Assembly (NCBI GenBank): GCA_963921795.1
Contig: OY997647.1
Location: 60,352,357 to 60,416,356, forward strand
From: Nannobrachium achirus
Lineage: Eukaryota > Chordata > Actinopteri > Myctophiformes > Myctophidae
Direction of reading: 5' to 3'
Length of the DNA: 64,000 bases
A program made the translations under genes and the position numbers. A model generated the notes under the pieces. The model searched no databases and was not told where the DNA came from. It saw only the letters and a program-made list of their open reading frames with translations. Each line of letters begins with the position of its first letter. Position 1 is the first letter of the stretch. Of this stretch, positions 1 to 64,000 are shown in pieces.

Positions 1-175
1 GTACATATATTATAAGTACCCTTTACCAATGAAGGGTTTAAATGATACCGGATATGAACTGAATTGATCCCAGTGCATGACGGAGGATGATATCACGATA
101 AATTAAATCTCCACAAAACGATCATCGTGAGTGTTTTTTTATCATGATAAACCATACTATCGCTTATCCTCCCAT
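1..175 (+). mobile_element. Family C hAT MITE, right-end fragment
   Basis: It contains the family C right half: the AGTACC-CTTTTACC stretch, GGTACCGG, TGATCCCAGTGCATGACGG and the ATCACGATAA terminal region ending near CCTCCCATC. It is cut by the window edge and diverged at the terminus (TATCCTCCCATC instead of TATCGTCCCATC). Confidence 0.7.
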
Positions 176-444
176 CTACCTGTATCCATCCAGATAACTT
201 TGGGACAAAAAGTGGACGGATGAAAGGATGGTCCGACATTGCCATCCGTTGAGCCCTGCCGCTAGTGTGGCTAAAAATGGAATTTAAAACAAAAAAAAAA
301 ATGTAAGGAAAGGGAATAGGTTCACCTAAATACAGAGAAAGGCTGCATCTAAACTCTGAAGAGGAAACAAGCTGCTGGCAAGAGTGTACTGCACGTAGGT
401 GTATGGTACAGAACATATTGTCAGCGCCATGTAATTGTCTAATC

Positions 445-902
445 CAGGGTTGTTCGACAGGGGGTCCCGGACCCCTAGGGGGGTCCTCAGAGTTACTACA
501 GGGGACCCACCAAATCTTTGTGGTAGGATCATTCTTTTAAATGAACAACTTGAACCCTCGCATCCCTATTTTGAGGAGAACTTTAGCCAAAAATAGCAGA
601 TCTACAAGCTCTCAACTCTCAGCGCGAGGCGTTGAGAGCTTGTAGATCGGCTATTTTCAGCAAATAGGTTTGGTGTAGAGGTAAAAAAGAGCAGACCAAG
701 TACATAGTGAAAGGTCAAGTTAACCAAAAACACGAATCCAACATAGACTGATGACAGTGCTGTCAAACAAGTATATGAATAAATCTATGAAATCGATGAA
801 AATCTGCATCACACATCTAAACAATATGTAGAGGGGGTCCCTGCTTCATCTCTCTCTCAGCTAAGGCAGGGGTCCCTGGCCTGAAAACGTTGCAGACCCC
901 TG
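445..902 (+). mobile_element. Family F hAT-like MITE with internal hairpin
   Basis: The left end CAGGGTTGTTCGACAGGGGG and right end GTTGCAGACCCCTG are inverted. Full relatives at 22758-25520 and 34166-34560 have perfect 8-bp duplications, which identifies the family as hAT-like. The GATCTACAAGC hairpin occupies 588-659 with CTCTCAACT arms. Flanking duplication here is imperfect (GTCTAATC/GTCTTGTC). Confidence 0.8.
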
Positions 903-1163
903 GTCTTGTCTCTTAATAATAACACATATGACTATAATAATGACAATAAACGTAAGAGATCGTGAGAACCGACATGTAGAATTTGTCCACAGGCTATATA
1001 ATTGCAAGGTGCACTCGTGTTCGTGTATAATGCACACCCAGTTCATGGAAGTAGTGTGGTTTATAATTCATGACAATATGTTACTGCAGCCACGATGAAC
1101 CATAGAATACTTTTATAATGTCAAGTTCAATATTTGGATGACGATGGACGTATAAGTGTGTTC

Positions 1164-1530
1164 GCGACCGTCAGGTCGCAGTTACTATTTTTGCCCCTGC
1201 ACTTATCTCTGGCACCGTTGGCCCTATCGATGCCAAACTTTGCACACACACTCCTTGGATGGCAAATCACAACCTCCGCCCCTGATTTCTCACATGGCCC
1301 TCTTCTAGCGCCACCGTCAGGCCGATTCTTGCAATACACATTTTTGGACACTGCTCCTACAGATTTTGCCCTAAAATCACGCAAAGTGGTACACAGTATC
1401 TCTAAAGTCATGTCATCAACATGGATCTGTCCCTTTTCCCATATTCTCTACTGATTGGCTACCATCGCCTTCTAAAGTTTGTGTGTGCAACGTGGCGGTC
1501 GCTTATCTCCAGATTAGGGAGTCTTACTGG
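1164..1530 (+). mobile_element. Family H, Helentron-like non-autonomous element
   Basis: The 5' end carries the palindrome GCGACCGTCAGGTCGC. The body has conserved blocks: CCAAACTTTGCACACACACT, TCACATGGCCCTCTTCTAGC, ACATTTTTGGACACTGCTCC and TGTCATCAACATGGATCTGT. The 3' end has GGCGGTCGC, a CTCC-AGATTAGGGAG hairpin, TCTTA and terminal CTGG followed by T. Subterminal inverted repeats, a short 3' hairpin and a CTRR end are the hallmarks of Helentron/HINE elements. No Rep/helicase coding is present. The long open frame here (1134-1454) is repeat sequence, not a gene. Confidence 0.7.
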
Positions 1531-1654
1531 TAATGCAATCTGAGCACATTGGTCATGAGAAAATCAGTACAACACTTAGCAGTTATTTACTCAGAACGGA
1601 CATGCTCTAAGTCAGGGGTTCACTCCCAGCACCTTTATACTGTATATTTATAGC

Positions 1655-1787
1655 ATATTGTCGTTGTTGGGTGGAAACTTGTATGTCCAAAACCTTTCGA
1701 TTTCTATTTATCATCAAAAAAAATTACTAAACTAGTGAAAACAGCCGATCTACAAGCACACAACGCCTCGCATCGCGAGGCGTTGAC
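1655..1787 (+). mobile_element. G/W cassette fragment with one-armed hairpin
   Basis: The sequence from TCGTTGTTGGGTGGAAACTT through AACTAGTGAAAACAGCCGATC matches the left half of W (43404-43894) and, inverted, the right half of G. The hairpin stops after its GC-rich loop (CGCATCGCGAGGCGTTG) and the right arm is missing. Confidence 0.65.
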
Positions 1788-2090
1788 ATTGCCTTATTCC
1801 TGCTACATGTACTGTATATTCTACAGTTCCTCTATGAATTATGACTTTCATGTGCTTTTACGCACCCTCGCGATCACCGCCCGGATGCGTCGGATGAGTA
1901 ATTATTGTGGCTAATGATGATGTATCGATTCTGGACAACAAAATGCTAACAATTTGCTGCTTCCGTGAATCTGGAAATGGCTCCCTGCTGGACCCTAGCT
2001 GGAGAAGGCCACTCACTCTGGTTTCTCTCTCTGTTGTGTCCTGTTTCTCCATGTGACTACCATTTTCTCTGACACTGTCCGATTCTCTTT

Positions 2091-2578
2091 TTAATCCATT
2101 TAGGCCTAGAATTATTGAATGCTTTAACCAGCGAAACAATTGCAGATATACAAGCTTGCAGCGCGGCACCGAGTGCAGCGCTGCGAGCTTGTAGATCTGC
2201 TATTTTTGAAAAAGTCGTGAAAATGTGTGCAAATCTTTGAATATATGTATTTTCAAAGCGAACGTTTGTAACTCAAATTTTGTTTCTGGGTGGTCCTGGA
2301 ACGAAATATTTTGAGATGCGGGTCCGTGGCCAAATATTTTTGGGGGTCCTTCTTATGAAATAGTTTGAGAACCACTGACATAGTAGTCTCTCAAGAACAG
2401 ACTAACTGCTCCATTTAAGTGAAAAGGACCTTTTCTTTGACGATGGCTGGCCAGATTGCTGACATAGAAACATAGGTTTTTCAAAAAGTCTTAGAAGGAT
2501 TCAAAAGACACTTATAGAATCGGGTCAAAATTCTAATTTTCACGATTTAAATAGCAGATCTACAAGCTACAAACTACT
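2091..2578 (+). mobile_element. Family A TTAA element, right end lost
   Basis: It starts TTAATCCATTTAGGCCTAGA, then a hairpin at 2141-2207, the GGGTCCGTGGCCAAATA block and the GATGGCTGGCCAGATTGCTG block. It breaks inside its second hairpin (2549-2578), where family H 3' sequence begins. Complete family A copies are about 500-600 bp with TTAA at both ends. Confidence 0.8.
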
Positions 2579-2639
2579 CGTCCTAAAATCACGCTGCGAC
2601 CTGACGGTCGCTTATCTCCCGATTAGGGAGTCTTACTGG
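2579..2639 (+). mobile_element. Family H 3' end only
   Basis: TCCTAAAATCACGC is followed by GCGACCTGACGGTCGC, CTCCCGATTAGGGAG and TCTTACTGG|T. It is joined to family A in the middle of A's hairpin, which looks like a breakpoint or replacement rather than a clean insertion. Confidence 0.75.
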
Positions 2640-3025
2640 TTGATATGCATTGTTCCGTCGAAATGAACAAATAAAGTAAAGTAAAGTCGATGTGTAACGG
2701 TTGTCCTCATGGGAGGTCAGCTCTGAACAGTGGAGACAGCCATACGTTGGCTCTCAGGATCACTACTATCACACAGCGTTATGGTTACAGCAGTGAGCAG
2801 ATGGCACCGGGGCGAGGCCTGTAGCTACACAGACCTGGTGTTTTATTAGCACTGTGGCTGCCACACAAGGGACCCGGAGAATCCGGAGCCCGTAAAAACC
2901 CCCGTCAGCATTCATCCGTCATAGGCAATTACCATCAGCTGATAATCGACTATGACAAGCTGTGAGCCTCTAATATGGGATACGGCAGATCCGCTTGTTA
3001 CGGTCCTCCTCACACACTTTGGATT

Positions 3026-3891
3026 CAGGGGTGTCGCACCAAACTCTGGGTCCTGGGTAACTTTAACTGTTGAAAAATAGCAGATACAAGCTCGCAGCGT
3101 GGCACCGAGTGCTGCGCTGCGAGCTTGTAGATCTGCTGTTTTTGAAAAACCGTGAACATTTCTTTGAATGTTTCAAATCCTTCTATGTTTTTCTATATGA
3201 GTGGTGCTCTGTGGTACATCTCAACATATCTAGTTCCAGGGACCACCCAGAAGCAGCATTTCAGTTACAAATGTTCGCTTAAAAAATACATATTATTCAA
3301 AGATTTGCACACATTTTCACGACTTTTCAAAAATAGCAGATCTACAAGCTCGCAGCGCGGCACTCGGTGCAAGATACAGGCTCTCGGCTAGCTAGCACAG
3401 TAGCGCTAATGTTAGACCCTCTGTCGCTCTGTGGAACAGTGGACAAATGTGTTACTCCATAGCAGGATCCAGGCAGAGGTGGAACCTAATTCGATTGGTA
3501 ACCAAATGTTGTAAGTTGATACTTTGATGGCATTGCTTGCAGCTTGTAGGCTTGGAGTGCGTTGTGTTTACGCCCATTTGTGACGTAAATCGCGTCGCCG
3601 GTCAACTTTGGATCACTCCGTCAGGAGTGGGCTGCTCTGCATGAGCAAAGTTTGTTAAATTGAAATGAATGCGGTTCAAAGAGTGGCATGTTTAAAATGT
3701 GGACAGTGGGAAATTTTCACGTTTGTTCGACGTGGTGGCTATGTTTGTGAGAGGTGTTTGTGAGAATATGTAGCTAAACATTCTGGTTTAGGATTGCCTC
3801 CAAATGCTCCAATGTAGGTGTTGAGATTAAGGCCCCTTCACCTTGGGCCCTGGTAACTCAGTCCCACTTTTCCCCCCTTGTGACGCCCCTG
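3026..3891 (-). mobile_element. Family B hAT-like element with unusual 450-bp interior
   Basis: The ends CAGGGGTGTCGCACCAAA and TTGTGACGCCCCTG are inverted, with possible duplication TTTGGATT/CTTGGATA. The first hairpin (3072-3146) and the left half of the second (3328-3371) are present. From about 3372 to 3828 the normal interior is replaced by sequence not seen elsewhere in this window. Confidence 0.7.
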
Positions 3892-4317
3892 CTTGGATAT
3901 AAAGGCCTGGTACTCATAGTCGAGTGGTGGGGCCTTGAAACTTGTAATTGGACCCTGGAGAGCACATGGGTTTAATTAATTTTGTTTGATTTGGGTGTCT
4001 GCCGAGGCACGCGGCGGCGGCGGCGTGTGCTTCACACATTCAAATAAGCCCCGTGCGACTTTATATTTGTCCATTCCTGACGGCCTCGGTTGGCGTTTCA
4101 TGCATGCATGAAGGAGCAAATGAAAGCCCTGAGGAGTTCATGCGTAGTGTATGTTCAAGTGGGGTGATAGCCAGTCCAGTCCGGCCTTTCCCTGCCCTGG
4201 TTGGAATGGCTCTTATTTTCCCCCAGACTAGTGATATTTGCCTGTTGGGAAAGACGAGTGATACTAATGAAGATAAAGTTCTCCTGCAACATTTTAATTT
4301 GCTCGTCAGTGCGAAGC

Positions 4318-4893
4318 AAGGGATGGGACGATTATGAACATTTCCTGTCACGGTTATTGTGACGAAAGAAATCGTGATTTACAATATTATCGCGATAATC
4401 AAAATTCATTCTCCTGGGGTGGAACATTTGCCAAAATATAGCAGATCTACAAGCTCACAGCGAGTCGCGACGCGCTGTGAGCGATGGCTGGCCAGATTGG
4501 CTGGCCAGATTGCTGACATAGAAACATAGGTTTTTCAAAAAATCTTAGAAGGATTCAAAAGACACTTATAGAATCGGGTCAAAATTCTAATTTTCACGTT
4601 TTTTCAAAAATAGCAGATCTACAAGCTCGCAGCGCGGCACTCGGTGCCGCGCTGTGAGCTTGTATATCTGCTATTTTTCAATATTATACATTATACATTA
4701 TATATTATAAGTACCTTTTACCAATTATAGAGGGTTTAAGTGGTACCGGATATGCAGCTCGGCAAATAAAAGGTGAATTGATCCCAGTGCATGACGGAGG
4801 ATGATATCACGATGAATTTAATCTCCACGATACGATTATCGTGATTGTTTTTTATCGTGATAAACGATAATATCACGTATCATCCCATCCCTA
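4318..4893 (+). mobile_element. Chimeric element: family C ends with family A interior
   Basis: Left: AAGGGATGGGACGATTATGA through the first arm and loop of C's hairpin (4436-4482). The sequence then becomes family A interior (GATGGCTGGCCAGATTG, twice in part, then CACTTATAGAATCGGGTC) and the complete A right hairpin (4604-4680). It returns to C (TATTATAAGTACCTTTTACC) and ends CATCCCATCCCTA. No TTAA flanks the A segment, so it is not a simple insertion. Confidence 0.8.
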
Positions 4894-5141
4894 TGTTAAA
4901 CCCCCCCTAATGTAGATTAAACATTTCTTAGAGAGTCGTAGGATGGCAGAAGAGAAGAGTTGCTTAAGAGCTTATGAGATGTGTGTACAGATTACAAGAC
5001 ATAACGGTTCTTTCCTTGATGGAATGTCTGCTACTCTGCTTACAAAACCTGTGCGTAGAATATATAATACTAATGCTATCTCTCTTGAACAACCCTTGAA
5101 GAGATTGGCATTCAGGATGCTATCCCAGGAATCTTGTGCAG

Positions 5142-5705
5142 CAGGGGTGGGCAACTCTGATGATGGCGAGGGCCACTATATTTTCACCTTCACTCCAGAG
5201 GGCCACATTGCATATTGCTACTTCCTACTTTGTCATTCTAGTATCTCATGCGCGATGCGTCTTGAGCTTGTAGATCGGCTATTTTTGCTTCTTTTGAATT
5301 GGAATCCTGAATTATTTTTTGCTGCGATGCGTTTTGAGCGTGTAGATCGGCTATTTTTGCTTCTTTTGAATTGGAATCCTGAATTATTTTTTGTTATTTT
5401 TTAATTGGAATCCTGAAATGTAACATTTTGATTTAATTTCAAACACATAGTTATATATTCAGGTTGACTCTATGAACCTAAATACAAATACCTACATTGG
5501 ACATAAAACAAATAAATACATTTGAATACTACTATACTAGTCATTAAGCTACTAATATAGACTGACGGAATTAAAGCAGGTCATGTTTGGAATTGTAACC
5601 TGCTGAAATCAATAATATATCAGTATTCCGGTATTAACCAGCGGGCCGCATTAAGTGAAGGTGAGGGCCGCATGTGGCCCCCGGGCCGCCAGTTGCCCAT
5701 GTATG
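5142..5705 (+). mobile_element. Family S hAT-like element with tandem half-hairpins
   Basis: The left end CAGGGGTGGGCAACT is matched by right-end AGTTGCCCAT, and flanking TTGTGCAG/CTGTGCAG is a 7/8 duplication. Inside, 5252-5395 holds two copies of a 72-bp unit, each carrying a right hairpin arm (GAGCTTGTAGATCGGCTATT). An open frame (4943-5404) crosses its left end. It matches nothing I recognise and includes the tandem unit, so it is not called a gene. Confidence 0.75.
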
Positions 5706-5743
5706 CTGTGCAGTATTGGTTCTCAAAGTGGGGTCTGGGGTCT

Positions 5744-5758
5744 CCCCCCCCCCCCCCC
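5744..5758 (+). repeat. Poly-C tract
   Basis: An uninterrupted C run follows GGTCTCC. Similar C runs occur at 16639-16662, 27072-27093, 49395-49410, 57418-57431 and 59525-59546. Confidence 0.9.
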
Positions 5759-5877
5759 TGGCAAGTTAGTCAGTAGGCAAACAGCAGTGGCAAAACATAG
5801 CAATCTGTGTGGGGGAGGAATTGATTGGCATGACGTCTAAATTGCGAGAGAACAAAGGGGTGAAAAATAATTGTCTA

Positions 5878-6281
5878 TAGACCTGTCACAAGTATTACAT
5901 AATCATCTAATCGCAATTATTTGACATAATTGCAGTCATTTTGTCATAATCGTTTCCATGTTGAAAAAATAGTGGAAATGGCCGATCTACAAGCTCACAA
6001 CGCGTCGTGATGCGACACGTTGTGAGCTTGTAGATCGGCTATTTCCACTATCGATGTTCTTTTTAAAGTATAAATGATGTCAAATATGTCAGTCATTTCT
6101 TTGTACAGTATATTTAAGCTATGTGTCATATCTGCCATGTGCAACTTCAAAGCCTAAAAGCCAAATAGAAATGGCTGTAATTGTCAACAACAACAACAGA
6201 AACACAATGAAATCGTTAATCGCAATTATTTGAGTGACAATTAATCGTCAAATGAAATGTCATAATCGTGACAGCCCCACT
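5878..6281. mobile_element. Family R hAT-like MITE with complete hairpin
   Basis: The terminal blocks ACCTGTCACAAGTATTACAT and TCATAATCGTGACAGCCCCA are inverted, and CGCAATTATTTGA occurs at both sides. The central hairpin 5969-6051 has perfect family-specific extension (ATAGTGGAAAT / ATTTCCACTAT). Confidence 0.75.
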
Positions 6282-8500
6282 GTAATGATCTACTCCAAAT
6301 GTTAGAAAAAATATAAACAATATTAGTTTGTTGTACAACATGTACAATAGAGGGTATGGATCTACATCTCCATGTATGGGTATAAAATATATTGTATGTT
6401 GTGATGTCATGGGAACCACTCTAACAGAATCCCTTTCATGCCCATATAATGGAGATCCCTGATGTCATCAATATTAAGCCCATATCTAACAGGACTTCAT
6501 ATGGGAATGTCCATATATGGAGGAAGACGGCCCATATCTGTGGGGCTGGTTCAGACAGGGATCTCCATGTATGGGCATAAAAGGGATGTACTATATACAG
6601 TACATGGATCATGTGGGTAACTGGTCTGATATACATCACTGGCCAGATGGCAGGGCGAGGTCGCATGTCACCCTGAGGCGTCTTACTAGTGTATGTTGCT
6701 CTGCTTTACTAGTTGAATCATTGCACCTGATAACCCTAACCCTATAACATAAACACTCACATTGCACTGCCCTCCACACAATCGATAATGGACTATGATG
6801 ATATTTGCTGAATTTCCTGCTCAGTCAAATTAAATAAAATAAAATTTCCATCCTTAACATGGTTGTTTCTTGACCCGCTGCGACAGCAACCAATCAATCA
6901 AAGTTTAAATTCGACAGCATGAGATACATGATAATTTCCCCGCATTGGCCACATACAGTACTCAGCATATTTCACACAAAGGCGACCCACAAAGAAAGTC
7001 TAAGCTAGTAAGCTACAAAATGTGACCACTGTTGTAGTTCATATCGGTGAACTGCAGTAAAAATGAAAATGTACAAATAAAACCAAATGGACGCATCGAA
7101 CTTTAATACACAATTAGATATATTTATGGGATCCTTCATATATAATTTTGCCACCCTCCATGCTTTCCAGGAGGGCTACAAAATTACCCCAGAATGTATT
7201 TTTTGAAAATGGACTAAATATAGTACTTTGTAGTACAGCAGCCAAGTATGCGAAACATACAGACATTTGACACAAAACAGGATTACATACCGTACATAAG
7301 GACATACAGAAAAGAGCAATGTCCACCGCCTTGCTCTTGTCTCCATGTCCTTATACCAAGGTAAAGGAGAGGCCACGACTTACACTAGCTGACGATAAAT
7401 GTAACATATATTTACTGTACTCCTGCGGATGCCTACTGTGTGCCAGATGGTAGGTCACCCCCACCCTCCAAAGGGTGGAGGGCATTTCCATCAGCAGGTG
7501 GAGGGGTCATTCCATGGCCATGCAGATTGCAATATGTCGCCTGCATTACATGCAAATGAATGCAGCATAAAAGGGAACTCCAGAGTATGATGCTTAAGGG
7601 AGCTCCAGCCACCTGGCTCCAGTGAGAGGTTGATGAGTCTTTGTACTGTATGTAATGTGTTGTCATTATCTTTATTCAAGGCCTCTGGTTGCCTTGAAGG
7701 ACACAGGCAGGCGGGAAGTGAACTTACTTGTCCTCTAGCCATCTTGGCAGCTGAATCACAAAGTTTACTTGTCATTAATTCACCGGCCACTGGCCAAATT
7801 TCTGTAACAAATAGTGATGATAAAACGAATATGAATATGCTTTGAACAACAGTTGGTTGGTTACCTGCCAAGGTTGCTGGTAGGATTAGGGAACTCATGA
7901 GCGACTGCCAAAACTGCAGCGTTATTTCGCTGGCTTGTGGGTATTGTCATCTCACACATTGGGGACAAGCGCACGTGTGAAGGACTCTGTGCTGATCTCC
8001 AGTGTAACACGTGGACGGTAAATCGAGAGGCTGTACAGAACTTGTTCTGAGCAAACGTGGCCCTCTGGGATAGACATTAGCTGGAATCCCACCTGTTTAT
8101 GTTTGCATGAGCTATATTAAGAGAGACAGTTATTGTCTGAACAGACGAGTGCCCTGGTCCCCAAAGAGAGTAGAGCTGTGGGTTTATTGGCACACCGACG
8201 TTGGAAATCATGTGTGAGAGAGAGCCTCTCGTTTGCATCAAGCCTGGCCATTTAAATCACCCCACGTAGACTAGAGGAGTGCTGAGTTCATTTGAAATCG
8301 GCGCATGCATCCTCGTTCAATGGCCATGCTCTAGAATGCAATCATACTCGCAGACCTCACTTGAGCACACTCAGTGTAGAGTTCATGGATTAGTGGGTTA
8401 TCTCTGTCCACTTGTGTTCTCAAGATCAGGATTCAGTTCAAGCATAGAGACTACAGTGTACAAGTTGTTTTAAACACCTGTCGGAACCTTGTGTTGTCCA
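6282..8500. other. Intronic stretch without supported gene
   Basis: No coding exon or family member was recognised. At 6345-6620 there are several forward and inverted copies of a CCATATATGGAGAT / GCCCATATA motif with GATGTCAT, related to the tandem array at 23.5-24.7 kb. Open frames on both strands have no recognisable domain or splice-bounded structure. Confidence 0.6.
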
Positions 8501-8927
8501 CAGTGGCGTCAGTTCAGCAATAGCTAAGGTATGGCAACATGACTGGTGTCTTGCACGCGCGCCTTCGCGCGCATGCAAGACACCAGTCATGTTGCCATAT
8601 ACCTTAGCAACAGGCATGATACATTCATTTTAACAAGTACATTCTATTTTCCTCCCGTTTCTACGGTTTCTTGGGCTGGATATGGAATGGTTGTTCAAGT
8701 GTAGCTAAACTTGGCATGTTAGTAAACGTGCCACAATAGCTTGTTGAAGTGACCATTTTGTTAAATTTTGCATTTGTAGTTATTTTACTGTAATTTAACA
8801 ACATAATAACTAGAACAGATAGACAAAGAGACATTCATGGATTTATATTTAAAAGTAACTTTTATTTCCCCCCTGGACCCAGGGTATGGCAGCTGCATAC
8901 CCCTGCCATACCCAATTGACGCCCCTG
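8501..8927 (+). mobile_element. Family J hAT MITE with perfect target duplication
   Basis: It runs from CAGTGGCGTCAGTTCAG to CCCAATTGACGCCCCTG, flanked by GTTGTCCA on both sides (8493-8500, 8928-8935). A 26-bp-arm hairpin at 8530-8600 (arm TATGGCAACATGACTGG..) has an extra GCGCGC stem in its loop. A second copy is at 19672-20155. Confidence 0.9.
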
Positions 8928-8943
8928 GTTGTCCATGTAAACA

Positions 8944-9215
8944 GTAGGGGTGGGCGATATGGAAAAAATACAATATCACAATATTTGTCCAAGCTGTATC
9001 ACGATACACAATCTTATCACGAATTCACGATTCTTTTTCATGTTGGTTTTTATGGTTATTTTTCAAGTTACTTAACAGGACAACCACCTTAAGGTAACAA
9101 AAACTAGGAGTAACAGACCATTTAGATGTTTGGAATGGTCTCAATACTCAAGTACTGTACAAATACCTCAAACGTGTACTTAAGTACAGTACTTAAGTAA
9201 ATGTACTTAACACCA
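8944..9215. mobile_element. hAT-like fragments
   Basis: TAGGGGTGGGCGATATGG and CACGATACACAATC (8945-9030) form one terminal fragment with no matching right end. CTTAAGTACAGTACTTAAG with AACACCACTG near 9175-9215 resembles the terminal region of the family T element near 16.8-18.8 kb. Poly-A lies at 9249-9267. Confidence 0.5.
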
Positions 9216-9669
9216 CTGGCAGTTAATCCATGATTTCTTTGATATTTCAAAAAAAAAAAAAAAAAAACATTTTCCTTTCCAATGCAGTTCCCCTTGAACA
9301 ATAACTCCACAGTGTTTAGTTTGTTTTGCTTTGAATTCATATTAGCCAATTATGTGTACACCCTTTTTATTTAGTCCTCCCCACACATTTCTGTGGTTTG
9401 CCACTGCTGAAAGGGTTGTACAATCCCGCTTCCTCCAATTGAGAAACACAGCTCGAATTAAGTCATTCCTGTCCTTTGCAGACCTTGAAAATGTAATCCA
9501 TTGTTTTTATTGTGTCACACTTAGACTACTGTAACTCCCTGTACTCCCTGGGCTCAGTAGAAAATGCATTTCCCATCTCCAGTTGGTATAACATTCAGCC
9601 ACTAGAATAAACATTTATTTAAAACTTTTACTTGATGACTTTTAAAGCCTTGTAAGGCCAGGCTCCAGT

Positions 9670-10037
9670 TAGGGATGGGACCATATGAGCATTTCATGTC
9701 ACGATTATTGTGACCAAAGAAATTGCTATTTACAACATTATTGCAATCATCAAAATATCCCCAAAGCCATTATCCTGGGGCGGAACATTTGCCAAGGAAT
9801 TGCCGATCTACAATGCGTCGCAGCGTGACGCGTTGTGAGCTTGTATATCTGCTTTTTTTTGGACAAGAGATTTGGTCGAGAGAGAAGGTATGTTATTTAG
9901 CTCTGCAAATAAAAGGTGAATTGATCCCAGTGCATGACGGAGGACGATTTCATGAAAAAATGTAATCTCCACAATACAATTATCGTGAGTGTTTATTATC
10001 ACCATAAACAACAATAGTGATTATCGTCCCATCCCTA
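9670..10037 (+). mobile_element. Family C hAT MITE
   Basis: It runs from TAGGGATGGGACCATATG to TCGTCCCATCCCTA. GCTCCAGT occurs at 9662-9669 and again just after the right end (10040-10047), consistent with an 8-bp duplication. The hairpin (9797-9860) has lost part of its left arm. Confidence 0.8.
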
Positions 10038-11304
10038 TGGCTCCAGTTAGATTTCAGATATGCTGGTCCACTCCCATATGAGTCAGAGCACAGCCTGAGA
10101 TCCTCAGATTGGTCCTAAAACTCACCTCATTACCAACCTGGGGCCATTGGACTTTTGTGTCCCAGAATCATAAGCTTTGGAACCCCTGCCTGGGGATCCG
10201 GGAGAAAAGTGTCCAAAGTTCCTTCAACTCACTTCTGAAAATTTACTTTTATGTCAAGGCTTTTTTATAGTGTTTAGTGTCTCCTCAGTTTTGTGTTTGT
10301 CTTTATTTGATGTTTATTTTATGTTTTTATTTTTACTTTGTCAATTTTTACCTTTTATGTTCAGTGTTGGGCTGGTTGCTTTTAAAAAGTAATTAGTTAC
10401 TTTACTAGTTACTGCACTGTCTTGCTTTTATAAAAAACACATTGTAAAGCAGGCAAAGTTTCATAGCAATCTGGTGTTCTGTTCATGATTTGAGGCATTT
10501 TGTTAAAAACGGGCCACTCCTGCAAACTTTGGAGGGAAATCTTAGCTAATCTGGATGGAATTTGAAAAATCTTACAGAAAAAAATTGTAGGAGTAATATC
10601 AAAACATTAAATGTTTTGATATTACTCCTACAATTGTTTTGTAGGAGGCCGATTTTAACAAAACATTTTTTTTTTGTTAAAATCGCCCTCCTGGTGGCGC
10701 TATAACAGGCTGATGTGAAACATTTGGGGCACAGCTTCTACACTGGCTTCCAGGAAGTGGGGAAAACATAGTTTTGGCCACGCCTTTGGCCTGGCCGAGA
10801 CAATAATGTACTATTTGTATTATTTCCCCTCTAAGCAAATCTACCGTTTTCCTTTATACTTTTGTGTCAATCATAAAGCAAAGCAATAAAATAAAGATTG
10901 CCCACAAAAATAATACATAATTGTACATGTCAGTAAAGGAATCTGCAGTTATAGAATAAATTAATTAGCACTTGGAGCAGCATTCAGGGCAAATGAAATG
11001 AACGTTGGAGCTTCTGTCGTTGACAGTCAATTAAAACATTTTCGAAAGGGAAAATTACGCCCCCAGGTGTGAAGGATGTCAAAGTGACAGAAAACTGAAA
11101 AGACTAAAGAATTTACAGTAGTGGGAAGCCAAAGTTGTTCGTGGCAGGCAGGCCGTTGCTATGGTTACATCTGCATCTTGCGCAAGACTTGTTGTGTTCC
11201 CTCTCAAACAAGCACTTGCCCGGTCGGGCAACCTGAAAGAAAACTCCACCTGCCCCAAAGTTGTATTTACCTGCCGGGGGCAGGTGGGCAAGCCTTAGTG
11301 TCAG
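10038..11304. other. Repeat-rich intron, no gene; two strong palindromes
   Basis: 10583-10635 is a perfect palindrome with 26-bp arms (ATTGTAGGAGTAATATC..) and a 1-base centre. 10650-10685 is a second one (CGATTTTAACAAAA arms). AGTAATTAGTTACTTTACTAG near 10390 resembles a hAT terminus. 10770-10805 (GGCCACGCCTTTGGCCTGGC) recurs near 26318-26345. No coding feature is supported. Confidence 0.6.
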
Positions 11305-12624
11305 CAGAGGCGTAATTTGACCAATGTCTAGGGTGTTGCAAGGAATGGAGTTTGTCCACGCGTGTGAAAAATGTCGGGTTTTATCCGGTTTTGGGTGTTT
11401 TTTATTTCAGTTTCGGGTGTTTATTCCCCACACAGCAGTCTAACAAGGAGATGCAGATAGCTTTATAGTTATTATTTGGCATGCAGTGAAACACACATAC
11501 AGTTTTTATATTATTTTGTATTATTAGAAACAATACTCCCATAGGCTTAGTTTGACATTTGCCCTTTCATAATTGGTATCACAGTTGCAGCAAGACATTT
11601 GGTACCAGAGATATTTGTTTAACAAGTGCCAATAAGAATAAACCATTTGACAATCTCTGCTATAATTTCTAAATGGCTACAAAACATTTTGTTTGATGCA
11701 GGACAATAATTATTTTAATAACAATAAGGGAATATCATGCAATGCCTAATAATACTTAATAAAAAAAATGATATTTTTACATTTTAAACCCCTTTTTAAT
11801 TATTATTTTTCAAAATGTTGAAAAAATAAGTTATTTTCTTAACATCATTAATTTTCAAGCCTAATATAAGTAATCTTTGAGTACAGTTCGGATAAAGCAG
11901 GTATGTTCAGGTATATTCATAGCCAGACAACCAGAGAGAGAGACAAGAGAGAGAGAGAGCTGATCACTTAACATTCCAATCAATCAACTCAATTGTCGCC
12001 ACCTGGTCTCCAGTGAGCAGTTGGTTAAAGTGATCCCTGACTAATACGACAAATATGCCTTAATACATTATAATTGTCCTCTATAACTACAATGTAAAAT
12101 TAAAAACACCTCAATTATTTTATTTCTTCTAGAAATAGCTTATCTTTCACTCAATAGGGGAAATGCCTGTCGCAAGTTGATGATGTCATAAATGTCAAGT
12201 GTGATCTATCCCTATGGAATTTATGGCATGCATGTGAAAATAAAAACAAACTTAATACTTCTTATGGTTAATATGAGCATCAAATCAATATTTCAAATGT
12301 GTTTGAGTTTTGTTTTTTTGCACATGCATGCCATAAAAATGACACATGACATTTATGACATCATCAACTTGCGACAGGCATTTCCCCTACTGAGTGAAAG
12401 ATTAGCTATTTCTAGAAGAAATAAAATATTTAAGGTGTTTTTAATTTTACATTGTAGTTATAGAGGACAATTATAATGTATTAAGACATATTTGTCGTAT
12501 TAGTCAGGGATCACTTTAATTCTTTAAAAAATCACAACTCTTGACAGGAATGGGCTAGAGACTTATACCCTAAATGCTCAGAAATTCTAGGTGCAACACC
12601 CTGGAGGCCCAAATGACGCCCCTG
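11305..12624 (+). mobile_element. Family Y, hAT-like element carrying element K
   Basis: The left end CAGAGGCGTAATTTGACCAA with GGGTGTTGCA nearby is mirrored by TGCAACACCC and AATGACGCCCCTG at the right. No clear 8-bp duplication is seen. The interior is very AT-rich (11600-11880), and the TTAA element K is inserted at 12025-12519. Confidence 0.65.
12025..12519. mobile_element. Element K, long-arm TTAA palindrome
   Basis: The arms of about 200 bp begin TTAAAGTGATCCCTGACTAA and end inverted as TTAGTCAGGGATCACTTTAA variants, with TTAA on both sides. TTAA plus A-G-initial termini suggests a Kolobok/piggyBac-type MITE. The open frame 12192-12476 is arm sequence. Confidence 0.85.
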
Positions 12625-12829
12625 TCTCCATTTCTGTTATGCTCTTCTCTTTCCCCTCCCACTTATTCTCTCTCTCATTACTTCTCTTCCCCTCACCTCT
12701 TCTTTCTTTCTTCCATCCACCCATCTTTCTCTCAATGTCGTCTTTCTCTTTCTACGTGTCCATCACGTTTCTATCACCTTCTGCTGTCCAATAGTTCATT
12801 TTTGGATTCTTGTGTGTTTGGTCCACAAT

Positions 12830-13345
12830 CAGGGGCGTCACAAGCAGGGGGAAAGTGGGACTGAGTTACTAGGGCCTTAATTATGCTATACTTCAGCTAT
12901 TGAAAAATAGCAGATCTACGCTGCGAGCTTGTAGATTTAAGCTAACATCTGTAAATCAAATGTTGCTTCTGAGGGGTCCCTGGAACTAAATGTTTTGAGA
13001 TGGGGATCCGCGGCCAAATACATATCATTTTGGTCCTTCGCATGAAAAGGTTTGAGCACCACTGACATAGAAACATAGGTTTTTCAAAAATCCTTAGGAC
13101 TTGAAATATTCAAAGACTTCACGATTTTTCTAAAATAGCAGATCTACAAGCTCCAAGTGTGGCACTCGGTGCAGCGCTGTGAGCTTGTATATCTGCTATT
13201 TGTCAATAGTTAAAGCACAAAATAATGCGTAATAAAGCGTTCCCAGTCTAAAAGGGTTAAACGCCCTCCCCCTATGAAGAACATTCATGGGGGACTAGCA
13301 GTGAATCCTTGTACCCAGGGCCCAAAATTTGGTGTGCCACCCCTG
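12830..13345 (+). mobile_element. Family B hAT MITE with perfect duplication
   Basis: It runs from CAGGGGCGTCACAAGC to GTGCCACCCCTG. TCCACAAT is found at 12822-12829 and 13346-13353. The first hairpin is shrunken (12901-12940) and the second is complete (13127-13207). The interior is shared with family A (CATAGAAACATAGGTTTTTC block). Confidence 0.9.
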
Positions 13346-14477
13346 TCCACAATATAGTCATCCATTTACTTATATCTTCTTACAACTAATTTAAGGAATC
13401 TGTCATTCTGTCTGGTCGCTCTTTTCTCCTCAGTACGGCTGAGCAATTGATCTAAACTTCCCCGCGGGCATTGACCATTAACATAATTACGAGGACTGTG
13501 ACGAAGCCGATAATTTCACTTTCCCCAAATGTAAGCCGTTCGTTAGTTCCGGGGTTTTCTGCGAACGCGTGGCCACGGGCTATGGGCTCTGTTGTCACGG
13601 TTACGCTTCGCACGTGCGGCCATGGCCTATGCCTGGCCTCTGTTGTCATGGTTACAGTCCCCGCAGGCTATGGGAGCAGTAGCTGCTGAGTGAACTCTGC
13701 TTCGGTGCTACAGTTTATACACACAGCGGCAACAACAACAACAACACACTGACAGCGGCAGAACACACATCGCTACATCATAAAGGAGTTTAATTCAGCG
13801 GCCGTGTCCACAGACATCCTTGTGTAGGCTCAGGGACGGGGTCGCTTTGGATATCATGTGCATAGCACTCGCACGCACTTTGACACGCTTGTAAGCCGGG
13901 TTTTAAATGACCCAGTTGTCACCCACTCCACACCAACAGGATCACATGAGCAAGTGTTCCTCTTCAAAACTGTACAGTAACTATGCATACAGAGTGCATT
14001 ATCCAAAAGCCTACATATACAGTAATTTATCCTATACCGTTTTGGGCTGCACAAATATATATATATATATATATCATACCACAGTAACCCAGGGAAGGTG
14101 CAATTCTAATTATATAATATATTAGATCCTAGTCTATGGTCATTTACTACACCCTCGTGTACTGATGCTACTTTTGCACTATTATTAGGTTTACCTACAT
14201 TTTACACAAAAATGAAAATAAAATAACTTGCATTATATCTTGTACTAGTGTATATGCTGGACATTCCTTGTAGCACAGTCTGCCACACCTTCTTCCTCTT
14301 CTTTCGTGTGTCATCGTCCTTGATGATTGGTTGACGACGTTTCACAAGATTTCGTATTACTTAGTGGAGGCCATGGGGCTGGCTGGCCATGGGGCTGGCT
14401 GGCCATGGGGCTGGCTGGCTGGCTGCACCAACATTTAATTTGCACATAGATGCACAAATAGATATGAATATCTTGCT
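13346..14477. other. Intron, no gene recognised
   Basis: Contains a short ACAACA run (13730-13745), an (AT)n tract (14057-14074) and three 16-bp units based on GGGGCTGGCTGGCCAT (14373-14425). Open frames on both strands have no recognisable product. Confidence 0.6.
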
Positions 14478-14720
14478 GCCTTTTTTATTTTTTATTTAAC
14501 CAGATAAAAACACTTTTAGACATAATCTCTTTTACGAGTGTGACCTGACCAAGAGGCAGAAATAAAAATTACACAATCCTTGCTTTACATACAAGACATC
14601 AACCACAAAAATAGAACATTCATGATACACAACAAATACCTAAGAACAACTCCAAAATAATACAAATAAAAAAATAAAAAAATAAGTTTACATTTCTCAG
14701 GTAGCAATACATGCACATTG
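14478..14720 (-). mobile_element. LINE-like 3' region, reverse strand (tentative)
   Basis: TTTATTTTTTATTTAACCAG followed by ATCTCTTTTACGAGTGTGAC and CTGACCAAGAGGCAG resembles a teleost LINE 3' end read in reverse. No reverse-transcriptase motif is present. Classification is from memory. Confidence 0.4.
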
Positions 14721-14969
14721 TGCAACATGTACACCAAAAAGGAAGAGTTTACAGAGCAACTATTACAGGTCTGAACAAGTGCAAGTGTTTGTAGATCTAT
14801 CGAGAAAATCTCTCTGTCTCTCTCTGGACATTCAGCAGATGAAAGCTGTGTTCATTAATTGCGCATTAGTGTTCAGACTGGTTGCGTCGTTTTGAAGCCC
14901 AATGAACAGATCTCCGTTAATGTGATGGCCACCTTTTCTGCATAGCCCAACCCCTCTGTTCTTCACTTT

Positions 14970-15031
14970 CTATTTCCAACCCCCTCCCTCTCTTCCTCTC
15001 TCTCTCCCTCCCTCCCTCCCTCCCTCCCTCC
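14970..15031 (+). repeat. TC/CCCT-rich simple repeat
   Basis: CCCTCCCTC units follow CTCTCT repeats; simple low-complexity sequence. Confidence 0.85.
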
Positions 15032-15186
15032 AGTCCCCAGAGGACAACTGACAATTGTGCTTTCTCTGAAGTCGTAGATAAGGAGCCAGGGCACACTCTG
15101 ATGTGACAAGCCGTAACAATGGAACACTGTCAAGCCAATAAAGCCTCCCTTTTATTTCCAGGAGGAGAATCTCCCCACAGTGCTTC

Positions 15187-15682
15187 TTAAGCCATGTAGA
15201 ACGGGTACGCATCATTGCGTGATATTATTTTATGCTTTAACTATTGAAAAATAGCAGATATACAAGCTCACAGCGCGGCACAGAGTGCCGCGCTGCGAGC
15301 TTGTAGATCTGCTATTTTTGAAAAATCGTGAACGTTTCTTGACCCAATTCTATAAGTGTCTTTTGAATCCTTCTAAGGTTTTTTGAAAAACCTATATGTT
15401 TCTACGTCAGTGGTTCTCAAACTTTTTCACGTGAAGGAACCCCAACATTATATGTATTTGGCCACGGACCCCCCCATCTCAAAATATTTAGTTCCATGGA
15501 CCACCCAGAAGCAAAAATATGAGTTACAAATGTTCGCTTAAAAAATACATATATTCAACTATTTGCTCAACATTTTACGACTTTTCCAAAAAATAGCAGA
15601 TCTACAAGCTCGCTGTGAGCTTGTATATCTGCTATTTTTCAATAGTTAAGGCATCAAATAATACAAGGCCTAAATGGATTAG
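15187..15682 (+). mobile_element. Family A TTAA element
   Basis: It runs from TTAAGCCATGTAGAACGGGT to GGCCTAAATGGATTAG. Hairpins at 15243-15324 (complete, CAGCGCGGCACAGAGTGCCG loop) and 15585-15645 (loop deleted). The interior has the ACCCCAACATTATATGTATT and TCCATGGACCACCCAGAAGC blocks. Confidence 0.85.
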
Positions 15683-15962
15683 AAAAAAAAGAATCCATCA
15701 GGCCTCGACTTGGAACAAAATGTGCGGTTAGGAAGAAAAGCGAGATGGAAAAGCCCCAAAGCATCTGTTTAGGGGGGGCGAGACAGGTTGGACAACGCTC
15801 CCAAACCGCTAATAATTTCAGCGGTGGTTTTGTAAATGGCAGCAGCCCGGGGTTCCATTTGGCTGCGGTCCATTCCGCAGGGCCTGAGCACAGTGAGCAG
15901 GGCTCACGCTGGCTGATTTAGGAGGCTGGGAAGGTGCATTAAGACCCCACAGTTGATGGACT

Positions 15963-16502
15963 TTAACCCATTTAGGCCCTAGAATTATTGAATGCTTTAA
16001 CCATTGAAAAATAGCAGATCTACAAGCTTGCGAGCTTGTAGATCTGCTATTTTTTTTATTAAAGTCGTGAAAATGTGTGCTTCTGGGGGGTCCCTGGAAC
16101 TAGATATTTTGAGATGGATGTCCGTGGCCAAATAAATATAATTTTGAGGGTCCTTCACATGAAAACGTTTGAGAACCACACTGACATAGTAGTCTCTCAA
16201 GAACAGACTAACTGAGCTCCAGTTAAGGGAAAAGGAGCTTTTCTTTGACGATGGCTGGCCAGATTGCTGACATATAGAAACATAGGTTGTTCAAAAAACC
16301 TTAGAAGGATTCAAAAGACACTTAGATAGAATAGAATCGGGTCAAAATTCAAATTTTCAGGATTTTTTCAAAGATAGCAGATCTACAAGCTCGCAGCGCG
16401 GCACTCGGTGCCGCGCTGTGAGCTTGTATATCTGCTATTTTTCAATAGTTAAAGCATAAAATAATGATACACAATAATGTGTACCCGTTCTGAATGCGTT
16501 AA
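15963..16502 (-). mobile_element. Family A TTAA element
   Basis: TTAACCCATTTAGGCCCTAG at one end and GTACCCGTTCTGAATGCGTTAA-type terminus at the other. Hairpins at 16003-16055 (shortened) and 16366-16444 (complete). The interior is inverted relative to 15187-15682. Confidence 0.85.
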
Positions 16503-16638
16503 AGGTCTCCCAGGCTACCGGCTAATTAGAAATGTGTGCGACAAGCTGAGTTTGTGCACTGTGACTACAGCACGCGCACGCATTAGAGGGCATTACTGGG
16601 CCTTTAAACCTCTCCTTATGACTGGAGGTGGCCAGTCT

Positions 16639-16662
16639 CCCCCCCCCCCCCCCCCCCCCCCC
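16639..16662 (+). repeat. Poly-C tract
   Basis: A pure C run follows CCAGTCTC. Confidence 0.95.
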
Positions 16663-16690
16663 TATAAATGTCAAACTACGCCTATGCGTT

Positions 16691-16803
16691 TATCGTGATA
16701 GAAAAAACACTCAGGATAATCATATTGTGGAGATTTAATTTATCGTGATATTTGTTTTGTCACAATAATCGTGATATTAAATGTTCATATCGTCCCATCC
16801 CTA
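16691..16803 (-). mobile_element. Family C hAT MITE fragment
   Basis: Blocks TATCGTGATAGAAAAAACAC, GTGGAGATTTAATTTATCGT and terminal CATATCGTCCCATCCCTA are family C ends joined with the whole interior, including the hairpin, missing. Confidence 0.75.
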
Positions 16804-17240
16804 CTACTGTATATACTTAAGTGCAATTTTGAGGTACTTTTACTTTACTGGAGTATTTCCAATTTCCAGTAATTCTACTCCACTACATCTTTGGGGAAAA
16901 TATTGTACTACTTTTACTCTGCTACAATTATTTGAAAACTTTAATTAGTGTGGTTGCCCTAACAGAGCAAACACAATATAGTACTTTTCCGAAGAGTGAC
17001 CAAAGGTTTGTCGTGCTATTCCTCCCACATTTTTTGCGCCACACACTCGTGCCGCCGCCATATGTAAAATCTACCGGCTTCATCGGGAATCATTTTCTGT
17101 AGAGAAAGGTTGTATAGTTTAATTGATACTAGTAAGACACCTCAGGGCGACTTGCACCCTCACGTGAGCTTGTAGATCTGCTATTTTCCAAACATTTTAC
17201 ACATTTGAGTACTTTATACTTTTGGCACTTTAAGTACATT

Positions 17241-17726
17241 AGGCAAAGCTCTCTGTCTTCCGAACAATCTTCGTTCCCACTCTCACCTATGGTCATGAAG
17301 TGTGGGTCATGACCGAAAGTATAAGGTCTCGGGTACAAGTGGCCGAAATGAGTTTTCTCAGAAGGGTGGCTGGTATCTCCCTTAGAGATAGGGTGAGAAG
17401 TTCAATCACCCGAGAGAGACTCGGAGTAGAACCGCTGCTCCTACACTTAGAAAGGAGTCAGCTTAGGTGGTTCGGGCATCTAGTACGGATGCCCCCCGAG
17501 CGCCTTCCTAGGAAGGTCCTCGATGCACGTCCCACTGGGAGGAGACCCCGTGGCAGACCTAAGACCAGATGGAAGGATTATATCTCCAGACTGGCCTGGG
17601 AACGCCTCGGTATACTCCCAGAGGGAGTGGAGGAAGTTGCTCAGGATAAGGAAATCTGGAAGTCTCAGTTGGAACTGTTACCCCCGCGACCCGATTCCGG
17701 ATAAGCGGTTGAAGATGGATGGATGG
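17241..17726 (+). pseudogene. 5'-truncated RTE/Rex3-like LINE, 3' end of reverse transcriptase ORF
   Basis: An open frame from 17243 to the stop at 17702-17704 encodes the RT C-terminal region: LTYGHEVWVMTE, FLRRVAGISLRDRVRSS, RSQLRWFGHLVRMP, GRRPRGRPKTRW and ending ELLPPRPDSG. The GATGGATGG tail directly after the stop is typical of Rex3/RTE elements. Duplication AAGTACATT at 17232-17240 and 17727-17735 proves a target-primed insertion of a dead-on-arrival copy. No catalytic RT motif (YADD) is included, so the piece cannot act. Family placement is from memory. Confidence 0.85.
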
Positions 17727-17839
17727 AAGTACATTTTGGTGCCAATACTTTTGTTCTTTGACTCAAGTACATTTCTGAATTCCGGTTATTTTTTTTTTGT
17801 AACAGAGTATTCTCTACACTGCTGCATTCATACTTTTAC

Positions 17840-18735
17840 TTAAAGTGGGCGTGACACGGCCAAAACAGCTAATTATGGCTATCAAATTAGCCAATTTTTT
17901 TAATGATGTCATGTACCCCCATGTTAAATTACCCAATCAAATTAATTTATTGTAGTTACTGTACTGAAAGTAGTACTTTCTGTACAGTAACGGCAATACA
18001 TTAATTTGATTGGGCTAATATGGGGGGAGGGGCGGAGACTCGTGGAGTCGAGTATCCATATCATTATCTTTTGAAACTGCCCCAAAAAAAGCTGTCCGAG
18101 GCGTGTTTCCGACTTTCTAAACCAACTTTAAAACTATCAGTTCTAGGGGTAAAAATTATACACCATTCGCTATAAAATGGTAAAAAAGTACATGTCTTCT
18201 TCAAAAAAAGCTGTCAGAGATTCGTTACGAGGGTCAACACGCTTCTCCCCATCTAAGGGACGGTTTTGTCGGCCATACCCTGCTGTGTCTTCCGCTAAAC
18301 CTGACTGGAGGACCTGGCCGGGACGCGTGATTATGGATCCCACTGGGAAAGATGGAGAACGAGCGTCCAGCGATCTCCTTTCTCCTCGGCAGCTTTGAGC
18401 CCTTTTAGCAGACATATGTCCTGCTGTCTCGGAGGACTGAGGTCCGTGGCTCATACACTCTGTGTGTGTAGCCTGTGTGTGTGTGTGTACACACACAATA
18501 GCTCTCCAAAATAGCCTTGCGGTGCGGTGCGGCGCTGCTACACGCTAACAACATCACGTTGTGCGCGGCACGGCAGGACGGACGAAGTATACATTGCGAG
18601 GCACCGCACAACGGACGAAGTATACATTCACTACTAACTGATACGGCCCGCCTCCTTTTCAGACCGTTTGAAGAAACACCACGTGACTTACTGTATCATA
18701 ATGTTAAATTTCGGCCGGTGTCACGCTCCCTTTAA
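17840..18735. mobile_element. 896-bp TTAA element
   Basis: TTAAAGTGGGCGTGACACGG and TGTCACGCTCCCTTTAA are inverted, with TTAA at both ends, inside family T. It contains a TAATTTGATTGGG block at 17934 and 17999 in inverted orientation. It has no transposase frame; the frames at 18170-18611 are short and unrecognised. Confidence 0.8.
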
Positions 18736-18919
18736 GTAAAATATTTGAGCACTTTTCCCATCACTGCTCAGAATACCCTCTGTACAAGTTCTCCTCAGGA
18801 GGCGGTAGCCAGACTCGCCTCTGATCCAAGACGGATTCAATTAGCTCCTGTTTCTTGTGATGCGTTGGAGAGAGGCGAGCCACGCGGCACTAGCTTGAAC
18901 TGGCCCCCCACCCTCCGCC

Positions 18920-19402
18920 CAAGGGCGTCACAAGGGGGGGAAAGTGGAACTAAGTTACTAGGGGCCCAAGGTGGAGTGGCCTGGAAGTATTTTATACTTT
19001 TAGCAATTGAAAAATAGCAGATATACAAGCTCACGTGCCGCGCTGCGAGCTTGCAGATCTGCTAGTTTTTAAAAGTCGTGAAAATTGGTGCAAATCTTTG
19101 AATATAGGCTATGTAATTTTAAACTCAAATTTTGCTTCTGGGGAGACCCTGGAACTAAATATTTTGAGATGGGGGATCCGTGGCCAAATACGTATCATTT
19201 GGGGGTCCTTCACAACATGAAAAAGTTTGAGCACCACTAACATAGAAACATTTTTCAAAAAACCTTGAAATATTCAAAGACTTTTTCCACAATTTTGTGG
19301 AGCTGTGAGCTTGTATATCTGCTATTTTTCCAATAGTTAAAGCACAAAAAAATATGAACAAATCCTTGTAACCCGGGCCCAGAATTTGGTGCGACACCCC
19401 TG
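18920..19402 (+). mobile_element. Family B hAT-like MITE
   Basis: It runs from CAAGGGCGTCACAAGG to GGTGCGACACCCCTG. Left hairpin at 19007-19070 is shortened; the second has only its right arm (19298-19331). No clear flanking duplication. Confidence 0.8.
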
Positions 19403-19671
19403 TGTGATCCAACAGCAGCTCCTCACCGACCGTCCTGAGCAGACAGCATATGTTTTAAATAGCACTAGTTCTGTTGGGTGTAGTACTGTTACATAGTGTT
19501 GAACCTGCTGCTGCTGTCTCGTCTCTCTTGTGCCGTGCTGCCCTTACATCTCTCTGACCTAACTGTTATCTCTCTCTCTCTCTCTCTCTCTCTCGCTCTC
19601 ACTGCTGTCTTTGTCTCCTTTGCGCCCTTTGTTTTTAGCCCTCCAGCCTCCCCATGATTTCAGTTCTACAC
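19403..19671. repeat. Intron with (TC)n tract
   Basis: A TC dinucleotide run lies at about 19568-19596; nothing else was recognised. Confidence 0.7.
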
Positions 19672-20155
19672 CAGTGGCGTCAGTTCAGAAAAAGCTAAGG
19701 TATGGCAACCATGACCATGTCATGTTGCCATACCTTAGCAACAGGCATGATACATTCATTTTAAGAAGTACATTTAATTTTTTCCCCCGGTACGGTTTCT
19801 TGGGCTGGATATGGCAGCCAAGTGCAGCTAAACTTGGCATGTTAGTAAACGTGCCACAATTAACAATAATGCATTGCACCTGTGCAGCTGACCTGCGGAA
19901 CTTGGGAATATACCATTTTTGTCAAGATGGGGAGAATAAAAGTGTGGAGAACATAATTATAATACCTTGTTAAAGTGACAAGTTTGTAAAATTTTGCATT
20001 TGTGGTTATTTTTACTGTAATTTAACAACATAATAACCGGCACAGATAGACAAACAGACATTCATGGATTCATATTTAAAAGTAACTTTTATTTCCCCCC
20101 CTGGACCCAGGGTATGGCAGCTGCATACCCCTGCCATACCCAATTGACGCCCCTG
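19672..20155 (+). mobile_element. Family J hAT MITE
   Basis: It runs from CAGTGGCGTCAGTTCAG to CCCAATTGACGCCCCTG, with near-perfect duplication TTCTACAC/TCCTACAC. The hairpin is reduced compared with 8501-8927 (GGCAACCATGACCATGTCAT). Confidence 0.88.
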
Positions 20156-20509
20156 TCCTACACTATTCTTATGGCTTATGACTACATCCCCTCAGTGCAT
20201 CCTTGTTCTTTCTCTCCCTCTGTTGCTCCGTTATGATATTCAGTATTTCCCTCTCTCTGTCTCTTGTCTCACTCTCTCTCTCTCTCTCTCTTTCTCTCCT
20301 TTTGTGGGGGAGGGGGCTTAGGTGCTCTACTGCTCTTTGAAATGTTGCACTGATGCAAGTCCTGGTTCCCTTGCATCTATTATGCATGAGGCAGGGTCAC
20401 CACCATGCCAAACCAAACCAGTTCTTTATATTGTCACTGAAGAGCAGAAGAACCTTATCTTTTAATTTTAATTCATCTTCATAAATGAATGCCCTGTTTT
20501 ATACGTGTG
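20156..20509. other. Intron, no gene
   Basis: Contains a CT-rich run at about 20255-20300. The arginine/glutamate-rich reverse frame there is a simple-repeat artefact. Confidence 0.65.
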
Positions 20510-20905
20510 CAGGGGTTAAAGTTCTCAGTCCTGGGGACTGATTTCAGTCTTGAGGATTCCATTTCCAACCTATTTCTGAGATCAGTGCAGAGCCGCAAAG
20601 AAAATTAATAAATAAGGGGACGTGTAGCGATGACAATGTCGTCAAAATTCTAGTCAAGTGATCTCCAAACTAAAAAGCAGTTATAATTTCAAGATAAGAG
20701 TCTTTGAATTGGCCAGACTAGCATAGAATACAACTGAACTTCAGAAGATACGTCTATAAAATGAAGCATGGATTGGAGCACACACATTCAGTGAAGGCGG
20801 TTCAGAACTTCAGGGAAACACCCCAAATATTGGTGTGAGCTGCGCACGGCATGTTTCAAAGATCACATATTAGGACTTGGGGATTTTTGGGGGCTTTAAC
20901 CCCTG
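20510..20905. mobile_element. Family Z hAT-like element without hairpin
   Basis: CAGGGGTTAAAG and CTTTAACCCCTG are inverted termini 396 bp apart. No duplication is evident, so confidence is moderate. Confidence 0.5.
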
Positions 20906-20929
20906 CTTATGGCAATGTCTGGCAAAAGT

Positions 20930-21005
20930 TCCAGAAATAGCATATCTATAAGCTCACAACGCGTCACAATTCGACACGTGACCTTGCAGATCAGCTGTTT
21001 CTGCT
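20930..21005. repeat. Orphan GATCTACAAGC-type hairpin
   Basis: AGCATATCTATAAGCTCACA and its inverted partner (GACCTTGCAGATCAGC) flank a CGCGTCACAATTCGACACG loop, with AGAAA/TTTCT extension. It is not inside a recognised element, although family Z ends 25 bp before it. Confidence 0.7.
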
Positions 21006-21217
21006 ATATATATATATTTTAAATGCTGAAAGATTTGAACAACTTTTCATCGATACTGATATGCCCACGTCAAGTTGAAAGTGTTTGTCTGTCAATGGGT
21101 TTTCTAAATGTTTATTCTATTATCTCAAATATTTGATGATCGTGTAATAATTGTGACAGGACTAACGGCGATAACGTTTCTGACACGGGAGGGAGAGGAA
21201 CTCTCCCTCCCGTTACC

Positions 21218-21251
21218 TTCTCTCTCTCTCTCTCTGTCTCTCTCTCTCTCA
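21218..21251 (+). repeat. (CT)n microsatellite
   Basis: CT repeats with one G interruption directly precede the family C element. Confidence 0.9.
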
Positions 21252-21255
21252 GTAT

Positions 21256-21612
21256 TAGGGATGGCACGATATGAAAATATCATATCACGATTATTGTGAC
21301 AAAAGAAATTCATTATCCTGGGGCAGATCTACAAGCTCACAACGCGTCGCAACACGTTGTGAGCTTGTAGATTGGCTATTTTTTGGTAAAGACATTTGAT
21401 AGAGTGAAAAAAAAAATGACTGTATCAAGTACGCACAGTATATTATAAGTACCTTTTACCAACTATAGAGGGTTTAAGTGGTACCGGATATGCAGCTCTG
21501 CAACTTAAAGGTGAATTGATCCCAATGCATGATGGAGGACGATATCACGATGAATGAAATCTCCACCATACGATTATCCTGAGTGTTTTCTATCGCTTAT
21601 CGCCCCATCCCT
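21256..21612 (+). mobile_element. Family C hAT MITE abutting the STT3B exon acceptor
   Basis: It starts TAGGGATGGCACGATATG and ends TATCGCCCCATCCCT. The hairpin at 21323-21386 has lost the AATAGC flank on its left. The right end is 19 bases from the STT3B exon, inside the zone where branch point and pyrimidine tract must lie. Flanking CT-rich DNA hides any target duplication. Confidence 0.85.
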
Positions 21613-21631
21613 CCTCTCTCCCCATCTCCAG
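21590..21631 (+). promoter_or_regulatory. 3' splice site of the 96-codon STT3B exon, partly transposon-derived
   Basis: Pyrimidine-rich CCTCTCTCCCCATCTCCAG ends at the exon boundary. The sequence just before it (about 21590-21612, TATCGCTTATCGCCCCATCCCT) is the right terminal repeat of hAT family C, so likely branch-point adenines (for example in CTTATC) lie in transposon DNA. The splice site follows from the exon; the branch point is inferred. Confidence 0.75.
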
Positions 21632-21919
21632 GTCTACCCAGGGCTGATGGTCACGGCGGGACTCATCCACTACATCCTCAACCTGCTGCACATCACCGTT
21701 CACATCCGTGACGTATGCGTCTTCCTGGCTCCGGTGTTCAGCGGCCTCACCTCCATCTCCACCTTCCTGCTGACCAAGGAGCTGTGGAACCAGGGCGCCG
21801 GCCTGCTGGCCGCCTGCTTCATCGCCATCGTGCCCGGCTACATCTCCCGCTCGGTGGCGGGCTCCTTCGACAACGAGGGCATCGCCATCTTCGCCCTCCA
21901 GTTCACCTACTACCTATGG
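21632..21919 (+). CDS. stt3b: STT3B internal exon, 96 codons (oligosaccharyltransferase catalytic subunit)
   Basis: STT3B transfers the lipid-linked glycan to Asn-X-Ser/Thr sites in the ER lumen, as the catalytic subunit of one form of the OST complex. The exon begins [10 protein letters not shown] and ends LQFTYYLW in one open frame of exactly 96 codons. Visible features are the [11 protein letters not shown] segment, three hydrophobic membrane spans (about residues 28-47, 57-72, 84-96) and the [10 protein letters not shown] loop, whose D-N-E is the second acidic DxD/DxE metal/glycan motif of STT3 enzymes. The residues around it ([20 protein letters not shown]) fit STT3B rather than STT3A, which carries a KDAGAG-type stretch here. 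It is bounded by AG (21630-21631) and GT (21920-21921), both phase 0. The donor GTACGC is a weak match to consensus. The exon is GC-rich compared with the surrounding AT-rich repeats. The open frame runs past both splice sites into intron, so start and end were set by splice signals and family alignment from memory. Confidence 0.93.
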
Positions 21920-21949
21920 GTACGCATGGTGCCACAGCGGCACGCTATC

Positions 21950-22233
21950 TTAACCTGTTATGATGGCCACAAGGCCGATTCTACGAATGTCTTCTCAATC
22001 CTTCTAGGGTTTTTGAAGATGTAATTGGCCGCCGACCCCCATCTCTGAATATCTTGTTCCGGGGACCCCCAGATTCAAAGCTTTGAGTAACAAATGTTCG
22101 CTTTAAAATATGTATTCAAAGATTTGCAAAGATGTTCGTGATTATTCAAACATAGCTGATCTACAAGCTATGTTCCTACGCTATGCTATGAGCTTGTATA
22201 TCTGCTATATAAAATAATGGTTAAAGTGGTTAA
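21950..22233 (-). mobile_element. Degenerate family A fragment
   Basis: TTAACCTGTTATGATGGCCA, CAATCCTTCTAGGGTTTTTG, TGGCCGCCGACCCCCATCTC and AACAAATGTTCGCTTTAAAA match family A interior in order. The hairpin remnant is 22148-22210. It begins 31 bp after the STT3B donor. Confidence 0.65.
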
Positions 22234-22252
22234 AATGTAAAGTGACACAGAT

Positions 22253-22365
22253 CAGGGGTTGACACTAAGGTCTCAGAGGCAAGTACAGGGCAAGTACAGG
22301 TCATGTTCTACTTGCCCTCAGGTCTTGGCCACTTTTTACTTGCTGCACTTTAGAGTTGATGCTGC
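22253..22365 (+). mobile_element. Family P hAT-like left end
   Basis: CAGGGGTTGACACTAAGGTC and TACAGGTCATGTTCTACTTG recur at 51126-51230. No right end was found. Confidence 0.5.
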
Positions 22366-23368
22366 AAAATGTGTAATAGGGATTTGTCTCCATGGAGGTT
22401 ATTAGCCTCTCAATGCACTCTCAGACTCAGTACAAACTTTATATTGGTACTCTCTTTATCATCCTAGGAATAAACACAACTTTACCTCTCCATGAAGTGG
22501 GAGAAGCCATAGTAACGACCTAGAAAACGAGCACCAACTTAGTCAGTCCGCTGTCTGTAGCTTAATGTTGGCTTTAATAGCTGTTAACACAATGGTCATT
22601 GTGAATGGTGATGAGCCACTGTTTCAGTGGTGTGTGGTTATCGGAAAATAATTTAACACTCTCCGACCAATCATGCTCCATGGCCGTGCGGTATGAAAAG
22701 GTAAATTGCAGTAGACCAGCAGAGGGAAGATGATTTCACGGAAGTCTTTCCTTAGACCAGGGGTCTTCAACAACAGGGGGTCCGGGACCCCTAGGGGGTC
22801 CTCAGAGTTACTACAGGGGGGCCGCCAAATCTGTGTGATAGGATCATTCTTTTAAATAAACAACTTGAACCCTCGCATCCCTATTCTGAGGAGAACGCCT
22901 TGCGCAGCGAGGTGTTGAGAGCTTGTAGATCGGCTATTTTCGGCAAATCGGTTTGTAAAAAAGAGCAGACCAAGTACATAGTGAAAGGTCAACTAAAAAC
23001 TAGTGCTGTTAAATATTTTAATCGCGATTAATCGCAAATAAGTTAATAAGTTATCAGCTTTTATCAGTTCACAATGTAACTTAGAGGGATATCTTTCAAG
23101 TCTTTCGTGGCCCTATTAACTTGGGAGTGGAAAAAATATGCTGGCTTAGTATGTTAATCTTTTATTCAAAATCAATTAAAAACCCAAATAAATCATAATG
23201 GTATTGTATTAAACAGACTGCAGCTGATGGGTATAAGGATCTGCTTAATTTACCTAATCTGATTACTGTTGTGTCCACCTTTATGCTTTAATTATATTTT
23301 ATATCAAGAGGGATGGACCTTGTATCCAAAATAGCCAATATTGTAGCCAATGTTTGACCATTTTAGTT

Positions 23369-25050
23369 AACTAGAAGCTGGGCCGCCCTTCGGGCGGCCC
23401 AGCGTCTAGTCGGCGACCTGGCCAACTCGGGAACGATGTAAATAGAGAATGAATGCCCCGCCCTTTAATGCAAACCCCATTATACCTGTTGTCATAGGAC
23501 CCGTTTTGACCATCTGTTTTCCTGTGTCCATTTATGCCCATATATGGAGATATCTGTATCTGTCTGTCTGCCGGCGTCCATTTTATGTCCATATATGGAG
23601 ATCACTGCAGATATAGTTCTGGGTCCATTTTATGCCCATATACCCATATATGGAGATATCTGTCTATTTGCGTCCATTTTATGCCTGCCCCACCCTTTAA
23701 TGCAAACCCCAATATACCTGTTGTCATAGGACCCGTTTTGACCATCTGTTAGCCTTTGTCCCCACCCTTTAATGCAAACCCCAATATACCTGTTGTCATA
23801 GGACCCGTTTGGACCATCTGTTTGCCTTCTGTTAGCCTTTGTCCCCACCCTTTAATGCAAACCCCAATATACCTGTTGTCATAGGACCCGTTTTGACCAT
23901 CTGTTTGCCATTGTCCCCTTATGCCCATATATGGAGATCTCTGCACACACAGTACCGGTTCCGGAAAACTCTGATGTCAGACATCAGCTCCGCATTCGGG
24001 GATTCATTTTATGCCCATACCCCTTATGCCCATATATGGAGATCTCTGCACACACAGTACTGGTTGCGGAAAACTCTGATGTCAGACATCAGTTCCCCAT
24101 ATATGGAGATATCTGTATCTGTCTGTCTGTCTGTCGGCGTCCATTTTATGTCCATATATGAAGATCACTGCAGATATAGTTCTGGGTCCATTTTATGCCC
24201 ATATGCCCATATATGGAGATATCTGTCTATTTGCGTCCATTTTATGCCTGCCCCACCCTTTAATGCAAACCCCAATATACCTGTTGTCATAGGACCCGTT
24301 TTGACCATCTGTTAGCCTTTGTCCCCACCCTTTAATGCAAACCCCAATATACCTGTTGTCATAGGACCCGTTTGGACCATCTGTTTGCCTTCTGTTAGCC
24401 TTTGTCCCCACCCTTTAATGCAAACCCCAATATACCTGTTGTCATAGGACCCGTTTTGACCATCTGTTTGCCATTGTCCCCTTATGCCCATATATGGAGA
24501 TCTCTGCACACACAGTACCGGTTGCGGAAAACTCTGATGTCAGACATCAGCTCCGCATTCGGGGATTCATTTTATGCCCATACCCCTTATGCCCATATAT
24601 GGAGATCTCTGCACACACAGTACTGGTTGCGGAAAACTCTGATGTCAGACATCAGTTCCGCATACGGGCATTCATTTTATGCCCATATATGGAGAACGTG
24701 GGAAGAATGGTTTAGAGATACTCGGATTACATACATACATACACATTCACAGAGATTTTTTGTTGACTCATGTGGCGTACGTGATGTCAGAGCCTTTTAT
24801 GAAGTGATGTCACAATGAGTCAGCGCTTCCTCCGGAACAGCCTGATGTCAACAATCAGCTCCGCATAAGGAGATTCCGAACGTTTCGCGCCGGTTTCGGA
24901 AAACCGCGAGTCGGGTCGGGTCGAGGCCCGGCACTGCACTCCGCGCGGCGGCGGGGAACGCGCGTGCCGAATCTGAAGCCGGTGGGACGAACGGTTCTCG
25001 AGATACGCGGATTACAAACAAACAGACAGAGATTTGTCGCATTTATAGAT
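23369..25050 (+). mobile_element. Unclassified insertion with GC-rich ends and internal tandem array
   Basis: It begins near CTAGAAGCTGGG with a perfect GGGCCGCCC-TTC-GGGCGGCCC hairpin (23380-23402). It ends with GC-rich sequence, GAGATACGCGGATTACAAAC and TTATAGATAGATT. Boundaries are inferred from the composition change against the AT-rich hAT host. The family is not identified, and no coding region is seen. Confidence 0.55.
23457..24700 (+). repeat. Complex tandem array with a 563-bp higher-order duplication
   Basis: Units beginning CACCCTTTAATGCAAACCCC occur at about 23692, 23763, 23846, 24255, 24326 and 24409 (spacing 71 and 83, repeated). Units with GCCCATATATGGAGATCTCT occur at about 23928, 24028, 24486 and 24591. 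The first copies of every unit reappear 563 bp later. The identical open frames on both strands arise from this duplication. Confidence 0.9.
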
Positions 25051-25520
25051 AGATTACTTGTGAGACAATTATAGATATTAATAAAATAATTAAATTGTCA
25101 CTTTATAAATGTGCAGATACCCTGTATATGTATGGTGGATTGTTTACTGTTGAGTGAGAAAACAATATTGCACATGAAGCTGATCATCTGGAGACCTCCC
25201 CAAATAATAGTTGAGATAATAATGTTTAGAAACAGTGACCAAAGGCCAAATGGCTATAATATATAAATATGCGATTAATTGCGATTAAAATAATTAATCG
25301 CCATTAACATAACAGTGAGTTAATCGCGATTAATTTAGTTAACTCGAACAGCACTACTAAAAACATGAATCCAACATAGACTGATGACAGTGCTATCAAA
25401 CAAGTCTATGAAATCGATGTAAATCTGCATCACACATTTATACAATATGTAGAGGGGGTCCCTGCTTCATCTCTCTCTCAGCTAAGGGGTCCTTGGCCTG
25501 AAAACGTTGAAGGACCCCTG

Positions 25521-26186
25521 CCTTAGACTAAACTTTACACCCTGACAGTATAGCTGCAAAGTGGTGATTTGGGGTTTCAAGCCAACTACAGGCTCCGCAG
25601 CCGCCCACGTTCTTCGACCGACATCCAAACCTTGCTCGGACTGTGTATCCAGTAACTACGTAAATGATGTCACAGTGTCAAAGCGAGGTATGAGTCAGAA
25701 CTTGGGCAGTGTCCAAAAGAAGTTCAGAGAGAACATTGTGTTTGATTACTCAGATGTGTTAAGATGGGTGTTGTGTATTTTGTTGCGCGTTCTGCCCAAG
25801 GCTTCATTCTGCAAGCAGCAAAAGCAGCAAAAAGTTTTCTGAGAAGGTTTGGCGGTACTAGTCTCATGACCTCTGTAATACCTTTCAGAGTTTTCAACCT
25901 TTTTCACACGCCCTCTGTTGGGCAATTTAAAAACATGGCTCAATAATGTTCTGAAATGATTGTATCCTGTGAGTGTCGTAATGATCGGACAAAACATGTT
26001 TTTATTTACAGCCTGATTTGTGTTATAAGCCCAAAATGTAAACGCCACCATCTGGCCGATTGCACATGCACAACATGATTTGTTGTGCATGTGCACACAA
26101 CTTCCAATTATCGGTGAAGATTCCATGTCTCTACCATTTACCATCTCCCTGGAATTGGAAAAAACTGCAGCAGAAGAAAAATGCGA
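25521..26186. other. Intron, no gene recognised
   Basis: Open frames (25561-25842 forward, 25746-26192 reverse) overlap and share no recognised domain. Around 26063-26095 TTGCACATGCACAACATG and its inverse form a short hairpin. Confidence 0.55.
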
Positions 26187-26302
26187 TTTCACGATAAATT
26201 AAATCTCCAACAATACGATTATCGGGAGTGTTTTTTATCACGATAAAAGATAATATCGCTTATCGTCCCATGGACGGACGGACGGACGGACGGACGGACA
26301 GG
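26187..26302 (-). mobile_element. Family C right-end fragment plus (GGAC)n
   Basis: TTTCACGATAAATTAAATCT through ATATCGCTTATCGTCCCATG matches the C terminus. A GGAC repeat follows at 26273-26300. Confidence 0.7.
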
Positions 26303-26419
26303 GTGCAAAACGTAGTCTCGGCCATGCCTTTCGGCCTTGCGGAAGCAACAATAGTTTTTAGCGCTTCGAGCTAACTGATTATTTCTTTCACGTCTAGAAG
26401 AAGAAATATTCATTATGTA

Positions 26420-27001
26420 GTTGTACTGTACATGCGAATCGGAGCAGCTGGAGCGGTTTTGCAGTCGCTAAATCGCACTGTGGTGAAGAAAAAAGAGTTG
26501 AGCCGGAAGGCAAAGCTCTCTGTCTACCGAGCAATCTTCCTTCCTACTCTCACCTATGGTCATGAAGTGTGGGTCATGACCGAAAGTATAAGGTCGCGGG
26601 TGCAAGCGGCCGAAATGGGTTTCCTCAGACGGGTGGCTGGTATCTCCCTTAGAGATAGGGTGAGAAGTTCAGTCACCCGAGAGAGACTTGGAGTAGAACC
26701 GCTGCTCCTTCACTTGGAAAGGAGTCAGCTTAGGTGGTTCGGGCATCTAGTACGGATGCCCCCCGAGTGCCTTCCTAGGAAGGTCCTCGATGCGCGTCCC
26801 ACTGGGAGGAGACCCCGTGGCAGACCAAAGACCAGATGGAGGGATTATACTATCCAAACTGGCTTGGGAGTGCCTCGGTATACTCCCTGAGGGAGTGGAG
26901 GAAGTTGCTCGGGATAAGGAAATCTGGAGGTCTCAGTTGGAACTGTTACCCCCGCGACCCGATTCCGGATAAACGGTTGAAGATGGATGGATGGATGGAT
27001 G
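26420..27001 (+). pseudogene. 5'-truncated RTE/Rex3-like LINE copy, frameshifted
   Basis: The reverse-transcriptase C-terminal region is again present: RKAKLSVYRAIFLPTLTYGH, VWVMTESIRSRVQAAEMGFL, RSQLRWFGHLVRMP and GRRPRGRPKTRWRDY. One extra base after RDY (near 26850) shifts the frame. The ending (LAWECLGILPEGVEEVARDK..LPPRPDSG) continues in another frame up to the stop near 26970. The tail is (GATG)n, and short flanking TTATGTA (26413-26419, 27002-27008) may be the target duplication. It is longer at the 5' side than 17241-17726 and very similar to it. Confidence 0.85.
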
Positions 27002-27071
27002 TTATGTAAAACCCCATACTGTACTTGGATTACTTACATACTACAACCAATTAGAGTTTACAGCTTTGATT

Positions 27072-27093
27072 CCCCCCCCCCCCCCCCCCCCCC
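27072..27093 (+). repeat. Poly-C tract
   Basis: A pure C run follows GATTC. Confidence 0.95.
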
Positions 27094-27486
27094 GGCTGTC
27101 TGACTGGAAGAGATCCAAGGCACTCTGATCTTGAGTAAAAATCCTCTTTTTAAAATTCGATATTAAATCATGGATAACAATGTGTTTTCTCTGGGTACAG
27201 CATTGTCGAAAGTCTGATCTTTTACCAAAACCACTGTCTTTCATCCAGTGCAGCACTCCCGTTTTTCTGTTCTCCATTGATGTATTGTTTGATCTGGATC
27301 CACGCATGGATGTTCAAGTCATTATATTTAGTATGTAGTATGATTATGTTCCATAATCATTATTCTACTTCTGTCATGTCACCAAGGGGTATATTCTGTC
27401 ACGGGGTTGTCATAAAGTAACCTAGCAACAGTAACAGAAAAAAATTGTAACATGAATCGACTCATAATAAAGAAGAACAAAACAAC

Positions 27487-27854
27487 CTAAAGGAGTACTT
27501 CACCACTTTTCACCACTTTTCAACCTATCTTCATTGGTCCTCACTAAAAAATTGCTTTTTTTCTTTTTTTTCTCAGAGGGTTGTGGGCAGGTCAGAAACC
27601 CATCGTCTTGTGACATCATCGATTGGGAATCCAAGCTAATAGAAAATGCAGGCTTTCAACTCTAAATCTTTTCAAAAATATTTATTAATTTATTTTTTTG
27701 GAAAATGATGTCACAAGACGATGGATTTCTGAACTTCCCACAGCTCTCCTAAGAGACTTGGACCGAGTAGAAAAAATTGTGCTATTTTATTATGAACATT
27801 AGTGAGGACCTATTATATGAAGATGGGTTGAAAAGTGGCAAAGTCCTCCTTTAA
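27487..27854. mobile_element. Element L, TTAA-type MITE
   Basis: CTAAAGGAGTACTTCACCAC and AGTGGCAAAGTCCTCCTTTAA-type right end are inverted, and CAACCTATCTTCATTGGTCC is mirrored by GACCTATTATATGAAGATGG. It has a direct ATGATGTCACAAGACGATGG/GTCTTGTGACATCATCGATT inverted pair inside. Confidence 0.8.
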
Positions 27855-28096
27855 GAAATCATAATGGAGTAGTTCACCCCCCAAATGACTTTTTTTCCTG
27901 TTGATTAGTCACCCCATGGAGACTTGAGTTCAATAATGTTTTTGGAGCGGTGAAAGCGCTCCCAATAGACAGGTATGTCCGTGGGTATGTATGTATGTAT
28001 GTATGTGGCTGGCTGGCTGGCCGTGTCTGTAGCCTGGCAATACCTTGAGTGGCCACACACAACACACAAGTTAAAGGAGGGGCGCTGTTCTGCAGC

Positions 28097-28098
<2 letters not shown>

Positions 28099-28148
<50 letters not shown>
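28099..28148 (+). repeat. (CA)n microsatellite
   Basis: A pure CA run of about 50 bp. It creates the cysteine/valine and threonine/histidine open frames. Confidence 0.95.
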
Positions 28149-28150
<2 letters not shown>

Positions 28151-28448
28151 TATAGCTGCTCAGATTCACCGCTCCACTTCGAACCGAGGTTTGATTTTTT
28201 TTTGTATTTGTCGCATTCGTAAGACAAAAACAAAAAAGTACCCCAATTGATTCTGGATGGGGACCTGGGTCAGAAACAATGGGGGTAAATTTATAGTCAA
28301 GGGTCAAGTAAATTTACCCCCCATTGATTCTCACCCAAAGGCATTTGGGTCCCCATCTCCAGGGCCATGCATTTGGGTCCCCATTCAGAATTAATGGGGG
28401 TAAATTTACTATAATATTTGTTTTTGTCTTATGAGCTTGAGTAATCAA

Positions 28449-29417
28449 TAGGGATGGAGCTCGAAACAAGGGTCTGCTACAAACTCGGTAACAAATGTAT
28501 TGAGTACCCGGTATCAGTACGCTTTGGGCTTATCAAGCTTGTTATCGAGCATAGCGGCCCATGACGTTATGTTTAACCCATTTAGGCCTGAACACAATAT
28601 GACACAATATTTTATGCTTTAAATATAAAAAAAATAGCAGATATTACAAGCTCACAGCGCGAGTGCCGCGCTGCGAGCTTGTAGATCTGCTATTTTTGAA
28701 AAATCGTGAAAAATTGAATTCTGACCCGATTCTATAAGTGTCTTTTGAATCCTTCGAAGATTTTTTGAAAAACCCAATGCTTCTATGTCAGCAATCTGGT
28801 CAGCCATCCTTTTCACTTCACTGGAGCTCAGTTAGTCTGTTCTCGAGAGACTACTATATCAGTGATTCTCACGGACCCCCATCTCAAAATATCTAGTTCC
28901 AGGGACCACCCAGAAGCAAAATATGAGTTACAAATGTTCGCTTTGAAAATACATTTATTCAAAGATTTGCACACATTTTCATTACTTTTTCAAAAATAGC
29001 AGATCTACAAGCTTGCAGCGCGGCACTCGGTGCCGCGCTGTGAGCTTGTATATCTGCTATTTTTCACTGGTTAAAGCATTCAATAATTCTAGGCCTAAAT
29101 GGGTTAAACAATCAAGACAGAAGTTGATCAAGAACTTATTACTGTACTATTAATAATATAAAGCCATTTAACACTTATTGGAAACTAATACATGATTGTT
29201 TTAATGATATTTAATGATAATATGTGTTACTTTTGTCAATTGTCATCTTCATAGATGGTGGTCAGCCACAAACTCGGTCACAGTCAGAATGTGTCGTCTC
29301 ACATCTATCCACAAAATATTAGAAAACGCTCAATAGTGGGCTCGATAAAAGCCCGGCTCAATAAGCAGGATCGATAAGCTGCTCATTATCAATAAAAATG
29401 AATGAGCTCCATGCCTA
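28449..29417 (+). mobile_element. Element U, hAT with perfect duplication
   Basis: TAGGGATGGAGCTCGAAAC to ATGAGCTCCATGCCTA; GTAATCAA at 28441-28448 and 29418-29425. It carries family A at 28573-29107. Confidence 0.9.
28573..29107 (+). mobile_element. Family A TTAA element, well preserved
   Basis: TTAACCCATTTAGGCCTGAA to TAGGCCTAAATGGGTTAA; TTAA on both sides. Hairpins at 28630-28700 and 28988-29065 (loop GCGCGGCACTCGGTGCCGCG). Good evidence that A uses TTAA targets. Confidence 0.92.
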
Positions 29418-29460
29418 GTAATCAATAGAAAAAAAGTCATTTTGGTGGTAAACTACTTAA

Positions 29461-29945
29461 TTAACTCATATAGTGCCAATCCCGAGAAGACTCGTGAAAA
29501 ATACTCGAGTATCACATGGTGCCAATCCCGAGTATTCTCGTGAAAAGTAATATATTACTGTAACGGCGGATACATTACCGAGAAGAATGGCCGGAGGTCC
29601 GGAGACGAAATCCGTCGCTGATTTCGCATCATCAGTCCCATCCATAACATTGAGGTGGACGGGGGATCTCATCTTTAATGTCCATTATCTCAAAACTACA
29701 CTTTAGAAGCTAGGATGGAGGCAGATGCTCGCTTATGTTACACAGTTATAAAAGCTCCGGTCCGCCATTACACAACTCCACGTGGACAACGACCGGTTCC
29801 GGCGCAGGACGCGATGACGTCAGACCGGAAGTGATTGCGCTGTGGACTTCTGGCCTTCAAAATAAGATAACGGGGGTGATGCCAACCTGAGACTGGCATC
29901 GTGGACTTTATAATACGTTAATTTCATGGGCACTAAATGAGTTAA
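29461..29945. mobile_element. Element V, TTAA type
   Basis: TTAACTCATATAGTGCCAAT and GGGCACTAAATGAGTTAA are inverted. The CCAATCCCGAG..CTCGTGAAAA motif is repeated at about 29477 and 29522. A related element is at 35789-36256. Confidence 0.8.
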
Positions 29946-32485
29946 GTGGAGCAATGTCACAGTAATGTAGAAAGGACAGCAGTAATACAGCATACCGAGC
30001 TGAAGAAACATCCCCGTTAGCCTGATTCTGAAGACAAGAAGACTTGTTTGATGTATAGAACATCAAAAAGATGCAATCTTGTCTTTCATAATGAAATACT
30101 TGTAACCTACGGGTCTTTGCCATCTCCTAGTTCCAGTTAACTAGGAAAACCCTTTTAGAAACGGGTCATTGTTTTGCAGTGTGTCTTCGCTGCTCACAAC
30201 TCCAGGTAAAGGCTGAAGCCACTGTTATTCTTCCTGCAAACTTACATCATAGTCTTCACTCTCCGCCAGGCCCAAGGTCCAGACTGTTCGCCCGTCCATC
30301 TGTGAGCAGTTGGACCGATCGGTGGAGGCCAGAGCAGAACCACTTGCCCAATTTTTTTCACATTGTCTGTTATAGCGCCACCAGCAGGCACATTTTTGCT
30401 AAACACATTTTTGGCTGTGCTTTCGGTCGGACCATAACAAAGTCACATACATATGCATCGCAATTACAATATATTATTTAATTATTATTATCAATGGTCT
30501 TTTGTCAAGTGTTTGCTCTGAACAAAACACAAATAACTAAATGTAACCAGACGTGCAAGTTGAAGAATATAACAAAAAAGCCTTTCTTTGACCCCTTCAG
30601 AATGAGATGACAGGGAACAAGGAATCCTGACAAATTATACTATAAATTATTCTTGTTTGGCGGTGATGGCGGGCCCTTACAATTTAGGAATGAAGTTGGG
30701 GGCCACATAAAATTAGTCATCGGGCCGCATTTGGCCCCCGGTCCGCACTTTGGACACCACTGCCCTACAGTATCTTTACAAACATCTCGCAAATCCGTAC
30801 ACACTATCTCTAGTCATGTGATCAAGACAGATCTGTTCGATCTTTCAGTTTGACACTTCCATCGATGCATACAATCTCCTGAACACACTGAGAATTTCTG
30901 CCTCTTTCTCAGACCTGCCGGCTGACAGATATAGATATTTGTGAAAAAAACCATTGGCCGGAGTCATATGGGAATGGGACACACACCACCAATCTCTCTC
31001 TCTCTCTCACTCTCACTCACACACTCTCACACTCACACACACGTGAATCATAGTATAGATAGATTGGTTTTGATTACAGCACAGAATACTCTTCTTACGC
31101 TGTAGGCTGAAAAGGTGCTATACCTTTTTTTTTAAATCATTAGTCAAAAAATGATTCTCTGTCTGTGGACTTCAGGGAATGTACTTTTTTCTCAGAAACA
31201 TTCAGTTTATTTTTAATTCCAGCCCAGGCTTGACTTTAACCCATTAAAACCGTGACATTTTATTGTTTGTGTCGGTTATTCAAAAGCTGCTATTTTTTTT
31301 TACGTTTTAGAAAAATCTTGAAAGTGTGAGAACTATTGATTTGGAAGGCATTTGTAGAATGGACCTCAGACCTTAATTGATTAATAATTGATCAGAGGGA
31401 GGCCTTCAGTGACAGGCATGGCTTCGGCTCTGGTCAGTAAGAACCAGGAACAAAGCATGTCAGAGCTTTCACATTCTACTGACATTCTGAACAGTGATGG
31501 AAGAAAAGGCAAAGGCATCAAAACCTATTGTAAAACATTCTAGAAATAGTATCTTGCATTCAATGTTTACTTGAGTAGAAGTACAAGAGTATTGCAACCG
31601 ACATGTACTTAAAAAAAGTAAATCTACCCATTAGGCAGAAGGTCCCATTTCATTTTCAAGTTTTCAAATGTATAAAAATCTTTTGAAAATAGGATTTACC
31701 GGTTATACAGACGAGGTTCTATTTCATTTTTTCTTGTATCTGACCACCGTTCTCTCCATAGCCTGGCATGGCCATATCACTGTGTAGATATTAGTCTGGA
31801 ATCTCGGTATGGAACCTGCATTTCCAAGGGGCGGATTAAAAAGAAATGCCGTTTGACGTTTCTTTCTTTTTTTTTTTTGGAGCTTCAGGTTCGTTCTGGT
31901 TTCCAGGCTATTCTCTCCATGCTATGGGATACTTGTCTGCATGCTGGCCGTACAGCCTATGGGATCTGCTACTAGTGAGCTAGAGTGTGCATAATGAGAC
32001 ATCACTGTTTTACGATGTGTTAGAGAGAGGGAGAGAGAGACAGATACTGAGACTGTGTGCCTACGATAAGAGCACGTGCCTAAAGAGCTTTAATAAATTC
32101 GCTAAGTGCCTTAAGGCATCACAAAGCAAATTTACAAGCATTTTTTTGCGGGTCCATTTTTTATGTGTCCTTGGATCCAAAGAGCATCTGCATTTATGAC
32201 ACCTGAGGTTGTGCTTGCATATTCATCGTGCATGTGTAATATGAACGTGCAGAGCTTGACCTTGACCCAAAACAGATGAAGAAGGAAAGCTTTGTGAATT
32301 CAGTCTGTGGCCTTCATGCAGTGCAGAAAGCATAATAGTCAGTTTTCACAAATAGAAGAAAAGTTTGCAAGGGAAAACTCCCAAAATATAAAATATGTAT
32401 TTGTCTGCTTGGCTGCCTCTGTGGATACCTTTAGCACATCAGTGACTGCAGCTACAGCATGTGCAGTGTGTGGTTGTGTTTAGAA
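29946..32485. other. Long intronic stretch without gene
   Basis: GGGCCGCATTTGGCCCCCGG (30720-30745) is the end of a hAT-like fragment. Around 31490-31625 is a family T-like fragment (AGTGATGGAAGAAAAGGC, TACTTGAGTAGAAGTACAAG). CT/CA simple repeats lie at 30994-31042. No exon-like sequence was recognised on either strand. Confidence 0.55.
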
Positions 32486-33155
32486 TAGGAATGGGATCAT
32501 ATGAAAATTTCATATCACGATTATTGTGACAAAATAAATCGCGATTTATGATATTATCGCGATAATCAAAATCCATTTTCTTGGGGTTGAACATTTGCCA
32601 AAAAATAGACGATCTACAAGCTCACAACGCGTCGCAAAGACATTTGAAAGAGAGTGAAAAAAAGACTATCAAGTACGTATATTTCAAGTACCTTTTACCA
32701 TTATAGAGGGTTTAAGTGGTACCGGATAATTATGCAGCTCGGCAAATAAAAGGTGAATTGATCCCAGTCCATGACGGAGGACGATATCACGATGAATGAA
32801 ATCTCCACGATACGATTATCGTGAGTGTTTTTTTATCGGCATAGCTCAGGGGTAGAGAAACCGTTATTAGAGCACGAAGGGTTCCCGAAGGGTTCCCAGT
32901 TCGAATCCTGGCTCCCCCTGAGTTAATGTCGAAGGGTCCTTGAGCAAGACTCTGAACCCCACATTGCTCCCGGTGAGTAGGTTGGTGCCTTGCATGGTTT
33001 CCTCCGCCACCGGTGTATGAATGTGTGCGTGAATGGGTGAATGTAATGCACAATCTCTGTAAAGCGATTTGGATAAAAGCGCTATATAAATGCACCATTT
33101 ACCATTTACCATTTTTATCCCGATAAACGATAATATCGCGTATCGTCCCACTCCT
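32486..33155 (+). mobile_element. Family C hAT MITE interrupted by a SINE
   Basis: TAGGAATGGGATCATATG to TATCGTCCCACTCCTA, duplication GTTTAGAA/GTCTAGAA. The hairpin is one-armed (32596-32636), running directly into the AAAGACATTTGAAAGAG block. The SINE sits at 32838-33111. Confidence 0.88.
32838..33111 (+). mobile_element. tRNA-derived SINE
   Basis: A tRNA-like head with A box (GGCATAGCTCAGGGGTAGAG) and B box (AGTTCGAATCCTGGC) is followed by a body with TCCTTGAGCAAGACTCTGAA and GCGATTTGGATAAAAGCGCT. It ends in an ACCATTT tail. Duplication TTTTTATC at 32830-32837 and 33112-33119 fixes both ends. It is not a functional tRNA gene: the head has an insertion between the boxes and no acceptor stem. 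Confidence 0.88.
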
Positions 33156-33190
33156 AGTCTAGAAGTGTGAGAGTGTATGCATGTGTAGTT

Positions 33191-33855
33191 GCGACCGTAG
33201 GTCGCACTTACTACAGAAAGCTGCTCGAGGTGTCCGTCTGTCCGTCCGTCCGTCACACACGTCACACGTCACACTTTTGCCCTGCTCATATCTCCGCAAC
33301 CGTTCCCCCGATCCATGCCAGATTTTGCACACACACTCCTTACCTGCCAAACTACAACCTCCAAGGACCCCCGGAGCTCCAGGGACCCCCAGCTCCCTCG
33401 GGGACCCCCAAGTGTAAAAAATGAGCACATGTGCAAAAATTACCAAATGACCACCCCAACGGGGCTGCTCACGGGGCATTCCCGGGGACCACCCACTCCT
33501 GGTGCTCCAGAACGGATGCAAAAGTGGTGGCGCCCCCAGTGGAGGACCCCCTGCCACTGCAGCTCACATAAAATGCCGTAACTCGGGCTAGGAGCGACCG
33601 GGAGAGCCGGGGCCGGTACCTATTCGTCCGCCTTGGCGGCGCGGAGACCCCACCCCTCATTTCTCACATGGCCCTCTAGCGCCACCATGAGGCCGATTCA
33701 GATTTTGCCCTAAAATCACGAAAATCACTACACAGTATGTCTACACTCATGTCATCAACATGGATCAGGAAGATTTTGGAAAAACACATTTTTGCTCTAT
33801 TTGTGGAGATAAGTGACCTACGGTCGCTTATCTCCCGATTAGGGAGTCTTACTGG
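33191..33855 (+). mobile_element. Family H Helentron-like element, longest copy
   Basis: It starts GCGACCGTAGGTCGC, includes a GTCC repeat (33235-33252), GCACACACACTCCTTACCTG and TCATGTCATCAACATGGATC, and ends CTCCCGATTAGGGAGTCTTA-CTGG|T. It has extra GC-rich DNA (33360-33650) absent from other copies. The three overlapping open frames there have no recognised domain. Confidence 0.72.
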
Positions 33856-34165
33856 TTTGTATGTCCTTGTCTGTCATAGTGTGTACTGTGTTTGTGTGCA
33901 CGCCTGTATGCCCTAGTCCACAGGTAATGACGGCTCATTCACTACACGCATGTCAACACGAGATGAGATTGAAGACAGACACGTTTGCGCGTGGACAAAT
34001 GTAGCATTCGCCTGCATTCCATTTTACTCCTTGATGTCACAGATGTCCTTGCAATGCGATGGCCTCTCCCGGCTTCATCTCATCCACTGTCATCAATATA
34101 CAGTCAGAGAGGCTGACAGCAGGCTCCATAGGGTTGCTTTATCACACGGCTGCCATTACATACAG

Positions 34166-34560
34166 CAGGGGTCTTCAACGTTTTCAGGCCAAGGACCCCT
34201 TAGTTGAGAGAGAGATGAAGCAGGGACCCCCGACAACCTTTTCATAGATTCCATATTGTTTCATCGCTTGACGGTGTATTTTGGATTCATGTCAATTTTT
34301 TTTCCAGATATTTAACCACTTGAGCCTTCATTACCTAATAAACTTGACCGTTTACTCTGTACTTGGTCTGCTCTTTTTCCCCTCTACAGCAAGCGAGGCC
34401 TTGTGAGCTTGTAGATCTGCTATTTTTGGCCACAGTTCTCAGAATATGGACACTAGGGTTCAAGTTGTTAATGTAAAAAGGATTGGAAAATTTGGAGGAC
34501 CCCCTGTAGTAACTCTGAGAACCCCCTTAGGGGTCCCGGACCCCCTGTTGAAGACCCCTG
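34166..34560 (-). mobile_element. Family F hAT MITE with perfect duplication
   Basis: CAGGGGTCTTCAACGTTTTC to CTGTTGAAGACCCCTG; ACATACAG at 34158-34165 and 34561-34568. The hairpin is one-armed (34390-34431). Confidence 0.92.
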
Positions 34561-34642
34561 ACATACAGTATTGTATATGCGGACAGGCAGCCAGCCAGTA
34601 GTAATAGCAGCTGGCTATTTGTTTCAGTATTTGTGTGCTGCT

Positions 34643-35249
34643 TTAACCCATTTAGAACGGGTACACATTATAGTGTATTATTATTTTATGCTTTAACTAT
34701 TGAAAAATAGCAGATATACAAGCTCACAGCGCGGCACCGAGTGCCGCGCTGCGAGCTTGTAGATCTGCTATTTTTGAAAAATCATGAAAATTAGAATTTT
34801 GACCCGATTCTATAAGTGTCTTTTGAATCCTTCTAAGGTTTTTTTGAAAAACCTATGTTTCTATGTCAGCAATCTGGCCAGCCATCGTCAAAGAAAAGGT
34901 CCTTTTCGCTTAACTGGAGCTCAGTTAGTCTGTTCTTGAAACACTACTTTGTCAGTGGTTCTCAAACCTTTTCATGTGAAGGACCCCCAAAATGATATGT
35001 ATTTGGCCACGGACCCCCATCTCAAAATATCTAGTTCCAGGGACCACCCCAAGAAGCAAAATTTGAGTTACAAACGTTCGCTTTAAAAATACATATATTC
35101 AAAGATTTGAACACATTTTCACGACTTTTTTCAAAAATAGCAGATCTACAAGCTCGCAGCGCGGCACTCGGTGCCGCACTGTGAGCTTGTATATCTGCTA
35201 TTTTTCGATAGCTAAAGCATTAAATAATTCTAGGCCTAAATGGGTTTAA
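34643..35249 (+). mobile_element. Family A TTAA element, best reference copy
   Basis: TTAACCCATTTAGAACGGGT to GGCCTAAATGGGTTTAA. Both hairpins are complete: 34701-34777 (loop GCGCGGCACCGAGTGCCGCG) and 35132-35206. The middle holds CAGTGGTTCTCAAACCTTTT, GGCCACGGACCCCCATCTC and the GTTCGCTTTAAAAATACATA block. Confidence 0.92.
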
Positions 35250-35615
35250 ATGTCCCCGATTTCCGTTCCTATTTCTTCTTTTTTCTCCCCGCTCGAAGCC
35301 CTTGTCTTCCTTTCTCATCCTGGGGCCAAGGACGTGGCCCGCTAGAGAAGCTCTCACACAAAGCTAGTCAGTGGTCGTGTCGTGCCGCTGTGCCTCGCTG
35401 CAGCCTGTCACCTGCTAGCAGCCTGGCAGTGCAGCGCTGGCCTGCAGGCAGGGACGAACGGACCTCGTGTCCAACCTAAAGTCTGCATAGCGCAGCCTGC
35501 TTTTATGGTGATTCGTCACACCGCGCGCGTGAGCCTCTCCGCGTGCGCGCACACATACTGCAGTGGTCTCCATGCGGTGTCCGTGACACAAGTCCAGGTG
35601 TGACAAAACTATACA

Positions 35616-36581
35616 CAGTGTTCCCACGGTCATGACATTTCTGGAAATATTTTGAAATTAGATTTTTTTTCCCCCCAGTACTGGAAAAGTTTTGGAATTT
35701 ATCAAGGGTCCTGGAAGGTCCTGGAAAAAAATAGCCATGCATTGTCTTTGGTTATTGTCGATTTTGTTAATACCTCTGAAATGACAAATTAACACATCTG
35801 GTGCCAACCCCGAGTTTCCCGAGTTTGTATTGATACCTACCAACGCTGTGCCAACCCCGAGTTTCCCGAGTTTGGGACGTTTTTGAAAAAAAGAAAAAAA
35901 AAAAATTCAAAAAAATTTTTTTTCAAAAATTTTTTGGGACCTCCAGAAATGTATTAGGCATGATCGCGATCGCGAAATTGCATGTTTAACCCCCATACCA
36001 ACCCATTCTTTCAAACATGGCAGCCATGTTTGTTTACATCTGAAGAAAACATAATGGCCCATAAATCATGAATGCCTGAACGGATTTCCAAGTGGATTTT
36101 TTTGTTTGAAAGCTGTGAACAGCATCTACACACGTGGTGCATCATCTAGGCATGGGCGTGCACTTTTTACACAATTGCACAATTACATGGAAGTCTATGG
36201 TAACCATAGCAACGCGAGACATTGAAGAGAAAAAATCATTGCAACATAAGTGTTAAACATGGGCCAAATTGTCAAATATTAGAGGCAGAAATTGTGAAAA
36301 TAGACGATCTACATGCTCACAACATGCTCACAACAGAACTCTTAGTGCTCGTCAGGGTGGGGGGTCCTCAGTTAAAACATGATTATTTCGGGGGTCACGG
36401 CCTGAAAAGGTTGAGAACCACTGGCATACACTACCTGACCTTTTGGGCATTGTGCATAGGAGTAAGCGACCTGTTATTGAGCTGAATTATTCTTATATAG
36501 TCCTGGAAATTGGGTTAAATATTCTGGAACAGTTTTGGAAAAGTTTGGGAAATTAATTGGTAAAAATGTGTGGGAACCCTG
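35616..36581 (+). mobile_element. Family E hAT-like element carrying element V
   Basis: CAGTGTTCCCACGGTCATGA to ATGTGTGGGAACCCTG. Compared with 48478-49031 it has an insertion at 35789-36256. Its hairpin has lost the right arm, with a CATGCTCACAA stutter (36292-36335). Confidence 0.85.
35789..36256. mobile_element. Element V-like TTAA insertion in family E
   Basis: TTAACACATCTGGTGCCAAC at the left and AACATAAGTGTTAA at the right. The GTGCCAACCCCGAGTTTCCC unit is tandem (35801, 35850). An A/T quasi-palindrome (TTCAAAAAAATTTTTTTTCA) is near 35905. Removing it restores the family E order. Confidence 0.75.
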
Positions 36582-36600
36582 TATACAAAAAGTTATGAAT

Positions 36601-37035
36601 ACTTTTTGCAGCAGTCGGTAGCGCCATTGCCTCACAGATAGAAGGTCCTGGGTTCGATGTGGGCCTTTCTGTGTGGAGTTTGCATGTTCTACCCGTGTCT
36701 CCTAGGGTAGGTACCCTCACAAAAAAACATGGAGTAGTCTCTATACTGCCTCCCCCTGGCCAGCCGGGGCGCCTGATGGGGGGGGAAAGGAACTGGTTGG
36801 AATAACGTGTTCCTTCCACGCGCTGCTGTACGTCCAACCGGGGAAACTCCCCCCTGTCAGGTGAAAAGAAGCAACTTGGACTCCTCATGCATAGAGGGAA
36901 GCATGAGGTCAGTCCATTGCTCTCCCCAGGTTGGCAGAGGGAGTGTAGCGCACAGGATTACATCGGGTGAAAAATGGGTTACAGCGATGATGGGTCGTCA
37001 TACTGCGGGGGAAAACAACCCTGATCCTGTTTTTG
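36601..37035 (+). mobile_element. tRNA-derived SINE, long-bodied type
   Basis: Head GCAGTCGGTAGCGCCATTGC with B-box GGTCCTGGGTTCGATG, then CTGTGTGGAGTTTGCATGTT, GGTGAAAAGAAGCAACTTGG and GGTTGGCAGAGGGAG, as in common teleost SINEs. The 3' boundary is uncertain. Confidence 0.65.
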
Positions 37036-37560
37036 CTGTGACTAGGTGTGCCTCGAGATCTTAACTTTCCCATTGGTGTCCCATAGGGCACAAAAGGTTT
37101 GAAAACCATTGGCGTGTGTATGAGCCATACAGTAGCACTGAAGTGGGCTCCTTGTCAGTTTCATGGCCCCTGTTGAACGCTTACTGATCTGATTAAGTTG
37201 CTCCACTGTCCGTGACCAAGTTGGCCGGCCGATGGCCTGTGCTGTGTCTGAGAGTATAAGGTTTTAGGCTTGGAGTGTCTCCACACTGTTGGCATATAAG
37301 AGTTAACCTTAACCCATCGCGGTAAACTGCCGGTCCGTGTGGTGGTGGCTGCCGCGGCAGTTACCAGCGATGTCGGTCCTACCTGCCGGTCCGTGAGGCG
37401 GCCGCTGGTCCTATCGCCGACGATGCAGCACGACTGTCGGTCGAACTGCCGGTCGTGCGGCGGTGCCTGCCTCGGCAGTTCCGCGGCAGGTGCCGGATAA
37501 TGTATTCTCTCTTTCTGATCAGAGTAGCAAGCAAGGAACAATCAGTATTAGAGCCTATGG
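37036..37560. other. Intron, no gene
   Basis: CTGCCGGTCCGTG-type units repeat at 37328, 37382 and 37446 with CGGCAGTT between them; a short GC-rich imperfect repeat. The reverse frame 37161-37541 covers these and is not supported. Confidence 0.55.
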
Positions 37561-37564
37561 CAGT

Positions 37565-37568
<4 letters not shown>

Positions 37569-37626
<58 letters not shown>

Positions 37627-37627
37627 T

Positions 37628-37660
<33 letters not shown>

Positions 37661-37673
37661 CACACACAAACAG
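37569..37673 (+). repeat. (CA)n microsatellite, interrupted
   Basis: A CA run with AAATA and AAA interruptions. Confidence 0.95.
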
Positions 37674-37895
37674 ATGTGCCCACAATCCCACATACATAAT
37701 ATGTTATGCACAGATGCTGCTCACTTGTGCATAATGCACACACACAAACCAGACAGAATTTGAATATGTACAAAATAAGACATGCATTACAGACGTGTAT
37801 GTTTGATATTCAAACAATGTGATGACAAGGATGCTTGTCCCGGTGTTGTCACAACCAAATCAATCGTGTGCATATATAATGTTCTTATCTGGATC

Positions 37896-38426
37896 CAGGG
37901 ACGTGCTGGCCATTGGGAAAAGCGGGACAACTCCCGAACGGCCGGTTCATTCCCGGCCGGTCCCGGCCGGCCAATAGGAAATAATTAAAAATAAAATGTC
38001 GTTCCATTTTGGGGGTTGGGCGGCCAACAAAGTAAATCGTCACTGTCGGGCAGAAACCTTGTACCTCCAAGTTTCAAACTACATTTTTTTCACAAAGCAA
38101 AGCCTTGCTTCATCATACATGGCTGTCGCACAAAAGTAGTGAAAACAGCAGATCTACAGTGCTTGTAGATCGGCTGTTTTCACTAGTTTAAATCATTTAT
38201 AAAATGATAAATACAAAACAAACGGTTTTGGACACACAAGGTTTCCACCCGACAACGACGAAATATAACTCATGTAATTGGCCCACTGGCTTGTCACTTG
38301 TCATGATCTGAAATGGCAAATCTTTGAGTAGCAGCAGCGCTATAGAGAGAGATCTCTCTCTATAGCACGCAATGAGGGCCTCTACAACTCTTTCCTGGGC
38401 TGAATCAGGGGCCCAGCACGTCCCTG
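37896..38426 (+). mobile_element. Family G hAT MITE with perfect duplication
   Basis: CAGGGACGTGCTGGCCATTG to GGCCCAGCACGTCCCTG; TCTGGATC at 37888-37895 and 38427-38434. The hairpin (38137-38185) is shortened to about 50 bp, while other G copies keep a long loop. A second short palindrome (AGAGAGATCTCTCT) is at 38345-38358. Confidence 0.95.
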
Positions 38427-38628
38427 TCTGGATCCATCTGTACTCTCCTGTGCCTCCAGCTAGTGCATTTGGCCGTACATATTCATGGCTCAATTAGCTT
38501 GGTGTGTGAGGCACACAGATGTGCCTCACCTGAGTTTCAGCATCCCTGATGACTCCTACTCGACGGTTCATCACTCGTAGCAGACGTCTGTTGTTCTCTT
38601 GGCCATCACATTCCTGGTGCATGGAAGC

Positions 38629-39131
38629 CAATGTTGTTTTTGACAGCACATTTTGATTCAGTTTTAGTCATAGTCTTTTGAATAAAATGTCATTTAGTCA
38701 ATTTAGTCACCTGAAAAGTTTTAGTTTTAGTCTTAATTTTAGTCGACTAAATATCATACGTTTTTAGGCGACTAAATCTACAGTTGATTTAGTCAACTGA
38801 AATGTATTTTGGCAGGCCTTGATGGCATCGTAATGACTGGTTTGGTTGCTGCTTGGTTGCGTGCTGAAAATAGCCGATCTACAAGCTCACAACGCGTCGC
38901 GCTGCGTCCTGAGAGCAACCAAACAAAAATGACTCTTTTCTCCACTAGTCCCTCCCTAATGTTTTAGTCTAGTTTTTATTTTGTTGACGAAATTGTCAAT
39001 ATATTTTGTCCTAGTTTTAGTCATCACAGCATAGTTTTTATTTCGTTTTTATTTCGTTTTTGTCAGTGAAAAAAAAAAACGCAGTCGACAAACATTTTTC
39101 GTCATAGTTTTAGTCGACAGAATCAACACTG
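38629..39131 (-). mobile_element. Family Q hAT MITE
   Basis: CAATGTTGTTTTTGACAG to CGACAGAATCAACACTG, duplication ATGGAAGC/ATGTAAGC. TTTAGTCGACTAAA motifs are frequent. The hairpin is one-armed (38863-38905). Confidence 0.85.
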
Positions 39132-39524
39132 ATGTAAGCGAACATTCAGTGAAAATAAGCAAACATTTGGCAAAAATCGCTGATCTTCAAGCGTGTGAGC
39201 TTGTTGGCTAGTTCCGGTGACGAGCTTTAACGTAGAGAGGATAAAGGATAGGGCCAACTGAGTAGAAGCCTGGGGGACCTCAGAGAACGAAGTCTATAGA
39301 GTTGAAGTGGTTAAAGATGCGGTCAGTCGATACTAACAAACATAACCTCCATGGAACAGGGGGAAAGACTTCATAAATCCTCGCGTTGCCACGTTCACAC
39401 CCCAAGCAGTCCTTCCCGTCTGGAGGGAATTGTCATTTAATCCTTGTCATGATGTCACGAAGACAAGCTAATCTACTTCAGCCAATGGGAATTTGATTTG
39501 ACCATCACATCCTTTACCTTAATC
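39132..39524. other. Intron, no gene; degenerate hairpin
   Basis: 39168-39212 (GGCAAAAATCGCTGATCTTC, AAGCGTGTGAGCTTGTTGGC) is a decayed module with no recognised host element. Confidence 0.5.
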
Positions 39525-40542
39525 CAGTGGTTCTCAACCTGTGGGACGTGTACCACTGGTGGTACATGGGCCCCCTCTGGTGGTACACACAGGAGTCTCC
39601 CAAAAATATGGGGGAAAAAAACTACTTGTGGAGTGAAATATTTATATTATTCATGGGTTGCATTTGTAGTCCTACACCAGCCATGTTGAGGACCAACACA
39701 GGTGTTCTGATTGGCGTAGAACATTAGTTCTATGGCAATCAGACAACTTGAAACACTGTCCATTTAGGACTACAAATGAAACCCATGATGAATACCAGTA
39801 AGACTCCCTAAATCGGGAGATAAGCGACCGTCAGGTCGCATACACAAACTTTGGAAGGCAATTGTGGCCAAACAGGAGGGAATATGGGAAATGGGACAAA
39901 TCCATGTTGATGACATGACTGTAGAGATACTGTGTACCGCTTTGCATGATTCTAGGGCAAAATCTGTAGGAGCTGTGTACAAAAATTAGTTTTTCAAAAA
40001 TTGTCCAGATGGTGGAGCTAGATGGGACAGATGCATGTTGATGGCATGACTGTAGAGATACTGTGTACCAGTTTTGCGTGATTTTAGGGTGAAATCTGTA
40101 GGAGCAGTGTCAAAAAATGTCTTGCAAGAATCGGCCTCATGGTGGCGCTAGAAGAGGGGCATATGAGAAATGAGGGGTGGGGGTTGTGGTTTGGCAGCCA
40201 AGGAGTGTGTGTGCAAAGTTTGGCATGGATCGGGGTAGTTCTTCTGACCAAACAATTGTTTGAAATGGACTGTCCAGCCGTGCTGAACTGAGCATGAGGG
40301 CACACCTAGCCGTTAATGGAGGATTTGAGAACGGATGAATCACATTAGAAATGTCATCAGTTTGCATGGGAAGTTCACAAATGTAGTAGCTGAATCTGTC
40401 CGATGACACGGTCATCAAATTATTGGCTTAGAAATGCAACAAAAATGGGTCTACGCACCTGTATTTTAACATCAGTTATTATGGTGGTACTTGGAGATAT
40501 TTTCTGAGGCGGTACTTGGTGTAAAAAGGTTGAGAACCACTG
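39525..40542 (+). mobile_element. Element X, hAT with perfect duplication, hosting family H
   Basis: CAGTGGTTCTCAACCTGTGG to AAAGGTTGAGAACCACTG; CCTTAATC at 39517-39524 and 40543-40550. TGGTGGTACATGGGCCCCCT and GGTGGTACTTGGAGATATTT lie inside the ends. Family H is inserted in reverse at about 39795-40235. Confidence 0.9.
39795..40235 (-). mobile_element. Family H Helentron-like element, reverse strand
   Basis: Begins CCAGTAAGACTCCC, TAAATCGGGAG and GCGACCGTCAGGTCGC (the 3' end in reverse). An internal block (GATGACATGACTGTAGAGAT..TGTAGGAGC) is present twice about 135 bp apart. The 5' palindrome is not visible, so this copy is 5'-incomplete or diverged. Confidence 0.7.
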
Positions 40543-40557
40543 CCTTAATCTATAGTG

Positions 40558-40829
40558 TAGGGCCGTCACGATTCTGACATTTTACATGACGATTAATTGT
40601 CACTCAAATAATTGCGATTAACCATTTAATTATGTTTTTGTCCTTGACAATTACATTTCTGTTTGGCTTTTTGGAAAAGCTTTTTAGGAAATAGCCGATC
40701 TACAACCTCACAACGCGATTTTTTACTTTAAAAAAATATATGAAAATGTTTCAACATGGAAACGATTATGACGGTTATGAAAAATAATCGCTACGTTAGA
40801 CGATTATGTAATAATTGTGACAACCCATA
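40558..40829. mobile_element. Family R hAT-like MITE
   Basis: TAGGGCCGTCACGATTCTGA to TAATTGTGACAACCCATA. The hairpin is one-armed (40686-40720) and runs into ATTTTTTACTTT. Confidence 0.75.
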
Positions 40830-41102
40830 GTGACATCTTATCTAGTCGTCACTATATAGCTGCACTCACTATAAGAGCCCAAGGCAGGCACACTGTGTAC
40901 TGCACGGACACAAACTAGACAGAATTTGAATATTCTATGTACATAATGTCTTTCCAGACAACGAGAGCTGGCTGTCCTCCTGACAGCCTGTGTGTTTTCA
41001 TTTGGAATTCAGTAGTGCCTTCCTGTAAATCTGCATCAGTCACTCCACACACAGGACAGTGTCCTCATTAAAGAAGTAGTGTCACAGGCCTATAGCCCCT
41101 AC

Positions 41103-41412
41103 TTAAAGGAGTAGTTCACCCCCAAAATGACTTTTCTTCTATTGATTACTCACGCCATGGAGACTTGAGTTCAATAATGTGTTTTTGTATTTGTTGCACT
41201 CCTAAGACAAAAATGTGATTATAGTAAATTTGCCCCCATTGATTCCGAAAGGGGACCCGAATGGATTTGGGTCCCCATCCAGAATCAATGGGGGTAAATT
41301 TCTTGCAATAGAATTGCACCAAAAAACAAAAAAACATCATTGAACTCAAGTCTCCATGGCATGAGTAATCAATAGAAGAAAAAGTAATTTTGGGAGTGAA
41401 CTACTCCTTTAA
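41103..41412. mobile_element. Element M, TTAA MITE, full copy
   Basis: TTAAAGGAGTAGTTCACCCC and AGTGAACTACTCCTTTAA are inverted, with TTAA at each end. GATTACTCACGCCATGGAGA is mirrored by TCTCCATGGCATGAGTAATC. Confidence 0.92.
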
Positions 41413-42130
41413 TGATCGTTGGGTATTAATTGTCAATCCAGTAACCGTGTTTTTTATACATGGACAATATATTTCTTCAATCCAATTGAAATTCTGATCA
41501 TAAATATGTTTACTTGGACACTGAATAAATATGATCCTCATTTACATTATTTCATCAGACTATAACTTTGACACGCACAAAGTAGTATTTTTTTGTGTGT
41601 GTCGTTTTTCTTGACAAAGACATTATGTCCTCTCGCGTTTCTGATGTTCTTTCTAATCAAGTCACGGACATTCATGAAATTATGCACCTTAATGGAAAGG
41701 CATACTACTATACTATATAGTCCCCGAGAAAATAAATGTTTACGGATGGATGGCTGTGTGCTGCACGCTGAGGCGACAAATCCTGTTCTATCAACACTAA
41801 GATGTATTATTCTAATTTGAAACAAACGTGCAAAGATGCACAGAAGTAATAACAACCGGCGAGAAACAATCTGAATAATAATGTTTATATCTTCTCATAT
41901 TATCCGATATGATCTCTGATTATTATCAGAAGGTTGAAAGATTGAAAATTCCTTCAGATCAGACTGGATCACAACAGTCCCTTTCCATTTTGAAGGTGTT
42001 TACATTAGGTATTTGTATTCTGATTAGGCTGTCATTCTGATTAGGGTCCAAATCTTGTCTTGTCGTTTATCTTTTTTTGTATAAAATAACCTCTATTTTT
42101 ACCAGCTGCAAAATAGGCTTGTTTTCTATT
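41413..42130. other. Intron, no gene
   Basis: AT-rich sequence; overlapping open frames on both strands (41547-41855, 41593-41820) have no recognised domain. Confidence 0.6.
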
Positions 42131-42487
42131 TAGGAATGGGACGATATGAATTATTGTGAGAAAAGAAATCGCGATTTACGGTATTATCACGATAATCAAA
42201 ATACATTATCCTGGGGCGGAACATTGCTATTTTTTGGCAAAGAGATTTGTTAGAGAGCGGGGAAAAAAGACTGTATCAAGTACGTATATTATACCTAATT
42301 GGTAAAAGTACCTTTTACCAATTATAAAGGGTTTAAATGGTACCGGATACGCAGCTCGGCAAATAAAAGGTGAATTGATCCCAGTGCATGACGGAGGACG
42401 ATATCACGATGAATTAAATCTCCACGATACGATTATCGTGAGAGTTTTTTTATCACGATAAACGATAATATTATCGTCCCATCCCTA
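42131..42487 (+). mobile_element. Family C hAT MITE lacking the hairpin
   Basis: TAGGAATGGGACGATATGAA to TATCGTCCCATCCCTA; perfect TTTCTATT at 42123-42130 and 42488-42495. Between GGAACATT and GCTATTTTTTGGCAAAG the whole hairpin and its left flank are missing. Confidence 0.93.
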
Positions 42488-43403
42488 TTTCTATTCCTAC
42501 CTGTGGCTTGAAGAGTTCACCAGAACAAGAAGAATGTTCTCTCCCCGGAGAGCTGCTTGCTGCCTCCTCACCCTGGTTAATGGAATCACAAAGCCTTAAT
42601 GATAACTTACTGTACTGTTCCAACTCTATTTTAATACTGACACTTGCAGCAAGCAGGTCAAATTAAGCCATGAATAAATGTATGCACAAGAACATATACA
42701 ATACTGTACCAGTTTTACCATGGTTACAATCTCTTTAATGAGGCTTTTGAAGATTCTGTCACGACGAGGCATCAGCCACATAAGAATATTGACCTGCGGG
42801 TCAAGAGATGTTCTTTTTGTTGAGGAAACCATCATCACAAGCAGAGGATCTGTCTGCCAAGTTTTCTCTGTATAGCAGGCTAGCAGCCTTGATTTGATTT
42901 TTTCTTAGCAGCAGTGATATTCACTTTCACATGGTGCCGTTTCATATGCGCTGCAGCAGTGATATTCGCATTCACATGGTGCCGTTTCCTAAGGTCTATC
43001 GTGTTTGATGTGTTGCCAAGCAGCATACCCGATCGCTGCGGAACAGCGGGCGTCACTACTGCGTCCGACAAGTTATCCACACGTCTTTCTCTGTTGTTGT
43101 ATTTCAGAGAAACTAAGAAAGTGTTGGGAAACCGGAGACCTTAATAAGGTCTTGGTTCTAGGCTGCCAACGTGACAGGCCTTAAGGCAAGAAGGTTTCTC
43201 CGTGTACGGTTAGCTGTCCTTGATGCGCTCCCTTATATGTTTTTGTGGGAAGTCGGAAATTTAAATTCTAATTGAATACTTAAACAGTGGCGGCTCCAGG
43301 CAATCTTTAATGGGGTTGCTGGAAGGGATCTTGGCTATATTAATTGAGGTGCTAAGTAGTTGTGGATATAGCCTTGTACCAATGTATATATATGAGCCTA
43401 AAC
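42488..43403. other. Intron, no gene
   Basis: A 46-bp near-duplicate (GCAGTGATATTC..CACATGGTGCCGTTTC) occurs at 42911 and 42955. No coding feature was recognised. Confidence 0.6.
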
Positions 43404-43894
43404 CAGGGGTCGGCAACCCAAAATGTTGAAAGAGCCATATTGGACCAAAAAAAACCAAAACAAATCTGTCTGGAGCCGCAAAAAATTATAAAAGCCTTAT
43501 ATATCGTTGTTGTTGGGTAGAAACCTTGTATGTCCAAAACGTTTTGTATTTATCATTTACAAAAATGAACTAAACTAGTGAAAACAGCCGATCTACAAGC
43601 ACACAACGCCTGCTTGTAGATCTGCTGTTTTCACTACCTTTGTGCGTCAGTCTTTTATGATGAAGCGGGGCTTTAGGCCTACTTTGCAAAAAAAAAAAAT
43701 ATACAAATTTGAAACTTGGAGTGGAGATACAAGGTTTCTGCCCGACAGTGACGATAAAAAAATCGTTGAAACAAAAAATACATTTCCCCCCCCCCCCCAT
43801 CTTTTTCCATTTTCATACATTTTTTAAAAAGCTCCAGGGAGCCACTAGTGTGGCGCTAAAGAGCCGCTCTAGAGCCGCGGGTTGCTGACCCCCG
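43404..43894 (+). mobile_element. Element W, hAT with perfect duplication, sharing the family G cassette
   Basis: CAGGGGTCGGCAACCCAAAA to CGGGTTGCTGACCCCCG; GCCTAAAC at 43396-43403 and 43895-43902. The interior (GTTGGGTAGAAACCTTGTAT..hairpin 43576-43636..CTTGGAGTGGAGATACAAGG, TTTCTGCCCGACAGTGACG) is the same cassette as family G in the opposite orientation. Confidence 0.93.
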
Positions 43895-44157
43895 GCCTAA
43901 ACAAACACAAAACCATGCACATTTGACCAAATTGTGCCTCTGCCTCTTTAAGCGACTAAAGAAATGCATGTGAAATGAAATGTCACAGAGAGCGAGCTGT
44001 AATGTATCCTCCTTCCAGAGGTATCGTCTTCTCAAATCATCTTTATCTCCTAAAGAACCGTCTCTAATCGTCTTCATCTCCCCCGGAGCTCTTTAAGAAA
44101 ATACCAAAAAGACTTCATTTATTTCCTGAGGAAGTCAATTGAGGACCTCCACCATTG

Positions 44158-44325
<168 letters not shown>

Positions 44326-44364
44326 ACGTGTGTGTGCACCTGTATGACTATACTTGTGAGGGCC

Positions 44365-44682
44365 TTAAAGGGCCAGTTCACCTCTGGGACAACCAGATCT
44401 TATTTTATTGTTGTTGAGGACAAGATCAACACAGTCCTGAGTTATTTTTTGTGTTCAATCTGTGTTTTGAGATATCTTAGTATTTCAGAATGAATGAGGA
44501 TGCATTTTGCATCATATGATGCAGCATGATGAGTCATATGATGCAAAATGCATCATCATTCATTCTGAAATACTAAAATATCTCATAACACAGATAAAAC
44601 AATAACTCAGGATTGTGTTGATTGTGTCCCAAACAACAATAAAATAAGATCTGGTTGTCCCAGAGGTGAACTGGCCCTTTAA
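44365..44682. mobile_element. Element N, near-perfect palindromic TTAA MITE
   Basis: TTAAAGGGCCAGTTCACCTC and GAGGTGAACTGGCCCTTTAA are inverted. The arms extend almost to the centre (ATGCATTTTGCATCATATGA / TCATATGATGCAAAATGCAT), giving a 318-bp foldback. Confidence 0.93.
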
Positions 44683-44946
44683 TGTCCCCACATTCAGGTT
44701 GGAGTAATGCCAGAGTTATTCTTAGCTGCGCACCGGTTTTGCACATCCCACTTAAAGCGTATTTTTTGGGAGTGATTTTTTCCCCCCTATAGTATAGTGT
44801 ATAGTGAGTGAATGAGACCCAGAATTACCCTAGCTGTCAAAGATTTTCCTAGGGAAACTGAATTTCAGTCTTTGTGAGATGTGTTACTAGACACCTTTGC
44901 AAACACATTGGCGAAGATTTTTTTTGGTAAGGAATTTATTCCAGGA

Positions 44947-45091
44947 TGCGTGCGTGCGTGCGTGCGTGCGTCCGTCCGTCCGTCCGTCCTGGCCTGGCCT
45001 GAACAACAGCGCCCCTCCCTTAACATGTGTGGTCACAAAAGGTACTGTAGGCTACATACAGACACGGAGACAGACAGACAGACAGACAGAC
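44947..45091 (+). repeat. (GTGC)n, (GTCC)n and (GACA)n simple repeats
   Basis: GCGTGCGTGCGTGCGT passes into CCGTCCGTCCGTCCGT, and 70 bp later there is a GACAGACAGACAGACA run. Confidence 0.9.
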
Positions 45092-45237
45092 CCACACACA
45101 CGGCCACGTATAGGAGCGTTGTGACCACCGCTCAAAAGTCATTTTGGGGGTGAACTACTCTTTTAAGTACACATACTTTCCACCACTGGTTCTCACAAGT
45201 AGTCCAGTTCAATATGTCCAAACATGAATGGTTCGTT

Positions 45238-46081
45238 CACTATACTATAAAGGAAAAAAATACCCCAAAAAATCTGCTTTAACCCTGCAAGACCCAAATT
45301 AATTTCTACTGGCCAAATTTTTTTTTAAAATCAGATGGTGTTGTAGGAGTCCTAATCACAGGAAAATGTAATTTAAAAAAATTAATAATGTTTTTGTAAG
45401 GTTTTATAGCCATAAATCATAAATCATGCTCTAATTTGCATTTTGGGGATATTTTTCACAATATTAACATATGCACATGTTCTAGACATTCTAATGATCA
45501 CGAAAAAAAATATATTACAGGCATTTTACTTATGTTTTAGTGAGGAATAGCTTCAGTTAAAACATGAGATGTTGTTCGTCCAGACGCTGGAATTTCAACT
45601 TCTGGTGTGAATGTCAGTCTCTGTGGGGGGTATTTATATGCAAATATCGTGGCCAATGGCATTGTAATACTAAACAATAGGATTTAATGGTGATGTTAAT
45701 GTGAAAAAAGAACAGGAAAACTAATTATAACATTTTAAAAAAAATGATTTAACATTTTTTGCCAAAAAGCAACGCTGGGCCTTGCAGGGTTAAGTAGCAT
45801 GTGAGGGGTCAAATTAGGGTTTTTTAATGATTCTGAATCCAATGCAAGCATTTGTTTTGCACAAAAAAACATTCCTTGGGCTAAAAACAAGCAGACAAAA
45901 CTATGGTTTAGTGATGAGTCATCACTTTTCAGAGTTTCGTGGGGGCTGTTTTTAGCCCAAGGAATGTTTTATCATGCAAAACAAATGCTTGCATTGGATT
46001 CAGAATCATTAAAACCTCTAGTTTGACCCCTCACATGCTACATTTTTGGTGTTTTTTATTTTCCTTTATAGTATAGTGTAT
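45238..46081. mobile_element. Palindromic element O with a nested TTAA element
   Basis: CACTATACTATAAAGGAAAA at the left is inverted as TTTCCTTTATAGTATAGTG at the right. GTAGCATGTGAGGGGTCAAA and its inverse, and AATGCAAGCATTTGTTTTGC and its inverse, form the stem. The left arm is interrupted at 45279-45793. Related end fragments are near 44785. Confidence 0.75.
45279..45793. mobile_element. 515-bp TTAA element nested in O
   Basis: TTAACCCTGCAAGACCCAAA and GGGCCTTGCAGGGTTAA are inverted, with TTAA at both sides. The interior is AT-rich and without open frame. Confidence 0.85.
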
Positions 46082-46297
46082 AGTAAGTGAATGAGACACA
46101 AACTTTCAGCAGCTGTCAAAAATTCCCCTAGGGATTTTGCAAATGGAATCATGGATTTTCTGATTTGTTATACTCTGAAGTTTCCAAAAATATATACGGT
46201 AGTTTTCATAATCCCCCGAAAACTTTAACGAAATTACACAAGCGACTTGACTAAAGTACAGTAATCCAGCAGTGTGTGAGTGATGTGCTTGGACAAC

Positions 46298-46868
46298 CAG
46301 GGATGTGCTGGCCATTGGGAAAAGCGGGACAACTCCCGAACGACTGGTTCATTCCCGGCCGGTCCAGGCCGGCCATTAGGAAAAAAAATACAAATAAAAT
46401 GTCGGCCTTCGTTGCATTTTGGGGGCTGGGAGGCCAACAAAGTAAATCGTCACTGTCGGGCAGAAACCTTGTATCTCCAAGTTTCAAATTTGTGCATTTT
46501 TTTTTTCGCAAAGCAAAGCCCTGCTTCATCATACAAGGCCATTGCACAAAAGTAGTGAAAACAGCAGATCTACAAGCACACAACGCCTCGCACCGCGAGG
46601 CGTTATTTGTAGATTGGCTGTTTTCACTAGTTTAAATCATTTTTTAAATGATAAATACAAAACAAACGGTTTTGGATACAAGGTTTCCACCCGACAACGA
46701 CGAAATATAACTCATGTAATTGGCCCACTGGCTTGTCACTTGTCATGATCTGAAATGGCAAATCTTTGAGTAGCAGCAGAGCTATAGAGAGATCTCTCTC
46801 TATAGCTCGCAATGAGGGCCTCTACAACTCTTTTTCCCGGGCTGAATCAGGGGCCCAGCACGTCCCTG
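46298..46868 (+). mobile_element. Family G hAT MITE with perfect duplication
   Basis: CAGGGATGTGCTGGCCATTG to GGCCCAGCACGTCCCTG; TGGACAAC at 46290-46297 and 46869-46876. Hairpin 46551-46630 is almost complete with flanks AGTGAAAACAGC / GCTGTTTTCACT. Open frames across it are repeat-derived. Confidence 0.95.
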
Positions 46869-47146
46869 TGGACAACACATCTGCAGCTAGGGGGCAGATG
46901 TTCCCTGACACAGACATCATACCTCTCAAGGTGATATGTCATTGGCTGAGAGGTTGTGGAGTGTGTGTGTGTGTGTGTGTGGTGGGGGGGGGGGTGGTAC
47001 CTATCTGGCAGCAGCCCTGAAAAACAATCATCCCCGTAACGCTTCAGCGATTCCTACTATCAGTCTCATTTACCAACGTTTTGTCTCTGCACCTTTTCTC
47101 TCCCTTTCTTTCCCCTCTTTCTCTTTTGCTTTCCCTCTCCTACTTT

Positions 47147-47150
<4 letters not shown>

Positions 47151-47194
<44 letters not shown>
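47151..47194 (+). repeat. (CT)n microsatellite
   Basis: A pure CT run, lying about 100 bp before family B. Confidence 0.95.
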
Positions 47195-47198
<4 letters not shown>

Positions 47199-47295
47199 CC
47201 CCCTGTCGTTCGTTATCTCATTATCGCTCCCTCGTTCCACTCCTCCACCCGCCGCCGACGCTGGTCCCTCCATCAGTCTCTTCTTCACCTCCATC

Positions 47296-47867
47296 CAGGG
47301 GCGTCACAAGGGCCCGGGGGGGGAAAGTGGGACTGAGTTACTAGGGCCCAAAATAATCTTTTTCTTTAGCTATTGAAAAATAGCAGATATACAAGCTCAC
47401 AGTGCGGCACCGAGTGCCGCGCAGCGAGCTTGTAGATCTGCTATTTTTGAAAAGTCATGAAAATGTGTGCAAATCTTTGAATATATGTATTTTTTAAGCG
47501 AACATTTGTAACTCAAATCTTGCTTCTGGGGGCATCCCTGGAACTAAATATTTTGAGATGGTGGTCCGTGGCCAAATATATATATATCATTTTGGGGGTC
47601 CTTCACGTGAAAAGGTCTGAGCAGCACTCTGACATACAGTCATACATATATTTCTTTCCAAAAAACCTTAGGATTTGAAATATTCAAAGACATACGTGCA
47701 CAGGTTTTCACGATTTTTCAAAAATAGTAGATCTACAAGCTCACAGTGCGGCACTCGGTGCCGCGCTGCGAGCTTGTATATCTGCTATTTTTCAATAGTT
47801 AAAGCAGAAAATAATCAAAGTGAATCCTTGTACCCAGCAGGGCCCAGAATTTGGTGCCACAGCCCTG
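47296..47867 (+). mobile_element. Family B hAT-like MITE
   Basis: CAGGGGCGTCACAAGG to TTGGTGCCACAGCCCTG, flanks CCTCCATC/CCTCATCC. Both hairpins are complete (47373-47449, 47716-47793). Best copy for comparing B with A. Confidence 0.88.
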
Positions 47868-47952
47868 CCTCATCCACATGGTGAGACGCTGTCGGCTCGC
47901 CTTGTGGTCGCCAGCCTCAGCCTTCATTATTCTGCTGCTTCAATTTGTCCAC

Positions 47953-47954
<2 letters not shown>

Positions 47955-48020
<66 letters not shown>
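47955..48020 (+). repeat. (GT)n microsatellite
   Basis: A GT run followed by GCGCGC. A (CA)n run follows at 48144-48190. Confidence 0.95.
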
Positions 48021-48022
<2 letters not shown>

Positions 48023-48143
48023 CTCGCATCCCTCCCTCCCTCGCCTAATCTATAATTGAATCCTCTCATAGCCCAGGAGAGCTGGTCTTTTTAACACATG
48101 CATTTTCAGTGTCGCAGACACTTAGTGTGCGTGTATACACACA

Positions 48144-48193
<50 letters not shown>

Positions 48194-48477
48194 GTTGTAT
48201 TGCTCCGGTCACGAGGGTAGCCGCCGTCCCGTATCTTTTCTGAGCAGGGTCACGCCTCTCAACGCGCACGGACATGCAAACAACCCCCAAGATGCACACG
48301 TCGACAACGAACGCTTCAGTGTCACAACCGGGTGTTTTAACAAAGGAAGGAGTCTGCGTGCATACATTATGAATAGCGTTGTCTGAACCCGTTGAACTCC
48401 TGTAGAGGAGGTGATAAGCCATGTGCGCGATGTGCGTGGCGTCATAAGTTGAGCGTCTAACCAAACATTGAATTACC

Positions 48478-49031
48478 CAGGGTTCCCACGGTCATGAAAT
48501 TCCTGGAAATAATTTGAAATTAGAAAAAATACTTTTTCCAGTACTGGAAAAGTTTTGGAATTTGATCAAGGGTCCTGGAAGGTCCTGGGAAAAAAAATAG
48601 CTATGCATTGTCTTTGGTTATTGATTTTGTTAATACGTCTGAAATGACACATTATACATTGGCCAAATTGTCAAATATTAGAGGCAGAAATTGTGAAAAT
48701 AGCCGATCTACATGCTCACAACGCCTCGCAACGCGAGGCGTTGTGAGCATGTAGATCTGCTATTTTCACAATAAAACCGTGTTATACAAATTTCCTCAAC
48801 TCTTAGTGCTCTTCAGGGTGCCGGGATCCCCAGTTAAAATATGATTATTTCAGGGGTCACGGCCTGAAAAGGTTGAGAACCACTGGCATACACTGCCTGT
48901 CTTTGGGCATTGCGCATGGGAGTAAGCAACCTGTTATTGAGCTGAATTATTGTCATAATAGTCCTGGACATTGGGTTAAATATTCTGGAAATGTTTGGGA
49001 AATTAATTGGTAAAAATGTGTGGGAACCCTG
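48478..49031 (+). mobile_element. Family E hAT-like MITE, complete
   Basis: CAGGGTTCCCACGGTCATGA to ATGTGTGGGAACCCTG. The hairpin 48691-48771 is nearly perfect, with TTGTGAAAATAGC / GCTATTTTCACAA flanks and an ACGCCTCGCAACGCGAGGCGT loop. The CACGGCCTGAAAAGGTTGAG block is inside. Confidence 0.9.
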
Positions 49032-49433
49032 ATTAGCAATAAAACACTGCACAGCGTGGCGCGCTGCGTTCCACACAGTGCCTTACATTGTTTTCTCTCT
49101 TAACAACGCTTTTAATTAGCACCACTCGTGTTGTCACAAGTGTAGCAGAGGGTTGGAGCTGCCCGTGCAGGGTGGGGGGGGTGGGTGGTGGTGGGTGTTG
49201 TCACAAGTGGAGCGTAGGGACGGAGGATGGTGGCGTGTTGTCAGGCTCATGGCCGTGGACATGACTCACACGCGCGCACACGTTGAGAGCGGCAGGCGGC
49301 TCGCTCGCTGCTCAGACAGAGCTTGCTAATTGTCTATGAGGTGTGACTGACTGTGTTCTCTGTGTCTGTGCTCGTCTGCTCTCCCCTGCCAGTGCCCCCC
49401 CCCCCCCCCCAGCCAAATTATAATACCTTACTT

Positions 49434-49720
49434 CAGGGGTCTTCAACAGGGGGTCCAGGACCCCTAAGGGGTCCTCAGAGTTACTACAGGGGGTCTTCCA
49501 AATCTTTGTGTGATAGAAACTTTTTTTTCTCCTTTTTTATATGAACCATAGCGTCCATATTCTGAGAACTTTAGCCAAAAATAGCAGATCGACAGTGGTG
49601 CGAGGCGTTGTCTGCTTGTAGATCGGCTGTTTTCACTAGTTTAAATGATTTTTAAAATGATAAATACAAAACAAACGGTTTTGGACATACAAGGTTTTCA
49701 CCCGACAACGACGATATACA
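49434..49720 (+). mobile_element. Chimera: family F left half joined to family G right half at the hairpin
   Basis: CAGGGGTCTTCAACAGGGGG, GTCCTCAGAGTTACTACAGG and TTAGCCAAAAATAGCAGATC are family F. After the loop the arm GCTTGTAGATCGGCTGTTTT and TCACTAGTTTAAATGATTTT..AACAAACGGTTTTGGACAT are family G. The left flank is F type (AATAGC), the right flank G type (CTGTTTTCACTAG). The G terminus is missing. Confidence 0.85.
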
Positions 49721-51020
49721 ACATGCTGGAGGATTGAGCGAGTAGGCAGGAATGTGAGCAATAGATTGTGGCTATCAATGAGTCCAACCTGCAAACTCAC
49801 ATCTGATACTCGCCTCCTCGCTCGGAGGCGGCACTAAGGCGTCAGTGGAGTGTGTGACCGTTAGGAGTATTGGGATTTGTCCCATGTCTTGAAAACTACT
49901 GGCCATGGAATTGCCATGGAAAGGCCGTATGACACATTCATGAGCTCGCCACCCCTACACAGTAACTACTTTACCATGTTAATGGTTATTTCACTCTGAG
50001 AATGATCTCTCAAACTGTTAGGCTCAATTTCTTTACAGTTGTAAACTTTCTGGGTTAAATTAACACCAAAATCCTTAGTTTATGCTGCAGCATTACTGTA
50101 GCACTCAGTTCTGTTGGAAAGTAGGGTTGCAATAGTTAATCGATTTAATCAATTATGAAAGGATAATTAGTATCCTTTCATCTAGCAAGTCGTTTCAGCC
50201 TCTAATGGGCAGTTTGCCTTGCTGAACACATTCATGTTCCCTCATTGGTGAACTCTTTGAACTATTTGCGTGTGAACTAGTTTGAGTGACCCCATGAACT
50301 ATCCTCTAGCGCCACCCTAAGGCCATTATGCTATTGGGTGTCAGATGGCAGCACTGGCTCAAGGCAGGGGCATAGTTCTGCCGATTTAAAATGACTCCAA
50401 TACGGAGCCGCTAGTTGCGCTGTTTTCCCCCCCGGCCGATCGCAAAAAGAATTGTTCTCCATTGGACCCCATTCATTTTCCCCTTTAGTGTTCTAACCTT
50501 AATTAACATTTTCATGAATACTTTATGGTTCCTATCGCTAGTTAAAAATTGCCTTTCAATCACCATCATATGCGTTTTGTCGAAATTTGGTCCAAATTAT
50601 TTTAAAATAAATGATAAAGTTGTGGGGGGCGTGGCCAACTAAACTGATACCAGCCGGCTGTGTTCTTCTTCGTGTGCTGTATTTCGGGAGGCTCCGACCA
50701 CATTTTCCCATGTATCCCTGCGGTTGCACGTGACCATTGGCAGCCAATAGCATCCTTTGGTGCCTTTACAATCTATGATGGCAACACCCATGCCAAGGAC
50801 CCATGTTGTGTCCTTTGCGCTGCATAGAAACCAATGGCTTCGCTTTGTCCATATATTTTATACAGTCTATGGCTCAAGGGCGTGTTCAGAGCTTGTAGAT
50901 TCGCCATTCTTGAAAATGTATACTTTTCTTTTCTTTAAAAAAAAAAAGATTTTGTCTATCATGAAAGTGGGTAATGTCGAAAGAAGTTTGTAGTATTTTG
51001 CATCAAAACTATTAATATAT
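49721..51020. other. Intron, no gene
   Basis: GTAGGGTTGCAATAGTTAAT (50124) looks like a hAT-type terminus. CCATATATTTTATACAGTCT (50850) is a widespread vertebrate repeat fragment. A decayed right hairpin arm is at 50886-50915. Open frames are short and unrecognised. Confidence 0.5.
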
Positions 51021-51540
51021 CATTGCTGTTGGAAACCTTTTATGTCCAAAACTGTTCCCTTTTTGTTATTTTATAAAAAAAGAAAACAATAGTGAAAATA
51101 GCCGATCTGCAAGCTGACACTACTCCAGGGGTTGACACTAAGGTCTCAGAGGCACTTGCCCGTCGGACAAGTACAGGTCATGTTCTACTTGCCCTCAGGT
51201 CATGGCCACTTGCCCTCATAATCGTAAAATTGCGAATTTTTAATTACCGTTCATTTGAACTTATTTGTTACCTTCTACTTGCTGTGATGTTGCTAGTTTT
51301 TCAATGTAAATGGGTTCCGTTGTGTGGGTCGCTGGCTCGCTGCAAGCAGAAAGAGTCAGCCGCGATTGCAGCAGCTGATCTTCTCTGGAGAGAAGGAGAT
51401 TGATCCTGCAAACGGATTCACATTGATGTTTTGCGAAAATGAAACCCGCTGATTTATAACTAGTTGCAGCTGGCCTGGGTGCTGCTCATCATGTCTTCAG
51501 CTGCATAAAGTGAGCTGGTAGATCAGCTATTTTCAACAGA
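51021..51540 (+). mobile_element. G/W-like half, family P fragment and separated hairpin arms
   Basis: GTTGGAAACCTTTTATGTCC and AGTGAAAATAGCCGATCTGC form a left half ending in the first arm (51094-51115). CAGGGGTTGACACTAAGGTC (51126) starts family P sequence. A right arm GAGCTGGTAGATCAGCTATT is at 51507-51537. The hairpin may have been split by the P insertion; this is inferred. Confidence 0.55.
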
Positions 51541-51541
51541 G

Positions 51542-51705
<164 letters not shown>

Positions 51706-52014
51706 GAGGGAGGGACTTGGGGAGAGAGAGAGGGAGACGGACTCTAGTCCTGTTCAAGAATCTGAAAAAAGACAGATATCTCGTCATGTTTCTCAAACAG
51801 ACCTTTTGTTTTAAGTGGGCAGGCGTTGGCGTCAACCCCTGTACTCTATTGCAACACTCTTTACCAAATAACATAAAAGGTTGAAATATGGAGATACAAG
51901 GTTTCTGCCCGACTACTAACAATATAGATCATTCATACAGACTCCTTTATTTCTGTGCAATATTCTGAGGACGACCTAGATAGAGATATGGATGTTTGCA
52001 AATATATTTGTATA

Positions 52015-52383
52015 TACAGATCCTTCTCGAAAAATTTGAATATTGTGTAAAAGTAAATTGTCTTGAAACTTTCATATATTTCTTGAAACTTTCATATATT
52101 CTAGAAAGATTCATTGGACATTCAGTGAATTATTCCAAACCTTTTTTTGTTACAATTTTGAATTTTTATGGCATACAGCTTATGAATATCAAAAGTCCAT
52201 ATTTCAAATATTACAATATTACACGAGACCACACAAAACAAGGATTTATAATAGAGAAATATCAACGTTCTGAAGTCAGAGTTGCTTGAAGTCCAGTGGG
52301 AAGTTTCCGAAGTCGGTTATGATTTGGGGTGCATCTGCAATGCTTTTTCACACAATATTCTAATTTTTCAAGAAGGATCTGTA
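52015..52383 (+). mobile_element. Internally deleted Tc1/mariner-like transposon
   Basis: TACAGATCCTTCTCGAAAAA and TTTTTCAAGAAGGATCTGTA are inverted, with TA at both ends. GAATATTGTGTAAAAG..CACACAATATTC is also inverted. GAAGTTTCCGAAGTCGGTTA and GATTTGGGGTGCAT are a remnant of Tc1-type transposase DNA. A 21-bp duplication (TTGAAACTTTCATATATTTC) is at 52063-52102. Confidence 0.85.
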
Positions 52384-52752
52384 TGTATTTCTTATAATAT
52401 ATCTACATATATTTTGACATTTTGAGTATATGCTCAAATATACTTCTATAATATGATGTATAAGTTATTGCTTTGCACAGAGCACAGCGTTGATGATGTC
52501 CTATAAGTTGTCTGATAGATTGATGGCTGGCTGGTTGGAACAGCAGGAGTTCTACAGGGTACTGGGACACATGCTGCCACCCTACACCACCGATCCATCA
52601 ATCACACGCACACGCATGTGCACGTGCACATGCACACTCACATACACACTCACACACATGCACACGCACAGAGCAGATGAAGTGAACTGTGATGGGCTGT
52701 TCAAGCATGGTTCGATATGATACCAGCCCCCATCACTGCACCACTCTATCAG

Positions 52753-52905
<153 letters not shown>

Positions 52906-53541
52906 AGAGCGAGAGAGACATAGTGTGTATGTGTCTTTTGTGAGTGAGTGGGTTTTAGAGAGAGTGTTTAAGTATTGTGTGTGTGCGTGTGTGTGTGTTC
53001 TGAAAGTGTGTGACTTTGGAGAATGGGACCATGGCACTGGGAGGTAGAGAGTTGAATAAAGGTACGAGAGAGAAATGAGAAAAATAATTGTGTGTCGGTG
53101 TGTGTGTGTCTTTGGCTGCACGTCCTTTTTGGATAACGAGGGGGTGAAAGTGTGTGTGTGTGTGTGTGCGTGTGCGTGTGTGACACCAGTGCGTCCGTCT
53201 TTGTTAGAAAGCTGCTTTGTGGAAATGTTATTGTGTGAGCGGAAGGATCCAGTAAGCAGCACCAAGCAGTCTGTTCACAGTCCATAATGTCAAACCTCTC
53301 TTGGTTAAATCACTAAACAAATGATAAAACATAGTGGTACTGAACTACAGATACGTTGTGTGTACATTCCCATGTCATTGTGGAAGAAATGATCGTTGTG
53401 CAGAATGGATTCATTGTACGATGCTCTCCCTGGACAAGAATGCATTTATGGGTTTCCATATGAGGCTGATGTGCTGTAACCTTATCCTCTCTCTTGGTGA
53501 TTCACTTATCCTTTTTTCTTTGTATTATGTCTTTGTTGATT

Positions 53542-53937
53542 GCCACCGTCAGGTCGCAGTTACTATCAAAACCTCCACCGGCTGTCTGTCTGTCTGTCAG
53601 TCAGTCACACGTCACACTTTTGCCCTAATCATATCTCTGCCACCGTTGCCCCGATCCATGCCAAAATTTGCGCACACACACTCCTTGCCTGCCAAACAAC
53701 TATCTCCACCCATTTCTCACATGGCCCTCTTCTAGCACCACCATGAGGCCGATTCTTGCAAAACACATTTTTGGACACTGCTCCTACAAATGTTTCCTTA
53801 AAATCACGCAAATCGTTACACAGTATGTCTACAGTCATGTCATCAACATGGACCTGTCACATTTAGCGCCACCATCAGGCCGATTTTTACATGCAACCTG
53901 ACGGTCGCCTATCTCCCGATTTAGGGAGTCTTACTGG
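53542..53937 (+). mobile_element. Family H Helentron-like element 124 bp upstream of the 22-codon STT3B exon
   Basis: GCCACCGTCAGGTCGCAGTT to CTCCCGATTTAGGGAGTCTT-ACTGG|T. CTGT repeats at 53584-53603, CCGATCCATGCCAAAATTTG and TCATGTCATCAACATGGACC are shared with the other copies. Confidence 0.75.
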
Positions 53938-54015
53938 TAATGTGTTTTCGGATTGATGAATATTTGTTCTGTTGTGAGTTGGAGGTTTTAATAAATGCCA
54001 CTTTAAAATTAAAAT

Positions 54016-54016
<1 letters not shown>

Positions 54017-54061
<45 letters not shown>
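54017..54061 (+). promoter_or_regulatory. (CT)21 microsatellite acting as polypyrimidine tract of the 22-codon STT3B exon
   Basis: An uninterrupted CT dinucleotide run is followed directly by CAG and the exon. A length-variable repeat therefore forms the whole pyrimidine tract and is a potential PTB-binding stretch. Its role is inferred from position. Confidence 0.8.
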
Positions 54062-54127
54062 GTGAAAGCAGTGAAGACTGGTTCTGTATTCTGGACCATC
54101 GGGTGCTGTCTGTCATACTTCTACATG
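54062..54127 (+). CDS. stt3b: STT3B next exon, 22 codons
   Basis: The exon encodes VKAVKTGSVFWTIGCCLSYFYM and continues the upstream exon in phase 0: ..FTYYLW + VKAVKTGS.. reproduces the STT3 family order. Most of the 22 residues form one further membrane span of the catalytic subunit. The acceptor is CTCTCAG ending at 54061 and the donor is GTGAGA at 54128, a good consensus. In the family the next residues are V-S-A/S-W-G-G, and no such exon was found in 54128-64000. The exon is short (66 bp) and lies between a (CT)21 tract that is its polypyrimidine tract and a (CA)50 tract starting 15 bases after its end. It is divisible by three, so skipping would keep frame but remove a membrane span. 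Confidence 0.93.
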
Positions 54128-54141
54128 GTGAGAAGAATGGG

Positions 54142-54243
<102 letters not shown>

Positions 54244-54334
54244 CCCTGGTTGAGCGGTGTGAATGTGCATCTTGTACTGATTAGATTAAGAGCCAGACAG
54301 CTTTGTAAGAGTGAAGCAGAGGGACCGGAGCATG

Positions 54335-54900
54335 TTAAACCATTTAGGCCCAGAATTATTGAATGCTTTAACCAGTGAAAATTAGAAGATATACAAGCTC
54401 ACTGAGTGGCACCGAGTGCCGCGCTGCGAGCTTGTAGATCTGCTATTTTTGAAAAAGTCGTGAAAATGTTTGCAAATTTTTGAATATATGTATATTCAAA
54501 GCGAACATTTGTAACTAAAGATTTTGCTTCTGGGGGGTCCCTGGAACTAAATATTTTGAGATGGGGGTCCGTGGCCAAACAAATATCATTTTGGGGGTCC
54601 TTCACATGAAAAGGTTTGAGAACCACTTAACTGAGCTCCAGTTAAGTGAAAAGGAGCTTTTCTTTGACGATGGCTGGCCAGATTGCTGACATAGAAACAT
54701 AGGTTTTTAAAAAAAACCTTAGAAGGTTTCAAAAGACACTTATAGAATCGGCCATTTCTGTCAAAATTCAAATTTTCACGACTTTTCAAAAATAGCAGAT
54801 CTACAAGCTTGCAGCGCGGCACTCGGTGCCGCGCTGTGAGCTTGTATATCTGCTATTTTTCAATAGTTAAAGCATAAAATACCCGTTCTAAATGGCTTAA
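54335..54900 (-). mobile_element. Family A TTAA element downstream of the STT3B exon
   Basis: TTAAACCATTTAGGCCCAGA to ACCCGTTCTAAATGGCTTAA. Hairpins at 54375-54451 (left arm partly decayed) and 54783-54861 (complete). Confidence 0.9.
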
Positions 54901-55245
54901 AAACCGTCTGAATGAATGCAGACACGATCCAGAGAGAGATGAGATCAAATAATGAATCACACAGCAAGAGAGGTGTGAATAAACCACGCCAAATAGAGAC
55001 GGATGAATGCTGAGTTACTGTACGTGACCTAAATTCATAATTAAAATGTTATTGATGAGGTTTGCAGGGGTGATTTACTAGCGTCCATATGGCCCAGTAC
55101 GCCCAGGAAATTGTAGCCAGCCGTCATTATCTGCTAAATTAAAATGTTTAAATCACTTTAATACTGTTGACTATTTGGGTCATTTTAGGGGGAAATATTG
55201 GGTGAAAAACACGCGTAGTCTGGAAGAACTCTGCAGTTCTTTCTA
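54901..55245. other. Intron, no gene
   Basis: Nothing recognised; moderately AT-rich single-copy-looking sequence. Confidence 0.55.
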
Positions 55246-55565
55246 GCTCGGGGAGTTACTAGGGCCCAAGGTGGAGGGGCCTTAATTATTTTATACTTTA
55301 GCTATTGAAAAATAGCAGATATACAAGCTCACAGCGTGGCACAGAGAACAAACATTTGTATCTAAAATTTTGAGATGGGGGTCCGTGGCCAAATACGTAT
55401 CATTTTGGGGACATGGAAACATACGTTTTTCCAAAAAAAGACATTTTCACGATTTTTCAAAAATAGCAGATCTACGAGCTTGTATATCTGCTATTTTTCA
55501 ATAGTTAAAGCACAACATGTGAGTGAATCCTTGTACCCAGGGCCCAGAATTTGGTGCGACACCCC
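55246..55565 (+). mobile_element. Family B element, truncated at both sides
   Basis: GGGGAGTTACTAGGGCCCAA to TTGGTGCGACACCCCA. First hairpin left arm only (55306-55340), second shrunken (55457-55500). Confidence 0.8.
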
Positions 55566-55981
55566 ATGCTCACATGCATGTGCACATATCCATACAGCTT
55601 CCAGCTGATCCCCAGGTAAATCTCCTCAGCTGGGCAGCGCGACAGATGTCAAAATGAAACGGCTTACTGGAATCCAGCGGCCATCGATCGAATTGGACCA
55701 CTGCTGCCCAGCCCTGTCTGTCTGTCTGTCAGGGAAGAGAAACCAGAGAGAGAGAGAGGAGCAGGTGCAAGAGAGAGAGAGAGAGGGGGGGGGGGGACAC
55801 TTGTAGAGAGATGAGATGAGAAGAAAGAACAAAGGATAGGGAGGGGACATACTGATGGGCAGAGAATGAGAGAGAGAGAGGAGGTGAGCAATAGAGCAAG
55901 GTGGAAAGAAACGGTGGATTCCAGCAGAATTGTTAACTTTCCAGTAGGGCTGCGACCGTTTACTTTACGATTATTTACTAC
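55566..55981. other. Intron with (GA)n and G runs
   Basis: GA-rich repeats at 55745-55796 and 55866-55880. Nothing else supported. Confidence 0.6.
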
Positions 55982-56117
55982 TATGGGATGGGACGGTATG
56001 AAAATGTCACATCACGATTATTGTGACAAAAGAAATCGCGATTTACGATATCATCGCGATAATCAAAATCCATTATCCTGGGGTGGAACATTTGCCAAAA
56101 AATAGCAGATCTACAAG
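55982..56117 (+). mobile_element. Family C left-end fragment
   Basis: ATGGGATGGGACGGTATGAA through CAAAAAATAGCAGATCTACA. It breaks inside the first hairpin arm. Confidence 0.8.
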
Positions 56118-56261
56118 ATGGGCTCTGAAGCGTGGCCTACATCTGGCCCAGCTATGGCCTACATTAGGCCTGTCAGTTTGCCTCTAAAATCCCATTCGAA
56201 TTTCATTCATTCATTATTGTTCATTTTCGAAAATAGTCGAATAGTTTATATAATATATAAA

Positions 56262-56302
<41 letters not shown>

Positions 56303-57461
56303 ACATTTTTTACATATAGTTTTTTTTTAAATAAAATGTATAGTTGTAAAATAATAAGCACGTTATTTGTGCAAATTCAGATGCTATAACAGGCTGGGAA
56401 AAAAAGCTAAGCTACAAGCCCTAACTACATTGTATCATCGACGGGCTGTGGGCTTGTAGATCGGCTGGAGGCGTGGCTAGCAGCTAAATTGCTTGTTTAG
56501 ACAGCATGCTGCGTGTCTCCGACTCTCCGTACCAGACGAGCAGTGTGGAGAGAGAGAGGAACAGAGCAGAGCGTAAAAGCCAGCTCCTCTAGTTACTGAC
56601 GGACAAATATTACTTTAGTCTTTGGCTGTCTGCTGTTGTCATACGTTTCTTAAATGTTACTTTCAAGTGAAGCTGGGAAACAGCAGGAGAAATAGCCAAG
56701 TAGCTAACCAGCTAATACTATGATTAAGGAGAGGAGAGGGCAGAGGAGAGAGCTCTGGACTGCAGCCATGCAAACGGTGGTGTCGGGTGTCTCACAGACT
56801 CACACACATGTGCTGTGGCATAACTTTCTGTGTCCACTGTAGTGCATGCCATGTACTGAAACGTAATTGTTGATCATTTGTGACTTGATGAAAGCATTTA
56901 TTTTCGCAATGGAAGGTCAGGAAAAACGTTTATTTTTTATTTTTTATTTTTTTTGTTTTTACATTTCGAATAGTAATTGAAGTATTCGACTTTCATCCAT
57001 TTCTTTAATATTCGAATTATAGTCGAAAATTTCATTCTGACAGGCCTAGCCTACATCTGGTCAAAAACGTCTCAAACTCTGTTGTGGGCAAAGCGAGCCC
57101 ACAATGAACTAATAACTAGCACCGCTCACTTCGCACTAGGTGTGATTTTTCTCTTACAAGCTGATACTATATTATTACTGTAATAATATTCTTTCTAATC
57201 ATTTCTCTTTGACAGTCTGCTACCCTCTGATCCCAACATGTTCGGTCTCTCTCTTGCCTCACTCCCTTTTATTCTCTGTATTCATTTTTTTTCTCCTGTC
57301 CCCTTTGTCCCCTTTTGATGTGCTGCTTAATCAGAAGCCCATTCACTATGAGGTGCTTCTCTGGCAGAAAAATGTGTGAACCATGGGGGCTTGTATGTCA
57401 AGCCCACCCTCATCCCCCCCCCCCCCCCCCCTTCACCTTTGTGTCCGCCGTCCGCACATTA

Positions 57462-57465
<4 letters not shown>
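56118..57465. other. Intron, no gene; hAT-like fragments and (AT)n
   Basis: TAGGCCTGTCAGTTTGCCTC (56166) is mirrored by CATTCTGACAGGCCTA (57030-57047), and TCGAATA motifs lie inside both; possible hAT of about 880 bp. An (AT)n tract is at 56263-56300. A decayed hairpin is at 56401-56466. A C run is at 57418-57431. Confidence 0.5.

Positions 57466-57512
<47 letters not shown>
57466..57512 (+). repeat. (CA)n microsatellite, left part
   Basis: A CA run interrupted by family C at 57513 and continued at 57948-58047. Confidence 0.95.
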
Positions 57513-57516
<4 letters not shown>

Positions 57517-57947
57517 GATGGGACGATATGAAAATTTCATATCACGATTATTGTGACCAAAGAAATCACGATTTATGATATTATCACGATAATGAAAATC
57601 CATTATCCTGGGGTGGAACATTTGCCAAAAAATAGCAGATCTACAATTTCACAACGCGTCACGGTTGTGACGCGTTGTGAGCTTGTAAATCGGCAATTTT
57701 TTGGCTAAGTCATTTGATAGAGAGTGGAAAAAAAAGACTATCAAGTATGTGATTTATGAGTACCTTTTACCTATTCTAGAGAGTTTAAGTGGTACCGGAT
57801 ATGCAGCTCGTCAAATAAAAGGTGAAGAATTGATCCCAGTGCATGACGGAGGACGATATCACGATGAAAATTAAATATCCACAATACGATTATCGCAAGT
57901 GTTTTTTATCACGATAAACGATAATATTGCGTATCGTCCCATCCCTA
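57513..57947 (+). mobile_element. Family C hAT MITE inserted in a CA microsatellite
   Basis: CAGGGATGGGACGATATGAA to TATCGTCCCATCCCTA with CA repeats on both sides (duplication ACACACAC is compatible but not provable). The hairpin 57622-57705 is complete with TTGCCAAAAAATAGC flank. Confidence 0.88.
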
Positions 57948-57961
57948 ACACACACACACAC

Positions 57962-58047
<86 letters not shown>
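57948..58047 (+). repeat. (CA)n microsatellite, right part
   Basis: A CA run with one CG interruption. Confidence 0.95.
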
Positions 58048-58051
<4 letters not shown>

Positions 58052-58324
58052 AGAGACCCGTCGTGGTCCGTTTGGTGTGGATGTAGCCGAGGTGTTAAGG
58101 TCTGTGTGACTGTGCCTATGGGGCTTTCATGGAATGTGACATCCATAATGCAGATGCTGGCTACGGGGAGAAAGAGTGAGCGTTCTGTTCCCCCCCTTCT
58201 GGCTTTCAGAATAATCTCTCCAAGGGGAGCGGGTGGGAGAGGGGAGGTGGGGGTTCTCTTTGCAGACGGGGTGGGAATACAGGCCCAGTAGGTGAGCCAT
58301 GCTCCCTTTCAGAATCAAAGGGAG

Positions 58325-58888
58325 CAGGGACGTGCTGGCCATTGGGAAAAGCAGGACAACTCCCGAACGGCCGGTTCATTCCCAGCCAGTCCAGGCCGGC
58401 CATTAGGAAAAAAACAAAAATAAAATGTCGGCCTTTGTTCCATTTTGGGGGCTGGGCGGCCAACAAAGTAAATCGTCACTGTCGGGCAGAAACCTCGTAT
58501 CTCCAAGTTTCAAATTTGTAATCTTTTTCGCAAAGCAAAGCCCTGCTTCATCATACAAGGCTGTTGCACAAAAGTAGTGAAAACAGCAGATCTACAAGCA
58601 CACAACGCCTCGCACCGCGAGGCGTTGTATGCTTGTCGATCGGCTGTTTTCACTAGTTTAAATCATTTTTAAAATGATAAATAAATACAAAACAAACGGT
58701 TTTGGACGCACAAGGTTTCCACCCGACAATGACGAAATATAACTCATGTAATTGTCCCACTGGCTTGTCACTCTGTCACAAATCTTTGAGTAGCAGCAGC
58801 GCTATAGAGAGAGATCTCTCTATAGCGCGCAATGAGGGCCTCTACAACTCTTTTTCCCGGGCTGAACCAGGGGCCCAGCATGTCCCTG
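58325..58888 (+). mobile_element. Family G hAT MITE with perfect duplication
   Basis: CAGGGACGTGCTGGCCATTG to GGCCCAGCATGTCCCTG; AAAGGGAG at 58317-58324 and 58889-58896. Hairpin 58574-58656 complete (loop CTCGCACCGCGAGG). Confidence 0.95.
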
Positions 58889-59035
58889 AAAGGGAGAAAC
58901 GCAGGGAGGAGGGAGGCCAACTGATTGACATGCAGAGATGAAGCTAAAGTGTCTGTTTGGGTGTCCTTTGATCGACAGCTCCATTCTCCACCCTGGCCCC
59001 TGTCAGGCTGTCACCACAGATAATTGCATCATGGG

Positions 59036-59567
59036 CAGGGGCGTCGCACCAAATTCTGGTCCCTGGGTACAAGGATTCACTGTGGGCCCCCCATGAATGA
59101 TCTTATTTTGTGCTTTAACTATTGAAAAATAGCAGACATGCAAGCTCGAGCTTGTAGATCTGCTATTTTTGAAAAGTCTTTGAATATTTCAAATCCTTCT
59201 AAGGTTTTCTGAAAAATCGATGTTTCTATGTCAGTGGTGCTCAAACTTTGATGTGAAGGACCCCCAAAATTATATCTATTTGGCCACGGACCCCCATCTC
59301 AAAATATGTAGTTCCAGGGACCCCCCAGAAGCAACATTTGAGTTACAAAAAATACATAATTTATATTCAAAGTTTTGCGCACATTTTCACGACTTTTCAA
59401 AAATAGCAGATCTAAAAGCTTGCAGCGCGGCACTGTGAGCTTGTAGATCTGCTATTTTTCAATAGCTAAAGTATAAAATAATTCCAGGCCCCTCCACCTT
59501 GGGCCCTGGTAACTCAGTCCCACTCCCCCCCCCCCCCCCCCCCCCCTCCCCCCTTGTGACGCCCCTG
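59036..59567 (-). mobile_element. Family B hAT MITE
   Basis: CAGGGGCGTCGCACCAAATT to TTGTGACGCCCCTG; flanks ATCATGGG/ATCATGGA. Hairpins 59122-59172 (short) and 59397-59462. A poly-C tract (59525-59546) lies inside the right end. Confidence 0.9.
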
Positions 59568-59867
59568 ATCATGGAAGCACTTTCAGCCCTCTCATCAACT
59601 ATTCATGACACAGTCTCTGCACTGCTACGGCTGACCTCTGGTGGTCGTAGGCCGGATTATTGGGAGAGCGATAAAATCGAGGCTCAGCAACTTGAGGCCC
59701 CTTTCAACAGTGTGTTTGTCTAATCTGCAATCTTGAACCAATGTCTTTGCTCTTGATGATATAGTGGGTCAGTCACCTCCAAACTCCAGTGCAAGCATCC
59801 ATAGATAGCTGGTAGCTAGCAGTATAACTCTTATGTTCACTAGAAGGCAGAAATCCACACCTCTACT

Positions 59868-60665
59868 TTAAAGGGGCCACACCATGCTTTTAAAAATATA
59901 TATTTTATATAAATATTGCTCCATAATACGGTTTTATACAGGTTTTAGCCTAAACAACCACTCAGATATTGACATTTCGTGTTCTGTCTGTTTCTAATTC
60001 CAAGCCATTTCAGATGCAATACCAAAATGCCCTTTGTTGGCAACGGGGCGCTGTCTTTGGGCTAAAATTGGAACAATAGAATATATCCTCCCAAAAAGTA
60101 CCGTCCCCTTCTCGAGGGGGCACAATAGGAAATGAGCCCCTTTGTGACATGAGCAAGGGGCCGATTTCAAAAGAGTACCGTTCAGACACGCCCATTCAGA
60201 AAATCACTGAAATGAAAGGCAAGGCTTAGAGTTAATGAATGCTTTTTTTTTTTTTTTCTGGGAGAAACTGGGAAGACCAAAAAACAAGAAAGAAATTAAA
60301 AAATCAAACCCAATGTGAAGTGAGCGGTGGGCGTGCTTGCACAACGTCTTCAATTGGTAATTGGTGATGTAATACAGGCTACACACACACGCACATTGCT
60401 ATGGCAAAACGCTGAGGAAAACACACTGTTATGGCAAAACGCTGAGGAAAAGTGGCTACAGATAGTGGCTACAGATAATTGGTGATGTAATATGATGTAA
60501 TATGGCTACACACACGCACACATATTGCTATGGCAAAAGGCTGAGGAAAACACATTGCTATGGCAAAACGCTGAGGAAAAGTGGCTACAGACACACGCAC
60601 AGCCACTCTTAGGAGCGGTTTACCACCGCTCAGACAATGTGAAATTCATGGTGTAGTCCCTTTAG
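59868..60665. mobile_element. TTAA-type element of about 800 bp with internal minisatellite
   Basis: TTAAAGGGGCCACACCATGC and CATGGTGTAGTCCCTTTAG are inverted. Inside, GCTATGGCAAAACGCTGAGG units repeat four times (60390-60590). Confidence 0.65.
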
Positions 60666-61018
60666 AGTTCAAGTTGTGTCTGTTTTGGGCGGGCAGCCCG
60701 ATCATCATGCTTAAATATGGAAACGCCTGACGCCACAGCACAGCAGGCGTCTTGCAAATCAGTGCCATTAGAAACGGCTGACATCTGCGCAGTTGTTTGG
60801 CAAAGGTTTCTGTCATATGTGATGTCAGACCAGAGCTAGATCAGTGAGATGGAGAGACAGGAGAGAGGGAGGCAGAGAGGGTGAAGGAGAGGGGGAGAGA
60901 GGGAAGAGAGAGGGAGGCAGAGAGGGTGAAGGAGAGTGGAAGGATGAGTGTGATGTCAGACCAGAGCTCCATGTGAGGCAGTGCCTCTTTCACCCATTTA
61001 ATAATAGGGAATTTATGG
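60666..61018. other. Intron with duplicated GA-rich minisatellite
   Basis: GAGAGGGAGGCAGAGAGGGT with GAAGGAGAG occurs twice (about 60862 and 60907). TGTGATGTCAGACCAGAGCT is also duplicated (60820, 60949). Confidence 0.7.
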
Positions 61019-61582
61019 CAGTGTTCATTTTGTCGACTAAAACTATGACGAAAAATGTTTGTCGACTGCGTTTTCTTCACTGACGAAAACTAAATAAAAA
61101 GTAAGCTGTGCTGACTAAAACTAATTAAGACATGAGACATTAAATATATATTGACAATTTCGTCAACAAAATAAAAACTTGACTAAAACGTTATGGAGGG
61201 ACTAGTGGAAAAGAGAGTCATTTTGTGTTTGGTTGCTCTCAGGTGTTGCTGTTGCCTGCTGAAAATAGCAGATCTACATGCTCACAACGTGTCGCGCTGC
61301 GACGCGTTGTGAGCTTGTAGATCAGCTATTTTCAGCACTCAACCAAGTGTAAAATCAGCCATTAAAATGCCGCGTATTTTGGCAAGGCCTGCCAAAATAC
61401 ATTTTAGTTGACTAAATCAACTGTAGATTTAGTTGCCTAAAATCGTATGATATTTAGTCGACTAAAATTAGACTAAAACTAAAACTTTTCAGGTGACTAA
61501 ATTATGACTAAAACTAAAATACATTTTATTCCAAAGACTATGACTAAAACTTAATCAAAATTTGATGTAAAAAACAACACTG
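61019..61582 (+). mobile_element. Family Q hAT MITE
   Basis: CAGTGTTCATTTTGTCGACT to AAAAACAACACTG, duplication ATTTATGG/ATTTAAGG. The hairpin 61256-61337 is complete with TGCTGAAAATAGC / GCTATTTTCAGCA flanks. Confidence 0.88.
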
Positions 61583-62630
61583 ATTTAAGGAGCCCTTTCT
61601 ACTACTGCGACGCGAGGCAGGACTACGGCTGCTATGACGCAAACATCCGTCGGCGACGGGGTCCCACCCCTTTTACCGAACGCTTTGGTTCCCATGGCGA
61701 CGCGTCTGTACAGCAGACGTTTTAGGCAGCAACGTGGAAAGGGAGCTTCCAGGGTAGTACAGACGGCTGCTACGGCAGCAGGTTCATCCATCGAGCGCTG
61801 ATCATTTCCGGTTGCCGTTTGTCATCTGCCGTAGCCGTCCAAAGCTTAAATAGCCTAATAACCCAGCCACTGCTGGGTACCAAAATCTGAACATGCTCAC
61901 TGACGAGTTGTCAGCGCTGTTCGGCCGCGTTTTGTCCTTGCATAGTCATTTGTGTCCCAGCGCGGCTGACGGCTAGTCATTGCATTTTTTCTCATTTTCA
62001 TTTTTTCATTTCACTTGAAAGCTGGGGATCATAGCTACAAAATGATATATTGGTTGTGGAGATTGACCCAACAGTTTTGAAGATATGGCTTATAGAATGA
62101 TGCCATGCTACTTTTGAGATATTCAAGTTCTAAATAAATGTCTAACCTGCAAATGACCTGACGATCTCTCACATTAATTAAAAAAAAGTCTTAAAAGAGT
62201 TAAGCTCTGGCGTATAAGTGAAATTTAGCCTAGATATTTTGAGATGCATTTGTGGCTTTTTCATTTTAGAAAAAACAAACAAAAAAAACATATTAGCAGT
62301 AGTGAAAAAACCTGCCTTACGAAATGACTGCCCCTCAGTCACGCTGAGTGAATACATTTTTTATTCAGTTGTTTGTGGAAAAGGATGAAGCAGTTGTGAT
62401 GTTCCGGGGGTCGTTGTCTCTGAAGTCTTTCGGTGAGGACTGGAGGTCATTGTCTATACCTTAGCCCGCAGGGAGACGTTTAATAAAATATGAGCCTTAG
62501 TGTCTCACAAGGAAATGCACTTGGTGGCATGCTAGACATACCATTAATGTCTTGTGTTCCATAATCCGTGCAGGCAAGAGCTATATTTTCTTTGTGCACA
62601 TAAATATTTAGAAATCCCAAAATCTACTGT
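61583..62630. other. Intron, no gene
   Basis: Nothing recognised. The GC-rich part at 61600-61800 has a reverse open frame (61585-61791) without a recognised domain. Confidence 0.55.
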
Positions 62631-62812
62631 GTAAAGGCCCATTCCCACTGGGCCAGATAACAGATAAAAAAAATCTCTTTCGCCAGATATTTTTCCATTG
62701 AAGTGGATTGTAGGTACAGATAAAAAAGACATGTCCCAGATTAAAAAATATATACAGTATATATCTGTGACAGATATATATTTTTTTATCTGTATCTACC
62801 ATTGGGCCTTAA
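62631..62812. mobile_element. Small TTAA-like palindromic MITE
   Basis: GTAAAGGCCCATTCCCACTG and CATTGGGCCTTAA are inverted. GGTACAGATAAAAAA and TTTTTTATCTGTATC are inverted inside. Confidence 0.6.
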
Positions 62813-63154
62813 CTTTCTGGAAGTCTTTTTCACGGCCCCAAAGAAATAGCGTGACACTTTTGTTTGAACAATGTAGTGGTTTGTTTATTTTAATTAAAAA
62901 TGTATTTTAAAAACCCTCCCTTTTTAAACTCTGGACCTTGTGAAGGATGTTTGGAATGAGGTTAGCCAACGGATTGGACACAGTGGCAGTGGCTGATGTA
63001 CTGTAGGCGGAAAGGGCGATGGGGTCAGGCAAAGGAAATGCTAGGTTGTGGTTGGTGTGAAGAAAAGACTGTAAACTTTTCCATGTGCTCCAGTAGGACG
63101 ACAGGATGGGGTTGGCGAGGCCCTGGGGAATGAATGGTATGCTGGGCTCGGAGG
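62813..63154. other. Intron, no gene
   Basis: Nothing recognised. The reverse open frame (62907-63173) is not supported by any domain. Confidence 0.5.
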
Positions 63155-63450
63155 CAGGGGTGTCGCACCACATTCTGGGCCCTGGCCTGGGTACAAGGAT
63201 TCACTCACATTTTGTGCTTTAACTTTTGAAAAATAGCAGATATACAAGCTCGAGCTTGTAGATATGCCATTTTTTGAAAGATCTTGAAAAAAGTCTTTGA
63301 ATATTTCAAATCCTTTTTTTGTCCCGTTTTTTGAAAAACCTATGTTTCTATGTCAGTGGTGCTCAAACTTTTTCATGTGAAGGACCCCCCAAAATGATAT
63401 GTAGGCCTATTTGGCCACGGACGCCCATCTCAAAATATGTAGTTCCAGTA
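63155..63450 (-). mobile_element. Family B element, right part missing
   Basis: CAGGGGTGTCGCACCACATT, hairpin 63226-63276 (short), GGTGCTCAAACTTTTTCATG and CCATCTCAAAATATGTAGTT in family order. It stops at about 63450. Confidence 0.8.
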
Positions 63451-64000
63451 GTCCGGGAGGCAGGCCCAGCCCTCATAATGTCCTCTGCTTACTTTTTTTC
63501 ACTATTATTTCCTGTTAGCATATACCTTGGGCCATCACAAGTTCATACTGAACACCCCCAACTCGGGGCCGTTTGGTCGCAGGGGCCCAAAAACCCATTT
63601 TTTGGTACCTGTCTCTGGCGAAATTATGTAAATGTATAAAATAATTCACTAAAATTACATACATTTTCACACACGTATGAAATTTGGTATGGAGTATCCT
63701 GACACATAGGGGTAAGTGGCAAAATAGGATTATAGTGCTTACTACCAATGTATTTTAAGATATCACCCTCAACATCCCCAGAAACACAATAAAATTGCTG
63801 TCCGCTTGACACATTATCATCAAATATGATCATTTTCAAGCAGGTTATGGTGAATATAATGACCTCTCCTGTATATAGAAAACCTCCCACATTCATAAGC
63901 TTCAATTTGAGCCCAAGATGATCTTCTCATCTTCAGAATTACTGTTTCTGTAGCCAAAATACTGCACTATAGCTCAAATCGGAGAAAATATAATATTCAG
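63451..64000. other. Intron, no gene recognised
   Basis: No STT3B exon or repeat family was recognised to the window end. Confidence 0.5.

Follow-up and report, generated by a model that had tools for sequence, protein, structure and literature searches.

Closest described systems

The closest known system to the elements described here is the coral CMITEs. In the excerpted text of Wang et al. (2010, PMC2872659), Acropora CMITEs are small MITEs flanked by TTAA; their terminal repeats vary from family to family, but the families have a conserved internal region of 75 bases in common. Insertion of a CMITE made a new composite transposon, and tandem arrays occur. The fish elements are like those excerpts in TTAA flanks, variable terminal repeats, an internal region conserved between families, composites, and arrays. 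However, the internal region given there for coral is another sequence, and the terms "palindrom", "hairpin", and "stem-loop" are absent from the main text as excerpted. The fish elements have CCCA or CCAC tips (CCCATTTAG or CCACTTnAnCC) rather than the CC[CT]T hallmark of the coral tips in the same text. Compared with the CMITEs as presented there, the fish clan is also distinguished by about 10^5 intact hairpins plus about 10^6 partial arms and by composites with hAT elements.

A functional precedent is provided by piggyBac and piggyBat, whose ends, according to excerpts of PMC11707139, contain palindromes bound by two transposase CRDs. There, too, a palindrome lies in the end of a TTAA transposon, as a site for a transposase dimer. 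As described in those excerpts, piggyBac and piggyBat have short palindromes close to the tip, whereas the palindrome considered here is about 80 bp long and internal.

Abundance of the hairpin

In the window, which is the whole 64,000-nucleotide stretch of DNA that was analyzed, 84 places matched the 13-mer GATCTACAAGCTC with up to 2 mismatches, compared with a mean of 1.18 and a maximum of 4 in 100 dinucleotide shuffles. Exact copies of the 13-mer numbered 295,224 (147,921 + 147,303) in the 1.66-Gb genome, and the reversed 13-mer was found twice (1 + 1). Two-armed hairpins with exact 11-bp cores numbered 78,542 genome-wide, with overlapping matches in arrays counted separately, and the reversed control gave 0. 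MITEs often contain near-perfect palindromes, which is the sole point in favor of similar palindromes having arisen independently, by chance or mutational bias. Set against the excess of exact 13-mers over reversed ones and the excess over shuffles in the window (84 versus 1.2), that explanation is already refuted, and we give it practically no credence.

A 29-nt arm profile, of the kind proposed in an earlier, sequence-only reading of this DNA, stood far above its control, with 233 matches at 8 bits in the window and loci versus 2 in reversed sequence. That reading had counted about 36 two-armed and at least 15 one-armed copies in the window, in good agreement with the 89 arms (34 two-armed hairpins plus 21 single arms) that the profile recovered at 10 bits or more. 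Arms below 10 bits were left out of the two-armed and single-arm sets, as were loci L003 and L007 because of overlaps. A search with GATCTACAAGCTC at up to 3 mismatches gave 31 two-armed and 34 one-armed places in the window, some of the latter being chance matches. All ten coordinate ranges quoted previously hold the palindrome, although the second arm is degraded at 46551-46630 (Table 1).

The hairpin is also common elsewhere in the genome. Sampling of 20 arbitrarily placed 10-kb stretches gave 113 arms in 194,540 non-N bases, or 0.58 arms per kb, and 16 of the 20 contained at least one arm. Extrapolation from these 20 stretches gives about 0.96 million arms genome-wide (bootstrap, 0.66 to 1.28 million). 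Given some 10^5 intact hairpins and 10^6 arms, the genome offers a large natural experiment on the decay, deletion, and perhaps self-correction of long palindromes.

Table 1. Hairpins and hairpin-bearing elements annotated in the window
Feature	Position	Strand	Ends or basis
Family A element, TTAA-type ends TTTAACCCATTTAG..CTAAATGGGTTTAA (site included), two inverted hairpin copies	34642..35249	.	Ends 34642-34655, 35236-35249
Left hairpin copy, family A	34701..34777	.	
Right hairpin copy, family A	35132..35206	.	
A core with hAT-like tips CAGGGGCGTCACA..TGCCACAGCCCTG; flanking 8-mers similar, nonidentical	47296..47867	.	
Hairpin inside hAT-tipped A element	47373..47449	.	
F-family hairpin	588..659	.	
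R hairpin, family-specific outer arms ATAGTGGAAATGGCC/GGCTATTTCCACTAT	5969..6051	.	
W-family hairpin, shortened loop	43576..43636	.	
W-family hairpin, degraded second arm	46551..46630	.	
E-family hairpin (hAT-type tips), compensated ACATGC/GCATGT	48691..48771	.	
C-family hairpin	57622..57705	.	
Q-family hairpin, host of TTTTAGTCGACTAAA type	61256..61337	.	
F/W chimera with left end and tip of F type and right end of W type, joined at a damaged hairpin	49434..49717	.	Sequence; flank clusters 8 and 1
A element, TTAA on both sides: TTAA-ACCATTTAG..CTAAATGGC-TTAA	54335..54900	.	
C copy without hairpin, one outer arm kept; looks like a deletion product	42213..42242	.	

TTAA tips and probable kinship of the carriers

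A TTAACCnnTT tip lying 12 to 42 bp outside an arm was found 12,884 times genome-wide, compared with 472 times for one permuted tip. This arrangement was seen in families A, F, and K and in part of W, and it was absent for E and Q among the matches listed. Outside the hairpin, A, F, and K carriers have the tip TTAACC[AC][AC]TTnAnCC in common. TTAAnCC tips were sought up to 130 bp from the hairpins and single arms of the window and loci. Of 79 two-armed hairpins, 21 had such a tip on one side or both, compared with 0 to 6 for five control motifs, and of 63 single arms 8 had one (control motifs, 0 to 3); only 2 of the 79 had tips on both sides. Target duplication was judged on four elements. Two, at 34642-35249 (TTTAA) and 54335-54900 (TTAA), were duplicated on both sides; the flanks were TTAA and TTAG for an A element near 15190-15680 and TTAA and TTAT for L022:5153-5351. 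The first of these has inverted arms of 119 bp that are 90% complementary.

The linkers between tip and hairpin were compared with 20 representatives picked by eye, in 16 comparisons without correction. Alignments were obtained for A'-A (z 5.8), A'-K (z 4.6), F-F4 (z 3.5), F with its own right side (z 3.3), and F4-C (z 2.7). Outside the shared tip and arm, F linkers did not align significantly with those of K (p 0.26) or A' (p 0.11), nor was there a significant alignment for F4-K, F4-A', K6-A', or FR-K. In 36 places a W-type outer arm followed TTAACCACTT, and some of these have what by eye, unscored, reads as a W-like linker; the ACATGC arm of E was in none of the 36. Among 68 matches with Q-type outer arms behind a TTAA tip, letters were shown for 48, and most of these were F variants. 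Among the matches shown, these tests, combining tip and outer arm, did not find TTAA tips for E or Q.

By these comparisons, A, F, and K look like subfamilies of a single clan of TTAA-type MITEs built around a central palindrome of about 80 bp. C and W probably belong to the same clan, C through weak linker homology and W through the few relatives listed. For the most frequent carriers, at least, the hairpin would then be the shared middle of one diverse TTAA MITE clan. The sequence-only reading had placed it in at least ten unrelated families. The differences in ends and duplications behind that view are real, but A, F, and K share a tip and have graded, partly homologous linkers.

Nesting in hAT elements

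Hosts of the hairpin do differ in their termini and duplications, with both 8-bp hAT and TTAA types present, as had been pointed out. One element, L022:4996-5461, is a hAT MITE with CAGGGG../CAGTGGTTCTCAACC tips and identical 8-bp duplications, TTTTAAGT, on both sides, in which a TTAACCACTTGAACC element (5153-5351) surrounds the hairpin (5247-5308). Both of its junctions are seen again at L022:1340; the right-side one is also found in L016 and the left-side one, shortened, in L024. Thus, although the outer element has the tips and exact duplication of hAT-type MITEs, the F hairpin sits in the nested TTAA element and not in the hAT MITE proper. For F, the contradiction between hAT and TTAA ends is resolved: a hAT MITE contains a TTAA MITE, which contains the hairpin. 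Such a composite illustrates how one transposon can hitchhike on another superfamily. The shared TTAACC tip together with nesting in hAT MITEs explains the mixture of hAT and TTAA carriers for A, F, and K, with C joined weakly by linker homology and W by a few listed relatives. For A, F, and K, this reading largely supplants the earlier statement that common descent of whole elements does not account for the hairpin.

Conservation of the stem

Twelve hairpins from different families, hand-picked and mostly well kept, aligned with a mean column identity of 82%, whereas the flanks of different families were mostly unalignable. In this stem, 15 of 36 pairs were changed on both sides, and cells changed on both sides numbered 33 versus 11.3 in shuffles (0/500 shuffles). 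Within families, arms had diverged by 10.2% and flanks by 12.2% in 81 copies found by their flanks, a choice that biases flank divergence downward; families with fewer than 5 copies (c4 and c7) were left out of these pooled figures. Among 10 pooled clusters, arms had drifted less than flanks in 5 and as much or more in the other 5. Homogenization of dispersed copies was rejected on these divergence figures. Covariation between families combined with near-neutral drift within them indicates that the palindrome is probably constrained in active source elements, where its simplest role would be that of a cis-site for transposition.

We favor, with moderate confidence, the explanation that one old TTAA MITE clan, its palindrome kept in cis, accounts for most carriers through nesting in hAT MITEs. 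A clan member would consist of TTAA, a short repeat (CC[AC][AC]TTnAnCC), a fast-evolving linker, a near-perfect palindrome of about 80 bp, and then linker, repeat, and TTAA again. The clan would be large, old, and nonautonomous. Members would also have inserted in hAT MITEs, with later copying of one or more of the resulting composites, leaving the hairpin within other ends. Active source copies would retain the palindrome through a role in cis, the simplest being the binding of a transposase or cofactor that reads it as duplex DNA, and dead copies would lose it by palindrome deletions. We infer here a single ancestor for all carrier groups, the cis function of the palindrome, and the transposase class of the clan. 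A MITE clan in which, besides the tips, only the central palindrome persists suggests a requirement in cis within a nonautonomous element, which the coral CMITE paper, in its excerpted text, proposed but left open (PMC2872659).

A broader proposal is that the palindrome is a portable, structure-conserved cis-signal of about 80 bp that amplifies both TTAA- and hAT-type MITEs and has spread by nesting and hairpin-centered recombination. We regard this as unlikely; under it, the DNA-transposon expansion of a vertebrate-sized genome would have been driven by a single module and not by a single transposon lineage.

Copies without the hairpin

If the hairpin were an independent mobile unit that inserts in transposons, perhaps favoring short palindromic targets, it would account for the flanks of most carriers being unalignable right up to the palindrome. 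The C family had 1,278 filled copies and 79 without the full hairpin (0 to 30 bases between flank words). Thirteen of the 79 reduce to TTTGCCAAAG (7 copies) or TTTGGCAAAG (6 copies), both short palindromes, and in L019 the hairpin site of an E relative has the sequence ATATTGTGACAATG. However, the remaining 66 are varied; the 79 copies comprise 68 distinct sequences, 22 keep inner-arm letters, and no uniform empty site was found among them. Four-base microhomologies in the arms (CAAA and TTTG) would yield both short forms, so deletion can explain all 79, which look like assorted deletions. L019 is ambiguous as an empty site for E because it may carry a degraded arm, and the empty-site test for F, with one match, gave no unfilled site. 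Furthermore, outer arms were family specific in the 12 aligned hairpins, and such a unit would have no fixed ends. With neither a uniform C empty site nor constant ends, the earlier suggestion that the module moves on its own is not upheld, and we consider it improbable.

Possible trading by recombination

The other suggestion made previously, that transposon families exchanged the hairpin through recombination or template switching at the palindrome, draws on a single F/W chimera (window 49434-49717), in which the hairpin forms the junction, and on mirror-image double changes in a few C copies. The latter were counted in 80 of the 96 listed C copies (1,278 in total), the other 16 being left out for want of two clean arms; 5 positions were changed in both arms, 3 of them identically, with 1.63 expected. 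This signal is weak, and correction within single hairpins was not adopted, the mirror changes being suggestive at most. The chimera is a single case among 79 two-armed hairpins and could also be obtained by deletion between neighboring copies. Within families, the drift of arms comes close to that of flanks, which argues against strong ongoing homogenization. Trading as the general explanation is therefore rather unlikely. It may have occurred at least once, judging from the letters of the F/W chimera, and may also apply to the E, Q, G, and R carriers, but descent and nesting explain A, F, and K.

Transposase and database searches

Candidate piggyBac (DDE_Tnp_1_7) transposases numbered 952, of which 116 were scored. 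TTAACC tips were found neither in the legible 5' flanks of four transposase groups nor in the further ends of one. For a 562-aa piggyBac gene, no TTAA[n]CC was present within the 3.6 kb examined, and the hairpin of this gene may be an insertion. The same degraded hairpin, set in an apparently intronic F-like unit, occurs in both L044 and L045. It was not accepted as part of the piggyBac gene; against a background of 0.58 arms per kb it may be an insertion. Arms occurred at 2 of 12 hAT transposase loci (L029 and L040), which is near background. L037, considered as an autonomous F element lacking the hairpin, has an F tip about 1.4 kb past a hAT ORF, but no left tip was found, and it was rejected.

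Rfam models gave 0 matches in the window at gathering scores, and there was no match in viral contigs with a 20-mer query or in plasmids with an 81-nt query. A literature search on zebrafish or teleost MITE hairpins found no relevant match. Among the papers listed for the arm sequence itself, one, on Theileria, holds it.

Abundance and Structure of the Hairpin

The 13-mer core of the hairpin arm, GATCTACAAGCTC, was found at 84 places in the window with no more than 2 mismatches, versus 1.18 expected. The sequence-only reading that one palindrome recurs across this DNA was borne out: all ten of the places that it quoted contain the hairpin, and the copy number is far above chance. An arm profile built from 68 window arms recovered 89 window arms at a score of at least 10 bits, forming 34 two-armed hairpins and 21 single arms; at 8 bits there were 233 matches in the window and comparison loci versus 2 in reversed sequence. 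Across all 564 contigs of the genome (1.66 Gb), exact 13-mers numbered 295,224 (2 in the reversed control), and two-armed matches in which the 11-bp cores were exact numbered 78,542 (0 in the reversed control). GC content was about 0.43. Arms were present in 16 of 20 arbitrarily placed 10-kb stretches, and the 113 arms per 194,540 non-N bases extrapolate to about 0.96 million genome-wide (0.66-1.28 million). Genome contig C1 has, at positions 469826-469961, a small tandem hairpin array that resembles the arrays of coral CMITEs; it comprises four exact arms, together with two-armed matches that overlap, at a spacing of 37-43 bp. At window positions 5259-5400, a G-type arm plus flank is duplicated in tandem (arms at 5264 and 5336).

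When complete, the hairpin is a near-perfect palindrome that measures about 70-84 bp and closes with a loop of about 3-4 bases; its order is family-specific outer arm, AAAATAGC, A or C, GATCTACAAGCTCACAACGCGTCGC, loop, and mirror. Twelve hairpins chosen by eye for good preservation were aligned. They represent about ten types of flank, W and K-like by two hairpins each and G by none. Their 36-pair stem was 92.9% paired, and pairing fell to 31-44% when the partner was slid by 1-3 columns. Changes on both sides of 15 stem pairs occupied 33 cells (shuffles, 11.3), with a covariation score of 0.229 (shuffles, 0.103), values that were each reached by 0 of 500 shuffles under a control that leaves the relatedness among the 12 hairpins in place. 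Further pair types gave a weaker signal (26 versus 22.4, reached by 20 of 500 shuffles). The mid-arm sequence is thus kept, and complementarity is kept along most of the stem.

Carrier Families and a Probable TTAA Clan

Flanks from the window and comparison loci, with two overlapping loci left out, were clustered for 79 hairpins with two arms and 63 with one, and left-right flank pairs recurred. The two-armed hairpins were assigned to carrier families A (33), W (10), E (6), F (5), C (4), G (4), K (4), Q (2), and F/W (1), with ten lacking a family. The right flanks of C and F align (BLAST, E about 1e-5). Among 120 comparisons of flanks with shuffles, R excluded, the scores for F/C (3/200), E/Q (1/200), A/W (3/200), and A/E (5/200) are about what chance would produce from that many tests. 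The window also contains a chimeric element (49434-49717) in which a damaged hairpin links an F-type hAT tip and left flank with the right flank of a W-type element, without an obvious target duplication. K- and C-type flanks are broken by CCATCCATCC..CAACCGCT[TA]ATCCGGAATCGGGT, a repeat common to the window near 17700 and locus L006 near 2419, so these MITEs are themselves insertion targets of another dispersed repeat.

In A, F, and several carriers otherwise without a family, a TTAA[n]CC tip stands 11-125 bp beyond the hairpin. Such tips accompany 21 of the 79 two-armed hairpins (0-6 for five control motifs) and 8 of the 63 single arms (0-3 for controls). Genome-wide, a tip was near an arm in 12,884 cases versus 472 for one permuted tip; groups among the matches listed were F, F', C-like, A', and K, with a common TTAACCACTTnAnCC and graded linkers between tip and arm. 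In 16 uncorrected comparisons of 20 linkers chosen by eye, with tip and arm excluded, homology was supported for A'-K, A'-A, F-F4, F-FR (the right side of F), K-K6, and F4-C and weakly supported for A-F and A-K. It was unsupported for F-K, F-A', F4-K, F4-A', K6-A', FR-K, and F-C in this hand-picked set. W-type outer arms stood behind the common tip at 36 places, many of them different and some with a W-like linker; the ACATGC arm of E was absent from all 36. Q-type outer arms stood behind the tip at 68 places, and the 48 matches listed were mostly F variants, so these matches do not link Q to the TTAA clan. We conclude that A, F, and K form one TTAA clan, to which C and W probably also belong.

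Nesting within hAT MITEs

The sequence-only reading had held that 8-bp hAT duplications versus TTAA duplications exclude common descent of the carriers. Nesting of one element within another answers that argument for F and probably for A. In locus L022, a hAT MITE encloses a second element that surrounds the hairpin. The right-side junction of this composite is seen again, likewise 93 bp from the arm, in locus L016 and at L022:1340; L022:1340 also has the left-side junction, of which locus L024 has a shortened form. We infer from these recurrences that the hAT/TTAA composite was copied. For A, a hAT tip followed by the TTAA tip was found at two places, near 13276 in the window and near 5319 in locus L019, which is the pattern expected of nesting.

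Elements carrying the hairpin in the window and in comparison locus L022
Element	Location	Features
A element	window 34642-35249	TTAA-type ends; two inverted hairpins
hAT-tipped element with core of A	window 47296-47867	hAT-like tips
hAT MITE	L022:4996-5461	TTTTAAGT on both sides
Nested TTAACCACTTGAACC-ended element	L022:5153-5351	inside the hAT MITE; surrounds hairpin 5247-5308

Loss of the Palindrome and Its Possible Function

Exact C flank words were 67-97 bases apart 1,278 times and 0-30 bases apart 79 times. The short forms TTTGCCAAAG (7 copies) and TTTGGCAAAG (6 copies) account for 13 of the 79 close-spaced copies and could be empty sites. However, 4-bp microhomologies in the arms would yield the same two forms, the 79 copies comprise 68 distinct sequences, and inner-arm letters are left in 22. 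Therefore, the close-spaced C copies look like deletions of the palindrome. F gave one near-empty match, in which a terminal-repeat remnant is still present. For E, the evidence from a relative in L019 that has no clear hairpin is ambiguous.

Among 81 copies found by their flanks, in 10 clusters, flanks had diverged from the family consensus by 12.2% and arms by 10.2%. In five clusters, A the clearest of them, arms diverged less than flanks; in five, including C, F, and G, they diverged equally or more. Dispersed copies are thus not undergoing strong homogenization. Between families, agreement is found in the arms but seldom in the linkers. These results are most simply read as constraint on the source elements, with the palindrome as a putative cis-signal. 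There is a precedent in the ends of piggyBac and piggyBat, where a palindrome is bound by two transposase CRDs (PMC11707139). The putative signal may be a duplex binding site or folded DNA or RNA, both being compatible with the data; the covarying stem points to more than a pair of half-sites, with folding or the correction of one arm by the other as the two options.

The carriers are the same kind of element as coral CMITEs, which are TTAA MITEs about 100 bp long whose terminal repeats differ and whose 75 conserved internal bases were suggested to matter for transposition; a CMITE insertion also gave rise to a new composite element (PMC2872659). Here, by comparison, the internal region is palindromic, the tips and the scale differ, and hAT composites are present. 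Among open-licence PMC papers, the arm sequence was found in none apart from one on Theileria, and the papers listed by the literature searches included none on a palindrome common to fish MITEs.

Candidate Transposase Genes

Of 952 piggyBac candidates, 116 were scored. Stretches read from four piggyBac gene groups contained no TTAACC tips, and the transposase of the clan was not found there. The genome has several sets of piggyBac-type transposase copies that are open and score equally (562, 572, 541, 589, and 407 aa), which are probably recently active families. Upstream of the DDE domain, two piggyBac gene groups have in common a degraded hairpin that lies within an F-like unit (L044:498-582 and L045:485-557), and L045 also contains a W hairpin that is 98% complementary (208-306). 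Upstream of the 562-aa piggyBac gene, inspection by eye revealed a long direct repeat with a period of about 550-615 bp and exon-like pieces (L048:1-1200).
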